Assembly (NCBI GenBank): GCA_023091665.1
Contig: JALJCQ010000022.1
Location: 806,001-870,000, forward strand
Direction: 5' to 3'
Source: Pythium myriotylum
Taxonomy: Eukaryota; Oomycota; Peronosporomycetes; Pythiales; Pythiaceae
DNA length: 64,000 nucleotides
The position numbers and the translations under genes were made by a program. Position 1 is the first letter of the stretch. Each line of letters opens with the position of its first letter. This document shows, piece after piece, positions 1 to 64,000 of the stretch. A model generated the notes under the pieces. That model searched no databases, was not told where the DNA came from, and worked only from the letters and a program-made list of their open reading frames with translations.

Positions 1-224
1 CGACGTTAAGGGACTGTGTGAACTTGGAGCAGCAAGCGGGAGTGATCATGGAAGGAGATGGCAGCGCGGGTGGAGGCCGAGAACGAGCGGCGGGCTTGGC
101 GCACCAAGGCGCGTCGAGAAACTTCAGGCTCGATCAAGAAATGGGAGAGGCCGGCCTTCTAACCATCCCAGCCAGAGGACCAAGTACGCACTGAAGGGTT
201 TACGCGAACCTAACGGCCCCAGGT

Positions 225-449
225 GAAGTGATCAGTCTGGCGGACGAGGTGGAGGTCCCTGAAACGGAAGTGAACAGTCTGGTTGGTGAGGATCCAGCCC
301 CGACGTCTAAGAACGTATAAGAACGTGTAAGAAGGGGAGAGCTCGATTGAAGCGTCAAGAAACTTCCACTGCGAACGAGGAAATCAAGTGAGTTGAACAG
401 TCTGGCGGAGACACCCTATCGAGGCCGGCGCGAAGTGATCAGGTCTGGC
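225..449 (+). repeat. 42-bp-spaced paired motif, leader of element A
   Basis: Four copies of GAAGTGAWCAGTCTGGC or close variants start at 225, 267, 390 and 432. The distances 225-267 and 390-432 are both exactly 42 bp. The copy at 390 reads GAGTTGAACAG in its first part, and the copy at 432 carries one extra G. The intervening sequences are not similar. All copies are in the sense orientation of the element. Confidence 0.9.
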
Positions 450-459
450 GGACGGAACA

Positions 460-3400
460 ATGGCAGCTGGCATGAAGCGCAAGCGTGGGACTGACAAGGG
501 CCAGGTAGAGGGCTCAGACGAAGGGCGGCAAGACACAATCGAGACGCCGCCTGGAATTGAAGGAGAAGCTACACGGCAAGGTACGCATCAAGAAACGCCA
601 CCGCCCTCGACTTCCGCTCGACACACGGCTCAAGATGAAGGAGATACTTCTGTCAACTCGTCAAGAAAGCTCGCTCGTGCCGGAAGCCAAGCTGAAGCCC
701 CTGCTCGTTCGGCCTCGAAGAAGAGTGCTGGCTCACACTGGCCGGAAGGGCAGCTCAAGACGTTACGCGTCCTGTACGAGCTGAAGGACCGCAACAAGTG
801 GACGTGGAACCGGTTCGCTGAGGAATTCAACAAGATCAACGAAGTTACCGGACACCCATTGCGTGATGCTGATGCCTGCCGAGCGCGCTGCCAAAGAGAT
901 CCAGAGTTGAGGAAGAGTACAGAGCCCAAGCTCGCCAAGTGGACGCCTGAGCAAGAAGCGTTTCTGACTGCGGAGAAGAAGGCGAAGACCTCGAACCGAG
1001 ACATATATGCGAAGTATCTTGATAAGGTTCAGGCTCACGGGTGGGCATCTCGAGAATACAAGACGGTGATGACCAAGCTTTCCAGCATCTCAGAGCGAGA
1101 TTCGAGTCGCAAGAGCAACCGTTCAAGCGACCAGGGGACGGCCACGGACCGACAAACGCTGACTATGGCGCGCCGAGTATGGCATCCCGACGAAGACGCC
1201 GTATTGATGAAGGCTCTACACGCGCATAAGGACGAGGGCGCAGCTATATGTCACGAAGCGATACAGAGCGAGTTCCTGGCCCTCGGAGAACGAGATGGAG
1301 TACCCATTGGTGACCGCACCATTGTGGCCATCAATAAACGACTGAACACCTTACGTGATGGGAAGCCCGAAGCGACGAAGCTGCCCAGGCGGTGGACGGA
1401 CAAGGACGATCAACAGACCCGTCAAGCTATGAAGCAAGAGAAGCGGAAGCGCGGACAAGCAATTAAAGAACTCTCGGCAGCGTTGGAAGTCTCCGAGTTT
1501 GCTGTGCGTCGTCGTTGGAAAGAGCTGAAAGTTATCGATAAGGAAGTCGGTGGTTCGACGGAAGAGAAGGAAGCCAGTCCAGGCCAAGGAATTCTCATCG
1601 AGCCGTTTGTGTGTGAGGCCAACCAAGGTGGTGCCACTCGGCCAGGGAAGACCGTTGTCCACTCGGGATGCACGATGCCAAGCGCCGTATTGGCTGAGAC
1701 GCTGCTGGCCCTGCGATCTGACAATGCGGAGGTCGAGAGCGTCGCCGAGAGTGGAGATGAGATCTTGTTCGAGGGCGTGAATGAAGAGTCAGATGATGAC
1801 GCACCAACGAATGACCCAGTCAGACCTGATGAAGAAGACGTCGACCTTGCCGTGGCACAGGCTCTTGGCGAGGTGACGGCCATCGTGGAATATTGCAGCC
1901 AGCAAGCTAGTGAAGAGTCGAAGCAGGACACGGACCAGGGGATGAGCGGCCAAGCAGAGAATCTGCCGACGACCTTAGAGCAAGGAGACGGTGTCAGAGC
2001 GACGGATGCGGGCGAGAGCCTTGAAGACAGCGCTACGGTGACCACAGGAACTACTAGAGAAACTCCAGCGCCTAGAGAGACTGAGACCCACGAACTGCAG
2101 GCTCCCGGAGGAAGCGTACGCGAAGGTGCCACGGACGAAACGCCTTCAATTCCAGTGTATGAAGGCGTGCCAGCAGATACAGCCGACGTTCCGATTGCTC
2201 AAGCTTCGTCCAAGGCAGACGAAGTTTCCGACCACGCACCCGAAGTGATCAGTCTGGCTACCCCATTAGTGGGCGGTGAAGACGAAGTGAACAGTCTGGA
2301 GGATTTGCCAGAGGCCACACAAGCTGGAGTGAACAGTCTGGCGGAGGTAGCGAAGGCAACTAACTTGGTCGGCCTTTTAGTAGACCCTCCATCTGAAGTG
2401 ATCAGTCTGGCCAAGGAACCAGTCGCCAGTCGAAGTGTAGTGAACAGTCTGGTCCCTTCCGTGGGGCACGCTCCCTCCAGCTTGGAAGACCATGCCGCTG
2501 AGAGCATCAAAGGCGGATCCCACGAGATCCGAGGACCTCAAGACCCACCACACGCTGCGCCGATGATAGAAGAGGACGAAGTGGTGTGGCGAAATGCACA
2601 CGATGGTGCACCACAATACATCACCGTCCGAATTGCTCCAGACCAATCAAGGAAAGTTCTCTCAGCCGACACATGTGATCGTTTGAGAGCAAGTGACCTC
2701 GCACCAGACTCCAAGTTGAGGATGTTCTACAAGGACAGTGAGCAGCGCGTGCAAGATATGATTGAAGGCGGCCTAGACAAAATGCGTCTTCCCGACGGTC
2801 CGGCACCCCCTGTCGACAAGTGCTTGCTGAGGGAACTAATGCTGGCCGGAACAATCCTCTCGCGTGGCGAAGAATCGCGCGCAATATTCTTGCGGGAGAT
2901 GTGGACAGACAAGTACGGAGAGTGCCGGGACAAAGACTGCTGCCTAGCGTACGATGTGAACCGCCCGCATTTCCAGTATGAAGGCGAGTGTAGACACTGG
3001 CGATATTTCAAGATGCGACGGGTCAACTTCGACTATTTCACGAGCGTGAGAGACTATCTGCTGGCGGGCGCGCTTGCGACGCATCTCGAGATGCTCTACG
3101 CCACTGAAGGCCCCGACTTGCCACCCATCAAGCGAGATGCGCAGTGTGTCCGGTTGAGGCTCTCAGGGGGATCGATGACTAATCAGATGTCAGGAGAATG
3201 GCCTGGCGGTGGAAGCGAAGGTGACGAACAAGGGAGCAATGGTGCAAGATCGGTGACCCATCTCCAGCCGTTGTTGTGCTCGATGACCACATTATACCTC
3301 TCTCTGGACATGACTATGGATCAGCAAGTCTGCGAAGCGCAGCTCTCGCCATGGGATTACGGTGCGGTGGTGGCAGGCGAGAGATACTTGCACGAACGTC

Positions 3401-5199
3401 AGGTACTGGGTCGCGGGGTGTTGATGAGATCTGGATCCCGGTGGTTTATAGTCACGAACGCGAGTATCACGTCAGCCCAACCAAGCAGACTCGATTTAAT
3501 GTGGGATCCGAGGACAAGTCTATTGAACTACGTGCAACGTTTCCTGGCGATAGACCAAGCGGCATCGCGACCTACGCCGCTCGTCACAGCGCTTGCCATG
3601 CGGGACATGCATCAGAAGGAACGCCCGCGACCTCAACAGACCCGAGCGAAGAGAGTGAGGATGTTGACGAAGTCGCTATTTCTGAGACCAAGCCAAATGA
3701 GAGTGGTCGAGGAATTTGTTACGAAGACTGGCATCATGCTAGTGCGCGGCCCGTTTGGCTGCGGCAAGACGACGACATTGACGCGCGCGATATCTGTCCA
3801 CCGTGAGGCGTACCCCAAGGAAGTGATTGCAGTCGTGTCTGAAACGAACGCCGCGATTGATGAAGACCTCCGACGGCTCCGGCAGAAGAACCTAGTGCCC
3901 GAAGATGAAATATTGAGGCTCGGAAAGTGTGATGCTCACATGCAAGAGTTTGCAGGGATCTACCTCGACGAACTCATGAAGAAAAGACGGGCGTTAATAG
4001 AACGGATATACCCTGACCGGCCCGACATGGTAGCATCCGAAATGAAGAAGTACGAAGACCATTTGCTAGCTCGAGCGAAGGTCCTTGTCGCCACATTAGC
4101 GACAATGGGGAGTGCGAAATATCAGCATCTAGCGAATCACGTGGTGATCATCGACGAAGGCGCGCAGGTTGCAGAAGCCGCGGTGATCCAAGCTCTTCGC
4201 GAAGATACGCACACGCTGCTACTAGCAGGGGACCCCAATCAGCTGCGGGGGTACAGCTCGCTGCCGACAAATTTCGCTGAGAGGTTCCCCGGCGATGAGA
4301 GACGGCACAAGCTCAATTGGTCTGTGTTCCACACGTTCGAGCATTGTTACGCGTCTTACGGCATGAAGTTCCCGGGGCTAACGACGGAGGACATTTTTCG
4401 GTGTGGACCAGATTTGGTGACACTATTGCAACCCTTTTACGACTACCCGCTGCGCTCCGCTATCAGCAACACTCCAGGATATCTAGTTGGGATGCTGCTA
4501 CCGCCTCTGCAGGATGACGCAAGTTGGTCTAGGGATGGAATCGAGAACGGACCGCCCCTGCCTCGAGGACCGTCTGCAATATGGCTCGACTCGGGCAACG
4601 AAGGTTTTCACCCTGACGGGCGACGGAAATCTGCGAGCGAGGAGAAGTTTGTGAATGTGATTGAACAAGCGCTGGTGATGGAACTGATCATGCGGATCAA
4701 GGCGCAACTCAAACTGCAATCCAAGATGACGCACAGAGTGTGGCGCAAGAGTATCCTAGTTATCTCCCCTTACGCGGAGCAGGTCAAGAGATTAAAGGAA
4801 GATGCTCTACAGTGGAAAAATCTCTACGAGAATTTCCTAGACGTAGAAGTGAAGACTGTGGACTCAAGCCAGGGGTGCGAAGCTGACATTACGATCACCT
4901 TGATGGTGCGTCACGTGAAAATGGGATTCTTGAAGAATAACCCCTCGCGATTGCTGGTGTCCCTGAGTCGTGCCAAGGAGTACATGTTCGTTCTCGCAGA
5001 TGACCAGACTCTCGCTCAAGACAGCACGTGGGCGAAATTCCGCCAACAAGCGATTGACATGAGGATCACGTACGGGAGGTCGAGATGGACGCCAGAGGAA
5101 GCCGGCGCTGTGTTGAAAGACAAGGACCACATGAGGAAGCTGGCCAGCGCTAACGACTCGAGAGTCATTGGCGACGCCCAAAACGCAGTGCTGCTGTAA
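460..5199 (+). CDS. Myb/SANT-repeat SF1 (Upf1-like) helicase of element A
   Basis: A 1579-residue intact ORF. Residues about 92-150, 160-210, 240-300 and 310-358 form four Trp-rich Myb/SANT-like repeats, suggesting DNA or chromatin binding. A long acidic linker follows (about 400-690) and contains five in-frame copies of the 42-bp-spaced motif, encoding EVISLA or VNSLA peptides. Residues about 820-848 hold a Cys/His cluster (CRD...CC...CRHW) that is conserved in helicase B. The C-terminal third is a superfamily 1 helicase: Walker A GPFGCGKT near 1097, motif II DEGAQ near 1232, motif III GDPNQLRG near 1257, motif V DSSQGCEAD near 1468 and motif VI SLSRAK near 1501. This motif set matches the Upf1/Senataxin type. 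The position just before the LTR marks it as an accessory retroelement gene rather than a host gene. An alternative start is the ATG at 472. Confidence 0.85.
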   Translation: MAAGMKRKRGTDKGQVEGSDEGRQDTIETPPGIEGEATRQGTHQETPPPSTSARHTAQDEGDTSVNSSRKLARAGSQAEAPARSASKKSAGSHWPEGQLKTLRVLYELKDRNKWTWNRFAEEFNKINEVTGHPLRDADACRARCQRDPELRKSTEPKLAKWTPEQEAFLTAEKKAKTSNRDIYAKYLDKVQAHGWASREYKTVMTKLSSISERDSSRKSNRSSDQGTATDRQTLTMARRVWHPDEDAVLMKALHAHKDEGAAICHEAIQSEFLALGERDGVPIGDRTIVAINKRLNTLRDGKPEATKLPRRWTDKDDQQTRQAMKQEKRKRGQAIKELSAALEVSEFAVRRRWKELKVIDKEVGGSTEEKEASPGQGILIEPFVCEANQGGATRPGKTVVHSGCTMPSAVLAETLLALRSDNAEVESVAESGDEILFEGVNEESDDDAPTNDPVRPDEEDVDLAVAQALGEVTAIVEYCSQQASEESKQDTDQGMSGQAENLPTTLEQGDGVRATDAGESLEDSATVTTGTTRETPAPRETETHELQAPGGSVREGATDETPSIPVYEGVPADTADVPIAQASSKADEVSDHAPEVISLATPLVGGEDEVNSLEDLPEATQAGVNSLAEVAKATNLVGLLVDPPSEVISLAKEPVASRSVVNSLVPSVGHAPSSLEDHAAESIKGGSHEIRGPQDPPHAAPMIEEDEVVWRNAHDGAPQYITVRIAPDQSRKVLSADTCDRLRASDLAPDSKLRMFYKDSEQRVQDMIEGGLDKMRLPDGPAPPVDKCLLRELMLAGTILSRGEESRAIFLREMWTDKYGECRDKDCCLAYDVNRPHFQYEGECRHWRYFKMRRVNFDYFTSVRDYLLAGALATHLEMLYATEGPDLPPIKRDAQCVRLRLSGGSMTNQMSGEWPGGGSEGDEQGSNGARSVTHLQPLLCSMTTLYLSLDMTMDQQVCEAQLSPWDYGAVVAGERYLHERQVLGRGVLMRSGSRWFIVTNASITSAQPSRLDLMWDPRTSLLNYVQRFLAIDQAASRPTPLVTALAMRDMHQKERPRPQQTRAKRVRMLTKSLFLRPSQMRVVEEFVTKTGIMLVRGPFGCGKTTTLTRAISVHREAYPKEVIAVVSETNAAIDEDLRRLRQKNLVPEDEILRLGKCDAHMQEFAGIYLDELMKKRRALIERIYPDRPDMVASEMKKYEDHLLARAKVLVATLATMGSAKYQHLANHVVIIDEGAQVAEAAVIQALREDTHTLLLAGDPNQLRGYSSLPTNFAERFPGDERRHKLNWSVFHTFEHCYASYGMKFPGLTTEDIFRCGPDLVTLLQPFYDYPLRSAISNTPGYLVGMLLPPLQDDASWSRDGIENGPPLPRGPSAIWLDSGNEGFHPDGRRKSASEEKFVNVIEQALVMELIMRIKAQLKLQSKMTHRVWRKSILVISPYAEQVKRLKEDALQWKNLYENFLDVEVKTVDSSQGCEADITITLMVRHVKMGFLKNNPSRLLVSLSRAKEYMFVLADDQTLAQDSTWAKFRQQAIDMRITYGRSRWTPEEAGAVLKDKDHMRKLASANDSRVIGDAQNAVLL
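2242..2452 (+). repeat. 42-bp-spaced motif cluster inside helicase A coding region
   Basis: Five copies of the family A motif start at 2242, 2284, 2326, 2395 and 2437. Three of the four gaps are exactly 42 bp; the fourth is 69 bp. Copies with GTGATC come first in a pair and copies with GTGAAC follow. All five are read in the same frame, giving V(I/N)SL peptides 14 residues apart. Confidence 0.92.
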
Positions 5200-5260
5200 A
5201 GACGGGTGATCCAGGTGTGCTCGCTCTTCTTCGCGGTGCTGGAGCTTCGCAGGGGACGGC

Positions 5261-6057
5261 TGTGGTATAGCGCCCCGATTCCGCGGGCATGAGTTTCTGC
5301 AAGCGCTAGGTGGCCGGTCAGGCGAAGGTGTCCACGACCAAGTCCCAAGGAAGTGATCAGTCTGGCGTACCCTTAGTACCCAAGCCAAAACGAAGTGAAC
5401 AGTCTGGCGCCCAAGTCAAGATTCCGTATTCCAGACTCGGCGGTACGAGTTATCGTATTTCTCTTTATTTAGAAACCTAACATAAAAAACAGTAGGAGTA
5501 GGAACCTTATATTTGACAGATTTCAGTAGGTAGGAACGGGTGCTTACCACCCAATAACCCACGGAAAGGGGGCGATTCTCCGCCGCTAATTGATTGGGAG
5601 TCAGTCCACAATTTTTCCTCCTTCTCGCAGAAGCCCCCTGATTCTCCCCTCAACAGTAGCCCGTCAGTATCTCGAGGAAGTTACTAAGAGTTTCGAAGTG
5701 ATCAGTCTGGTCGATCGGCCGCCTGTTTTGGGTACAGTCGCGATCCGAAGTGATCAGTCTGGCCGAGGGCCGGGTGGTTTTGCCGGCGCTTCCTGCCAAG
5801 TTCCCCGTAGGAGTTCTCCAGGAGCTCCATCGCCTTCAAGCCGTTCTTTCTCGCTGCCTCTAGACTTGTGAGGGTCTAGTTGTAGTGTCGTGTCAGAGTT
5901 TCGGGTCTCCGCTTCAAAGAAGTTGTGATATCCGGGTCTGAAGCGAGTGTTCGAAGCACGCAAGATCCACCCCTTTCCTGAGAATATTGTTGCCGTCGGT
6001 GACTCAAGAGCGAGCCTACGTACGCCAGGTGCCCGTTTTTGATTCTGCCACACGACA
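5261..6057 (+). repeat. LTR of family A (3' LTR of element A)
   Basis: A 797-bp block starting TGTGGTATAG and ending CCACACGACA. Its ends are defined by comparison with the solo copy at 57327-58121 (795 bp): similarity begins at TG and stops at CA in both. The copies differ by a few percent, including small indels. It contains four family A motifs (5350, 5392, 5695, 5747). A purine-rich AGGGGACGG just upstream is the likely plus-strand primer. A 93-codon ORF inside it (5590-5871) is present in both copies, but I treat it as non-coding. Confidence 0.9.
5350..5763 (+). repeat. Paired motifs in LTR A
   Basis: Motif copies start at 5350 and 5392 (42 bp apart) and at 5695 and 5747 (52 bp apart). 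The first copy is followed in frame by a stop codon within a few codons, so the motif here cannot be conserved for its peptide. Confidence 0.9.
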
Positions 6058-6335
6058 GAGGCCCCCTAGGGAATGGAAGCTATATTATATTGCTTCGATT
6101 AGACTCAGGTGTAGGCCATTGGGTTTGTGTGTGCAACAATGAATACTTTGATTCGATGGGTTTGGGGCCTCCAAGAATTCTGGGTGATATGAAATGTAAT
6201 AATAAACAGTTTCAAGGGACCTATGATAATTATTGTGGTTTATGGAGTCTGCTGTATCTTTATAGCAAACAACACAATCAACCAGACTTATTCAGAAATT
6301 TTTACGACTTGAATACAGAAGTTTCGCTTCTTTAA
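6058..6335 (+). pseudogene. Adenain/Polinton-type cysteine protease, 5'-truncated
   Basis: The open frame reads from the end of LTR A into about 92 residues of non-LTR sequence. It contains GHWVCV (catalytic His), then YFDSMG (Asp) and finally YCGLWSLLYL (catalytic Cys). This His-Asp-Cys order and spacing is that of adenovirus-type and Maverick/Polinton maturation proteases in the Ulp1 fold. The N-terminus is missing because LTR A abuts the gene. The sequence is strongly AT-rich, unlike the flanking retroelements but like the ORFs at 6343-6735 and 9145-9935. I infer origin from a Maverick/Polinton-like or large DNA virus insertion. A cellular Ulp1 protease is possible but fits the base composition less well. 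Confidence 0.6.
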
Positions 6336-6342
6336 TATAATT

Positions 6343-6735
6343 ATGAATGGAATCAGACGTTATAGAGATACTGGAGTTAATGAAGTTGCTCCAAAAGATG
6401 ATCATAGAATTGATGCGATAATGAAAGAATTGGAGTATCTTCGCTCTGAATTAGCTCAAAAAAAGGTTGAAACATCCATTTCAAAATACTTTAATGAAGA
6501 GATATTTAAAAAAGATAGAGAAGATTTACTCAAGGATGGATTTGTTAGTAAGGGAGACTACCTGGAAATCCCATTAACAATATTGAATGTCAGATACAAA
6601 CAATGGTGCATCGATACTGGACATAATCGTATGTTGCGTAAAGCAATCATTGAGAACATCCGAAATGATAAAGTTGATGGAGTTGTGTTCAAATATTATG
6701 ACGGATACGACAAAATACGTGTTTTTCCTAGTTAG
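6343..6735 (+). CDS. Unknown AT-rich virus-island protein
   Basis: A 130-residue ORF starting 7 bp after the stop of the protease fragment, on the same strand and with the same low GC. Residues about 22-45 are charged and heptad-like, suggesting a coiled coil. The C-terminal half (about 75-130) is a compact basic/aromatic segment with Tyr and Trp in LNVRYKQWC and a Tyr-rich end. I do not recognise the family. The tight spacing suggests co-transcription with the protease in the source virus or element. Confidence 0.45.
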   Translation: MNGIRRYRDTGVNEVAPKDDHRIDAIMKELEYLRSELAQKKVETSISKYFNEEIFKKDREDLLKDGFVSKGDYLEIPLTILNVRYKQWCIDTGHNRMLRKAIIENIRNDKVDGVVFKYYDGYDKIRVFPS

Positions 6736-7120
6736 TGTGCTTTTCGTTGATATTCTGACACTGTGGGTTCCAGAGGAACCCGAGGCATCTCTGATGCCGG
6801 CTCTTGATAGCTGCACTTATTAAATCAATTTCCTTACAGAGCTGTATTATTTCAGATGCTGAATGCTTTTCTATTTTGGGGTACTCATATAAATCACTCA
6901 TTATTTCGGTATCTACCGGTTCATTGAGCTGGACATCATCAACATAACCAGTATCATCGGTATCGGATAGATACGTAATATCCATGCTTTTTGTGTCTAT
7001 ATAGATAAATATATTTTGTATCTCCAGTTGTTCAATCACCCAAATGGGTACTGTCAAAAACCCAACGTTGGGTTGCACCGTTTGATTGGCTGAAATACGA
7101 ATAGAGAGAACGCCCCTCAC
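6728..7120 (-). CDS. Unknown AT-rich ORF, possibly a C-terminal fragment
   Basis: An open frame of 130 codons on the minus strand whose tail overlaps the end of the 6343-6735 ORF by 8 bp. The upstream end coincides with the CRN promoter region, and the first in-frame ATG is only at about 6985. It may be the 3' remnant of a longer viral gene cut by arrival of the CRN gene. It is rich in Ile, Asp and Glu and has no motif I recognise. Confidence 0.35.
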   Translation of the reverse strand: MRGVLSIRISANQTVQPNVGFLTVPIWVIEQLEIQNIFIYIDTKSMDITYLSDTDDTGYVDDVQLNEPVDTEIMSDLYEYPKIEKHSASEIIQLCKEIDLISAAIKSRHQRCLGFLWNPQCQNINEKHTN

Positions 7121-7124
7121 TCGC
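7082..7124 (+). promoter_or_regulatory. Candidate CRN promoter (inverted CCAAT and Inr-like)
   Basis: TTGATTGGC at about 7082-7090 contains an inverted CCAAT box. CCTCACTCG at about 7115-7123 matches the oomycete initiator pattern YTCAYTYY except for its last base. The Inr-like element lies about 20 bp before the CRN start codon, a normal distance for Phytophthora genes. Confidence 0.4.
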
Positions 7125-7141
7125 AGAAAGCAATTGAAAAC

Positions 7142-8923
7142 ATGGTGGAGCTGTTCTGCGTGGTGGTCGGAGAGAAGGGAAGCGCGTTCCCAGTGGATAT
7201 CGACACGAGTCAGTCTGTGGGGAAGCTGAAGAAGGCCATCAAGAAGGAGAAGGAGAACAAGATCAAGTGTGATGCAGATGAGCTCGAGCTGTTCCTCGCC
7301 AAGAAGGGCGACGACACGTGGCTCGAATCAAGCACAGATGATGTGAAGAAGCTCAAGAAAGGGGAAAAGACTGCTCTAATCGAAGCGCTGACACACGAAG
7401 ACAATGAACTGCAGGGAGAGTCTGGCCTTCAGAAGGTGTTGAAGGATATGCCTGAGCCGTCCACCGATCAAATCCACGTGTTGGTGGTGGTTCCCAAGCA
7501 GGAAGCCGCCCAAGCTGTTTCACAAGATGGTGTTCTCGATCGCTGCAGTGATCCATTCTTCTCACAATTCCCCACGGTCGATGAAGTCAACAGTTGGCTC
7601 GAGTTTCCGTCGTTGCTGCCGCTAACGAAACGTCAAAAGCTCTACATTCGATCTTCGTACAAGTCGATCGCTGCTCAAGTTCTGTCAAATGCGGACCCAA
7701 GCATGGTCAAGTATGCAGTCATCACTGGCACGCCTGGCATTGGAAAATCAGTGTTCGTCTACTATGTGATGTGGAGGTTGGTCAAGGATAAGAAACGGGT
7801 GTTGTTTCTCACTGCAGCACCACCAATCTACTTCGATGGCAGGTCGATGTTGATCTGCAATCAACTGCCTTTTGCTGGAAATCGCCATTTCTGGTCGGCC
7901 GATTTGTGGTGCCTCGTTGATTCAGTCGACCCAACTATGATTCCTGGGTTCCCCATTCTTCATTGCTCGACTCTGCTCGTGAGTACACCGCGACGAGACT
8001 GCATTGGTGAATTCAAGAAGCTCGTACCGACTCCAGATGTGTTCTACATGCCACTGTGGACCAAGGAAGAGCTGGCGACAATTGCTTCACTGTATCCAAC
8101 TGCGGCAGATGTGTGGGATAATCGATTTGAGTGCTTGGGTGGTGTACCTCGTCTGGTGATGCAAGACATTCAATCCGACCCAGAAGCTTTGCTGATTTCC
8201 GCATGCAGCAGTTGTTCTCTCGATGATTGCATTATGCTGGTGTCCATCTACTCGGAGATCAATTCGAAGACCAAGATCATTCAGGCGTTGATTCACATCC
8301 ACAGTCAAGAACCATATCGAGAGTACAAAGTTGCGTACGCATCAGAACTGGCGATGCAAGTGATCGCTCGAACAAAGTGGCGATCCGATCGCACGAAGAT
8401 GCAAAGCCTTTTGGGGTCGTGCGATGGAAACCCGCTCGCACAATCGCTGTGCGGATACATCTTCGAGCCTCATGCGATGGATCTGTTGGAGCAAGGTGGG
8501 ACTTTCGTGTGTCGGAGGCTGTTGTCTGGAGCTGAAATGCGAAAGCGCGACACAGCCAAACGCAAACGAGGCACCCCAGATAGTGAAGACGAAGAGACCA
8601 TCGACATTCCACGTTCCTTGCAACCACGACAAACAGTGGATCGTGTGAAAGTCGGTCAACTTGCAAATCAGCTGTACGTGCCACGGACATCGAACTATAC
8701 TGCCATTGACGCGTGGATGCCGCACGTCGGTGGTTTTCAAATGACGGTGGGAAGGAAGCACGAGATCAGGGCCGGTGCGGCAGATGATCTGGGGAAACTG
8801 GGTGCCAACGGCAATCGGCTCTACTTCTTGCTTCCACCGCTATACTACCAGTCGTTCACGAAGAAGACACCACAAACCATCGAGCAGTTTGCGATACTGA
8901 TACCTTATCCGGAAGTGGTTTAA
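7142..8923 (+). CDS. Crinkler (CRN) family effector with P-loop NTPase and nuclease-like C-terminus
   Basis: An intact intronless 593-residue ORF. The ubiquitin-like header begins MVELFCVVVGEKGSAFPVDI. LFLAK lies at residues 50-54 and HVLVVVP at 112-118, the two hallmark motifs of oomycete Crinklers. A P-loop GTPGIGKS lies at 196-203, followed by a STAND-like NTPase region. The C-terminal 90 residues contain AIDAW and FQMTVGRKHEI, resembling the restriction-endonuclease-like core (D...QxT) described for many CRN proteins. No signal peptide is visible, which is common in this family. Established knowledge: CRNs are translocated into host plant cells and act mostly in the nucleus, causing necrosis or suppressing defence. 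The gene is GC-richer than the virus-like ORFs on both sides. It appears full length and undamaged. Confidence 0.92.
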   Translation: MVELFCVVVGEKGSAFPVDIDTSQSVGKLKKAIKKEKENKIKCDADELELFLAKKGDDTWLESSTDDVKKLKKGEKTALIEALTHEDNELQGESGLQKVLKDMPEPSTDQIHVLVVVPKQEAAQAVSQDGVLDRCSDPFFSQFPTVDEVNSWLEFPSLLPLTKRQKLYIRSSYKSIAAQVLSNADPSMVKYAVITGTPGIGKSVFVYYVMWRLVKDKKRVLFLTAAPPIYFDGRSMLICNQLPFAGNRHFWSADLWCLVDSVDPTMIPGFPILHCSTLLVSTPRRDCIGEFKKLVPTPDVFYMPLWTKEELATIASLYPTAADVWDNRFECLGGVPRLVMQDIQSDPEALLISACSSCSLDDCIMLVSIYSEINSKTKIIQALIHIHSQEPYREYKVAYASELAMQVIARTKWRSDRTKMQSLLGSCDGNPLAQSLCGYIFEPHAMDLLEQGGTFVCRRLLSGAEMRKRDTAKRKRGTPDSEDEETIDIPRSLQPRQTVDRVKVGQLANQLYVPRTSNYTAIDAWMPHVGGFQMTVGRKHEIRAGAADDLGKLGANGNRLYFLLPPLYYQSFTKKTPQTIEQFAILIPYPEVV

Positions 8924-9144
8924 CACAATCTTCTTATCATCCTTCATAACCTCTCGAACTCGTTAACGTCTGTTTGCCGTCGATTTGCCGTCGATTTGTT
9001 GCTGTAGTGCAGTTGGCCAAAGATTTGTATACTGATCAATGGAAGGACAGCACCTCAATTTCTCTATAACCTTGCAAACTCGCTCATTTGTGTGATTGAT
9101 GTGTTGATACAGATGGCTGGGACTTATCAAAAAAACTAAATAAT

Positions 9145-9453
9145 TTAACCATTAAATTCACCCAAGTTTTTCTTCAGTGACGGACATTTATTCATGATAT
9201 ACTCATTTTTACACATCCAATTGAAATATTGCTTATCGTTTTCAACAATCCACTTTACGGATTTGTTCTTATGCTTGCCCCACCGCATGATATAGCTATC
9301 GTCTCCATCTTGGAACTTGTCGTCCAAAAATCGTTTGATATCCGATTCTTCCGATTGTTGGTTGTATAACCATCGACAGTATGATGCATCTTGATCATAT
9401 ACTTCCTCAAGATCCTTTCCTTTGTATTTTCCGAACTCTAAAATAACAGACAT
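9145..9453 (-). CDS. Small protein with two GK-Y-W (ExoX-C/DUF3820-like) repeats
   Basis: A 102-residue AT-rich ORF with a clear initiator ATG at 9453. Two tandem units of about 45 residues each begin FGKYKGKDL or WGKHKNKSV and end YCRWL or YFNWM. This GK...Y..W pattern is that of the short domain found at the C-terminus of exonuclease X-like proteins and in DUF3820 proteins, which is frequent in phages and large DNA viruses. The function is unknown; a nucleic-acid-associated role is inferred. It belongs with the other AT-rich ORFs of this island, on the far side of the CRN gene. Confidence 0.55.
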   Translation of the reverse strand: MSVILEFGKYKGKDLEEVYDQDASYCRWLYNQQSEESDIKRFLDDKFQDGDDSYIMRWGKHKNKSVKWIVENDKQYFNWMCKNEYIMNKCPSLKKNLGEFNG

Positions 9454-9545
9454 TTATGTGTAGTGTATGATGTATCCCTATATATAACTTACTAATTTTA
9501 TGTCAGAATTGAAAAAAAATATCTATGTATTTGCACCCCATTGTT

Positions 9546-9935
9546 TTATTGACTCTTTACCCATTCACAATGTTTTATTGTTTTAGAGTGTGTAGAATAT
9601 CCACTTTTACTGGTTGTGCTTCCACACCCACATTGTATTTTCTGCTTGTATTTATTATTAACCATCTCCCTGTACCATTTTTTATGATGATCTGTTTTAG
9701 TATGGTCTAACTTTTCCAAATTCTTTACTTTTATACCACACCCACATTCGATCACATAATTGGGGAAGTCGGGGTCTTTAACCCATTCTTGATGGAAAGA
9801 TGTTTTTTCGTGAGATGGTAAATTTCTACGTTGAATATTCAAACCACATCCGCATTTGACCAGTTCTTTCATCTCCGGACTATTCATCCATGAATAGAAT
9901 GGTGGATCGAAAACAATATAACTCATAGCAATCAA
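9546..9935 (-). CDS. Protein with three CxCG...H...H zinc fingers
   Basis: A 129-residue AT-rich ORF (start at 9935 or the Met at 9926). Three repeated units each carry CGCG, about 11-13 residues, then His-x5-His and a Trp: KCGCGLNI...HEKTSFHQEW, ECGCGIKV...HTKTDHHKKW and QCGCGSTT...HSKTIKHCEW. Compact fingers of this CxCG-H-H type are common in virophages, Polinton-like viruses and giant viruses and are rare in cellular proteins. DNA or RNA binding is likely. Together with the protease and the GK-Y-W protein it supports a viral origin for the AT-rich segments. Confidence 0.6.
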   Translation of the reverse strand: MIAMSYIVFDPPFYSWMNSPEMKELVKCGCGLNIQRRNLPSHEKTSFHQEWVKDPDFPNYVIECGCGIKVKNLEKLDHTKTDHHKKWYREMVNNKYKQKIQCGCGSTTSKSGYSTHSKTIKHCEWVKSQ

Positions 9936-10456
9936 TTGTCTTTATATGCTACCTATGGTCATATATCAAGGTAGAACTTTTTGTACGTATATATATGATG
10001 AAAGTAATTCAAGATTAAACAAATTTTAGTTTCTGTGTCTCTCAGCTATGCCCCGAACCTTCGCGAATTTTTGGTGTTGGAAATTGCTTTAAAATGCTTG
10101 TTTCTAATGAGGACTTTGAAAACGTCGGTTTGGTTGTGTTTTGTGGAAAGGAGGTGTGGAATAGGTTTGTTGATCTGAGAGGGTATAGAACGGTCTGTAG
10201 GGTTGTGTGAGAAACGTTGAAAAAAAAATGACGGAAAAAGTTCCGGACATTACTACTCACACCGCAGACCAAGCCGGGGAAACTACGTCCAGTTACCCAA
10301 GAGCACGATTTTGACGACCCCGGGGTTGACTTTGACAGTCGTGATAAGGTACAGAAGAGGCTTGAGTTCTGGAGTGACGAAAGTACGCTGTCGCCTCCCC
10401 AGAAGAGTGTTCAGGCTCGCAAGTCGAAAGAGGACGATCCACTTTTCAATAAGCTG

Positions 10457-11698
10457 ATGGTGATGGCTGCGCGAGGCGATATGTCGATGGACGAATTGAC
10501 GAATCTTATCAAGGCGTTGGACACAGCAGAATCCGTGAAAGAGGAAGGACCCGATGCGCGAGCCCATGCGGTGAGATCAAAGGCGAGCAAGCCTAGAGTT
10601 GTCTGGAAGAAGGAGTCGAGTTCGGAATCGAGCGCCGATGAGTCGGGGTATTCGTCTGAAGAGAAGGTTCGCAAGCCGTCGGCGAAGAAGGTCTCGAAGG
10701 TCAAGTCTAGAACTAAGCGACGCTCGACGTCGAAGTCCGATATGGAAGAAGATTTGGATCTCTCGATGTTCGAAGACTCTGATTCAGACTCGTCAGATAG
10801 TGGCAGACGCCGAGGTCGACGCGTTACGACAGTTATTCAAAGTTCTGCGATTAAGCCGTTTGCTGGAGGCGCCAAGGTTACGCCTGAAGAAGCTCGCGCG
10901 TGGTTGTCGAAGTTCTTGTACAACGCAAGTATCTCGAACTACTCGAGACGCCAGAAGATGAGAGCCTTTGTTGATGCGCTGACTGGCTCCGCCAAGTATT
11001 GGCAGAAGCAGTTGCCCACACGCACGAAGAAGAAGTGGAAGCGTATGATGAACGCCTTTTACAAGAAGTTCTGTGTTGAGACAACTCCAGCGGTGCTCAC
11101 GTACTACAGGCTGTCGCAAAAGACTGAGGAATCGCCACTCGAATATCTCTACCGATTCAACGCCGCGGGTCTGAAGGCGAAGATTGACTTCCGAATTGAC
11201 GAAGATGACGATGATCAAGACAGAGTTCCCGTGGATCTAGACAGTCATGTGCGTCAGTATTTTGACACGCTTCATGACAAGACAGTTCAAGCACAGTTCC
11301 GTTACTCGACATACAAGTCCATTCAAAAGCTCGAGGAGAAGCTGACAGCATACGAGAACACGACGTCGAAACCTCCGTTGAAGAAGGCGCCAAAGAAACA
11401 GGTCGAAGAAGCCGCCGAACAACCTGCAGCGGTGGCTAAGATTAATCGTCCCAACGACAGAAGAAATGCTGCTCCACCCTCAGGTGGTGGTCGTGAGGAG
11501 ATGAACTGCGAACATTGTGGCAAAATCGGTCACACCAAGGACAACTGTTACCAGCTCAATACGTGCGAATTTTGTGGTGTAACCGGGCACACGATGGCAG
11601 TTTGTCGCAAGTTCCTCACAAAGTTCGTGGAACTTCATCCCAAACTCAAGGCTGGCGAGATCTCCGTGGAGGAACTCGTTCAGCAGTTAAACCGCTAG
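10457..11698 (+). CDS. gag: Gag of element B
   Basis: A 413-codon ORF, though coding probably starts earlier: the frame is open back to about 10237, and an ATG at 10228 lies in another frame. The N-terminus is Ser/Glu/Asp-rich and low in complexity. A retrotransposon Gag domain follows (about residues 130-290). Two CCHC zinc knuckles, CEHCGKIGHTKDNC and CEFCGVTGHTMAVC, lie near residues 352-390. Both keep the full C-x2-C-x4-H-x4-C pattern, so RNA binding is likely intact. The ORF ends CAG TTA AAC CGC TAG, where a candidate -1 frameshift signal joins it to the protease frame. It forms the particle that packages element RNA. Confidence 0.8.
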   Translation: MVMAARGDMSMDELTNLIKALDTAESVKEEGPDARAHAVRSKASKPRVVWKKESSSESSADESGYSSEEKVRKPSAKKVSKVKSRTKRRSTSKSDMEEDLDLSMFEDSDSDSSDSGRRRGRRVTTVIQSSAIKPFAGGAKVTPEEARAWLSKFLYNASISNYSRRQKMRAFVDALTGSAKYWQKQLPTRTKKKWKRMMNAFYKKFCVETTPAVLTYYRLSQKTEESPLEYLYRFNAAGLKAKIDFRIDEDDDDQDRVPVDLDSHVRQYFDTLHDKTVQAQFRYSTYKSIQKLEEKLTAYENTTSKPPLKKAPKKQVEEAAEQPAAVAKINRPNDRRNAAPPSGGGREEMNCEHCGKIGHTKDNCYQLNTCEFCGVTGHTMAVCRKFLTKFVELHPKLKAGEISVEELVQQLNR

Positions 11699-11734
11699 CC
11701 CCGCAGCACTCTGCCGGTGCTGTACGTGACGGGG
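11686..11734 (+). promoter_or_regulatory. Candidate -1 frameshift signal (slippery heptamer plus hairpin)
   Basis: GTTAAAC at 11686-11692 is read G TTA AAC in the Gag frame, two codons before the stop (11696-11698). Six bases later a hairpin begins: CCCCG (11699-11703) plus CAGCAC (11704-11709), a 7-nt loop, GTGCTG (11717-11722), a 7-nt bulge and CGGGG (11730-11734). The protease frame is -1 relative to Gag and open across this site. G_TTA_AAC is a known functional slippery heptamer in nidoviruses. Confidence 0.6.
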
Positions 11735-12564
11735 ATGTCGCGGCGAGTGTGAATGTGCATGTGAAGAAGAAGATCCGGCGCAAACAAGCGAAGAGAATCG
11801 AGAAAGAAGATGCGCCTTGTGTATTCGAAGAGAGTGATGTCGAAGAAATGAAGAAACAGGAAGAAACAGTGATTGAGGATGTGGCGTCCGAGAAGGAGCC
11901 ACGTGTGCATGAAGAGTCGAAGATGTTGTTGCATTTAAATCAAGAACGGGAAAAGGTGAAGAAAGAAGGAGAACGTTCGGTCCGTTGGGAGGTCATGCAT
12001 GTCCAACTGACGGAGGGCAAACGGAGAGGTTGGTGGAAGGATCACGATCCTCTTCAGGACGAAGCAGTGCAAGTGTTCGTTCATGGTGCAGTCGAAGATC
12101 TCGGGCTCCCATTAATGCTCGACACGGGTGCGAACATCAGTTTGCTACACACTAACTTGGCACGTAAGTTGGGATTGAGCGTGAAGATGTTCGAAGACCC
12201 GAGTGACTTCTACGGAGTATCCGAGCATCCACTGCCTACACACGGGAAGGCGCTGACAAAGATCAAGCTTGGAGGATTCGTTGTCTATGAGATGGAAATG
12301 TGGATTGCAGACTTTGAAGCACACTCTCTAGTCATCATCGGGACCGATTTTATGGTGCGTGGAGGTCTTGTCATCGATCTGGGCCAGCGATTATGTGTTG
12401 TACCAGAGGAGGACCCACTCAGGCTGCTGAATTACGAGGAACTGAAGACGCAAGACTACCGAGAGGTGTATGAAACGGTCAAGGAGGCTGAGGGTGTCTC
12501 ATTGAATTGGAGCAACGACATGGCTGTAGCTTGTATTGGAGACACGCCCCCCGCGGTGTTTTGA
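11693..12564 (+). CDS. Retropepsin (protease) region of element B
   Basis: This frame is open from 11515 and is entered by a -1 shift at 11686-11692. After about 120 charged residues comes the aspartic protease: MLDTGANISLLHTNLA carries the DTG catalytic triad, and LVIIGTDFM is the conserved C-terminal Gly-containing strand. Retropepsins act as dimers and process the polyprotein. The ORF ends with TGA at 12562-12564 in a TTT TGA C context, with pol continuing in the +1 frame. Confidence 0.8.
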
Positions 12565-15500
12565 CGGGTTATCGCCGGACCGCATCGACCAGTCGAAGCT
12601 TGCTCGGGAAGTATACATTCATGAGGGTGTCGAGATGTCTGTGGAAGATATGAAGGACCAACTCGCACTTATTCCCGAGTTTGATGACGGGCCGCAAGAA
12701 GAAGTGGATATGAGCGAGGCCGATATCGGCGAGGACGAGACGACCGACAAACAGAGGGCGCAGACAAGAGCGATCTTGGAGAAGCGCAAGGGTGGCTTTA
12801 TTAGTTCGGGTAACGCATTACCACCGCCGGCCAAAGGCGTTGTTTGTGATGTCGACGTCGGAGACGCTCAGCCCATCGCGCAGAAGGCAAGACGTGTGCC
12901 TCCCCATTTGTTGGGTCGACTCTATGAGCTGCTGCGAGGACTGCTTCGAGCTGGATTGATCAGGTACTCGGACTCTCCATGGGCGTCAGCCATCGTTATT
13001 GTGCTCAAGAAGAATGGCAAAGATATTCGGCTTTGTATCGATTATCGGATGGTCAACAGCTTGACGAAGCTCATGGTGTATGCGATGCCACTCATTGACG
13101 ACCTATTGGACAACTTTGAAGCGGTTATGTGGTTTTGTTCCTTGGACAACGCGAGTGGTTTCTGGGCAGTGACACTGACAACGCGAGCTAGGCTAGTGAC
13201 GGCATTTATTTGCCCACTTGGTCACTTCGAATGGACACGAATGCCTCAAGGGTTGAAGAACGCGCCGCAAATATATCAGCGTATGATTGACAATGCGCTG
13301 TGGAGTTGCGTAAGGCGGCTACATGATCAAGGACAACCGTGTGAACCTATTGGTTGGTCAGAGGAAGAGCTTGCGGCTATAGAGGAACAGTTCGAAGCGG
13401 TGAGGATCGATACTGATCTCGCACTCAAAGACGACGTTTTTCGACGCGGTAGAGGTGAACAGAGCGATGCGCGGCCTATCCTGAATCGACGGTCGTATAT
13501 TGATGATATCACGTTCGGAGCAACCACATGGGACGAGATGAACACGATGCTCGAGTGCCTGCTAGAAGCGTTCGAGTACTGGGGTGTCACGATCAGCCTG
13601 AGGATAAGTGCCTTTGGAAAGAAGTCGGTGGAATTTTTGAGTCACGAGATTACAAGAGATGGCATCAAGTGTGCCCCGAGGAACTTGCAGTCAATTATGG
13701 ATAGGCCGTTCCCTTCGACACAAAAGGGTCTGCAGCGTTTCATTGGCAGTCTGATCTATTACCATCGATTTATTGAGAATTTCGCCACGTACGCCGCTGC
13801 GCTCTATGAAATAACTGACCTCAAATTGCGCGACGGAACCCAGCTGGAGCATGCGAAGATATCATTTGAAGCTCTGAAGTCGAAGTTGTGCGAAGCGCCA
13901 CTCTTGCGACACATTGTCCGCCGTCGTGAACTGGTGGTCGTGCTCTATGTGAATCGTTGGGCGTTTGGCTCAGCCGTCTGTCAAGAACATGATGGTATTC
14001 TTCATCCAGTCCGTTTCGTAAGTAAGGTGTTCAAGGATGCCGAGACGAGATACACCTGGGCAGAGCAAGAAGTGTTGGCATTGCTGAAGACGCTGCATTG
14101 TGCGAGTCATTACCTTCTGGGACAGCCTGTCACGGTCTATGCGCGATACTCCACAATGAAGTGGGTATTTACGTCGAAAAGTCTAACCGGGCGCGTAATT
14201 CAGTGGGCCGCGATGCTATCCCCATGGACGCTCAAGATTATTCGGAGTGACGAAACGCCTGCCGGTCTGCTTGCAGTTTTAGCCGCGTCAATTGTGCTGC
14301 CGGAGAAGATGGACGAAGTGCTGGAGGATATCGCACCTATGAAAACAGTCGGTGATGTGCCTGTCATCCGGCCAATACCTGAATCAAGACGGTGGAGCGA
14401 GGGGTACGTACTGACCTTCGACGGCGCGGTGCGGGTGAAGGAGCCGAAGGCTGGGTCATTTGGAATGATACTGTGGTCGCTGCCCGAGTGGAAGATCGTC
14501 GCAGCGGAATTCGATGTCAAGCCTGACCTCACAGTGAACGACAGCGAGTATCACGGCCTCCTCGGGGCCCTCGCACTTGCGTGCGACCGCGGCGTGAAGA
14601 AGGTGAATGTGTGTGGAGACTCTCGGCTCGTGATTGGACAAGTCAACGGAGATTTGCGATGCAATCAGCCATCACTGCAGGTGTGGCTGAACAGAGTCAG
14701 GACGCTTCTGGAAAGATTTGACAGTGTCAGCCTGGTACATGTCGCTCGGAAGTACAACCAAGCCGCAGATTTGTTGACGCGGAAGGCGATGGCAGCATGT
14801 GCGCGAGGAGTCGTCGACGATCCGGAACAGCTTCACGATTTGGCGCAGCTCAACACGCTCCCAGAACTGCTGTACCGCACGAGCGATGGTCCCGAGGTGG
14901 ATGGTGAAGGTGGCGGCCCCGGAGATGCGATCTGCGACCAGACGACAGAGGGCGAGGTCCCAGTTAGCACTCTGACTGAGAACAACGACCAAGGAGTGGC
15001 CAGAGTTAACACTCTGGCAGAGGATGACCCGGCTTTACCCAGGGAACTGGCCCCTGACTCAAGAAACTCAGGTGTCGGCGGGACAACTGTTTCGAAATAC
15101 CATGTTTACGCCACAAGGAAGAAGAAGAAACCAGTTCGGAAGAAGACCAAGCCGAGTGGAACGACGGAAGTCGAAGGTGACGCCGACGAAGGAGCTCAGG
15201 CAAAAGCGTGGAGTCCATTACATGTGACAGAGGAGATGCTCACGGCTGCTCAAGTCGAGAGGTTCCGGAGGATTGCACGTGCTCAGCGCGATGATGACTG
15301 GTGTCGCCAAGTGATTGCTTATCTGGAAGGAAACTTGGAGGAATTTGCATCAGCGACGGCGCTAAAGAAAGTAGCCAGGGCCGCTGTGCTTTTCGTCTTG
15401 GATTCCGTGAACGTGCTCTACTATTGCCCTAGAGGTCGTGACGCCGAGGAGGCTACCATGCGACTGGTGGTTCCTGTTGTATTGCAAAAGGATATACTAT

Positions 15501-16933
15501 GCGCGTATCACGAAGAACTTGGTGCTGGAGCTCATCAAGGGATCGGGAAAGTGTTCGAACGACTGCGGAGGCTTTACTACTGGAGAGGAATGTACGCTGA
15601 CGTTGAGTGGTATGTGGCATCGTGCGAAGACTGTGCGACTGCGAAAGGGAAGCCACGTTACAGAGGGCGATCGACAGGAAATATCACTGCGAGTCGACCA
15701 TTCCAAGTGTTGGCAATGGATTTCGCGATCCCACTTCCGAAGACATACAACGGCAATGAAGCCATGCTATGCTGCATCTGCACGTTTACCGGTTACGTAA
15801 TCCTGATGCCAATGGGGGACACGTCTGCACAGTCAGTTGCCGAAGCATATCTGTCTGGGGTGTTCAGAAGGTTTGGCGCACAAGAGATGATTCGCCACGA
15901 TAGGGATCCACGATTCATGAGTTCAGTGTTTCGGCGGTTTAATCGGATGATGAATCAGAAGCAACGACCGACACTCGCATACCGTCCGCAGGCCAATGGT
16001 AAACAAGAGAGATCGGTTCAGACGGTTGTTCGCGCGATCAAATGCTATATCTCCGACGCAGAACAGAAGGACTGGGATGAATATGTGCAACAGCTCGAGT
16101 TGGCGCTGAATACTTCGGTTAATCTTCAACACAAGCAAACGCCTTTCTATCTAGTGCATGGATGGAACGCGAGGACGCAGATTGAGACTACAGTACCACC
16201 CAAGGATAGAACGCTGCGAGAGAGAGCTGCACTCGAATGGCGTCAGAAGGTTCAAAAACAGCACGAACGAGCCATGGCGCACGCTGAATTTATCCAAATG
16301 AAGCTGATGGAAGAGAGGGCGCGACTGAACAACGAGAAGGCGAGTGATGGGCTGTTCTCGACCACAAGGACTGAATACCAGCCCGGAGAGCTAGTGTGGC
16401 TCTATCACGTGCTGGTGAAGGAAGGTCTGGCGCGGAAGTTGTCTCATCTATGGCACGGCCCATATCAAGTCGAAGAACGAGTCAGCGAGTCCGTCTACAG
16501 GTTGAAAATCGATCGAAGGGACAGTCGAGTTCTTCCGCTCATCCACATTTCGAGACTAAAGCCATACGTGTCGAGGTTGAGAAGGCCACGCGAAAGAATC
16601 AGTGTCAGCGACAATCTCGAACTGGACGAGGCATTACTGCCCGAAGATTCATGGTTCGAAGAAGGTGCAGACGACGAGTACGAAGTGGAAGCGATTCTTG
16701 ACTGTCGGTACAAAAAGAGGACGAGAAACGGAAGGCGCCAACGCGAGTACTTGGTGAAATGGGTCGACGAAGGCGGTACGAGCTGGGAACCTGAGGAGAA
16801 TCTCTCCTGCACCGCACTGCTCTACGAATTTGACGCGAGGAGAGCATGGGAGAACCGCAAAGAAGCTGCACAGACGACACACGAAGAGGAGATGGAAGAA
16901 AGTGACTCTGAACCTGATGGCGACGATGTGTAA
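12536..16933 (+). CDS. pol: Pol of element B: RT, two RNase H, integrase, chromodomain
   Basis: The frame is open over 1465 codons, but its first codons overlap the protease end and lack an ATG; translation is probably by frameshift. Reverse transcriptase shows IDYRMVN and the catalytic YIDDI (about 13496). The first RNase H (about 13900-14200) is degenerate: LYVN and VYARYS replace catalytic Asp residues. A second, type I RNase H (about 14400-14790) keeps Asp (FDGA), Glu (DSEY), Asp (GDSRL) and Asp (AADLL). The integrase has an H2C2 finger (HQGIG...CEDC) and a DDE core (MDF, DRDPRF, GKQERS). A chromodomain (YEVEAILDCR...YLVKWVDEGGTSWEPEE) ends the protein and would direct integration to marked chromatin. 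A linker at 14962-15018 encodes two family B motifs. Established knowledge: dual-RNase H Ty3/Gypsy elements are known from plants and oomycetes. Confidence 0.88.
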   Translation: METRPPRCFDGLSPDRIDQSKLAREVYIHEGVEMSVEDMKDQLALIPEFDDGPQEEVDMSEADIGEDETTDKQRAQTRAILEKRKGGFISSGNALPPPAKGVVCDVDVGDAQPIAQKARRVPPHLLGRLYELLRGLLRAGLIRYSDSPWASAIVIVLKKNGKDIRLCIDYRMVNSLTKLMVYAMPLIDDLLDNFEAVMWFCSLDNASGFWAVTLTTRARLVTAFICPLGHFEWTRMPQGLKNAPQIYQRMIDNALWSCVRRLHDQGQPCEPIGWSEEELAAIEEQFEAVRIDTDLALKDDVFRRGRGEQSDARPILNRRSYIDDITFGATTWDEMNTMLECLLEAFEYWGVTISLRISAFGKKSVEFLSHEITRDGIKCAPRNLQSIMDRPFPSTQKGLQRFIGSLIYYHRFIENFATYAAALYEITDLKLRDGTQLEHAKISFEALKSKLCEAPLLRHIVRRRELVVVLYVNRWAFGSAVCQEHDGILHPVRFVSKVFKDAETRYTWAEQEVLALLKTLHCASHYLLGQPVTVYARYSTMKWVFTSKSLTGRVIQWAAMLSPWTLKIIRSDETPAGLLAVLAASIVLPEKMDEVLEDIAPMKTVGDVPVIRPIPESRRWSEGYVLTFDGAVRVKEPKAGSFGMILWSLPEWKIVAAEFDVKPDLTVNDSEYHGLLGALALACDRGVKKVNVCGDSRLVIGQVNGDLRCNQPSLQVWLNRVRTLLERFDSVSLVHVARKYNQAADLLTRKAMAACARGVVDDPEQLHDLAQLNTLPELLYRTSDGPEVDGEGGGPGDAICDQTTEGEVPVSTLTENNDQGVARVNTLAEDDPALPRELAPDSRNSGVGGTTVSKYHVYATRKKKKPVRKKTKPSGTTEVEGDADEGAQAKAWSPLHVTEEMLTAAQVERFRRIARAQRDDDWCRQVIAYLEGNLEEFASATALKKVARAAVLFVLDSVNVLYYCPRGRDAEEATMRLVVPVVLQKDILCAYHEELGAGAHQGIGKVFERLRRLYYWRGMYADVEWYVASCEDCATAKGKPRYRGRSTGNITASRPFQVLAMDFAIPLPKTYNGNEAMLCCICTFTGYVILMPMGDTSAQSVAEAYLSGVFRRFGAQEMIRHDRDPRFMSSVFRRFNRMMNQKQRPTLAYRPQANGKQERSVQTVVRAIKCYISDAEQKDWDEYVQQLELALNTSVNLQHKQTPFYLVHGWNARTQIETTVPPKDRTLRERAALEWRQKVQKQHERAMAHAEFIQMKLMEERARLNNEKASDGLFSTTRTEYQPGELVWLYHVLVKEGLARKLSHLWHGPYQVEERVSESVYRLKIDRRDSRVLPLIHISRLKPYVSRLRRPRERISVSDNLELDEALLPEDSWFEEGADDEYEVEAILDCRYKKRTRNGRRQREYLVKWVDEGGTSWEPEENLSCTALLYEFDARRAWENRKEAAQTTHEEEMEESDSEPDGDDV
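12559..12565 (+). promoter_or_regulatory. Candidate +1 shifty stop between protease and pol
   Basis: The protease frame ends TTT TGA C. After a +1 slip the P-site tRNA-Phe can re-pair perfectly with TTT, and the next codon is GAC in the pol frame. The arrangement mimics the CTT TGA C shifty stop of bacterial prfB. A one-base mutation giving the same effect cannot be excluded. Confidence 0.4.
14962..15018 (+). repeat. 42-bp-spaced paired motif in pol of element B
   Basis: AGTTAGCACTCTGAC at 14962 and AGTTAACACTCTGGC at 15004 start exactly 42 bp apart. They lie in the variable linker between the second RNase H and the integrase, in the same frame, encoding VSTLTE and VNTLAE. Confidence 0.9.
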
Positions 16934-18019
16934 GCGTGACCGCAGCGAGTGTGCTAAAGACAGGACGAAGAGACAAGAGTTGAGGTTGTTGAGGAGGAGA
17001 TGTGAGAAGCGAGAAGTAAGAGAATGAAGGAGAGGAGAAGGCTGAGTCCACGAACAAGGAAGGAAAACGTAGTTGTCTACGACGGTGAAGCTCAAGGCCT
17101 CGTTGTTTATGAAGGCGGTCATCGCAAACATGTGACCCGACGCTGGGGACCCGAGTTGGTTGCAGCGATCGAGGTGCGGGCCCGAGTTGGCTGCACGATT
17201 AGTCACGAGCGGCGTGACGCTCTCAATCACGTGTCACGACCGCGGCCCCTGCAGGTATCCGGTAGGCCGGCGCAGTGGAGCGGCTGAGTGAAGCGAAGGG
17301 CGAGGTGGTGCGCAGTGGGTGCTTCAGGGCGACGGTGATCTGATCAATCAGCGGAAGACGAAGTGAGACGGTGCGTGCACGTGTCAAGCGACAGCAGGAA
17401 CGAGTTCGGCGTCTGATCAACAATGATCTCGAAGAATGCACGTCAATTGGCCACCCCCGGAGCGGTACCTCAGTGAGAGTGTTGGTGCGAGGTATACAAG
17501 GAGCTTTTATCCGGACAACAGCGGATGACCAGCGGTGAAAATCGAACAACACAGAAGGCAAAGAACGTCGAAGAACACCAAAACAAGGTGGGTCGAGCCT
17601 GAGAACTTCAATCGGGTGACGGCGACGCGTCGACAGCCAGCGTTCGAGAGAGTCAGTGTGAGGAAGGTGATGGTCAGTCTCGGACCGAACGAGACAAAAC
17701 GAAGTGTGAAGATGGTGTATGGTACATGAAATCGGGAGGCAAACCCATCAGATAAGTGACATGCGTGATACGACCGAATTTGACAGCTCCAACGGGAAGT
17801 TAGAACTCTGGAGACCAACGGGGTGAGCCAACGGTGAGATGACAGAGAAGCGGGCGTTGCCAGAACGAAGAACGGCACGGTTGACCCTCACAGCGCGCGC
17901 CGCAGCACTCCGAACGACGATGTTGAGAGCAAGGAGTAGAGACGCGCGGCGAAGGCAGGCGGAGAACCTCGAGCTCGAGGACTTGAGTCATAGGGATTCG
18001 AATCAAGACGAACAGAGGA
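16934..18019 (+). other. Spacer between pol and helicase of element B
   Basis: About 1.1 kb without a convincing gene. Short open frames are basic and repetitive and show no domain. The stretch is purine-rich in places and probably forms the leader of the helicase mRNA or a decayed N-terminal coding part. The four Myb-like repeats of helicase A are not recognisable here. Confidence 0.5.
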
Positions 18020-18129
18020 ATGACAATGAAGGAGAAGTCACTACGGGATATCGTATCGATGAAAACGTCAGAAACCGGGACGGTGGTAAAGGGCGAGCGA
18101 GACACCTGCGAACGTCGTCCGAGAGCGAG

Positions 18130-18198
18130 GAGGCCAACCCGAGACCACGCAAACGCCGGGGTGTTTCGGTGGCGTTTGCGTGGTCTCGGGTTGGCCTC
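18130..18198 (+). repeat. 28-bp perfect hairpin in helicase B
   Basis: Arms at 18130-18157 and 18171-18198 are perfect reverse complements over 28 bp with a 13-nt loop. It lies near the 5' end of the helicase ORF and is read through in frame. No counterpart is seen in helicase A. Confidence 0.95.
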
Positions 18199-18687
18199 GG
18201 AGAAAGGGCGGACTGTCGCTCAGGCTATCCTTGGTGTGGCCCAACAATTGAAGATCTCGCCCCAGTTCACGCAACGGCGATGGGACATGTTGCTAGCTAA
18301 GCGTGAAAAAGATCGACGAGAATCAGGCGGGACGAATATGGGGGATTCCGAAGGTGAAGAAGAGCGCAATATCAGTCGCCGACGCAGCAGAAGTACTGGG
18401 TCGCAAGCTATTGAGAGCGAACCAGGCGAGCCACGTCACGACGAAGAGCCCGAACGTCTGCCTTCGGTTGCAGGCACGCCTGCTGCAGATACGGCGGCGT
18501 CCCCAAGTTACGAAGTCGATCTGGCCGAGGAAGAAGAACGAACGTTTACCGCCGCTTCCATGATTCCTGGTGGTCTGACCGTGGGGAGAGATACTGGAGG
18601 ACTCCCTCGAGCGCCGGCCGCAGACTCGACGCGTTACGCCGAGTTGGCCAGTCAACTCTTGTCATTGAGAGATATCAGTCAAAGCGA

Positions 18688-18744
18688 AGTTAACACTCTG
18701 ACTGATGATGACCTCACTAAAGATGACGGAGGTAACACTGTGGA
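18688..18744 (+). repeat. 42-bp-spaced paired motif in helicase B
   Basis: AGTTAACACTCTGAC at 18688 and the variant AGGTAACACTGTGGA at 18730 start 42 bp apart, in the acidic linker. This is the same relative location as the cluster in helicase A. Confidence 0.85.
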
Positions 18745-21700
18745 CGACCCGACAGCTCAGGCGGGGGTTTCTCCACCCCCCGTAATGCAGAATAGTAGTG
18801 ACGACGAGTCTGTGTACTACGATGCGAGGATGACACCAACACGGGAAGATACGCCTGAAGATCAGGTCAACAGCGCTGCAGTACGCGAGAGAGAAGAGCC
18901 ACATGTGGGCGAGAATGCAGACGAAGGTGTCGAGTTGGGAAGGATGATTCAGGAAGACGGCCATAGTAGTGCGGGACTCGAAGGCGACACCAGACATGGC
19001 GCGGAAGAAGACGAGGACATGAACGATGACGACTACGAGAGTGACACTGGCACGATGATATTCGAGGAGGAAGTACAACCAACACATCCACCAAATGAGG
19101 CGAGTGATGACGAACTCAACAGCGCCGACGAATTGATGAACTCGCTGCCACCGAAGGAACCACGGACCGAGCTCATCTCTGAGGGGGAAGCGGCAGAAGA
19201 CGCAGTGCACTTGGATGCGTCGGCCTCATCCAGCTCCGCAAACGAAGAACGCAGAATCGAAGTATCAATTAACGAATCCCATGAGGGCCGAGGCGGAGAT
19301 GAACGAAGTTCAGGCGTGGATGAGGCACCAGTCAGCAGTGCGACGAGCGATGCCGTGAGACAGTCTCCAGAGGAGCCCGAAGAAGGAGAGTTGATGACAG
19401 GCGAAGCAGAAGAGATAGGAATGGCTGCAGATGCCACTCGATCAGAAAAGGCAGCACTCGACGCGGACGTTGTGGTACAGACGCCAGAGCCTCCTCTCTC
19501 GACGGACACGTCCGGAGAACAGTTGTCAATAGCGCTGAGGACCATGGGAGGACCCGTCGAAGCCCCTAACACGCCAGAAGCTAACAGCGATTCCGAGACT
19601 GAAATAAATGAAGCGGACTACTTGACACAACAAACCCTGTTGCTGAGGGTGAGGACCCCTAGAGGACGCAAAGCGTGGCAAGCGATAGATGCGCGATTGA
19701 TCGGGCGGCTCCGGGAGATGGTACAGAATCTACCAGATTCCCCACTCCGAGGTTACATTCGTACTGTGGATGAGGTGGTTGCCGAACTGAACGATGCAGG
19801 ACTCTACCGGTACGTGAGCGTGTACAGGGGTCTGAAGCCGATTCATTATACCGAAGATCGTCGATTGTTGTGGGCATTCGGAATTACCCTCCTGATTCGT
19901 GGAGATGTCACTCTCAGTTTCTTTCTGAGAGAACTATGGGGATCTGCGAGCTTTGGTGGTTGTCGGGATGCTCACTACTGTGCACTGAAATGGGACGTGT
20001 CAAATGCAGAATACTCGAACCCTGGACAGTGCAGACACTGGGAATATGTACGTCATCGCGAGGTGCATGTCGACGGGATCACTACACTCAATGATTATCG
20101 TCTGGCTCTTTTATTGGCCACCCACCTCAGTGCTTATTCGGAGACAACTGAAGACACCATGGACAAGCCGGCAGGCGGCTGGAAGAGGTACAAGGTGAGC
20201 ATTGAAGGGTATGGGCCGATGACAGAAACCATATCCGGGAGGCAATGGAAAGATGCGACGGATATTCAACATTTGAAGATCATGTTCGGGCTGGTTGCCC
20301 TGGTGTATGTGGATGACCGCTAGCTCAGGGAGGATTTTGCAGTGCGTTTAAGTTCGTGGGACTTCGGCCGCCTGTATCTAGACGAGGACGATCGTGAAGG
20401 CGAACGTGCAATTGCGATGAGGCATGACGACCGTATGTACTTTCTGGTGGGGATGGAGGTCAAAGAGATCCACGACATTGAAGAAGTAGCGGATGTTTAT
20501 GGAGTGCGGAGGAAGACGTTGTTGTGGGAACCCAAAGGGAATATCCTGAACTATGGCCGCAGAGCACAGGCGCTCCATGACGTGGGCGACGCGGATATGG
20601 TCAAGCTTATGGCATGTCGGGAAGGAAGTGTATCCGGGGCACCGCACGACGAAGTAGCGAGGATTTTTTCGAAGAGACACGAGTGGAATGACCAATTCGA
20701 ACCGTTAGACGACGATCAGAGGAAGGTTGCTGTATCAGCGTTCGCGTCAAAAGGAATAATATTGTGTCGGGGATCATACGGGTGCGGGAAAACGACCACC
20801 ATCGCCACCACCATTGCGATTCTGCGACGGACACGCCCGGAGAAACGAATTCTTGTCGTCTCGGAGACCAACGCCGCAGTAGACGAAGATCTAGCGAGAT
20901 TGATCGACAAAGGATGGGCAGACGCGGACACGGTGCGGAGAGTCGGGGAGATGAAGCCTCGGATGAGCAAATACAGGGACTATTATCAGACGGCTTTGTC
21001 GCAAGATTTGCGTGAACGACTATGGCGTGAGCGGATGGACGAAGCGTCGATACATCGACAAGTGGCAAGATTTGAGCAAGAAGATATATCAGGAGCGAAG
21101 GTGGTATTTACCACGCTCTCCCATGCAGGGAGTCCAAAACTTCTGAGAGAACAGTTCCACATTGTCATCAACGACGAGGGCGGTCAGACGTTGGAGGCAG
21201 CCCTGATGCAAGCTATCCGGACAAGTACCGAAGCGGTGATTATCATCGGCGATGAGTACCAGTTGAGGGGATTCAGTGGCTTGCCCGAACCAATTCGCGA
21301 TCGTTTCCATCCGGACGACAGACGCCACAAGATTAATTGGTCCCTCATGCACGCCATCGCACATAAATACGCTTGCTGCGCATACCCGAGCTACCCAGGA
21401 ATCACGCAGAAGCACGAATATCGGAGTCACCGGGAAATCACCAGATTGTTGAATGCCTTTTACCCGTACGAGTTGTTACCAAGGGCGCGGGAGTCAGAAG
21501 ATTACCTGAAGGAAATGCCTTTGCCCCCAGTCACGAGCAGCAAGCCGTGTTTTGAAGATGAACCTACAAGAAAGGTGGGACGGACACGTGTGATGTGGTA
21601 TGGAGCAGAATGTGAGCTCCTCCGTCGACCAGAAGTCGAGAACAAGGTGGAACAGTACCTGGTCATCGATCTACTAATGCGAATCCGAGCCGAAGTAAAG

Positions 21701-22201
21701 AGAAGGGGACCCCGCGAGAAGAAGCATGTCTTCGTTATTACGCCTTATAACGCTCAGGTGCGCGAACTACGCTACCAGATTCGACGATCTCAAGGCTGGC
21801 TCGAAGGATATCTCAGAGTAGAAGTGGAGACGACTGATTCCAGCCAAGGACGCGAAGCCGACATTGTTATAGCCTCGATGGTGCGAACCTCCAGTCTTGG
21901 CTTCATGCGTGACTATCCCGCGCGGACGTTGGTATCGTTGAGTCGCTGTCGCGACTATCTGTTTATCCTAGCGAGTTGGAGAGCTTATCGACAGGACCCA
22001 AATTGGCAGCGGCTTCGCGAAAGAGCCGAAGTGTTGAAGATCGCCTATCAGCGAGTGGAATGGGAGACTCAAGCCGCTGAAGCCGCGATGGATGACAATT
22101 GGACCTTGAAGCTCATCGGTGATGTGTCTAATGCTCGTCAATATGCGAACGTCGGCAGCTCGGCGCTTGGACTTGGAGCTGAGAGCGCTGCGGAGGGGTG
22201 A

Positions 22202-23034
22202 TGTGATGCCGCCGCAGTCCCTTGACGCCGGCAGGGGATCGTTTGTGTGCGCGAGAGGATGAAGCTTCGGAAAGCAACGATGTGTTAGCGACCATCCTCG
22301 GACGTGAATTTTTGTACTCACTCTTCCCCGCGCTGCTGAGTTTCGTAGAGGGCGACTGTGGTGGAGCATCCTCAGATTTCCAGAACCAGAGAGAAATTTC
22401 CAGTTTAGAAAAGTAAAAATTAGGTTATAGGAGCGTAGGTCACGGAAAAAAACAACAGAAACAGTAGGATAGGAACCCTAGGGATACTGTTCCCCTATTT
22501 TGGGGGATAAGTCCCTAGTTTGGGGATTGGTGAGGTTTTTTCACCATCTCTCATAACGTGGGGTGAGGGTGATTTCACCCAGATCCCCCCTCAGAAGAGA
22601 ATCGAATTTGCCGTCAACCCAACAAGTCAGTTTGCGCAAGTTCAAGGAAGGAAAAACCCAACACCCACAGAAGCACCCAAAAACCCCGAGTTAGCACTCT
22701 GACGGCCGGCGCCCGAGGTATCTGGGGCTGAGTTAACAGTCTTGCGGCCGGGAAGGCGAAAAAGCGGCTAAGTGCTGAGGCTGGTAAGCGTCGGAAGCGG
22801 GCGTTCTATCGCCACGAATATCGTCGCTCCGTAGCGCAAGGACACGTGAGGACCTTGCGTGGGTGTTGCAGCAGAGTTTCGAGCGTCCACTTCAAAGAAG
22901 TTGTGATATCTCGAGGCGTCGCGCGCGTGTGAAGCGAGCGATTCCTGCTTATTCTCTATTGAGTTTTCGTTGTCTGGCGCGGCCAGGATCGATCTGCGTA
23001 CGCCGTTTCTCGATTCTGAACGTACCCCACGACA
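22202..23034 (+). repeat. LTR of family B (3' LTR)
   Basis: An 833-bp block that begins TGTGATGCC immediately after the helicase stop codon and ends CCCCACGACA, against interrupted LINE sequence. GGAGGGGTGA just before it is the polypurine tract. Its last 180 bp align in patches with LTR A (CTTCAAAGAAGTTGTGATAT and the terminal CCACGACA), while the first part is largely unalignable, showing related but diverged families. Only one LTR copy is in the window, so the ends rest on similarity to LTR A. Confidence 0.75.
22689..22745 (+). repeat. 42-bp-spaced paired motif in LTR B
   Basis: AGTTAGCACTCTGAC at 22689 and AGTTAACAGTCTTGC at 22731, starts 42 bp apart, in the non-coding LTR. The second copy carries the AGTC core of family A. 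Confidence 0.85.
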
Positions 23035-25996
23035 GAAATATGCTTTACAGGCCGATGACTCGATCCACGGCATCACGATTCATGGCATGATCGGCCAGCA
23101 CGTGCACACGCTATCGGCTTTCGTCGATGATTCAGCGGTTTTCCTCGAATCCACGACAATGGTAGCAGCATTGGAAGAAGTTCTTCGGAAATTTGGGGCT
23201 GTCTCCGGACTACGAGCACAACCACACAAAAGCCATGCACTCGTACTCGATCCGCACTTTTCGGGAACGCACCTAGGGCAGTTTCCAGTCGTACCACACG
23301 GACATACCGTTCCATACCTTGGAGTAGAAATCGGGATTGGGGATTTAACGGCAGCCAACTGGACCAAGAGGATCAACAAGCTGCAAACTCGACTGGGTAT
23401 GCTCAGCAGATACACCACCGGCGTCAGCGACAGAGTGCAAGTCATCAACCTCGCCGCAACACCAAGTGTTCTGTTCACGGCCCGTTTCTTTCCCCCTCCA
23501 GCTTCGGTGCAAACACAAATTGATTCGATATGGCGGCAGTATATATGGAAAGGAACTATCCGGCAGGAAGAAGTGAGAGCCCACAAACTCGCGCGTGAAG
23601 TAATGGAACTGCCCAAACGGTTAGGGGGAGTCGGACTTAGGGACTATCGAGGGGCAACTCTCGTGCAGGCGGCAACGGCATTGCTCCGGTGGAATTCTCG
23701 ACCGCAGAACAAGTACTGGGAAGCCTTTCGACAGAACCTACACCCAAAGACGAATCCACCGCTAATATCCCCAAGCCACGCGCATCAACGGTCTTCTCCA
23801 ATGACAGGCGCCGCACAAACGCGGACATCGGCACTGCAGTTGATCAACGCCGTTCTCGGTCGGACATATGCGCACCCAGAGCACCTGACGACCAACAAAA
23901 CCAGCCTACTCAGCGCGTGGACAACACCTTGCGCAGGTATCCAATGGGCATCCACACGCAGTGGAATATTCCAAGTGCCCAAAGAACTGATGCCGCAACT
24001 GACAGCGACCCAAACAGCAACGTACGCGGCGATGCCGGCTGAAATCAGAACCTTCTGGGAGTATTTCCCCTGGCGACATAATACCTGGATAAGGGAGGCG
24101 AACGGAACAACGATTGGAGGCAGACTATACAACAACATCCGCCCGCAAACGATCAAGGAACTCCAGCTAGTTGAACTCGGACCGGGATTTTACCGTTTCG
24201 CAAACCCGTTGAACGACCCGTTCCGACTCAAACGCCAGTCACTTCAGAAGCTCGGTAGATGGCTCAGCGTGATAGTGAGCAACCTCCCGCGGCTAGCGAT
24301 GGACGAGCACCAAGACACCGCACGAGTATACGCTACTGGACCCAATCCCACTTTCGACAAATACGAGTGGGTGGCTCGCCCAGATCTAACATTAGTGGGA
24401 CTACTATTGACGATGAAGTGGGAAGCGGTGAGCGCAACCCAGCCGAAGGCGACGATACGAGCACATTATCACGGATGGGCGAGACCTCTGAGCTTTACAG
24501 CCATCGGTACGGATGAGGAAACAGAGCGAGATATGGAACGGCTGAAGAATGGCCCGCCGGTGCTACTAGCAGGCCATCCACACTTCCAATCGGCACCGAC
24601 GATGCTCCCGATCCTTACCAGTGTACCTGCGCAGCATCACGCCCTACGACGACTCACTCGGGCTTTGATCAAACCAGCGACTGAACGCACAGAGATTGGT
24701 CTGTCCAAGCTGGAGCAACGACTAGACCGACAGCAGAGACAGAACCCGGAAATCAGCGGGCACCTCCAGGGCATCTCATTGCAAGCCCTGACTCACCGGC
24801 GATGGGGAGTGACGGAGTACCAGCGATTCTTCTGGTACCGGTTGGTACTGGGTGCTCTGAACTTCCGGGACCTAGCAGGACGGAAGATGGAGTGTCCACA
24901 TTTCTTTTGCGACGAAAACGGTGAGTACAACTTGTACCACGTCTTCTGGAAATGTCGAGGCGCCAGACGGTTTTGGAACGAGCTTCTCGAACGATGGACT
25001 GGAGCCCCGGTGGAGGCAGAAGAGGCGAAAGCTTATATCTTCACGCGGAGAAGCCCACGGCCACGAGACGACCTGATCAAAACCCTCCAACTCAACGACG
25101 AACCGCTTGCGAGTCGCTCCACCCCACTAGAACACCTATGGTCGGTGATTTGCACAACAGTCATGCAGACTATCTGGCTCCTTCACAATACGGGAGCTTT
25201 TCATGAAGCCCACTACACACCCAACCAGTACTCCAATTCACTCTGGGCGGCAGCAGAGAAGCAGCTGGATGCTGTGTATCTATATCCAGACCCAGAGATC
25301 GAGGGAAGTTTCACCCACCGCACGATCTTAAGCTGTTGGAGCCAACTCCGCACGACAGCCCCCCGGACACAAGAAGTGCACAGGGAAGTCCGACTCTATT
25401 TTGACGGAGGAGCCAGGGGCAACCCTGAAGAGGCTGGTAGCGGTTGCGTCATACTCGAGCGACTACCGTCAGAAGCAGAGTGGAAGCTCACATGGTGGGC
25501 GTCTATATACGTCACCCCGCACAACACCAACAACGAGGCAGAACACATTGCAATGAACTATGGTGTCCAAGAATGCGTGCGGCGTTATGCGAACCAGACA
25601 GTTGACATCACCATTATCGGAGACAGTGAACTCGTACTGAGACAGATCACGGGCCTCACCAGATGCAAATCCGGACGATTAGATCGACACCGTCGCCGAA
25701 CGACGCGACTCCTGAGTTCGCTCGCACGGGTGACGATACGACACACCCTCCGGACCGGCAACAAAATGGCCGACCACCTCGCCAATGTGGCTATGGATAC
25801 AAACACAACCCAGCACGCGACTGTCGTATGGACAGACATCGACTCAACCGTTCAGACCTACCTCGATAACCACGCGTCACATGCGCACCGACCAATCACC
25901 CCACAACACGACCTGAGAAAAGACATCCAACGGGCCATTCGCGAACAGGAGGCGGTTTCAATCACACCCAAGCGCAAACGCACACGGTCGCACTAG
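23035..25996 (+). CDS. LINE ORF2 C-terminal part: RT, zinc finger, RNase H
   Basis: About 987 codons open from the LTR B border. The sequence begins within RT: SAFVDDSAVFL is the catalytic motif (usual form FADD). The thumb and connecting region follow. A CCHC-type finger of the zf-RVT kind (CPHFFC...YHVFWKC) lies at about 24894-24955. A type I RNase H (about 25385-25800) keeps the catalytic Asp in DGGARGN, Glu in NNEAEH, Asp in IGDSEL and Asp in KMADHLA. The upstream endonuclease and RT fingers are missing, so this copy cannot move by itself. The RNase H places it with I/Tad/R1-like LINEs, but the clade cannot be settled from this part. Confidence 0.8.
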
Positions 25997-26072
25997 ATAC
26001 CGACGAGGAGTCGATATGACGGGCAGTCACCTTAGCTGTACTGACAATCTAACTCCTGGAAAAAAAAAAAAA
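23035..26072 (+). mobile_element. LINE, 5'-truncated, ending in poly(A)
   Basis: Non-LTR retrotransposon sequence starts exactly at the end of LTR B in the middle of the RT domain and ends in 13 A residues (26060-26072). The poly(A) abuts the coding region of a zinc-finger gene, so the LINE inserted there. The abrupt left border suggests that element B inserted into this LINE, with the other half lost or diverged, since it is not seen left of element B. Confidence 0.8.
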
Positions 26073-26410
26073 CATTTGAGGGGTATCCCAAGCCATGGGT
26101 GTGTCCGCTTGTGGCGAGCAAGGTTACCAGAGGTAGTGAATCTTCGAGCACACGAACGAACAGGACACACGAACGGACGCTGACCGGTGTGTGCGTTCAC
26201 GTGGTCCTTCAGGGCGTTCGACCGCTTGAATAGGAGCGTGCATCCTGGGAAATAACAGGCATACGGTCGGACTGGGTCTCTCGCCTCACTGTCGGGGCCG
26301 CAGGTGATTGATTCTGCGTTCGAGTTCAGCAAATGCGCAAAACCCATGTTGTCATGCAACTTGGATGCGATGTTGTTTGCGCTGTATGCGAGGATCTCGA
26401 GCGGGAGCAT
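26073..26410 (-). pseudogene. C2H2 zinc-finger gene Z1, 3' end removed by LINE insertion
   Basis: Minus-strand coding from the Met at 26410 (MLPLEILAYSANN). It holds two complete fingers (YACYFPGC...HVNAH and FVCPVRSC...HKRTH, C-x4-C-x12-H-x3-H) and breaks at the start of the third, where the LINE poly(A) begins. It is nearly identical to Z5 (52707-53432), including more than 1 kb of upstream DNA, so the two arose by segmental duplication. Such proteins are probably nuclear DNA-binding factors. This copy lacks fingers 3 and 4 and the conserved C-terminal tail. Confidence 0.8.
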
Positions 26411-28887
26411 TGCTGAATTGGTGCTTGCGTTGCTGAAAGTGGATTCTGCAATGGCAGCTCGGGAAAGTCTTCTACCGTTGGTCATGGATAATCCGACTTT
26501 CGCTGCGTGGCCGAGATTACAAAATTCTAAAGGCTGGACGTCCACGACTGTTTTAGGTGCACGTGTTGGTGAATCAGCTCATCTCAATCGACAGGCTTTT
26601 CACGCTTCCGGTGAATGCTTTCGGGACTGGACTGACAGAGATGCTGCCTTGCCGGTCCTATCCGAACTATCCACAGATCAGGAGGTGGGGTGTCTGATGG
26701 CATTTGTGTTTCCCACTATGATAGGATAAGTGCCTGCGTGAGAAGTCAAGACCACCGTCTTGGTCCTACGAATCCCAGCTTACAGCTTACGTTCAGCAGC
26801 AGCTGCTACACGTTACGTCTGGGCGTTCTCTCCCTTTCTTGCTTGACGATAAATGGTCGGTACATAAAAGCGTCTCGTCTGGAAAGTTGCGTTGCCTCAC
26901 TGGCACGATGTCGTACCAAAGTCATGAAATATCACTGGGAGCGATGAAACCAGAACTTTACGGCCATCAGAAGCACGAGATCAAACACTGTTTCTCTCGC
27001 TTCCCACTAGCTTATGAGTACATTTGCAGGCACCCAACGCAGTCTCAAATTCCCCACTGCCTGGCGACTGCACATACGACATCGTTGCTCTGTGTTCAAA
27101 ATCGTAGAGTTGTCTCCCTCTGTAGAAGACGACCCTGTATTCGTGCAGTCCTCGAAGATTCAGACGCATAACGTTGTTGTCATTGTCTTCAATCCCAACC
27201 CGAATCTACTTCATGTACATAGCAGTGAGCATCGAAAGTCTCTTCGCATAAAACAGACGGGCGGAAAGGTTTGTAGTCATACCGAGGCAATTCCGCGCTT
27301 CTCCAATTGATTCTGGGCGAGAGGATTTCTTCCCAAGCAGGTGGGCACTGTCTCCTATCAACCTCACGGCAGAGATTGGAGAAGTGACTGGTTGAGAAAT
27401 CTGTTGTTGACATTTGAGGCTGATGGTCACCCAGAGAAAACGTCCCCCATCTGCCTTCTACCGGAAGAACACGTGATGGGTGCCGGGGAGACTGAACACT
27501 TGAACCAACTTGTGGCTCACAGCGATCTTCAACTGGGTCACGTTGGGTTAGAGCACCACGAAGTCGTTTGTCGCTAAGGTAAGCAACATGCAACAACAAC
27601 GCGGACATTGTAGTGTCGTACACTGAGGGAAGGAGCTCTCTGAAGGAGCAACTCACAGACGTATTGCAGACAGGACCAGTGTAATGACTTGTTTGCAAAC
27701 GGAAGTCGATTGATGGGCGTAGAATTGTGCAATCGGATGTTCGGCGCGTCGACATGGCAATTGTCTGGTCGATAACAGACGGAGGGGGATGCTCGCGTAT
27801 CCACAGGCGAAGTAGTCCTCGTATTTACTGGAGTCAGTTCAATCAGCACTTGACCTGTGGATCGGAAGGAGGGCAGTAAGGAGGATGCTAACGTGTGAAG
27901 TGAGAAGCCGGAGAGCGTGCAGGATCGGCTCGCATTAAATTGGGGCCGTCGTGTCGATAAATCGTGCTGTAGATCATGTAGACCACTAACACCGCACCCA
28001 TGCCCTTCCTTACCTCAATCTCATCGTACATGCTCGCTCAGTGACTTCGCAGGGTGGAACGCCACCATTAAAATGCATACGCAGCTGCTTGGGGCGAATT
28101 ATTTTCTTTGGGTCACCCTACGAGAGGTCCTGTGCTACGAGAGAGTTGGATTTCTGCCGTCGCATTTCTCAAGATCAACCGGCTGAAGCTGAAACAGACT
28201 CCAACACAGGGTGGTCTACCGCACTCAAAACGGTTCGACAGGACAAGGTGGGCCACGATGACTGCAAGAGAGCTGTGGGAAGGTTTCTCTTTCATGAGTA
28301 TTGTAGTGTCCACGAGGTGAGAAGCAGTGGGGCGCATTTTGGGTCATACAGTCAAAAGGTAGTCAGAAGATCGACAAGCTGGGCTGGGCCGAACGCTGGG
28401 AGAGAGTTGGCAAAACTGAGAATACTGCGACTCGCGTGTTGCTCGAGAAGGCTTCAGAAAGTGTAAACTGCGCCCCAATCATTGCGGTTGGAGGTGCACA
28501 CGAAACCATGATCTTTCTCGGTTACCACCCCCCCCCCCCCCCCCCCCCCCCCGATCAGCAGTTGAGTCAGAGAGCACTTTATTTCGTTTCGGGTGGGCGT
28601 CACTCCCCTGCAACTAGACAGGGATGCGAGAGAGGCATCAAAAAGGTTTCGCAAATCTGGAGCTACTGAGACACGCGTGATGCCATGAGCACGAGTTGAG
28701 GGTACTTACAGTTTCCCTGGCAAGTGGGGGGAATGGGGGAGTCATCCTCACTTCTCGATAGACACGGAAAACAAATTGCCTCGCGATAATGATGAAGTTG
28801 GAGTCTACTAGGTCACGTTGGTGCGAGAAGCTACAGCTTCATTGGCTGGCGTGTCGCTGCCTCTGTCGTTCGTCACCTCAACAAGCA
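26411..28887. other. Duplicated upstream region of Z1, with poly-C tract
   Basis: No gene recognised. From 26411 to about 27560 the sequence aligns in patches with 53433-54550 upstream of Z5, for example the matching stretches at 27432-27460 and 54437-54465. A 25-base poly-C tract lies at 28528-28552. The short open frames here are not conserved between the two copies. Confidence 0.6.
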
Positions 28888-29091
28888 ATGAGCCTCCGGC
28901 ACCTGGTAGTTATATTGGCTTTGATGGTGGTAGTTGTTTTCTTCGGGATTTCAGAGGAATCATGTTCTGTTCCAGATGGTGTTATGCATTTGCCATCTAC
29001 TTACCAAATTCCAGCCAACCCCACAAGCGAACCTTCGACTCCCTCCAGCTTTCTCCAACTTTTACCTCCAAGCGACTGCTCTCGGGCGTAA
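28888..29091 (+). CDS. Candidate small secreted peptide
   Basis: A 67-codon ORF beginning MSLRHLVVILALMVVVVFFG, a textbook signal peptide: a basic n-region, then about 17 hydrophobic residues. The remainder is Pro/Ser-rich with Cys at 26 and 64 and no RXLR motif. The ORF ends in GGGCGTAAGTG, which contains a consensus 5' splice site (GTAAGT), so the coding region may continue in a further exon that I could not identify. A chance ORF is possible. Confidence 0.35.
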   Translation: MSLRHLVVILALMVVVVFFGISEESCSVPDGVMHLPSTYQIPANPTSEPSTPSSFLQLLPPSDCSRA

Positions 29092-29406
29092 GTGAACCGT
29101 TCGTTTGCGCTGGACATGCACGGAAAGTTACCGAAGGCGCATGAAGCTCGAGTTCCGAGGCCGCACGCGGAGAAGCTTAGAGTGACATTGTTACCGAAGT
29201 GCTGGGTGAGCTAGCTGGTTTGTTAGAAGTGCATATGGCGCGAGTTTGCAAGAGGAATCTCCGATCAGTAAGGGAAATAGAGTCGAACACACTCGACTTT
29301 CAGTCCTAAATTAGCTCACCCGAACTGAAAATCATGACAGATGCAGGCAGATATCAAGAAGTTAATCCATCTTGAGCATGGATCACCATTTATGGTTATC
29401 AACTTA

Positions 29407-29860
29407 TCACAATGCTACCAGTCTTCCAGACTCATTCACTTCAAACAGACTCGAGAAGAAAATCTGGATCTCCTCCTGGTCAAAACTGCTTTGATATGGT
29501 TCCCAGTGTCTAGAAGCAGTTAGAGCGATTGGTTGCATAGCCTCCGTCGTATCCCGATTGGGTCGATCCGAGGGAGCATTATTTTGCGGATTCCCCGATG
29601 AGCTCGACTTTCGATTGTGGCTGATCTTGATGTGGCGTCGGAGATTTCCAGGTGTGCTGTACACCTTGCCGCACGAAAGTATCGTGCAGCGGTGGCCTTC
29701 TGATTCGCCAAAGTGCGCCTTCATGTGGCGCTCGAGCTTCGACTCGCTAGAGAATTCACAAAAACACCCATGGAACAAACACTGGAGTGGCCTGCCAAGC
29801 CACGGATGCATGAGTCGCTTGTGGCGGGCAAGATTACCAGAGGTTGAGAAACACCGACAG
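29407..29860 (-). pseudogene. C2H2 zinc-finger gene Z2, 3' half
   Basis: Minus-strand sequence encoding the end of finger 2, finger 3 (LQCLFHGC...HMKAH) and finger 4 (HRCTILSC...HIKISH), then a tail ending LFEVNESGRLVAL. The 5' half lies on the other side of the DIRS element at 34794-35054. Compared with intact Z4, the two halves meet with no base gained or lost once the element is set aside. A Met in HPWLG marks only a fortuitous start inside the broken gene. Confidence 0.8.
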
Positions 29861-30043
29861 TGTGCATCTGTTGGCAGAGGCCAAAGAGCCAGTTTCCGGA
29901 ACCAGGTGGTGCAAGCATCCGCCTCAGCACGAAGGCCAGCATCTCCGATCGACTGGCCACGAAGAGGCCTTCATTTCCCACAAGAAAGTAGCCCAGAGTA
30001 GCCGTAGCCTAGTCATTCTGCATCTCTCCGAGCAACGCTCACA
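29861..30043 (+). repeat. Split direct repeat A1
   Basis: A 183-bp repeat starting TGTGCATCTG and ending GCTCACA, matched at 34495-34677. Confidence 0.92.
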
Positions 30044-30089
30044 GCAACTACAGCGACAAGTAACCAAGACGTTCGACAACATCCTCACG

Positions 30090-32177
30090 ATGAGCAGTTC
30101 TCAGTTCCACGTCCTCCTTATGCCGGAAGACTTCATTGGGGCATCTCCGAGTGACCACCCAGTCTATGCTACTGTGGTGTCTACCTCCAGCACGCAGGCA
30201 ACGGTGGGTCTCCTCTCCGCGCCGCACGTGACTGCACAAGTCCGACTCGCCACCGCCCGTGCACGCCGCGTGGACCCTCACGAACTCGACGCTGGCGCTG
30301 TCGGTGAGTGGCTTCGTAAGCCAGTCGTTGGCGTCCACGATGGTCTCTACGTCTACGGCCAAGTAGTCGCCTACGATGGCTCTATGGTCACCATTCGTAC
30401 GACGAGTGGTAAAGTCGAATCCACGTCAGACGACCTCGACGAAGTCGCCCCCGTCCTATGTTTCCTCCTCGCCCACGCGCAGTTTGATACATCGACAACC
30501 ACGCCGGAGGTACTGTCCCAGTACCACGTTACCATTCTCGATCGACTACTCGGACGCCCAGGTCGCACCCGCCGTGGGCGCACCCAACCGCAACCACCAG
30601 CACCTACACGGTCCATCCCACGCCTACTAGCCGGTATCGTGCCAACTCGACTCCAACCAGCACCGGGTGAGGTGCAGGAGTGGATTCAGGCAGACTCTGG
30701 CACCACAACATCCGTCAGCTGCCGACATGCCATCGACTTTGCGTATTTCATCGACGGTGAACGCCCAATCCCGCGTAGTCTACTAGCCGCCATCGGCCGA
30801 CGGTTCGACGAAGATCCCTCGCTCTCCTCTGTGAACGAGCAACGCACGATGGGCGGTGACGCAGTATCTCCGACAACGACGCTTGCCCGCCTGCACGGCG
30901 CAAACCGACACACCCTCTCCAGTCCACCCGACACTGACCAAGACCCGCTGGATCAACTCGACGCTCTGCTCGAAGCCGTCAACCCGACACAGCCACCAAC
31001 AGTCACGATCCCCCCGACGGCACCAGCGAGCGTTCCCGCAGATCGTCCCGCTGGCGCCAGTATGCATGCACGGGTCCTTGAGGCCATCGCCGACAAACCC
31101 GAGCTGGTCAGGTTTTATCTCAGTATGTGCCAAACAACCAACGCGCAGTCAACCGGCGACAACCAACCACCGACGAAGCGCCCGCGACTGGAAGCGATAT
31201 CAGACCTCGTAGAGGCAACCGAACGCCACGACAGAAGACCAAAACACGAGTTTCAGCCGAGCAAGATCCAACAAGCAATCCAGCGCACACTCGGCTCCCC
31301 CGAGTACAAAGGTAAGGAACCCATGGAAATTGTTGAGGCCATGCTGTCCTCGCGCGCCACAAAGTTCAAGCCGATCCCCGCCGTCATTATCCGTGTGTTT
31401 GCCTTCGAGTTTGGTGCACGAGGACTCTCGATCATGCACTTCACACGTTTTGATTTCGCCGCCAAACGCGCGTGGTACGCCTCTGCATCCTGCAACCTCA
31501 ACAACTTCAGTGCCTCCATCTCGTTGCCAAAGCCCGACCGGCCAACCTCTCTCGACGACCTATCGAACGTCCTCACCGTCCTACACGTGTTCGTCGACGA
31601 GTTTATGGACCACGAGACGTCACGTCTTGTATCGTCGTCGCGCGAGTTTGTCGAAGAGCTCCGATCATTCAGCACATGGAGTCCGAGCGACGTCGAGACA
31701 CTCACGTTTTGGTTTGACAGTCTGTTCGAGTCGTACCGTGCCGCGACAGAGGTTGATTGTCGCCAGGGATCCGCCACTCGATGTTTGGTCCGCAGCAAAC
31801 TCTCACTCCAAGACCCAGACCTCCAGAGTGTATTGTACATCATCCAGTCCGAGCGATTCGCCGCGATACAACGGAGCCCGACGAATCCCAACGCTCCAGC
31901 CGATCACTCCCGCCAGCAGCATCAGTACCATCAACGCCACGACCAGAACCGACCTCGCACGAAGACGCCACAAGAAGTCATCGACGCTCTTCCCCGTCGT
32001 GGTCGACTGACAGCCTGCATGAAGTACCTGTCCCGAGGTGGATGCAGCAGCAAATCTGACGAGCGATGTGCGTTCCCCAATCATGTTCATCTTATTCCCG
32101 AAGAAAGACTTCATCCCGTAGTATTCAAGCACATCGAAGAAAAGATGGGTGGCGTCCGCGATGAACTACGCCGCTGA
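30090..32177 (+). CDS. DIRS element ORF1 (Gag-like, CCCH finger)
   Basis: The frame is open from 29844, but the most plausible start is ATG 30090 (MSSSQFHVLLMPEDF), after repeat A1, giving 695 residues. The N-terminal part is unrecognised and the centre is rich in Pro/Thr/Asp. A helical region lies at about 31190-31850. A C-terminal Cys/His finger with Cys in TACMKYL, GGC and ERCAFPNH, at about 32010-32085, resembles the CCCH finger of DIRS/Ngaro Gag proteins. It probably packages element RNA. Confidence 0.7.
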   Translation: MSSSQFHVLLMPEDFIGASPSDHPVYATVVSTSSTQATVGLLSAPHVTAQVRLATARARRVDPHELDAGAVGEWLRKPVVGVHDGLYVYGQVVAYDGSMVTIRTTSGKVESTSDDLDEVAPVLCFLLAHAQFDTSTTTPEVLSQYHVTILDRLLGRPGRTRRGRTQPQPPAPTRSIPRLLAGIVPTRLQPAPGEVQEWIQADSGTTTSVSCRHAIDFAYFIDGERPIPRSLLAAIGRRFDEDPSLSSVNEQRTMGGDAVSPTTTLARLHGANRHTLSSPPDTDQDPLDQLDALLEAVNPTQPPTVTIPPTAPASVPADRPAGASMHARVLEAIADKPELVRFYLSMCQTTNAQSTGDNQPPTKRPRLEAISDLVEATERHDRRPKHEFQPSKIQQAIQRTLGSPEYKGKEPMEIVEAMLSSRATKFKPIPAVIIRVFAFEFGARGLSIMHFTRFDFAAKRAWYASASCNLNNFSASISLPKPDRPTSLDDLSNVLTVLHVFVDEFMDHETSRLVSSSREFVEELRSFSTWSPSDVETLTFWFDSLFESYRAATEVDCRQGSATRCLVRSKLSLQDPDLQSVLYIIQSERFAAIQRSPTNPNAPADHSRQQHQYHQRHDQNRPRTKTPQEVIDALPRRGRLTACMKYLSRGGCSSKSDERCAFPNHVHLIPEERLHPVVFKHIEEKMGGVRDELRR

Positions 32178-32297
32178 CTCGCTTCCGACATTCGCGACCC
32201 CGACCGTTCCAGATCATCCGCACTCTCGCCCGCAACTGCCGACTCCACCGCCCGACCCCATCCACAATCGCCCGCCCAGCTGAAAGAAGCCCATACC

Positions 32298-33660
32298 ATG
32301 CCAACGCCGCCGCACTTCTCTGTCAATGCAAGCACCGCTACAGTCGTCCGCTCTCGATTGCTTGAAACACTGCACATGTACGAATCCGTCCGGCGACAAG
32401 GCCTCGTGTCCGCCTTCGTCACGGCAGGCATCCGTCCGCCAGGATGTCTCGTTAGCACATCACAAACCGCTGGTGAATCCGCTCTTGACCGCGAATTGGT
32501 CACCGCACTTTCGCAGCTCGTGTCCCGAGAACACCTGAGCCTGCCCGAACTCGTTGAAACGTGGAGAGCAGAATCGCCGACCGACCCACGACCGAATAAA
32601 GCACTCGACCCCACATGGCTCAATATCCTACTCCACGACTACCCACTCCGTACCGCTGTTGTCGACGCCGCAAGTCGAGGCGTCACGCACATGTTCATAT
32701 CACCACGTCCTCCGGACGTCACGCCCGTCGACAACCACGGTAGTGCACGAAGATACAGAACCGCCCTCGAACGTAGCCTTGCAGACGGCCAGCGTTCAGG
32801 AACATACCTCGTCGTGACTACAACCGCCGCACTTCAGTGGAAACAGCTACGGTACAGCCCCTTCGGCTGTGTACCGAAGAAAGACGCGGATCCATCGATC
32901 GAAGCCCGCCTGATCCACGATCTCTCTTGCCCACAGCAATCGTCCACTAATGCGTGCTCCGACCAGTCCCAACTGCCGTTGCTTCTTTTCGAATCTGTAC
33001 AACGCATTGCCTGCCGCATAGAAGAACTCGCGGTCAAAAACCCCGGTCACACGATCAAAATGCTCAAGGGAGACGTCAAGAGTGCGTTCAGACACATACC
33101 AGTCGCGTCATCGCTCGCCGCGCATTTTGCAGGTTCATATCTCCACAACCTCACCGTCGTCGACCTATCGCTCCCTTTTGGTTGGACCGGTTCTCCTGCC
33201 CACTACGGGGCCTTCGGTGGTGCCGTGTCGTTCCTTGTGAGCCGCGAAAGCCCTCGGTCACTCGACCCATACGACAGCGACTCGGAGCCATTCTTCTCCT
33301 TCGTTTGGGTTGATGACCATGTGCTGATAGAACCCGACATTGGCCGCCGCACAGAACTTGCCGAGGCTGCTCTCCGGCTGAGCATGCTGGCTGTCCTCGA
33401 GCCAAACGCAATCAACGACAAGAAATTCTCGTCTTGGGAAACGTCCCTGCAAGCCCTCGGTCTCATATGGGACACAACCATGCGATGTGTATCGATGCCA
33501 CCGGATAAGGTCAACAAGGCAACAGCAAGAATAGCCAAAGTTCGATCGTCCCAGTCTGTGTCAAAGCACCAACTCGCACAGCTTCTCGGGTCACTCCGTC
33601 ACGTTGGTCTTTGCTGTCGAGCAACCCGCGCCTTCCTCCAGCGTCTCCACGGTACGTGGC
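32298..33660 (+). CDS. DIRS element reverse transcriptase
   Basis: ATG at 32298; the frame stays open to 33875, but RT similarity ends near 33660. Visible RT blocks are SPFGCVPKKD, ARLIHDLS, LKGDVKSAFRHI, LPFGWTGSP and the catalytic FVWVDDH (about 33301). The order and the LPFG motif are those of DIRS-type RTs. No RNase H domain follows: the frame gives way directly to recombinase sequence in another frame, suggesting an internal deletion. Confidence 0.8.
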
Positions 33661-34488
33661 GACGTGCTCCACTATTCGGCACCGTCCCGCCAAGTCCGAG
33701 GGGCCGTCTCCATCCCGATGCTCGAAGCCATTACCTCCGCCTGCAAGTTACACGTCGCCCAACACCGCGTCATTTGTGGGGCTGCGGTGCTGGGCTTCTT
33801 CTTCTGCCTCCGCGGGGCCGAGTACCTCGCCACCAATGGACGCCAACGACCTCGATACTGTATCCAAGTAAGTGACATTGCGGTGTTTGACAATGACGGC
33901 TTCCGAACCACCAGCTACAACGACGCCAAGATCGTCAAACTCACGATACGTGGCAGCAAAACCGACCAAGCCGGCCAGTCGACAACCAGAAAACTGACGA
34001 AGAGCAGAAGAGCTCCAGTCTGTCCCGTGTATGCAGCTCTGCTACTCCTCACGAACGCCAAGATCATCGGCCTCAACGAATCCAACCCACTGTGCTCGTA
34101 CGAAACCAACCGTGTCCTCACATCCCAGACGATGACGACGGTTCTTCGACGGGCTGCAACCCGCTGTGGATACGACCCAGTCACGATCTCAACACACTCA
34201 CTGCGTGTGGGAGGTGCAACCGCCATGCACGCCGCCGACATCAACTCCGACTCGATTCGAATGCACGGAAGGTGGGCTTCAAGTGCATACCAACGGTACA
34301 TCCGTGTAGCACCAGCGACTACAACACGCCACGCCGAACGAATGGCAAGAAGCACAGCCGCGACTCCAGTGAATCGGCCCGGGTCCTCTCAAGGGGCATC
34401 ACGAGATCACGATCTCGCCACCCGGGCCGATAACACATCAATGTACTCACCGCTGTGCTCCCCAAACGTGCTTTCAACGACGGAGTGA
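33604..34488 (+). CDS. DIRS element tyrosine recombinase (catalytic domain)
   Basis: A frame of 294 codons, +1 relative to RT and overlapping its end. The catalytic domain begins near 33700 and has Arg in FFFCLRGAEYLA, His-x-x-Arg in STHSLRVGG, Trp in HGRWASSA and the nucleophile Tyr in AYQRYIR. It therefore keeps the R-H-R-W-Y set needed for strand exchange of the circular intermediate. The N-terminal SAM-like DNA-binding domain normally present is missing, as is RNase H, so this copy is probably not autonomous. Confidence 0.82.
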   Translation: MVFAVEQPAPSSSVSTVRGDVLHYSAPSRQVRGAVSIPMLEAITSACKLHVAQHRVICGAAVLGFFFCLRGAEYLATNGRQRPRYCIQVSDIAVFDNDGFRTTSYNDAKIVKLTIRGSKTDQAGQSTTRKLTKSRRAPVCPVYAALLLLTNAKIIGLNESNPLCSYETNRVLTSQTMTTVLRRAATRCGYDPVTISTHSLRVGGATAMHAADINSDSIRMHGRWASSAYQRYIRVAPATTTRHAERMARSTAATPVNRPGSSQGASRDHDLATRADNTSMYSPLCSPNVLSTTE

Positions 34489-34494
34489 AGGAAA
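34396..34494 (+). repeat. Split direct repeat B1
   Basis: A 99-bp repeat starting GCATCACGAG and ending AAGGAAA, matched at 34695-34793. It overlaps the last codons of the recombinase. Confidence 0.92.
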
Positions 34495-34677
34495 TGTGCA
34501 TCTGTTGGCAGAGGCCAAAGAGCCAGTTTCCGGAACCAGGTGGTGCAAGCATCCGCCTCAGCACGAAGGCCAGCATCTCCGATCGACTGGCCACGAAGAG
34601 GCCTTCATTTCCCACAAGAAAGTAGCCCAGAGTAGCCGTAGCCTAGTCATTCTGCATCTCTCCGAGCAACGCTCACA
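34495..34677 (+). repeat. Split direct repeat A2
   Basis: Second copy of the 183-bp repeat A, joined without gap to B1. Confidence 0.92.
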
Positions 34678-34694
34678 CCCACCACACCACACCC

Positions 34695-34793
34695 GCATCA
34701 CGAGATCACGATCTCGCCACCCGGGCCGATAACACATCAATGTACTCACCGCTGTGCTCCCCAAACGTGCTTTCAACGACGGAGTGAAGGAAA
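34695..34793 (+). repeat. Split direct repeat B2
   Basis: Second copy of the 99-bp repeat B. It forms the right end of the element, and zinc-finger gene sequence resumes at 34794. Confidence 0.92.
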
Positions 34794-35054
34794 CACGTGC
34801 GAATAGGACACATGAATGACCTTTCCCCGGTGTGGGAGTTGATATGGTCCTTGAGTGAATAGCGTCGCTTGAAGACCCGTACATCCCGGGAACGGACAGA
34901 TGTGCCGAACTCCAGACCATGGTAGGCCGGTGGTCACGGCCACATCCAGATCTTCCAACGCCACGGATGAGTCGTCGCTGACCGCATCCGAAAGAAGGCG
35001 CGTTGTGACCTCGTATCGGTGCTGAGTCTGAAACTGGGTGTAGGAGTTCTTCAT
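34794..35054 (-). pseudogene. C2H2 zinc-finger gene Z2, 5' half
   Basis: Minus-strand start at 35054 (MKNSYTQFQTQHRYEV). Finger 1 begins HICPFPGC and then loses frame: compared with Z4 about 2 nt are missing after GGATGT, and finger 1 continues in another frame up to the DIRS border. Z2 was therefore inactive for two reasons, the small deletion and the insertion. The region from 35055 to about 35280 shares short stretches with DNA upstream of Z1, such as TCGATAACAGACG. Confidence 0.7.
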
Positions 35055-35272
35055 CGTCCTGGAATGAGGCTGTTCGTTTCAACGCAACAATGATACTGAC
35101 GCGTTGACTGTGTTCAGGTCTCGCACGTGGGCAAGCTAAGGAAAGCTCCAGTTGCGGATGGGTAGACATGTGTTTGCTTGCCAATTTCAGGATGAGCATC
35201 CATGACCAAGTGCAAGTTGTTGTTGGCTTCTGGCCTGCAGCTTTGTCGATAACAGACGCCCGGTCGGAGTTC

Positions 35273-35639
35273 AACGACCCTATTGGACTTCATCGTAATA
35301 CTTGCATGCCTTTGAACAGTATTTTCTGACCCCAGTTCCTATCATGTCATCTTTCCAATCTTTACCTGTGCATAAGCTGGTCAATAATGTGACGGAAACC
35401 TTGGCTTGTTGAAGCACCACCCAAAATACATGGTCTTGCAACGAGAGCTGCAACCGTCGAAACTGAACGCTGATGCTTCTTCCAGCATGGCCCCATTAGT
35501 CACGAACTCTGAACGACTCAGAACTGTAATCCTCACTGAAGACTATTCATCGATAAAGTAACGTATGGTCGCTTATATCCAGTTGTCTTCGTACATATTC
35601 AGCCGCGTTCGTGATGCCACTGTTGTGGTGGAGTATACA
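35273..35639. other. Gene-free spacer
   Basis: No open frame, repeat or motif that I can support. Confidence 0.4.
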
Positions 35640-35835
35640 GTTGTTCACAGGATAGAATGCACGAACGGGTCCTCTTGTGGCGAGCGAGTTTGCCAGACGT
35701 GGCGAAACCTCAACGGCAGGACCGAACGGGACACACAAGGGTCGTTGGCCAGTGTAGGCGTCCATGTGGTCTTTGAGAGCATTGGTTCTCTTGAATAGAG
35801 CCGATGGACTTGCACGTGCTTGGGTCGAATCCTCG
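35640..35835 (-). pseudogene. C2H2 zinc-finger relic Z3
   Basis: The minus strand contains degenerate fingers. A segment resembling ERTNALKDHMDAYTGQRP spans finger 1 and the linker, followed by Cys/His remnants of finger 2 in shifted frames. It is the oldest-looking member of the minus-strand zinc-finger series and has no usable ORF. Confidence 0.6.
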
Positions 35836-36045
35836 GTGACTGCTGACAGACATTACTGAACGAGTTGCTTTTGTTGTTATGCGTAATTTTGTGGAGTGAA
35901 TATCGAATGAAGATGTCAAGCATGGGTTCTCCTGCGTTGTCGTGGTTAAACATGGATGGCCTATGCTTTACGCTGAGCTGGGATTGGTTTTGCCTGCGCG
36001 ATATCCAGGGCATCTTGATGCCTGGATTGGACTTGCTACGGATTA

Positions 36046-36120
36046 CACCATTTCCAGACCAAATTGGCGGAAGTGATGGATCGAATTGGACAAAGCCAAA
36101 ATCAAATTGGCACACCTGTG
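36046..36120 (+). repeat. Left terminal inverted repeat of the Tc1/mariner element
   Basis: The best-conserved 75 bp of the left inverted repeat, matching the reverse complement of about 37097-37171 with roughly three quarters identity. Confidence 0.75.
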
Positions 36121-36389
36121 AATATCGATAATTTTGGGACCATCGCCTTCGAAAGGGTATGTTGGCGGGTCAAACACACGCGGTTTGCTTCTTTCGCTGC
36201 TTCTAGAATGAATCCGCGGCTTCTGAATCACGCATCGCACAACAGAGGAGAACGATGCCGTCGCTTCTGGAGCACCGCTGTCGTCCCAGGTACGGCACAA
36301 ATCTTGTCGAGAGAGCTGTGAAGTAGCAGCTCACTTTCGCTTGTGCTTTTCACTGTGCAAGATGGGACACTAGCGCCACATGAAAGAGA

Positions 36390-37037
36390 CGCGCCAGCGC
36401 ATCCTCAACCCCGCGACAACAAGGACTGGCTCGGAATCGCCGCCATGAACGGTGTTTCCGCGAGCACCGCACGCAAATGGGTTCGGCGCGCCTTCGACAC
36501 GGACATTTAGCAGCCGCACAAGGCTGAGAGCCTCAACATCACTGCCGACATATCCGAAGACCGTTTGGAGTATGCCAAGTACCGTTTCGGATCGCCCAAG
36601 AGTGACAATGTCGGCGACTTTGTGCGTGAGCTCCTTCGCGAAGTCGAGAAACGCACGTCGCTTTTTGACGTCGTGCTCGTGTATGACAATGCGTCTGTAC
36701 ACAACTCCATAAAGGAAGTGATCAAGGAGGCAGAGTTTGTTGGCGTCCAAGCGATCCTGCTCTCGCCATACTCGCCCATGCTGAGAACCCGATTGGGAAC
36801 GCCTTCTCTGTGTTCAAGTCCGCGGTGAAGACTTCTCTCGCCGAACACCGTGACGAGATCCTCACAGTTCCCCGAGGAACCGCCAAGACTGCTCGCCGAG
36901 CGTCATGGCTCGTGCGCGCTGCTGAGTACAGCTTGCCAGCGAAGGTTTCGCCTGAGTTCTGCAAGAACTGGGTGCGCCATACACGCGTTTTCCATTACCC
37001 AGCGCTCAACATGGAAGACGCTCAAGTAGGCGCGTGA
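36390..37037 (+). pseudogene. Tc1/mariner transposase relic
   Basis: An HTH-like segment (DWLGIAAMNGVSASTARKWV) near 36421-36480 is followed by a stop codon. The DDE catalytic region continues from 36565: VVLVYDNASVHN holds the second Asp, and LLSPYSPML precedes the third acidic position. A frameshift then occurs, and in the new frame the sequence reads NPIGNAFSVFKS, with Gly where the catalytic Glu of NPIE is expected. A stop, a frameshift and loss of the catalytic residue make it inactive. Confidence 0.8.
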
Positions 37038-37339
37038 ACCTATGTCGGTACATATTTGTTTTCAAAGGCATGTCGGACATAGGGATATAAGCGATCACGG
37101 GTAGTGCCAAATTGAATTTTGTTCCGTCCAATTCGATCGAGTGTTTCGTCCAATTTGGTTTGGAAATGGTGTATCCAGGACTCATGATTACTGGCGTGTG
37201 GAATCGGACAAGTCAACACGACGGTCGCCAATCGCTCAAGTTTGCCGTGCCGATCCGAACTATCCATGTGTACATCATCCTACAGGCACCACCTGTCGTG
37301 CCGTATGTCACTACTAGTGAGATCTGAAAACATGAAGTG

Positions 37340-37354
37340 ACACACTAATAGCGT
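37340..37354. repeat. Target site duplication of the 9.3-kb LINE (left copy)
   Basis: ACACACTAATAGCGT, repeated exactly at 46660-46674. Confidence 0.9.
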
Positions 37355-37436
37355 GTGTGTGTGTGTGTGAAGGTGAAGTCTATTGAGCGCATTAAGTGTA
37401 CTCTAATAGCTGGGGCCCTGTGCCAACTCCTGTACT

Positions 37437-38648
37437 TTACCGTGGGTCAACCTGGCTGGCAAGCCAGGGCTGTAAGTCGGAGAGCGTGAGCCGTGGTAAG
37501 TCTGCGTGGCAGGCTTGACCAGTGGGATGATGGGCGGTACTGGATTGTTCAGTGGCCATCGCGTGGGTTGCTAGAGCTCTCACCGTGGTGTTGTGAGCTC
37601 GGGGCTGGTGGCGCCAGTGTCGCACTCCGATGGTGTCGGCTAGGTGGCGGGCTGTGTGATAGAGCCTGCGTAGAGCGTCATTTTTGGGCGGTTTGTAGTC
37701 TCGTAGTCGACGTAAGATGAGTGCACTGTCTCCAATGACGGTGAGTCCGTGCCATCCGTTCGTCTCCGCTGCCCTTAGGCCGTCGATAAGCCCTCTGTAG
37801 TTCGCTTGATGTTGCGTGGTCGTGGGCTCAGCAATCCATGTAGCCGAGCTCTAGTGAACGGCAGGGAGGGGCTCCGCAGCCGAGGATGCGACGACGAAAG
37901 CGCCGACACCCCTCGGTCCTGGTTGGCCACCTGGGGATCCTCCGAAGAGGAGGGCACGTGCCGGCCCCGTAAGTTCGGCAATGTGGACGGTCGTGTCGTC
38001 CGGCGACTCGAGGAGCGTTTTGAAGCGGCTGATGATGCTCGCGGCATATGGCGGCGTGTCCATATCTCTGTCGAGTCGATACTGGAGTGTGTCTAGTACT
38101 CGTCTGCAGTTGATGTTGTGTACCGCCTCCGCTTGTTGAGTGGACCAGGTCCTCGGAGCGTAGTTCATGTTGGTGCGCCAGGCATGAATCACCACAAGTG
38201 TCTCCAGCACGAGCTGCTGCCAGATCGCTTGTAGAACGGGGTACGGTCCGTCTCCTGTGTCGTCCTCATCCGGTCGACACTTGCGGAGGGAGGGAAGTTC
38301 CCAGATCTTAGGCGGTATGCACGGTAGCTTGAGGCTGAAGACTGCAGTGAGGAAGTCGTCATTGGTTGTTGCGAGTCGCTCCTTCCAGAGGCCGAGGGAG
38401 GTAAACACGGTTCGGAGGATATTCCAGAGGTTTTGGGCGGAAGCACAGTCCCACACTGTGTGGAACACGGACCCACCCGCAGAGCCGATCCCCACACAGT
38501 GGGGGCAGCCGCGTCTGTCGTTTAAGCGATCCCACCCGGAGAGGCGATGCCCCTTGATTCTGTAATAGAGAAGGCGTTGTCGACTGGAGCTGTGCTGGAA
38601 TCGATGGATAGCGTCCCAGCTGACGCAGTCTAGTGTTGTGCCGAACAC
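37437..38648 (-). pseudogene. Broken C-terminal end of LINE ORF2: zinc finger and RNase H relic
   Basis: Downstream of the ORF2 stop, in other frames. The 38648-37851 frame carries GCPHCVG...FHTVWDC (zf-RVT finger) and then an RNase H start in which Gly replaces the first catalytic Asp (LLFGGSPGG). After another frame change the rest of RNase H can be followed to about 37437, with Asn at the usual Glu (HQANYRGL), Asp kept in VIGDSAL, and the last Asp lost. A zinc finger after RT is required in related LINEs, so these lesions probably inactivate the copy. Confidence 0.65.
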
Positions 38649-38731
38649 AACGGAGGACGCATGGGCCAGATCCCGACGATGCGCGAGGTCTTGGTCTGCC
38701 TTGGTGCGCTTCGTTCTCGCGACAAGGACTC

Positions 38732-41700
38732 TTAGAGCGGCTTTTTCATGTAGTCGTGGCGCGCCCCAGAGCGGGAGAACCGGTGTAGCAACGGATGGGG
38801 AACGAACTTGAGCGAGCTTCGTCCTGACACACTGCGCGCTAAGTTCTCTGCATGATAGAGCGATGAGGCGCGCCCAATTTCGTGCGTGTCGTTGTTCTGG
38901 TCAAGTCGGAAGAGACAGAGGTGTTGTGCTGTCCGCTGGAGATACCACGTGTCGTCGGAGCGTCCGTACTCGATGAGATGATGCCCGGGATCGTGTGGGA
39001 GAAGCAAGTCCGGATAGCTGAACACGAGGGAGTCACATAAGAGACGGAAACTGTCAACCGCGTCATAAGGGTACGGTAAATGTTTCAGTCGAAAGTTGAG
39101 CGTGGTCGCGTTCACCCAGTGGAGTTCCAGGATGTCTTGAACCGTTGCATTTCCGGCTTGAAGGCCATGTATGTCAGAGGCGCGGAGGGGACGACCGGAG
39201 GTGTGGAGTAGGAGATCCGACCCGACAATCCCAGTGTGGAGTAGCGCTTGAAGGTTGAACTTTCCCCCGCGGGACCGTTGCAGCGCCCGAATCTCGTTGA
39301 GGGTTGTCTTCACTGCGTGGTAGTCGCGTTGGTACCAGCCGTTCAGCCATCGGCCATCTCGTGGTGGGGCCCGCCCAGCCTGTGGCATGATGGAGAGAAC
39401 GAGAGCTCGTTCGGATTCTTCCCAAGGGTAAGTGGCCGCTTCGCGGAGCACCATCCGTCCGGTGGCCGCTATCGTTGGCGCCAGTCGCGACGGGGTGTGT
39501 GGCCCTCTACCTGGCGCGACGTGGGTTGCTGTGGGAAAGGCAGAGGTCGCCGCGAGGGCAGCTCCAACCGCTGCCGCGACGTTGTCTTGGGCAGAGTACC
39601 ACCGCTGGACCGTCGTGGCGCTTAATAGCAAGAGTTCGTCTCGTATGGAGGGAAGCTGCAGCCCTCCGTGCTTCCTCTCGGCTGCAGCGACTGCCGTGCT
39701 CGTCCAGGCTCTGCCCACGCTCTCGCTCGGAGTGAGAAGGCCGTGCCACGCGTATGTGTGGACAAACGCTTGTAGACGGTCGACCACGTCCGCAGTTGGC
39801 CACGAGTGTCGTGCAACAAACAGTATCTTCGGGAGAATGACGGCTTGACACACTTGGATACGTTGCAGGAGGTCCGTCGTTTTGATGGCGGCTAGCTGTA
39901 GTCGTGTGCGGAGCTGTTGCAGCGTGATGTCCCACACGTGGTGTCCGACCGGTTCAGTCGAGATCTGCCCGCCCAGATATCGTACAAATTGACCCCGATC
40001 CGCGACCGGGAAGCCGTGGGTGTCCACCTCTGCATTCCAGCCCTCCGGCGCAAGGAACACTGCAGTGCTTTTGTCCGCGTTGATCGTGAGCCCGGACGCC
40101 TCCCCGAACAAGTCGAGGACGCGCTGGAGCACCGGTAGGTCAGACGGGGTGCGAAGGTAGACGCTCGTGTCGTCGGCGAAGCCCACAATCGCCACGGCGG
40201 TCTCCTCAGCTACACAGAGGCCAGGAAGGCCTGGATGGGCTTGAACGAGGTCGTAGAGCACATCGACTGCAAGTACAAACAGGGTCGGTGCGAGGGGACA
40301 ACCTTGTCTGATGCCGGTGTTGACGTCCAAAGTGGCTGACACTTGTCCGTCGACAATGAAAGCCGCTGTCGTTCCTAAATGCATTTGGTCAATTGCCGTG
40401 ATCATGGCTGAGGGGAGCCCGTGTCTCTGAAGCGTGCGTGTGAGAAACCGTCGATCGAGCGAGTCGTATGCTTTGGCGAAGTCGAGTAGTATCGCGAGAG
40501 CCGTAGGTGGGATTTCCTTCGCCGCAGCCTTGACCTGGAGGGCAGACCAGACGTCGATCGCGTCGTGAACCTGACGGCCTTTGACGAAGCCGTACTGAGT
40601 GGCCGCTACCATTGCCGGGACGTGAGTGCGTATTCTGTTAAGCAGTATTCTCGCGTAGATCTTGTAGTCAGTGTTGAGCAGGGCGATCGGTCTGAAGTCG
40701 AGTCCCGTAAGAGGGTGGCTTTTCTTCGGGATGCAGCATACCGACGCTGCCTTGAAATTTGGGGGCAGTACTCCCGCTTCATACCACTTGGCGAACAGTG
40801 TGGCGAGAACAGGCGCTACCGTGTCGATATGTTCCCTGTACCAGTCGTTGGGGATGCCATCTGGCCCGCAGGCCTTGCCTCGGGGGCAGGACTTAATTGC
40901 TTTCGCGACGGCCTCGGTGGTGAACATCATGTCATCCAGATCAGCTGGCAGGTTGGTGTGCTTTGGTTCCAGTCGCTCAAACACCGAGTTTTGGGCCTGT
41001 TCGTTGCAGGGCTGCCGTTGAATAATCGGAATCCAATCTTGACCTACCCTGTCCGCATTGGTCAAACTTGAGTTCGGTTGTCTGGGTAGCGCAGATACAT
41101 GGCGTCGCGACAGCTTCGCGGAGATGCGCCGGAAAAATGCTCTCACCGACTCATGTGTTCGTCCAGCGTGTGATGCGTGTCGCGCGAGTCTCGTCCGGAG
41201 TAGACGGTCACATTGTAGACGAATAAGATCTCGTCGTAGTGACCTGATTCGAGCTGTCGGGTCGAGAGTGATCCTGGTGAAGGCCTCGGTGACCTCCTCG
41301 ATACTGGGACCAATTGTTTGGAGCCGGGCATGTGCATCCCGTTTCGCTTCCCGGAGCGCGTCGTGTAGCCGTTTCACCTGTTTCCGATATCGACGAGTGG
41401 CGAGGGTGAGCTGCTCTCGCTGGACTTTAAGACACGTGCGTCGGATCTGGCCTTTGGCGAAGTCCCATCCGTGGGCAGACGCTTCTGCTGGTTGCTCTGC
41501 GAGCAAATTGCCAGCTTCCTCGAGGAGCGTCTCGCCGACCGCGTGGATGGCGTCTCGCGCGCACTCTGGCAGTGGGTAGCGTAGTCGAGGTTCTTGGCGA
41601 CGTCTGCGTACTCGGGGGTGGTCTGTCTCTAGCAATTGCAAGACGACGCCGTCATGGTCTGTGCGACAGAATGGGGCCGTCGTTACGAGCCTGCGCAGCC

Positions 41701-42616
41701 GGGGGAATGTACCTGTGGAGAGATACCATCGATCTAAACGTGCAGTTGCAATAGCTCCTTCGCGTAGAGTGTACCAATAGGTGTGATGCGCTGCGTGGAA
41801 CTCTCTTACCTCACTCGTTGAAGTCACCGCCAGCATCGCGTCTGTAGCTGCATCTATCAGATCCCACGCCAGTAGGAGTTGAGCCAGCCCGTCGGACAAT
41901 TGCTGTGGGCTGGAGCGTCTGCTGCGGTCGAGCTCCGGGTCCAGCGTACAGTTGAAATCTCCTCCGAGGAGTATGATGCCTTCTGGTTTCGCCTGTTCCG
42001 CTAGGTGGAGATACTGCTGCTCCCGTCGTGGGACGTTGATGCTGCCGTACGTGCAGACGATGGTGATGTCTTCGCCATCAAGGGATCCCTGGATGGTTGC
42101 GAAGTGAGGTGACCAAAGATCCTGTCGCCATGGCCGAACGTTCGATATCGCAGTTTGAGGATGAAGAAGGATCGCAACCCCACCGGCTGCGACCGCTGTC
42201 TCAGGCCAGTACGACAATGGACTGGTCAGTTTTTTCGAGTCGTATCCCCATGCCCGCGCGTACATGTCTTCGAGGATTGGAGCCCACCGCTCTGTTGCTC
42301 TTGTCTCCTGCAGTATGACAACGTCGAAGTGTCGATGATCGTATCTGCGTCGAAAGGCGTCAAACCAATTCTCCAGGTGTTCGCGATTCTTGAGCAGTCC
42401 TTGAACATTCTGCGTGAGCACTTGTAGTTGGGGAGGGGGTTGTCGCCGGCCGGTCTTCCTTGGTTTGGTCGATGGTGGCGGGTCGGGGCCACTTTCATCC
42501 CGCGAGGGATGAGAGTGGCGGGCCGTGCTGGTGTGCCTAAGCGTCGACGCTTCAGGCACCGGTACCTCGGCGATGCGCCGCACTTGCGCAGCCGAGGTTG
42601 GTCGCACTATTCTCAT
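38732..42616 (-). CDS. LINE ORF2: APE endonuclease and reverse transcriptase
   Basis: 1294 codons. ATG at 42616 overlaps the ORF1 stop in the tetranucleotide ATGA (42616-42613). The AP-type endonuclease shows TQNVQG, ILQETR, LLGGDFN, LDRWY and TDHDG in the correct order, about residues 45-330. The RT has FRPIALLN, YGFVKGR, LLDFAKAYDS, GIRQGCPLAP and the catalytic FADD (GFADDTSVYL). The frame ends at 38732 while homologous sequence continues in other frames, indicating a recent frameshift or nonsense mutation. The endonuclease nicks the target and RT primes from it. Confidence 0.88.
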   Translation of the reverse strand: MRIVRPTSAAQVRRIAEVPVPEASTLRHTSTARHSHPSRDESGPDPPPSTKPRKTGRRQPPPQLQVLTQNVQGLLKNREHLENWFDAFRRRYDHRHFDVVILQETRATERWAPILEDMYARAWGYDSKKLTSPLSYWPETAVAAGGVAILLHPQTAISNVRPWRQDLWSPHFATIQGSLDGEDITIVCTYGSINVPRREQQYLHLAEQAKPEGIILLGGDFNCTLDPELDRSRRSSPQQLSDGLAQLLLAWDLIDAATDAMLAVTSTSEVREFHAAHHTYWYTLREGAIATARLDRWYLSTGTFPRLRRLVTTAPFCRTDHDGVVLQLLETDHPRVRRRRQEPRLRYPLPECARDAIHAVGETLLEEAGNLLAEQPAEASAHGWDFAKGQIRRTCLKVQREQLTLATRRYRKQVKRLHDALREAKRDAHARLQTIGPSIEEVTEAFTRITLDPTARIRSLRRDLIRLQCDRLLRTRLARHASHAGRTHESVRAFFRRISAKLSRRHVSALPRQPNSSLTNADRVGQDWIPIIQRQPCNEQAQNSVFERLEPKHTNLPADLDDMMFTTEAVAKAIKSCPRGKACGPDGIPNDWYREHIDTVAPVLATLFAKWYEAGVLPPNFKAASVCCIPKKSHPLTGLDFRPIALLNTDYKIYARILLNRIRTHVPAMVAATQYGFVKGRQVHDAIDVWSALQVKAAAKEIPPTALAILLDFAKAYDSLDRRFLTRTLQRHGLPSAMITAIDQMHLGTTAAFIVDGQVSATLDVNTGIRQGCPLAPTLFVLAVDVLYDLVQAHPGLPGLCVAEETAVAIVGFADDTSVYLRTPSDLPVLQRVLDLFGEASGLTINADKSTAVFLAPEGWNAEVDTHGFPVADRGQFVRYLGGQISTEPVGHHVWDITLQQLRTRLQLAAIKTTDLLQRIQVCQAVILPKILFVARHSWPTADVVDRLQAFVHTYAWHGLLTPSESVGRAWTSTAVAAAERKHGGLQLPSIRDELLLLSATTVQRWYSAQDNVAAAVGAALAATSAFPTATHVAPGRGPHTPSRLAPTIAATGRMVLREAATYPWEESERALVLSIMPQAGRAPPRDGRWLNGWYQRDYHAVKTTLNEIRALQRSRGGKFNLQALLHTGIVGSDLLLHTSGRPLRASDIHGLQAGNATVQDILELHWVNATTLNFRLKHLPYPYDAVDSFRLLCDSLVFSYPDLLLPHDPGHHLIEYGRSDDTWYLQRTAQHLCLFRLDQNNDTHEIGRASSLYHAENLARSVSGRSSLKFVPHPLLHRFSRSGARHDYMKKPL
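42613..42616 (-). promoter_or_regulatory. ATGA overlap of LINE ORF1 stop and ORF2 start
   Basis: The last base of the ORF1 stop TGA is 42613 and the ORF2 ATG starts at 42616, so stop and start share three bases. The arrangement is typical of termination-reinitiation coupling, as in some LINEs and RNA viruses. Confidence 0.75.
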
Positions 42617-45600
42617 ACGCGACCACCAACCTGCTCTGCGGGGGCAGGTTGGGTCGGATGAGCAAGTTCACTCGCAAAGGCGAGCCGGGCACCTACGGTC
42701 CAGTCATGCAGTCTGAGGTCGTGGAGTGCAGCAATAGTCTCGGCCGGATGGTCTCGAAGCCACGCGACCACGCGTAAATCGATCAGTTCATCGGAGCTGG
42801 CAACAACAACCAGGGCTACCAGTCGACTCCATTCGTTCCGCGCTTGCGCAGGGTCATTCGCCGTTACAAAGGTTGGGACAGCGCTGTCATCAGAAAGCGC
42901 GTTGAGTTCGTTGCCGAGACGGAGGGTTAGTGCCGGTGGGAGGAGACTCAGCGCAACTTCAGGGTATGGGAGTGCCCGTAAGAGCGCAACCAGCTGCGCT
43001 GTGGACCGGCTCCAATATGCACATCCTGCGTTTACCGTGTCCGCTTCTTCTCTGTCCGAGCAGTCATCCTGTTGTTCATCCCAGCGTCTGTAGGCATCAA
43101 GGTTGGCAGCTTCAGCTTGTTGCCAGAGCGACGCCATTGCTCCGCGTCGGCGCCTTCTCGGGTTCAGCGCGCTGATCAACGCGTGTGCTGAGACAGGAGA
43201 GAGAACGGCTGGGGTGGGCGCGGGTGACGGCGTGGGCGTTGGGGTCTCTGACGGGACGTACACGGAGTCGCTGTCGGAGACTAGGTCCACAGTTTCATAC
43301 TTCGGTATGCCTTGGTTGGTGAGCGGAGCGACATACCATCCCAATGCAACAAGGACTTGGTCCATGCGAGCTCGCATGGCGAGTCCTTCTTTGTCGTCGC
43401 TCGTCCATTCTTTGTAGAGGCTGTCGTGGAATCTGAAACTGTCGAAATGGCCGTTACCGCCGTTAGGGCGGAAGATCAAGATGGTCGGCAGCACCCTGTG
43501 ACGCATGAAGGTCCGTACGATTTCGAAAGCCTCCGACGGGTCTGGAAACAATTGTTCAATGCGCTCTGGCCCTCTCGCAGTGGGTCGTTCGAGGCGAACT
43601 ATGCGTACCGTCGTGACCTGGGACTCGCCGTCTTCTGCGATAACAAATACCGGTTCCCGTACGTACCATCCGATGCCAAAAATGTCTTCGTCCGCTCCCC
43701 ATTGGTCGCGGGTGAGTCCCTGAGACAGCGTGGCGTCTCGGATGCCTTCAATGAAGCGTCGAATAGCTCTCTCGGCAGCTTCTGCATCCTCTGGAGGTCC
43801 CAGTTTGAAAAACCTACGGTTGAGGTCTGTCAGTGTCACAGTGTCGTCCGCGAGCATGGGAGAGAGATATTCGAGTAGACTGGTACACATCCCGTCCTTA
43901 TAGTGGTTACCTTCCTTGACCGACGTTCTGCTCACGAACATTTCTTCACCTCTGATGTACCTTGCTCTGCAACCGTGGACTGCAAATTGCAGGCAGCCGC
44001 CGTTGGCTGGCGTGCGGACGATTCGCGCCCGACAAGCCGCTTTCCATTCGTCAAGCGTGTGGGGCGCCCACAGTTGGTGGAGTAGAGTGTCGAGCAGAGG
44101 ACTGGGGAATTGGCTTTGCCAGTGGTCTTCCGGTCGTAGACGTCGGATTGTTATCTCCTGTTCAAGCTGTGCTTGTGCGTCTGCGAGGGTTTGCGGCGCG
44201 AAGAAGGCCGAGAGAGGGAGCTGCTTCTGCACACGACGTGCTGGGGGCTTCGTGTCGTCGACCATACCGCTGTCGACGACCGCTCTGGCCGGGCCTTGGG
44301 CGGAGCTCTGCGCTGGGGCATTCGCCTGTGCTAGGAGAGCCTGCGACGGCGCCGAGCTTGCTGCGTCCGCCAGTGCAAATGTCCTTCCTTTGCTCGCCGG
44401 CGGACCTGAGTCGCTGGCCGTCGGTGACGGTGGTTCCGCGCGCTTTCCAAAAACCACAGTCGGGTCGACGAAGGGTACAATCGCCAGCGTGGATTCACCG
44501 TGTGGGCTAGCCTGTGCTTCCCCATCTGCACGGGTTGGCTCATTGTTCGCCGGCGGTCTCGTCGGCTGTGCTCGTTGTGGCGATGTGGTTCGAGTCGGCG
44601 GCGGAGCCCCTGTCTGGGTTCCACCGAAGGGTGTACGGTTGTGCCGCGCCTGCTGTTGGATTTGCCTGAGCTGTGCTCGTACGTTCTTGTGCGCTTGCAG
44701 CAGTTGGTGACGAGCTTGCGCCTTTCGATCTTTGTCAACTTGGTCGCGGGCGAGTTGTTGAGCTCTCGCTTCAGCTGCGGCTTCCTTGGCCGCCTTGTTC
44801 GCTGCTGCTTTTGTCTTGCGTTCTAGTTTCTGTAAGCGACGCTGTTCTTCCGCCTCTAGGCTTCTGGCCAGTTCCGGGGCAGCAGCCTCACGTAGGGCTT
44901 TCATCTGTCGTTCTAACTTCTTCGGCGAAATGGCTGCGGTCAGTTGAAAAACGTCAGCCTTGGGTACATCTAGGACAACTGTACGGTTGGCAGCGGAGCT
45001 TTCCGCGAACTTGTTCTTGCAATCCTTGGTCGGGTGCCGAATACTTAGGCACTTGGTGCAAGGTGCTCGTCGGGATGTTCGGGGGTGATGTACGTCCAGA
45101 GTCAGTGGGACATTGTCGTAGATCACTTGGAGCCTGCGCACGCGTTCCATCGGTCCTGGACATGTAATTTGGTCAAAAGTTAGTTTCCATCTCGTGGGGT
45201 GGAAATCTCGCATGCCAATCGATTGGACGAGTTTGGCGTGGAGGACTGGAATGCCTGCCGCCGCCTTGCCGATCGCCCGAATGGCGTGCTGAACAAGATC
45301 GGTACCTCCATGGATGTAGACATGGTAAAGTAATTTCTGGGCAGGAGCATCGAACCCAACCTTGGGGATGTCCGTGGTGAGCGAATCAGTAGCCCGGAGA
45401 CACACTCTACCTTTGCCCAATGCAAATTCAAAACCGTCCCAGGCATCTCGGACGGTTGGCTGCACGAATCGAATCTCCATGATCATGGACTTGGGGTCAA
45501 TGTTAATAGTAAACGTCGCGTTAAAGAAAGCAATGACCTGGTGGCGTGCCACTAAGTCTGTTCCACAAGCGAGAACGGCTGCGTGACAGAGGTGATATTT

Positions 45601-46560
45601 GGCTCCTGTTTCCGGTATCTTGACGCCAGCTGGGACTTCACCATAGAGCCGGAAGCCGAGGTGCCTGCGATCGAATTCTGCGATGGAGTCTCGCTCAGCC
45701 GCAGTGTGGGTTTCCGTGATGAACAGCGGAGGTTCTTCGAGGTGCAGACGGCGGCTCATCCACGCGTAGTAGGTTTCCTTCTCCTGCATTGTTAGCGGGC
45801 GCTGGTCACCATCTCTGCGTAGATTAGCCGGCTTGGTCGCGCACGTGAAGTACTTCAAAAGCGCCGGGTCCGTCGGTTGTACGTCCGTTGGCCGTGGTGC
45901 CGTCTCAGGGTGCAGAGCCGATCCACTGAGTTTCGCACGCAGCTGCGCAGTACCGGCTTTACTCCAAACCACTCCCGAATCAGTCGCAGGAGTTCCCGTT
46001 TGGGATGGGCGGAGTGGTTTTTCGCCCGTCTTGCTCTGGCTTCCATTGGCGTGCCTAGCTTTTGACGGGGTCGGTTTCTTCGGCGTCTTCGTCGTTGTCG
46101 TCGGCGTCTTCGACGGCGCTTGGCCGATGGTAAAGCCTTCGACCGCCGCTCGCGCTGTTGTTGGTAGTGTCGGCGCGTTCGGGGTCGTCGGTGTTGCAAG
46201 GTCGTCGTTCATCTGCGCATCTCCATCATCTTCTGGGTATTGCGAGAGGGGCGTCGGTTGGGCGTCGGGGCTGTCGTCTTCTTCTGCACAGCTCGATGCA
46301 GGTCCTGATGAGTTGTTCAGCTGGGAGCTCGACGCCTGGAGGGTTGTTGAGGCAACTGGGGATGGTTCTTCAGTGCTCTGGTTCGAGAACGTCAATGAAG
46401 TTGGCGATGGAGCAGGTTGGGCTTGGTCGTCCTGCAGTAGCGGAGGCGTCGTCGTGGGCGCCGCGGCAGCTGCGTCGACCGGAGTTGAACGCAGTTCTGG
46501 CGGGGGTCTGGTGTCCACGGGGAGCAGCGTGGCTGCTCCCATCGAGGTTGGCGGCATTGC
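42613..46560 (-). CDS. LINE ORF1: CCHC finger and OTU-like cysteine protease
   Basis: The frame is open from 46665, but the first ATG is at 46560 (MPPTSMGAATLLPV), giving 1315 residues. The N-terminus is Pro/Thr-rich. A zinc knuckle CTKCLSIRHPTKDC lies at about 45020-45070, followed by a Lys/Arg/Ala-rich coiled segment. An OTU-type protease domain lies at about 44020-43440: ANGGCLQFAVHG (catalytic Cys) and NGGNGHFDSF (catalytic His). The C-terminal 300 residues are unrecognised. OTU domains cleave ubiquitin; in LINEs they have been suggested to counter host degradation or process ORF products. The frame is intact. Confidence 0.85.
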   Translation of the reverse strand, partial: AMPPTSMGAATLLPVDTRPPPELRSTPVDAAAAAPTTTPPLLQDDQAQPAPSPTSLTFSNQSTEEPSPVASTTLQASSSQLNNSSGPASSCAEEDDSPDAQPTPLSQYPEDDGDAQMNDDLATPTTPNAPTLPTTARAAVEGFTIGQAPSKTPTTTTKTPKKPTPSKARHANGSQSKTGEKPLRPSQTGTPATDSGVVWSKAGTAQLRAKLSGSALHPETAPRPTDVQPTDPALLKYFTCATKPANLRRDGDQRPLTMQEKETYYAWMSRRLHLEEPPLFITETHTAAERDSIAEFDRRHLGFRLYGEVPAGVKIPETGAKYHLCHAAVLACGTDLVARHQVIAFFNATFTINIDPKSMIMEIRFVQPTVRDAWDGFEFALGKGRVCLRATDSLTTDIPKVGFDAPAQKLLYHVYIHGGTDLVQHAIRAIGKAAAGIPVLHAKLVQSIGMRDFHPTRWKLTFDQITCPGPMERVRRLQVIYDNVPLTLDVHHPRTSRRAPCTKCLSIRHPTKDCKNKFAESSAANRTVVLDVPKADVFQLTAAISPKKLERQMKALREAAAPELARSLEAEEQRRLQKLERKTKAAANKAAKEAAAEARAQQLARDQVDKDRKAQARHQLLQAHKNVRAQLRQIQQQARHNRTPFGGTQTGAPPPTRTTSPQRAQPTRPPANNEPTRADGEAQASPHGESTLAIVPFVDPTVVFGKRAEPPSPTASDSGPPASKGRTFALADAASSAPSQALLAQANAPAQSSAQGPARAVVDSGMVDDTKPPARRVQKQLPLSAFFAPQTLADAQAQLEQEITIRRLRPEDHWQSQFPSPLLDTLLHQLWAPHTLDEWKAACRARIVRTPANGGCLQFAVHGCRARYIRGEEMFVSRTSVKEGNHYKDGMCTSLLEYLSPMLADDTVTLTDLNRRFFKLGPPEDAEAAERAIRRFIEGIRDATLSQGLTRDQWGADEDIFGIGWYVREPVFVIAEDGESQVTTVRIVRLERPTARGPERIEQLFPDPSEAFEIVRTFMRHRVLPTILIFRPNGGNGHFDSFRFHDSLYKEWTSDDKEGLAMRARMDQVLVALGWYVAPLTNQGIPKYETVDLVSDSDSVYVPSETPTPTPSPAPTPAVLSPVSAHALISALNPRRRRRGAMASLWQQAEAANLDAYRRWDEQQDDCSDREEADTVNAGCAYWSRSTAQLVALLRALPYPEVALSLLPPALTLRLGNELNALSDDSAVPTFVTANDPAQARNEWSRLVALVVVASSDELIDLRVVAWLRDHPAETIAALHDLRLHDWTVGARLAFASELAHPTQPAPAEQVGGRV

Positions 46561-46659
46561 TGCCGGTCGCGAGGCGGTTGTCGTCTCTTGGCCCGAGGTT
46601 GCTTCTCGTCTAGGGAACAGAAAAGGGGATCTGTTCACCAGCGGGTGAATTCGGGACTT

Positions 46660-46674
46660 ACACACTAATAGCGT
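46660..46674. repeat. Target site duplication of the 9.3-kb LINE (right copy)
   Basis: ACACACTAATAGCGT, identical to 37340-37354. It lies directly before the 5' end of the minus-strand LINE. Confidence 0.9.
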
Positions 46675-47144
46675 CCAGCTCCATCATCGATCTGCATGAC
46701 ATTTCTGAAACTGGTCAGCTCTTGTGATGATGGTACATGTGAAGTCTACTTAGTTCAACTACGTTTATTTAATCCTAATAGCTTCAGTGGGACTGGCCCA
46801 AAGGATCTATTAGGGGTCGAAGTGGTGGGCTTTGGTCAGGTCGTGTAGGAGGAGTTCACTGTCTACTCAACCCCATCAATCCGCTTCGGAACATCGCTAA
46901 AGAGAAAATGCGTCATCCAGTGTAAAACGCAGCACACAGATCCTTAACGGCAGAGGCGAATAGGTCCACTACGGCAGAAGCCAACAGACTTCAGTTGCAT
47001 CATCATCGCGTTCGTGTTTTGGGGCGATGGTCAAACATCACGAGCCGAAGAATGGATTACTAGTCGATGGCCATCCACAATTCATCATCCCTAGTACCTT
47101 TTGTTTGAAGGCGGTCCGATTGACGTTGTTAGTACGTTCTTTAC

Positions 47145-47184
47145 TTACCCATTTGATATCGCTGGCGCGAAATCAAATGGGTAA
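47145..47184 (+). repeat. 13-bp perfect hairpin
   Basis: Arms TTACCCATTTGAT (47145-47157) and ATCAAATGGGTAA (47172-47184), 14-nt loop. Confidence 0.85.
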
Positions 47185-47443
47185 TGTTGATTCTGTGGGT
47201 AACCCTGAGATCGAATCTTTTGTGACATTGGTATTGAGTCCACATAATTCCGAGTTCTTTATAGGCATCTGTCTAGAATTTCTGATCGTTCCATACTCAA
47301 CAAGTGTCTGTCTGGCCTCATTTGACGTGTCGGAAACAGAAACCAATGCGTCACATATTCGGTCAAAAATGCCCGCAGTTTGCAGGAACCAGTATATTGC
47401 TCTTGAAGGTCTCTGAGTGAAGTAAACATTGTCCATGTCTGCC

Positions 47444-47480
47444 TGATTACCAGATCCTTCAATGAAAGATCTGGTAATCA
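47444..47480 (+). repeat. 13-bp perfect hairpin
   Basis: Arms TGATTACCAGATC (47444-47456) and GATCTGGTAATCA (47468-47480), 11-nt loop. The right arm overlaps the left arm of the next hairpin, so the two are mutually exclusive. Confidence 0.85.
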
Positions 47481-47536
47481 CAAGACAACTTTCAGAAAAA
47501 GAAACACTTTCATTTTCTGAAAGTCGTCTTGTGATT
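47476..47536 (+). repeat. 24-bp hairpin with one mismatch
   Basis: Arms at 47476-47499 and 47513-47536 are reverse complements except for one position (A versus the expected G in AAGACRACTTT); 13-nt loop. Confidence 0.9.
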
Positions 47537-49452
47537 CTCTGTCAGACTCGCCACAACGATCACAGTTGGCTCCGCCGCAAGGACGTTACGTAACGTCTTG
47601 ATGGGTGAGTCGGGCCAACGTCCGCACCAACTTCAGTAGATGGCCAGCCTACAAAGCACCACTTGGATGTGGCCAGTACTGTACCCGAACGCCTCTCCCA
47701 TGGAGCCATCGGCGCTTCAATGTGGCAAGGATGATGACGCGTACGAAGTCCATTGAACACAACCAATTGTGGGGCGTCTTGTCGAGTCTGACGCTGGGTA
47801 GTTCGCACCCGATCGCGACGGTGTCTAACTTCTTCCCTAATACAAGAAAAGAATGTGCCGAGTACCGGTCGTCGTAAACAGAGGTCGATGGTCACCAAAG
47901 CAGAGAGCCCACCAAGAGCGGTCAACCCCCGAGGTGTGTTGGGTGTGTTGGTGTTGGGCGCGCTCCAATAACCAGATTGGGTAGAATCATATTGTTTTGT
48001 TGATCCACCGCTGGGTATGAATGGCCTACGCAGCGCGTGTGCACCAGTAAAGAGGGCTAGGTCGACGCACTGGTGTGAATGGAGCACGGGCGTTGGACTC
48101 AAACGTTAGTAAAATCCTTACCCCAGCTTGTCGACGTTGCGAACCACGAAGTTGAAGAACAATTGGGTCGGAAAGCTGTGAAGAGACAGTGCTAGGGACG
48201 TATGAGTCTTGCTTGGAGTGAGGCAGTAAACTTTACCGGCTATAGTAGGTCCAAGCATCACTAGCACACTGATAGGTAAGCTGACGGCTTCCTTTGATCC
48301 CAAAATATATTCTAGACTGAATGAGAATCACACACATAGACACTGTATGTACCTCTACGATGGTACCGTGGCCACACGGTGCCGACAGTGGACACACGTA
48401 CCGTTCGCCAGCTCAGCTGCGGGAGCCGGCCCGCTGCACAGTACGTGGGCAACATCTTGCCTCGTCCTCGGCCGTCCTCGGCCCACTACATCGACATGTG
48501 ACGACTTCAAACAGGAACTATAATCGAGGCGTTGCCATCATGAGGCAGCATGACGACTCCTGTCGATAGGACGAGGAGTGAGCCAGAAAAGCAAGCATTT
48601 CCAAACTTACCAAGCTCACTAGGCTGTGGTCTGTGAGCCTTTGTTTACAATGTGATGTTCCTGATGGTAAAGAGGTTTTCATTGAGCTGCTAGTTGAGAA
48701 CTCTATCACAGTCTAAGCTAACAGCCATATTCCATACATCAGCAAGCTCGGTGGTGTGTTCAAAAATCTTCCTCGCTCCCGCGAAGCGGGGAGGGTAGCC
48801 GAACGTGTCTGAGACGACGTGTAAATTTTCTATTGGTTCCCAAGTATTCCGCTGTGACCTAGACCGACACTGCTTCTAAAATCCTCATTGAAATAGCGAT
48901 CGTAGCTATACGGTGTAGTGAGATGCTCTACACTACTCGTTTCAAAGATGATTGCAATATACGTACGATATCCTTCTCCACAGGTTGTATCACTGCCAAA
49001 TCCAGCGGAGATTTGCACGCATTGCATGTAGCTATTAGGAATCGCACAGTTGATCTCAATAGACTTCACTTCCAACCAACCAAATCCAGCGGAGAATATC
49101 TTACTGATCAATACCACGATTCTTCCTGTGTTTACAGAAGTAGAACAAACGATTTCTCTAACCACCAACGCATGACGAGAATCGCAATGTTTCTAGGATC
49201 TCTTAGTTTCTGGGATCTTTCCGTGCGATCGCAACCATTTCAAATTCGACAAAATCTGATTCTTCTCTACAGCTCAATTGGACCGACACCAACGTACTTG
49301 TTACTTGGCGGGTTGATGCTCCGAAGATCATGTACGGTTCCATGCCCTAGCAGAGACAAGTGCATCTCAGGCATTACGAAAGGAAAGTAAAATGCACTAG
49401 AAGAACATCAACTGTATTTAGATGCACGCGTAAGCATTCGCCACTGGAGTGC

Positions 49453-50160
49453 TCAAACGGTCACAAACTCGGTGGTATCGTCACCGTAGAATAACCACAG
49501 CAAAGCCTCGTAATTATCCTGACCATGGGAGTTCGGATCGTACGCAATTGGTTCGATTTCACCGTTTGCTGACTCGATCGAATCTTCAGGAGATTCGATG
49601 TGCACCTTTTGATCACTCGGAACCGTTGGCGACGACGCTGAGCGAGGGCGCGACCCACGTGAGTGGTAGACATTGTGGGTAATCTTGATGTGTCGCCGAA
49701 GGTTACCCGGTGTGCTGAACACCTTGCCACACGATAGGATCGTGCAGCGATGACCAGTGTATCCGTCAAAGTGGGACTGCATGTGACGCTCGAGCTTTGC
49801 CTCGCTCAAAAACTCGCACGCGCACCCGTCGACCAGGCACGGGAGCGGCTTGACGAGCCATGGGTGAACGACTCGCTTATGACGGCCTAGGTTGCCCGAG
49901 GTCGCGAAGCCTCGACCGCACGTGCGAACAGGGCAGACGAACGGGCGGTCGCCCGTGTGCGAGTTGACGTGGTCTTTGAGCGAGTATCGGCGTTTGAAGA
50001 CCTGATCACATCCCGGAAATGGGCACGCATGCCGCCGTTCTGACGTCGGAACATCGCCGTCAACCGAAGCGTGTGACGAGCAATCGGACATTCCGGACGG
50101 ACTGGCAGGCGGGACTGGCATCTGGAGTGGCGCGCTCTCGGGACTTGTGCTCCCTTTCAT
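49453..50160 (-). CDS. C2H2 zinc-finger protein Z4 (intact)
   Basis: 235 residues, ATG at 50160 (MKGSTSPESAPLQMPVP). Four C2H2 fingers: HACPFPGC...HVNSH, FVCPVRTC...HKRVVH, LPCLVDGC...HMQSH and HRCTILSC...HIKITH. Fingers 1 and 2 are joined by TGDRPF, a Krueppel-type linker. The tail carries a basic patch and ends LLWLFYGDDTTEFVTV, shared in form with Z5 (LEWLFSDDDMVEFVSV), suggesting a short interaction or activation motif. Intronless. A near-consensus oomycete core promoter lies 32 bp upstream. It is probably a nuclear transcription factor of a lineage-specific, duplicated family. Of the series, only this copy and Z5 appear undamaged. Confidence 0.85.
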   Translation of the reverse strand: MKGSTSPESAPLQMPVPPASPSGMSDCSSHASVDGDVPTSERRHACPFPGCDQVFKRRYSLKDHVNSHTGDRPFVCPVRTCGRGFATSGNLGRHKRVVHPWLVKPLPCLVDGCACEFLSEAKLERHMQSHFDGYTGHRCTILSCGKVFSTPGNLRRHIKITHNVYHSRGSRPRSASSPTVPSDQKVHIESPEDSIESANGEIEPIAYDPNSHGQDNYEALLWLFYGDDTTEFVTV

Positions 50161-50191
50161 TGTCTTCCGTTGTGTTGGTGTTGTTTAGAGC

Positions 50192-50205
50192 AAATTGAAT
50201 AATGA
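50192..50205 (-). promoter_or_regulatory. Oomycete Inr/FPR core promoter of Z4
   Basis: The minus strand reads TCATTATTCAATTT, matching the oomycete Inr plus flanking promoter region consensus TCATTYYNCAWTTT at all but one position. It lies 32 bp upstream of the Z4 start codon, the expected distance. Confidence 0.7.
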
Positions 50206-52706
50206 CGCTGGGCAAACAAGGTGCAGGCAGATACAGAGACCGTCTCTCGGTCTCAGCACCTACTAGCGTGAATGCATACGTCAGCTCGTTTCCAAGAAGG
50301 TCCAATTGTCGAGGTAAGTACAGTAGTATTCGGAGCGCGCGTGGCAGATTACGCAGAGGACTTCGTGGTTGCGTCTCTCGTTGTTTGAACCATTTCGGAT
50401 GCGCTTTTGTGGATAACCTCAGTACTCTCTCTCTCTCCGGTCAAATAGAAGGCTGAAGTGAATGGAGTTGCGAATCGAAGATGTTCGAGCTTCCAGCGTG
50501 GCAAAACTACAAAGATGTGGCTGTCAGAAGTGTAGCCATGGGTCCTGATATGAAGTGCGACGCGGAGCTGAAATTTTACAGCCCGCTCGCCTCATCTCAA
50601 TTGAACGAGCGACGCCTTAGCCACGATCGCAGCCACAGATCTTTCTGAACTAGTACCACTGTTTTAGTGAGACCGTGATCTCTGATGGGCCCCTTCGAGT
50701 CGAATGGCCCATCAACAACTGCTGGCTCACTAAAACAGTGTGACTCGTGTACAGACCCGTACCACGTTAACAGCCACTCCTTGTGACTCGTCTGCAGTGG
50801 AATTGACACAAACAGTCCATTGTGGTGATTTGAAGAGCGAGCACCTGAGACTGCGTGATTCTGGGTTCGGTTTGGTTCGACAGACTCGGTTTTTCGAACC
50901 AGGCGGGACCGGTCCGAGAGGGACAAGCCGCGGAGGAGCAACAGGAGAAACTGGAGTTTGGGCGCGCCTTTCAGTATTACGCAACAAGAAGCGAACCCAA
51001 CATACGTGGCAGGTGGAAGTTGTAGAATCTAGCAACGGTCCCAGACCACAACACTGGTGGACGTTGCGCGGTGTCTCAACCAACCAACTTAGAATGACGA
51101 TCCGAAAGCAGCAGCGTCGGCGAGTGTCCGGATATCGCCAGTGCGCAGGCGTAAGTAGATCCCACGGTGCCAAAGTAGGTTTGTGGAGTTACTCTCACAA
51201 TGATACATTTTCGCTGTTGTACAGTGTACGCACACACATAAGCCACCCATGAGGAGCCCATACCCAACAGCAATCCGGATGTCTTATCTGTCCAATCTAT
51301 GCGTAGCGACGGTCGTTGTGCAGTCCGTGGCTTACAGGTTTGGAGGCGACGAAGGCTCCAACAGAGTTTGCATTTCACAACAGGCATATCCCATGTTATT
51401 CTTCGTGTGCCGACACTGTAGCGCAGGTCGAGCAGTTGTCCATTCATCAAGATCATGTTCTTGACCACTAGTAAGCTTTCGCCGAAATCGCGCTTTCTCG
51501 GAAACCAGTATTTCCGTCGTTTACCGAGAAAAGTCTTTGGGGGAAATAAGCAGTCCACTCATAGGTTACACCGAGCTCAGACAGTCGGAGTGAAAGGAGG
51601 GATGATGTAAGTGGAGTCTATTCGCCATATTATTCTTGCATTCTAAGATCTGCTGTGCGCATGACATGCGAAGAGGAGCGAGATGAGTCTCGCGGTGAGC
51701 CGAACGAAGGCTCTTGGAGGACATGATGGCATGGGATGTGAATGGACTGCTCCTGGAAAGGCATACCCACGCAGATTGTAGCATGGGTGGGTTGTAGACA
51801 CTCGCTGGCATTCGAACGTGCGCCTGGTGCGCTCGATCAACTCGCAGTGAACTCCGTACGAGTGGGCGAGGAGTTCGTAGAACATCCTGTATCTGCGGTC
51901 CTATGGCGGAGGAGAGAGAGCTCCGGGGTCGTCACAACCTCGGGCAGATCCGAACCCGGACTTACGCAACCACGGTATACAGAGGCACACGAGTGACGAC
52001 GATGGCGAGATCTCCACAGTACTGATTCGGTGTTGGCTTGCCCTTCGGTGTGAGCCTCCAGGAGAAGAAGTGAGACCTCCCCAAGAGTAGGAAGACAAGT
52101 CGTTTGGCCACGAATTAGTTCGTTTTGGGTCCGACAAGTGCGGACAAGATTCAGCACAAATCCATCGGACGGCATGCAACGCCTTCCCACCATTTACGCG
52201 CATTTCTTACCGGCATTTTCTAGTGCGTACCCACGCATGCTTCGTGCTGTTTCCACCAATTACATGCCATCGTGAAAGAAATCATGCTACTTGTGAGCTA
52301 CAATACCTTCTTGAACGCCTGATAAGGTTCCAGAAATCTTGCCGGTGGCGGTGGATTCGCCGATCGCACCAACTGGCGATGTCGCCAGAAAGCAGCGCTG
52401 GTAAATGCACGAGTTCAGCCGTCGATAGTTCAACCTGCGCTATACTGGTTTGGTGGTTGATGGCGACGTTTGCTGTTGCGTGGACCATTTTATTATAAGC
52501 GCGAAGATGATGTGATCATTGTTGGAGATCGAGTTGATCCGCAAGTCGACGGGTTTGAGTGTAAGCGTGGGTGTTGCAGTGGGCAATATTCGCGGAATCT
52601 TGGCTATGTGCAGAAGACGAAAAGGATGAGCTCGTTGATGCGTATTTGCTAACGTCATTAATTATTCAAACTGAACCGGGACTCAAACGGATGCCTCGCG
52701 TCCAAC
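50206..52706. other. Gene-free spacer with a nested hairpin
   Basis: Open frames up to 170 codons (50740-51252 plus, 51076-51558 minus, 51837-52193 minus) overlap on both strands and contain no motif I recognise. The only structure noted is the nested inverted repeat at 50657-50740. Confidence 0.45.
50657..50740 (+). repeat. Nested inverted repeat (15-bp outer, 9-bp inner arms)
   Basis: Outer arms CACTGTTTTAGTGAG (50657-50671) and CTCACTAAAACAGTG (50726-50740); inner arms TGATGGGCC (50683-50691) and GGCCCATCA (50706-50714). All arms are perfect. Confidence 0.85.
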
Positions 52707-53432
52707 TTAAACACTCACGAACTCAACCATATCGTCATCACTGAACAACCATTCCAACGTTGCACGCATGTCCCTATCACAAGGAAGAGGCTCGATGGCG
52801 ATTGGGTCGATGTTCTGACACGATGAGTTATAGTAGTCAGGACGACCCTTCGAGACCTTTGGAGGATGATCATCGCAGATTACGGAAGATGAAGGAGATC
52901 GACGCCGACACCCACCCGGGCGACTTGCGTTGTGAGCAATCTTGATATGGCGACGTAGGTTGCCGGGCGTACTGAAAACCTTCCCACATGAGAGAATTGT
53001 ACAGCGAAACTCGTCCGAATTGTCAAAGTGGGTTTTCATGTGGCGCTCAAGCTTGGCCTCGCTCGAGAATTCACAGATGCACCCGTCGATCAAACATTTG
53101 AGGGGTATCCCAAGCCATGGATGTGTCCGCTTGTGGCGAGCGAGGTTGCCAGAGGTAGTGAATCTTCGAGCACACGAACGAACAGGACACACGAACGGAC
53201 GCTGACCGGTGTGTGCGTTCACGTGGTCCTTCAGGGCGTTCGACCGCTTGAATCGGAGCGTGCATCCTGGGAAATAACAGGCATACGGTCGGACTGGGTC
53301 TCTCGCCTCACTGTCGGGGCCGCAGGTGATTGATTCTGCGTTCGAGTTCAGCAAATGCGCAAAACCCATGTTGTCATGCAACGTGGATGCGATGTTGTTT
53401 GCGCTGTATGCGAGGAGCTCGAGTGGGAGCAT
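52707..53432 (-). CDS. C2H2 zinc-finger protein Z5
   Basis: The frame is open from 54017, but the conserved start shared with Z1 is the Met at 53432 (MLPLELLAYSANN), giving 241 residues, close to the length of Z4. Upstream codons include poly-Pro/His-Thr from a poly-G/TG microsatellite and are unlikely to be coding. Four fingers: YACYFPGC...HVNAH, FVCPVRSC...HKRTH, LKCLIDGC...HMKTH and FRCTILSC...HIKIAH. The tail has a basic patch and ends LEWLFSDDDMVEFVSV. No frame lesions. It is the complete sister of the LINE-truncated Z1. Confidence 0.83.
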   Translation of the reverse strand: MLPLELLAYSANNIASTLHDNMGFAHLLNSNAESITCGPDSEARDPVRPYACYFPGCTLRFKRSNALKDHVNAHTGQRPFVCPVRSCARRFTTSGNLARHKRTHPWLGIPLKCLIDGCICEFSSEAKLERHMKTHFDNSDEFRCTILSCGKVFSTPGNLRRHIKIAHNASRPGGCRRRSPSSSVICDDHPPKVSKGRPDYYNSSCQNIDPIAIEPLPCDRDMRATLEWLFSDDDMVEFVSV

Positions 53433-55478
53433 TGCTGGATTGGTGCTTGCGTTGCTGAGAGTTGATTCCGCAATGGCGGGTCTGAGAAGTTTATCACGGA
53501 AAATCCGATGTTTTCTATGTGTCGAAGGGGGTGGTGTGTGTGTGTGGGGGGGGGGGGGGGGGGGGGGGAGGGGGGTGAGCTTAGCTCTTGTTGGACGTCC
53601 ACGATTGTTTCGGGTGCTCGTCTTGATGCTGCTGCGTATCCCAATCGACAGGCTGCATTGAATCTCACGCCACCAATGAATGCTTCCGTGGCTGAACCGA
53701 CAGAGAGGCTGGCTTGCCGTGCCTATCCGAACTATCCACATTTCAGTACGGAGTGTCTGATGGCATTTCTGTTTCCCATCGTGGACAGGTTCAGGAGTCA
53801 AGAGTAGCGCCATGATCCCAGCAGTCCCCACTTTCACCTTGTGTCCAGCAACAGCTGCTACGTCAGGAACGTTCTCCATTTCAGAAGAAATGGTCGGTAC
53901 AGAAACGCTTCTTCGTATGGAGAATTGCGTAGCCTCACTTGCACGATGCTGTGCTTGTAGCAAAAGGATGTCAGTGGAAGAACTGAAACCAGCCGCGAAT
54001 AGCCCGAGCAAGAACATGATATTTCTTAGTTGTCACCAGCATATGCGTATGCTATTGCCAACATGACGCCATCCTTTCTAGTCAGCCGGTCGAGGTGCGA
54101 CGTAATGTGCAAAAATTGCAGGCTTGTCTTCCACTACAGAGGATATGAGATCCTTGAAGACTCAGACGTCTATTACCGTTGATATCACTCCGAGCCCAAG
54201 TCGAGTGGTTTGACAGCGCCCAATGATCACAGCTATTCGCAGTGAACATCGAAAGATGGTCTCAAGAAACAGAAGGGGGGGAGGTTTGTAGGTGCTGTGG
54301 GGAATCCCTGTTTGTCCGTTGGGTTCGGGTCGGGGATTTCTTCCCAAACAGGTGGTCAGTCTCCCTGTTGGCCACGTGACATCCTTTGGGGAAGTGACCA
54401 GTCGAGCAATCCATTGTTGACGTTTGGGGCTGACGGCCACCCAGAGAAAACGTCCCCCATCTGCCTTGGACAGGTGATGGGTGCCGAGGACACTGAACAC
54501 TTGAACTTCTTTGTGGCTCAGAGTGATCTTCAACTCGACGACAGTATCTGAAGTCGGCGCAATTTCCCACTAAGGTAATCAAGAGTCAACTCGAACGTGG
54601 ACATTGCAGCGTCGACACACTATTAAAGGAAAAAGTCCAGTTTACTGCAGGCGTGGCGCAGACGCGATCCCAGTCCTGGTGCGTGCGAACGGAAAGTGAG
54701 CGTTGAGTATGGAGGGAGGTCTACTCTATGATCGTAGCTTAGGCGCTTCGGCGGTCCTAGAATATCAGAGTGAAAAGGCTGATTCTTGACTTGGCTCGAA
54801 CATACTGAACAGTACTCAGGTAACGCATACGGATGTAATAATCACTTCAATCTATGCTTGCCTTCCGGGTTAGAATGTTAGACCACGGGGTTGAGATAAC
54901 GGGAGATAGTACGGGATCGACTCGCACTAGAATGCCGAAACTCATGTCGTAGACCAAGAATGACACGCGACCGGACATTCTAGACCAGCGGGAATTGAAT
55001 ATGGATATATCCCTGGGCAACCACACAAATGCATGTGCAGCTGCTAGCGGGGAACGAGCTCGTATTGGAAACCGGTAAGAACCGAGAGCACGTGTCGTGC
55101 CTTACGTTTCCATCTATGTGAACGTGCTTGCAATGGTAAAGCCCCCCCCCCCCCCCCCCCCCACACACACACACAAGTCACCCTACGATCAGATGAAGGA
55201 CTCCCTTTCAAATTCCTCAGCGATTTCTTTCACAATAGGAATGCTCTGAAAGAGTACATACAGCCCAACAAAGACTTGATTCAATCTGATAAATCTGTTA
55301 AGTAGCGCTCGGCACCCGCTACGCGGGCGATTTATGAAATTCCGCCAGGGCTGTGGGCTGGTAGTGTTATGGTTTTAAACCGCCAAAGCTGATTTGTTAA
55401 AACACAGTGAAGCGGCAAATGGTCACCCCTCTCAGATGTGAAACGACATCAATGCCCACACCAAGACTTCACACCAAC
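53433..55478. other. Upstream region of Z5, duplicated at Z1, with homopolymers
   Basis: No gene recognised. 53433-54550 aligns in patches with 26411-27560. It contains a poly-G run (53546-53568) next to (TG)n and a poly-C run (55142-55162) followed by (AC)n. The poly-G tract is absent from the Z1 copy. Confidence 0.6.
55474..55478. repeat. Target site duplication of element C (left copy)
   Basis: CCAAC, repeated at 61659-61663 immediately after the 3' LTR. Confidence 0.85.
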
Positions 55479-55722
55479 TGTAATGTCCGAGTTCAAGATC
55501 AGCACCCACCGGTGCTGATCTCCAGCAACAGCAGTGTTCTCCATCCACCAGCCGCCAGTCCCAAGTGCAAGTGCAAGTGCAAGTGCAACCTGCATGCCTT
55601 TTACTCAGTAGTAGGACTCATGGGAGTAGCCCATGCATGGTCCATCGATGTTTGCATCAGTGGTCGTTTTCAATTCATTCTGCATTTCGCTCAGTCCGAC
55701 TCACTCCGCTCTCAGCACTACA
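55479..55722 (+). repeat. 5' LTR of element C
   Basis: 244 bp, TGTAATG...CACTACA. It contains a perfect 10-bp hairpin (GATCAGCACC-CACC-GGTGCTGATC, 55497-55520) near its start and four tandem AAGTGC units at about 55563-55587. Confidence 0.93.
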
Positions 55723-55724
55723 TT

Positions 55725-55742
55725 TGGTAGCACTTGCTGGTC
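55725..55742 (+). promoter_or_regulatory. Probable primer binding site of element C
   Basis: TGGTAGCACTTGCTGG begins two bases after the 5' LTR. A leading TGG is expected where the CCA end of a tRNA primes minus-strand synthesis. The tRNA cannot be assigned here. Confidence 0.5.
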
Positions 55743-55801
55743 CAACGCCTTTCTCCCAGCCCCGTCCCACTCTTGTCACACCAGTCCCAAGTCCCGAAAA
55801 A

Positions 55802-55901
55802 CGTATTTTGACCAATCATCTATATTGGCCAATCATCGTCGACTGGAACATCGTATTTTGACCAATAATCTATTTTGGCCAATCATCGTCGACTGCAACA
55901 A
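55802..55901 (+). repeat. 50-bp tandem duplication in the leader of element C
   Basis: Two adjacent 50-bp units start at 55802 and 55852 (CGTATTTTGACCAATMATCT...) and differ at a few positions. They lie between the primer binding site and Gag. Confidence 0.85.
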
Positions 55902-55913
55902 GGTCAAGTTATC

Positions 55914-56777
55914 ATGGACGGCGATCATCCGGTTATGAACCTCCTGGAGGGGTTGACACACTCCATCCATGAGCTCACCCGAAACATGGCCAACCAAAAC
56001 CATGAGTTCCGTGCGGTTATGTTGGAGCAAGTACAACAACAACAACATGGACGTGAGTTCAAGATTGAAGGGTTTATGTTCCACGGTCGGCCAGACGACA
56101 GTGTCGATGAGTACATCTTTGAGGCCAAGTTGTTCATGAGAGGCAAGAACATTGACTACCAGCTCCACGAGAATCAAGCTCGAGTCGTGGCCATGCTAGC
56201 TAGCAACCTCCGTTCTGGAGCTGCATCGTGGTACCATAGTCGGGTTGTGGTCGACCAAATGCCAATCACGACGATCGACGAGTTCGAACAGGCACTCACG
56301 GATGAGTTCATTCCGCCCGACCAGCAGCAACGTCTCCGCGCTGCCCTCCGTATGTGCCGACAGACGGGCCACGTGGACGACTACGTTGCGCGCTTCAGAA
56401 AGATCATCGCCCAAGTGCGTGAAATGTCGCAACTGGACAAAGTAGATCGCTTTGTAGAGGGCCTGAAGCCAGAAACAAAGAAGGAAGTGAACTACCTAAG
56501 TTGCACGACTCTGCGAGATGCCATCGCGGCGGCACAAGCGTATGAGAGAGCCCACTTTGGTGTCGAACGACCACCGAGACGCGCTCGACCGCATCTCGAC
56601 TCTGGTGCCGAACCGATGGACATTTCATACGCCGGTGTCCTCAAGCCAACCAAGGAACAGTGCCGTACTCAAAACCTGGGCTTTTATTGCCGCGAAACTG
56701 GTCATCGCATTGCTCAGTGCCCAAGCGTCGTCAGGGAAACGACGCTGCTCAACGGATGTAAGTGGAGTGTCCGTTGA
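55914..56777 (+). CDS. gag: Gag of element C
   Basis: Start at ATG 55914 (MDGDHPVMNLLEGL), 287 residues. A typical retrotransposon Gag fold lies at about residues 50-200 (FMFHGRPDDSVDEYIFEAKL, ASWYHS, FVEGLKPE). The zinc knuckle near 56678-56720 reads GFYCRETGHRIAQC: the first Cys is Gly, explained by a single T-to-G change, so the knuckle is probably impaired. The stop TGA (56775-56777) lies within the right arm of an 11-bp hairpin. The protease frame is +1 relative to Gag. Confidence 0.82.
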   Translation: MDGDHPVMNLLEGLTHSIHELTRNMANQNHEFRAVMLEQVQQQQHGREFKIEGFMFHGRPDDSVDEYIFEAKLFMRGKNIDYQLHENQARVVAMLASNLRSGAASWYHSRVVVDQMPITTIDEFEQALTDEFIPPDQQQRLRAALRMCRQTGHVDDYVARFRKIIAQVREMSQLDKVDRFVEGLKPETKKEVNYLSCTTLRDAIAAAQAYERAHFGVERPPRRARPHLDSGAEPMDISYAGVLKPTKEQCRTQNLGFYCRETGHRIAQCPSVVRETTLLNGCKWSVR

Positions 56778-56780
56778 GCA
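56746..56780 (+). promoter_or_regulatory. 11-bp hairpin spanning the Gag stop codon of element C
   Basis: Arms TGCTCAACGGA (56746-56756) and TCCGTTGAGCA (56770-56780), 13-nt loop; the Gag stop is inside the right arm. The position at the Gag/protease junction suggests a recoding role, but no clear slippery sequence was seen. Confidence 0.5.
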
Positions 56781-57326
56781 ATCCATTCAAGTATCAGAAG
56801 AATCTCCAACTCAGAAATCAGAAGAATGCGCGGTCGAGTTTGACATGGAGGCCGCAGAAACCGGTGCTCGATCGGTCGTTGGGTCCAGTGTGTGCTCCGT
56901 GGAGATTGATGTCGATGTGGCCGAGGGCCAATCCGAGTTGTTGTTGTTTGTGGACGCGACTATTCAGGGTAAATCAGTGCGAATGTTGGTGGATTCCGGT
57001 GCGTCGCACACGATCATCAAATCTGGGCTGTTAAAGCCACCCGAGCTGAAGAAGCACACTATGGTGACTGCACGTGATTTTCAAGGTCAGCCACGGTCTC
57101 GGCAATGTCTGGAGTACTCGGTGCCTATCGGTGTCCAAGGCCAAGTCTCGTTGGTACCAGTCATCGAGAGGCCATTGCAACAATCGTTTGATGGGATATT
57201 GGGTCAATCATGGCTGCAGGTCGCGAATCCTCACATTGATTGGGCCACCCGCAAGTTAGTTATGGCGCCCACGACAAGTGTGGAGCCATCCCGCACTCCC
57301 TCGGACTCAACACCAACACGGCACCT
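56758..57326 (+). CDS. Protease part of element C pol, cut by solo LTR
   Basis: This frame is open from 56518 and is useful from about the Gag stop onward. Retropepsin: LLFVDATIQG and MLVDSGASHTII with the catalytic DSG, and a C-terminal FDGILGQSWL. The coding sequence runs into the LTR at 57327. RT continues after 58121 in frame +1 relative to this one. The extra DNA (795 bp plus a 4-bp duplication, 799 = 1 mod 3) accounts exactly for that frame change, so protease and RT formed one ORF before the insertion. Confidence 0.85.
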
Positions 57327-58121
57327 TGTGGTATAGCGCCCCGACTCCGCGGGCATGAGTTTCTGCAAGCGCTAGGTGATCAGTCAGGCGAAGGTGTCCA
57401 CGACCAAGTCCCAAGGAAGTGATTAGTCTGGCGTACCCTTAGTACCCAAGTCAAGACGAAGTGAACAGTCTGGCGCCCAAGTCAAGATTCCGTATTCCAG
57501 ACTCGGCGGTACAAGGTATCGTATTTCTCTTTATTCAGAAGCCTCACATAAAAACAGTAGGAGTAGGAGCCTTACATTTGACAGATTTCAGTAGGTAGGA
57601 ATGGTGCTTGCCACCCAATAACCCACGGAAAGGGGGCGATTCTCCGCCGCTAATTGATTGGGAGTCAGTCCACAATTTTTCCTCCTTCTCGCAGAAGCCC
57701 CCTGATTCTCCCCTCAACAGTAGCCCGTCAGTATCTCGAGGAAGTTACTAAGAGTTTCGAAGTGATCAGTCTGGTCGATCGACCGCCTATTTTGGGTACT
57801 GTCGCGATCCGAAGTGATCAGTCTGGCCGAGGGCCGGGTGGTTTTGCCTGCGCTTCCTGCCAAGTTCCCCGTAGGAGTTCTCCAGGAGCTCCATCGCCTT
57901 CAAGCCGTTCTTTCTCGCTGCCTCTAGACTTGTGAGGGTCTAGTTGTAGTGTCGTGTCAGAGTTTCGGGTCTCCGCTTCAAAGAAGTTGTGATATCCGGG
58001 TCTGAAGCGAGTGTTCGAAGCACGCAAGATCCACCCCTTTCCTGAGAATATTGTTGCCGTCGGTGACTCAAGAGCGAGCCTACGTACGCCAGGTGCCCGT
58101 TTTTGATTCTGCCACACGACA
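57327..58121 (+). repeat. Solo LTR of family A nested in element C
   Basis: 795 bp, TGTGGTATAG...CCACACGACA, flanked by ACCT on both sides (57323-57326 and 58122-58125). It is homologous along its whole length to 5261-6057. No internal element sequence is present, so it is the product of LTR-LTR recombination. Confidence 0.93.
57416..57827 (+). repeat. Paired motifs in the solo LTR
   Basis: Family A motifs start at 57416 and 57458 (42 bp apart; the first reads GTGATTAG, a point change) and at 57759 and 57811 (52 bp apart), the same spacings as in LTR A. Confidence 0.9.
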
Positions 58122-61100
58122 ACCTGCCAGTGGAGCACAGGACCGTCCAATGGGAGCCGGAGATTGAGTGGATCGAGGCGAGTGAGTTCAAGAAGAACTT
58201 GCACAAGGGTGACTACGCTGAAGTTTTCCACCTCAATGTCCTTAATGACGATGGTTCGGTGATTGACAATGACGTGGTGCGCCGATTGGTCGCCGAGTTC
58301 GGTGACATGCTGTGTGAAGAACCTCCGGACGGCCTGCCACCTGAACGTGACATTGAGCACACGTTGCATATGAAGCCAGACGCACGCCCATCGACACGAG
58401 CCCCGTTCCGCCATGCCCACGTTGAACGTGAGGCACTCATCCCGTTCGTCCAGAAGTTGTTACAAAAGAAGTGGATCGAGAGGAGCAACTCTCAGTGGGT
58501 GTCGAACATGTTCGCGGTACCTAAACGCGACCCAATCACTGGTGAGATGCCCAGCAAGACCCAGTGGATCCGAGGCGGTGACCCAACTCTTCCTGTCCGT
58601 TGGGTCATCGATTATCGCTACGTGAATGCACTGACTGAAGTTCCGCGAATACCGATTCCACGGATCGACGAACTCTTTGATCGACTCGCGGGTGCGGTTG
58701 TGTTCACGCTCATTGATCTCGCGTCAGGGTATCATCAAATGCGAATGGCTCCGGCGTCGCGACAGTATACAGCCTTTCGTGCCGGGTCGGAGATTTATCA
58801 ATGGGTGGTTGCACCGATGGGACTCGCCGGAATGCCAGGCACGTGGTCACGCTTGATGCGCCGAATTTTCGAGACCAGTGAGCTCTCTGCCTTTCTCGTC
58901 GTCTACTTGGACGACATCTGCGTTTTTTCCCGCTCAATGGACGACCACGTCGTTCACCTCCGTCGTGTGTTTCAGATCCTACGTGAAGAACAGTTGTATG
59001 CTCGCCCTAGCAAGTGCCGATTTGCTCAGCGTGAAATCCGTTTCCTTGGCCATATCATTGGGAACAACAGTGTCCGTGTCGACCCGGATAAGACGGCTGC
59101 GTTGGCGAACTGGCCAACACCAACTACTCTCAAGGACGTTCAGCGATTCCTCGGATTGGCCGGCTATTATCGTCGCTTTGTTGATGGCTTTGCAGCGCTC
59201 GTGCTGCCACTCTCCAATCTCACGCGTGGTGCGACGGCGTGGCAGTGGACTGCCGTCGAAGAAGTTGCGTTCAATGCCATCAAGGCGAAACTACTCGTCG
59301 CTCCCGTGCTTCGCTTGCCCGATATGTCTCTGCCCTTCCAAGTCACGACGGACGCATCTCAGTGGTGTATCGGTGGCGTTCTCAGCCAACTCATTGACGG
59401 ATTCGATCATCCTGTGAGTTTCTACAGTCAGAAACTTTCAGCAACAGAGTCTAAGTGGCCTGCGCACGAACAGGAACTCTTTGCGATCCGGCAGTGCTTG
59501 GCCCGTTGGCGTTGTTATCTTCTCGGTGACAAGTTTACCGTTTTCACCGACAACACGGCCTGCCGTTGGTTCCTTCACCACGCAGACCTCTCGCCGAAGA
59601 TGACGCGGTGGCTGGAATTCTTCGGCCAGTTCTCGTTCGAGTTGAAGTACAAAACGGGTGTCTCGAACGTCGTGGCCGACGCTCTTTCTCGTCCACCACT
59701 CACTTCTACCAGTGTCGGTACGTTTGTTTTCACGACTCGGTTTCCAACACGATGTGCCAAGTTGTTGATCGACGGCTCTCGGTGTTTTGACCCGCGGTCT
59801 ACGACCAAGCGAGTCTCGATTGCCACCGTCTCGTTTCTTATGGTGGGGGAGGATGAAGACTTTGCTCGCCTAGTCCGTGAGTCTTACCGTGGGGATCGCG
59901 ATTGTCACGCTATTCTGCAAGGCCTGCAACAAGAGAACGAGTCTGTGACAGCGCGCTATGAGTTTAAGGACGGTTTTCTTTGTGTGCGATCCCACGATTC
60001 GATACCAGTCGTACGAGTTCCGCAAGTTGAGGCCGTACTGCTGCGCATTCTTCACGACTTCCATGATGCCGCTGTTGTATCCCATCCAGGTATTCAACGT
60101 ACATTCTTCGCGATCCGACAGCACTTTTGGTGGCCCAGTATGCGCGAGCACATAACGCAGTACATTACCACGTGTGAAGCATGCGTGCGTCATAAGTCGG
60201 GACATCGCCGCCGAACAGGACTCCTTCAACCACTACCGGTCCCTGATTACTGTTGGCAGCACGTCACTATGGATTTTGTCACTGCCTTACCTCCAAGTGA
60301 CGGGTTTGACGCGGTATACGTGGTTGTGTGCCGCTTGTCCAACCGTCCGTGTTACATACCCACCACCAAGGAAGTAGACGCCAAGACTACGGCAAGATTG
60401 TTTTTTGACAACGTGGTGCGCTACTACTCGCTACCCGAGTCGATTGTATCAGACCGCGATCCGCGCTTCACGAGCGAGTTTTGGAACGAGCTCATGTCAA
60501 TCATGCAGGTCAAGGTGCGAATGACGGTGTCCAGGCGAGCTCAGGCCGACGGTCGCAGCGAGCGACAAGTGCGTACGCTCGAAGACAGCTTGCGCTGTGT
60601 TGTGTCCCACTATGGTGATGATTGGGCACGACTTCTACCCACGGTCGAGTACGCCCACGCAACGCTCGTGTCTACGTCCACACAAGTGTCTCCGTTTGAG
60701 GTAGACTGTGGTCGCAAGCCCCGGTCGCCTATCCTGTTGCCATCAGTGACGGCGAGGGCTACGGCAGCACACAACTTCTCTCGAGACCGCCAGAAAGTCG
60801 TTGAGTTTGCTCAAGAGAACATGCGCAAAGCTCAAGAACGCCAGGCACAATATTACAATCAAGGCAGACAAGTAGTCGAGTTCCAAGTCGGTGATATGGT
60901 GTATGTTGATGCACGGGTCCTCAGTACAGAGTTGGGTCAGCCAGACTACGATCCAGACCGAGACCCAACCCGTAACAAGTTGCTGCCGCGATGGTACGGG
61001 CCATTCGAAGTAGAGCAACGTATTGGCAACAATGCGTACCGCCTCAAACTGCCGCGCCGCTATGTTGATCGGGGCCGTCACCCGGCATTCAACGTGGACC

Positions 61101-61402
61101 AGCTCAAACTCTCCCTGGATGTACCCGAGATCTTCCGTGCCCGCGCGATCACCCGTAGCGCCCCACGAATGTTCGATGATGAAGGTCAACGGGTGTATGT
61201 GATCAAAGAACTCCTCCAACAACGACGTCGCAGTGGTCGACCACAGTGGCTGTGTTCGTGGGTCGATCTCCCAGCGGAACAGAACTCGTGGGAGTTTGAA
61301 GAAGACATTCGCCACGTCTCACATTGGGACACCCTACTCCGCCGATACCGTGAACGTGGCACCAGCCAACGACGTTCGCGTCGAGGACGACCGCGCAACT
61401 AA
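58122..61402 (+). CDS. pol: Pol of element C: RT, RNase H, integrase, chromodomain-like
   Basis: About 1093 codons, open from the solo LTR. RT: VIDYRYVN, LIDLASGYHQ, the catalytic VYLDDIC (about 58901). RNase H: FQVTTDASQ, HEQELFAI, FTDNTACRW, with Asp and Glu retained. Integrase: an H2C2 finger (HPGIQ...CEACVRH) and DDE residues in TMDFVT, VSDRDPRF and GRSERQ. The C-terminus (about 61195-61300) has a chromodomain-like block, VIKELLQQRRRSGRPQWLCSW...SWEFEEDI. Reading frame and catalytic residues appear intact apart from separation from protease and Gag. Confidence 0.9.
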
Positions 61403-61413
61403 AGAGGGGAGGA
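61401..61413 (+). promoter_or_regulatory. Polypurine tract of element C
   Basis: AAAGAGGGGAGGA directly before the 3' LTR, just after the pol stop codon; it primes plus-strand DNA synthesis. Confidence 0.85.
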
Positions 61414-61658
61414 TGTAATGTCCGAGTTCAAGATCAGCACCCACCGGTGCTGATCTCCAGCAACAGCAGTGTTCTCCATCCACCAGCCGCCAGTCCCAAG
61501 TGCAAGTGCAAGTGCAAGTGCAACCTGCATGTCTTTTACTCAGTAGTAGGACTCATGGGAGTAGCCCATGCATGGTCCATCGATGTTTGCATCAGTGGTC
61601 GTTTTCAATTCATTCTGCATTTCGCTCAGTCCGACTCACTCCGCTCTCCAGCACTACA
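61414..61658 (+). repeat. 3' LTR of element C
   Basis: 245 bp. It differs from the 5' LTR by C/T in CATGYCTTTT and by one extra C near the end (CTCTCCAGC). Confidence 0.93.
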
Positions 61659-61663
61659 CCAAC
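61659..61663. repeat. Target site duplication of element C (right copy)
   Basis: CCAAC, identical to 55474-55478. Confidence 0.85.
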
Positions 61664-61926
61664 CGCCGCACCTGCGTGGTCCATAACAATCTCTCGATAT
61701 CGCCCATCCAACAACCCACAGTTAGTTTGCTCATTCAAACCGTCAGATGCCACCACCCAGAACTTCTGATCCATTCATTGAATCATGCTCACAAAGGGAT
61801 ACACCAAAGCTGTCGCACCATGGGGACCCACGGCTAGAAGCTATATGGGAGGTCTCTTCGTGTTAGCGACAGTGGAGGTTGTTCCCTCGATTGAAGCATC
61901 GCCCCGCGCGCACGACATCAGAGAGC

Positions 61927-63210
61927 ATGAGCGCGTACGAGACGAGCGACCTCGACCGTCAGCGCCTTCGCGCGGTCGTGCACGGGGCGATGAGCACGAC
62001 GCGCCTTCAGCTCGTTGCCGTCGCCCGCGCCCTGCTCGCGTTGCTCACGACCGGCGTCTTCGTCGTGGTCTCCTTCGCGTTCGCGCTCGCGTTAATCCCC
62101 GCGCGGCGCTCACGTCGGCCCGCGGCATCATCCAGTCGCGGTCTCTCTGGCACCTGCGCGCGTGCCGCGTGCTCATCTCGACGGGCGGTCACGCATTGCA
62201 CCACCGCTTTGGCGGCAAGCCCACCAAGGCCGCCGAGGCGAGCGCCGCGCGCGGCTCTTGTCTGCTCTGCGAGCTCGAGCAGATCTTCATCATGTACCAG
62301 TTCGGTGAGGAGCCCGTGCTGGACGTCGACCGCGTGCGTCTCGCGCTCGGCTACACGTTCCAGGTCAGCGTGATGAACGACGCGGCTAAGGCGCTCGAAG
62401 CCATTCTCGACGCTCTCCACTGGGACACGTTCAACTGCATGCTCACGCTGCGTCGCGGGCAGCAGTTTCTGTCCAAGGACGAGCTCTCGCAGTCGACGGT
62501 GGAAGACGCGTCGGCGATCGTGTGCGTGCCGCAGTGTCTCGTGCACTTGCTTTTCCAGACGAACCTCATGGAACTCAAGAGCTGCAGGCAGTGCGGCGAG
62601 ACTAACGAGCCGACCATGAAAATGGACTTTCTCCACCGCGTGTACGCTCAAGAGCTGCTCCAGTTTGTCAAGGGAAAATCGCTCGAGGATGTGCTGAGAC
62701 TGGAAGTGCAAGGAGGATGCGTGGCGCCCGAGTATTCGCCTCCCTGTGACGCGTGCAAGACCGGCAAGATGCAGCTCAATCGGTGGATCTGGATCCTCAA
62801 GCTGCCCATGGTTTTCGCGACCAGCATTGTCTGGGTGAGCGATAGCGTGGGCAATGCCGATGTCAAGGCCTCGCTCGAGCTACTCTCGAACCAAAATGCG
62901 CGGGCCAAGAAGGGCTCTGAGGATCAGCCCTTCTTGACCCGCGCATTTTGGTTCCCGGGTGGACCAGTCGTCACACGGCTCGACCGAATACGTGTTCCGA
63001 GGCTTGGTCTGCTACTTTGGACGCCACTACGTCGGCTTCTTCAAGAGCCGAACGGCGCCTATGTATAGAGTGACGAGGAGGAGGAGGATCCATGTCGGCA
63101 GCACCATTGCACGAGTAGTTCCATGGTTGAACGTCTTGGGAAAATTTGGTGACTACGGATACGTCATTCAAACAATTGACAAGCTAAGTAATCTCCCGAA
63201 CATATACTTT
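61927..63210 (+). pseudogene. USP53/54-like ubiquitin hydrolase-family gene, broken
   Basis: A GC-rich gene unlike the surrounding repeats. In the 62100-62880 frame the order SLWHLRACR, CLLCELEQIFIMYQF, MNDAAKALEAILDALH, a zinc knuckle (CRQCGE...CDACKTG) and LKLPMVFATSIVWVSDSVG follows the USP53/54 and plant UCH-related family. The expected catalytic Cys before SLWHL is not visible, as in inactive members. After a fold-back insertion at 62888-62954 the frame changes and the family's C-terminal box continues as STEYVFRGLVCYFGRHYVGFF (about 62977-63040), then VPWLNVLGKFGDYGY. A possible start, MSAYETSDLDRQRL (61927), is in yet another frame. It may be a recent pseudogene or include an unrecognised intron. 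Confidence 0.6.
62888..62954 (+). repeat. 29-bp fold-back in the USP-like gene
   Basis: Arms at 62888-62916 and 62926-62954 are reverse complements over 29 bp with one mismatch; 9-nt loop. The reading frame of the homologous protein differs on the two sides. Confidence 0.93.
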
Positions 63211-63603
63211 CTTTGTCAGGTCCACAAAACGAAAAAGGGAAACATTACACACCAGGTTTTCATATGGAACGGACTAACACGTAATTACCAGGTACGAGTA
63301 CGTTTTGGCCAGGTTCGTTTGAAATAAAAAATAGGCTGAAAACTTCACTTAAACCCGGAAATATGAAACAATTCCTCAAAAACCGGTTTTGAAAGCTTTC
63401 CGAAACGTGTTCTGACCGCGTACGACGGAAACGAAGCGGCGGTAAGCGAAGCGACGCGAGGAAGACGGCTTTAGCCGGCGGTGCGTGCGTGCGTGGGGCG
63501 GGGCGGGGGCAGGTTAGTAACGGTCGTTTGAGGCTTTGAAGGTGCCGTTTGGGCGTGGACCACTCATTCGCGTTAAACGTAGCTTTTTACGGAGGTGGGA
63601 GCC
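63211..63603. other. Spacer, AT-rich then GC-rich
   Basis: No gene seen. From 63420 the sequence is GC-rich with short GAAGCG and GCGTG iterations, as is common in leaders of oomycete retroelements. No LTR partner is in the window. Confidence 0.4.
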
Positions 63604-64000
63604 ATGGAGGCGTTTGGCCCCGTCACGCCGCTTAGAGCGGCGGCTGGACCAACGACACCGAAGACACCGACGCGAACAAGTCCGCGCCTTCAGGCGTTGA
63701 TGAGCGCCCCGCCTTCACTCCAGCAGGTATTGCGTGTGGAGCAAGAAGAAACCTTCTCGCGTTGGCTTCGCCTCGTGGCACACAAAGCACCCGGCGCACT
63801 CGATCGAAGACGAAGAATATCCGCGCTCTGTGTGGCCGCCAGTCACCTCACGGCAACACCGAAGATGCCAAAAGCAATGAGGCAGAGGATGACCCTCAAT
63901 CTGTCGGCGAGGCTGAGTCTGAAGCTGCAACGGGCAGCGAAGAAGCCGACAATGACGACGATACCGAAGGTTCAGGTGGTTCCAGCGAAAGTGACTCGAG
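63604..64000 (+). CDS. Possible start of a further retroelement Gag (partial)
   Basis: ATG at 63604 opens a frame to the window end (MEAFGPVTPLRAAAG). From about 63637 the -1 frame is also open and becomes strongly acidic (AEDDPQSVGEAESEAATGSE), resembling the low-complexity N-terminus of Gag in element B. The real protein may therefore switch frame, or the start lies elsewhere. No domain is reached before the window ends. Confidence 0.3.
   Translation, partial: MEAFGPVTPLRAAAGPTTPKTPTRTSPRLQALMSAPPSLQQVLRVEQEETFSRWLRLVAHKAPGALDRRRRISALCVAASHLTATPKMPKAMRQRMTLNLSARLSLKLQRAAKKPTMTTIPKVQVVPAKVTR

Follow-up and report, generated by a model that had tools for sequence, protein, structure and literature searches.

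Paired motifs at near-fixed spacing in helicase-bearing Ty3/Gypsy retrotransposons of Pythium myriotylum: candidate binding sites of an element-encoded protein

Background

What keeps short motifs paired at near-fixed distances along a retroelement, in its leader, its genes and its long terminal repeats (LTRs) alike, when the sequence between the partners is free to differ? The question is raised by a stretch of 64,000 nucleotides of the Pythium myriotylum genome (C22:806001-870000, in the following "the window"), where an initial annotation had noticed motifs of 15-17 nt in two diverged retroelement families, here called A and B. DNA transposons and foamy viruses are known to encode proteins that recognise their own element; a confirmed case in the present families would mean that an LTR retrotransposon has arrived at this ability by way of a different protein, one that joins a DNA-binding array to a helicase, and with sites superposed on its own genes. 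Among the titles and abstract openings surveyed, none describes an oomycete Gypsy family with a helicase, or paired DNA motifs in such a family; the passages on helicases excerpted from PMC3522703 deal with a Dicer-like helicase and with silencing. In this paper we describe the motif pairs in the window and in the whole assembly (58.7 Mb, 55 contigs), and weigh what may have maintained them.

Results

Carrier elements and position of the motifs

All features of the window named below lie on the forward strand. One family A copy spans the piece L017 and then window positions 1-6057. Its open reading frames (ORFs) encode gag (L017:550-2646), protease (PR; L017:2622-3926), reverse transcriptase (RT), RNase H, integrase and chromodomain (pol; L017:3850-8334) and, as an additional gene, a protein of 1586 aa (window 439-5199) with a predicted four-module helix-turn-helix-like array (approximately aa 100-365), a linker and a UPF1/SEN1-related SF1 helicase. 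The 3' LTR (5261-6057) has a blastn self match of 97.2% to 57327-58121, a solo family A LTR with TG...CA ends and a 4-bp duplication (ACCT), situated within a helicase-less Gypsy element. In family B, domain searches placed RT, RNase H, integrase and chromodomain in a pol ORF at 12530-16933, which is followed by a helicase gene read from ORFs and domains at 17987-22201 (in two pieces, 17987-20323 and 20324-22201); this gene is without some 0.75 kb of N-terminal region found in the copy on contig C3. The domains detected in family A are gag, PR, RT, RNase H, integrase zinc-binding and chromodomain, and those in family B are the same except PR, with the rve integrase core slightly under the cutoff in both. 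Judging from the TG...CA LTR and the domain order, the carriers can be classed as Ty3/Gypsy chromodomain LTR retrotransposons.

Direct reading confirmed the motif at all 19 starts given in the initial annotation; the sites read GAAGTGAWCAGTCTGG in family A and AGTTARCACTCTGRC in family B, apart from close variants. In family A, a leader pair spaced by 42 bp lies upstream of the helicase ORF (225-283) and is present in other copies too. The linker of the helicase ORF harbours five sites, namely a triplet spaced by 42 and 42 bp (2242-2342) and a pair spaced by 42 bp (2395-2453), and the 3' LTR contains one pair at 42 bp (5350-5408) and one at 52 bp (5695-5763, starts 5697/5749). The solo LTR carries the same two pairs (core starts 57416/57458 at 42 bp and 57761/57813 at 52 bp), and since it does so together with its own 4-bp duplication, these pairs belong to the LTR. 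The pair at 390-449 is weak: its partners stand 42 bp apart as described, but the 390 site departs from the motif at 2 positions, and the 432 site aligns best with a 1-nt insertion, as it does in 4 of 4 copies checked (that of the window among them); in one of these copies 4 more substitutions are present. Family B pairs, each spaced by 42 bp, occur between RNase H and integrase (14962-15018; the same linker that holds a triplet in family A pol), in the linker of the helicase ORF (18688-18744, second site with 2 mismatches) and in the LTR (22689-22745).

Altogether, the two pieces of the family A copy on C22 contain 26 sites in ten clusters. In order, they lie in the LTR (42 and 52 bp; the first site of the 42-bp pair falls outside the 5' piece), in the protease ORF (78, 42 and 39 bp), in the RNase H-integrase linker (41 and 40 bp), behind pol (42 and 52 bp), in the leader (42 bp), in the helicase linker (42, 42, 69 and 42 bp) and in the 3' LTR. 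The supposedly exact spacing of 42 bp is thus the commonest one and not the sole one: within the window one pair in each of the two LTRs is spaced by 52 bp and the interval 2326-2395 is 69 bp, and outside it 39, 40, 41, 52 and 78 bp also occur.

Abundance and pairing across the genome

The paired motifs of families A and B are confirmed as real. The core shared by both, AGTKAWCASTCTG, has 315 forward and 114 reverse exact matches in the assembly (429), compared with 5 and 3 (8) for a reversed-pattern control, and exact pairs with starts 28-58 nt apart number 145 and 51 (196) vs 0 for the control. Among the 100 of these 196 pairs that were listed, 63 are spaced by 42, 24 by 52, 6 by 39 and 4 by 41 nt, with one each at 32, 51 and 53; they go back to about ten different positions, repeated from copy to copy of a single element family. 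Pairs of the family A core 59-89 nt apart (29 forward and 13 reverse) bridge, in the cases listed, a third site or the 69-bp gap of the helicase gene, and a genome search for inverted pairs of this core in convergent arrangement gave 0. The family B word is rarer (11 + 5 matches vs 0 + 1 for its control). A de novo scan for paired words gave, for the best word of each stretch, 10 pairs (7 of them at 39-52 bp) and 7 pairs in family A and 3 in family B, all at 42 bp; the same scan of six control stretches gave 4, 1, 2, 1, 1 and 2, the 4 being a single local repeat.

A segment of the family B helicase, used as query, gave 65 matches, many in family A copies and others at further loci, of which four beyond A and B were fetched. 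Two of these, on C26 and C30, represent one helicase-bearing family, C, with a word of its own, CGATCACTGTCA, which has 21 sites (≤2 mismatches) in 9.5 kb against a mean of 0.53 after mononucleotide shuffling. Family C pairs in one of the stretches (L031) are spaced by 51 (four pairs), 52 and 61 bp, with other neighbours at 48, 80 and 102 bp; genome-wide, exact pairs 33-63 apart number 31, with 16 at 51 and 15 at 52 (control 0), and the de novo scan found 7 pairs in L031 and 2 in L032. On contig C39, helicase matches at 227295-228017 and 235790-237059 are each followed, within ~250 bp, by a family C pair (228263 and 237305). At the two remaining loci, D (C9, broken) and E (C13, fairly open), word counting and the de novo scan found no dispersed paired word; locus E holds a single local tandem array. 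Simple word counting singled out A and C, and not B, D or E. Aligned by eye, the words of A (TGAWCAGTCTGGC), B (TTARCACTCTGRC) and C (YGATCACTGTCAYC) appear related.

Orientation and spacing

The observation that all sites are in the sense orientation holds for family A, where a 3-mismatch scan of both strands at seven loci found all 90 sites in sense, and for family B, but it does not extend to family C, whose pairs occur in both orientations within one element. This bears on the idea that two sense-strand motifs form a cis-acting RNA signal, for example for packaging, export, stability or as a small-RNA target. Such a signal would suit the uniform orientation of the family A and B pairs, and 42 equals 2 x 21 nt; the mixed orientation within a single family C element speaks against it, as do the spacings of 39, 40, 41, 51, 52 and 61, which break a 21-nt register, so that we regard an RNA signal as improbable.

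The spacings rather point to DNA. Counting each position once, 27 neighbouring distances of up to 110 bp are available (15 from A, 3 from B and 9 from C), 14 of which are 39-42, 7 are 51-52 and one is 61, with 48, 69, 78, 80 and 102 outside these groups. A formal test on the distinct spacing values gave modest support for a periodicity of ~10 bp (p about 0.025). Because the best-fitting helical period was 9.5-9.9, without a peak at 10.5, we restrict the claim to steps of ~10 bp. Such steps (40-42 and 52 in A; 51-52 and 61 in C) are compatible with partners on one face of the DNA, and of the two interpretations offered in the initial annotation they favour the phased protein-binding site on DNA, be it enhancer, insulator or integration-complex site; the bipartite RNA signal is disfavoured. 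Hidden degenerate sites filling the gaps of 69, 78 and 102 bp were sought, and the best candidates were no better than 6 mismatches in 14.

The spacers themselves are mostly unrelated, as had been supposed: their mean ungapped identity over 21 comparisons is 0.31, vs 0.26 for random 25-mers. Exceptions are 2 of 66 gapped comparisons at p≤0.01, one of them between the 42-bp LTR pair and the helicase pair at 2242 (blastn 83% over 60 bp, much of which is the motifs). Judged by sequence, an old duplication may lie behind some pairs. A descent of all copies from one duplicated segment, spacer included, can be dismissed for most pairs on these comparisons, with one or two possible exceptions. The sites could also be functionless, passive remnants of ancient local duplications, to which the similarity kept in one or two spacer comparisons might correspond; with spacers mostly unrelated, and with site columns in family A that vary far less than flanks and spacers (see below), we consider this highly unlikely.

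Constraint at the nucleotide level

In an alignment of four family A copies outside the set that had defined the 26 sites, 8 of 364 site columns are variable, compared with 108 of 646 in spacers and 389 of 2833 in flanks. Site columns are thus some six to eight times less variable than the neighbouring flanks and spacers. With CpG columns removed, 3 of 350 columns vary in sites vs 330 of 2725 (shifted masks as low: 0 of 5000). This result applies to family A, the family B LTR copies being too alike for such a test. The constraint suggests that the sites benefit the element.

Could the conserved unit be a peptide, EV[IN]SL in family A and V[SN]TL in family B, such as a protease cleavage or docking motif recurring every 14 residues? 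Indeed, 14 of the 16 coding sites of families A and B are read in one frame, mostly as similar peptides, and spacings of 42 and 39 are divisible by 3. Much of this agreement, however, arises because stop codons are frequent in the remaining frames of the words. Furthermore, 2 of 3 pol sites leave this frame: within a single ORF, and in two copies, the triplet of family A pol (spacings 41 and 40) is translated in two codon frames, as RVDQSG / QLISL / SSEQSG (or PSEQSG). The family C 12-mer is read in three ways on two strands, as DSD, as TVI or, from the other strand, as RSLS; its sites in the helicase ORF of 1469 aa read DSD (6) or TVI (2), and four exact single sites in the pol ORF, spaced by 433, 463 and 453, read RSLS, TVI, DSD and DSD. 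Finally, frames open through the LTR sites extend over at most 113 codons, and the LTR sites spaced by 52 lie in different frames there. A peptide origin is accordingly very improbable. Since one pol ORF reads the word in two frames and the word is present in the LTRs, the constraint acts on DNA; the earlier view that it concerns the nucleic acid, without a peptide basis, is upheld by the two pol frames, the LTR copies and the tests of column variation.

Discussion

A candidate binder in the helicase gene

Families A, B and C each possess a UPF1/SEN1-related helicase gene, the N-terminal region of which looks like an array of helix-turn-helix units, according to a structure model in A, a marginal profile match in B and inspection by eye in C. 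Four helical modules make up the array in the model of family A, with block pLDDT values of 74-95 in modules 1, 2 and 4 and of 53-75 in module 3, and its structural neighbours are mostly DNA-binding domains; the fold search with it gave no significant match, and a profile of the array against solved structures gave none below E 0.22. No Myb profile exceeded its cutoff: the best, Myb_DNA-bind_6 in family B (E 0.0028), scored 18.2 bits vs a cutoff of 22.9, and A and C had none. The family C model was too poor for a fold search. Among 7985 candidates scored for relatives elsewhere, P0001 (995 aa) and, weakly, P0002 were found; viral contigs contained no match to the family A pair pattern, and a search for relatives of P0001 gave no confirmed one.

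On balance we think it probable, by a small measure, that the motif pairs are double-stranded DNA sites bound by the element's own helicase-fused protein, which would mark or activate the element. According to this model, a lineage of Ty3/Gypsy chromodomain LTR retrotransposons would have an extra gene in which a tandem array of Myb/SANT-like helix-turn-helix units is fused to a UPF1/SEN1-related SF1 helicase. The array-helicase protein would bind sites of 12-17 bp whose partners lie on one helix face, approximately 4, 5 or 6 turns apart (40-42, 51-52 and 61 bp), and a shared face would explain why the spacing is fixed while the spacer sequence is free. Sites across LTRs and coding regions would let the protein coat or mark the element's own chromatin, and this marking could maintain transcription despite host silencing, through anti-silencing or transactivation, for which the helicase would be the recruited effector. 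We infer protein binding, the element origin of the binder and its function, the last by likeness to the VANC and Tas systems (see below). An element-encoded binder appears the best explanation because of the constraint in family A, the family-specific words, the presence of sites in LTRs and throughout the genes, and the co-occurrence with the helicase. A more far-reaching reading is tentative, and we would put it somewhat short of even: a helicase-bearing LTR lineage may write its own "address" as helically phased pairs over coding and non-coding DNA, with family words that have co-diverged with the protein, in the service of self-recognition or anti-silencing.

The main rival to an element-encoded binder is a factor of the host, such as a C2H2 zinc-finger or Myb protein, that binds the sites as an enhancer or insulator, the helicase gene being unrelated to them. 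Zinc-finger arrays suit long non-palindromic sites, C2H2 finger ORFs occur in the window, and there is a precedent in the Drosophila gypsy insulator, described in excerpts of PMC2374998 as 12 sites for the host zinc-finger protein Su(Hw) that lie together within 340 bp of the 5' UTR. The gypsy insulator resembles the present case in having repeated sites in a Ty3/Gypsy retroelement; it is unlike it in that they are clustered, without spread into coding regions, whereas the family A copy on C22 has ten clusters dispersed along the element and no single 5' UTR array. Besides, the words of A and C are clearly different and that of B is a variant, which co-divergence with an element-encoded binder fits better. 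We therefore consider a host factor unlikely, though far from negligible. The fairly open state of locus E, where no dispersed paired word was found, slightly lowers our confidence in an element-encoded binder and slightly raises that in a host factor or an RNA signal.

Comparison with known self-recognition systems

A close likeness to the proposed element-encoded binder is found in VANDALs, a family of DNA transposons. In the excerpts of PMC5735166 and PMC10398659, VANC words of Arabidopsis VANDALs are short, family-specific and dense, and are bound by an element-encoded anti-silencing protein, which clears silencing marks. Both systems share dense family-specific words, a single orientation (here in A and B) and different words in related families, and an element-encoded binder is proposed here as well. 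VANC words, however, lie mainly in non-coding tandem repeats, and the excerpts make no mention of fixed spacing, whereas the family-specific enriched words studied here occur as spaced pairs with mostly unrelated spacers, also in PR, pol and helicase ORFs. Further differences lie in the carrier, here an LTR retrotransposon, and in the proposed binder, which is joined to an SF1 helicase; an anti-silencing role would be assigned by analogy.

Foamy viruses offer a retroelement counterpart. The sites of their protein Tas are promoter-bound, and to our knowledge Tas is without a helicase. Excerpts of PMC4929722 describe it as a sequence-specific DNA-binding protein, encoded near the 3' end, that acts on the LTR and an internal promoter. 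The predicted DNA binder of family A is likewise retroelement-encoded by a gene near the 3' end. Its candidate sites stand in the LTR and in the leader ahead of the helicase ORF, among other places; in contrast to promoter-bound sites, 26 of them are distributed over one copy. TRAS LINEs of insects have captured virus-derived helicase domains (PMC6338049, in excerpts), and thus are retroelements with an accessory SF1 helicase, but they are non-LTR elements, and the excerpts mention neither a DNA-binding array nor cognate sites. Family-specific words combined with fixed spacings would provide a binding code that is directly testable in vitro, and a route to the means by which transposons of a genome like this one withstand silencing.

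Apart from its retroelements and C2H2 finger ORFs, the window holds a Crinkler N-terminal domain at 7094-8923, a domain consistent with an oomycete.

Family A copies along the contig

Matches to the helicase of family A, a helicase-bearing Ty3/Gypsy chromodomain LTR retrotransposon, recur along contig JALJCQ010000022.1 at 99% identity and in both orientations, with starts at 651187, 672628, 763558, 784996 and 806439 on the forward strand and at 686602, 707499 and 728924 on the reverse strand. Several of them lie at intervals of about 21.4 kb. These recurrent copies look like the outcome of a segmental or tandem amplification that carries the element.

Site variants and LTR similarity

In the family A copy on this contig, the paired sites spaced 42 bp apart usually have ATC in the upstream site and AAC in the last (AGTGATC, then AGTGAAC), whereas both sites of the 52-bp pairs have ATC. 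Separate from the paired sites, a self-match of the sequence revealed a 39-bp stretch with 90% identity that is common to the family A LTR and the family B LTR region (window 5894-5932, 22872-22910 and 57958-57996). The helicase gene of the window's family B element is shorter than in the C3 copy, a family B copy on another contig: some 0.75 kb of the N-terminal region is missing at about 18169-18193. In family C, single sites occur in the pol ORF of the fetched genome stretch L033 (6600, 7033, 7496 and 7949) at near-regular steps of 433, 463 and 453 bp.

Neighbouring genes and a candidate element

The ORF at window 7094-8923 (+) matches the Pfam profile for the N-terminal domain of Crinkler effectors (E 8e-27). 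C2H2 zinc-finger genes or gene fragments form a repeated family near the retroelements, with members at 49453-50184 and 52707-54032 (both -) and two similar C2H2-like ORFs, recognised by eye, at 26027-26578 and 29407-29970. Window 29814-34793 possibly represents a DIRS/Ngaro-like element: it has a weak phage-integrase match that falls below the cutoff (E 3e-4), and its direct repeats are split (29861-30043 = 34495-34677; 34396-34494 = 34695-34793).
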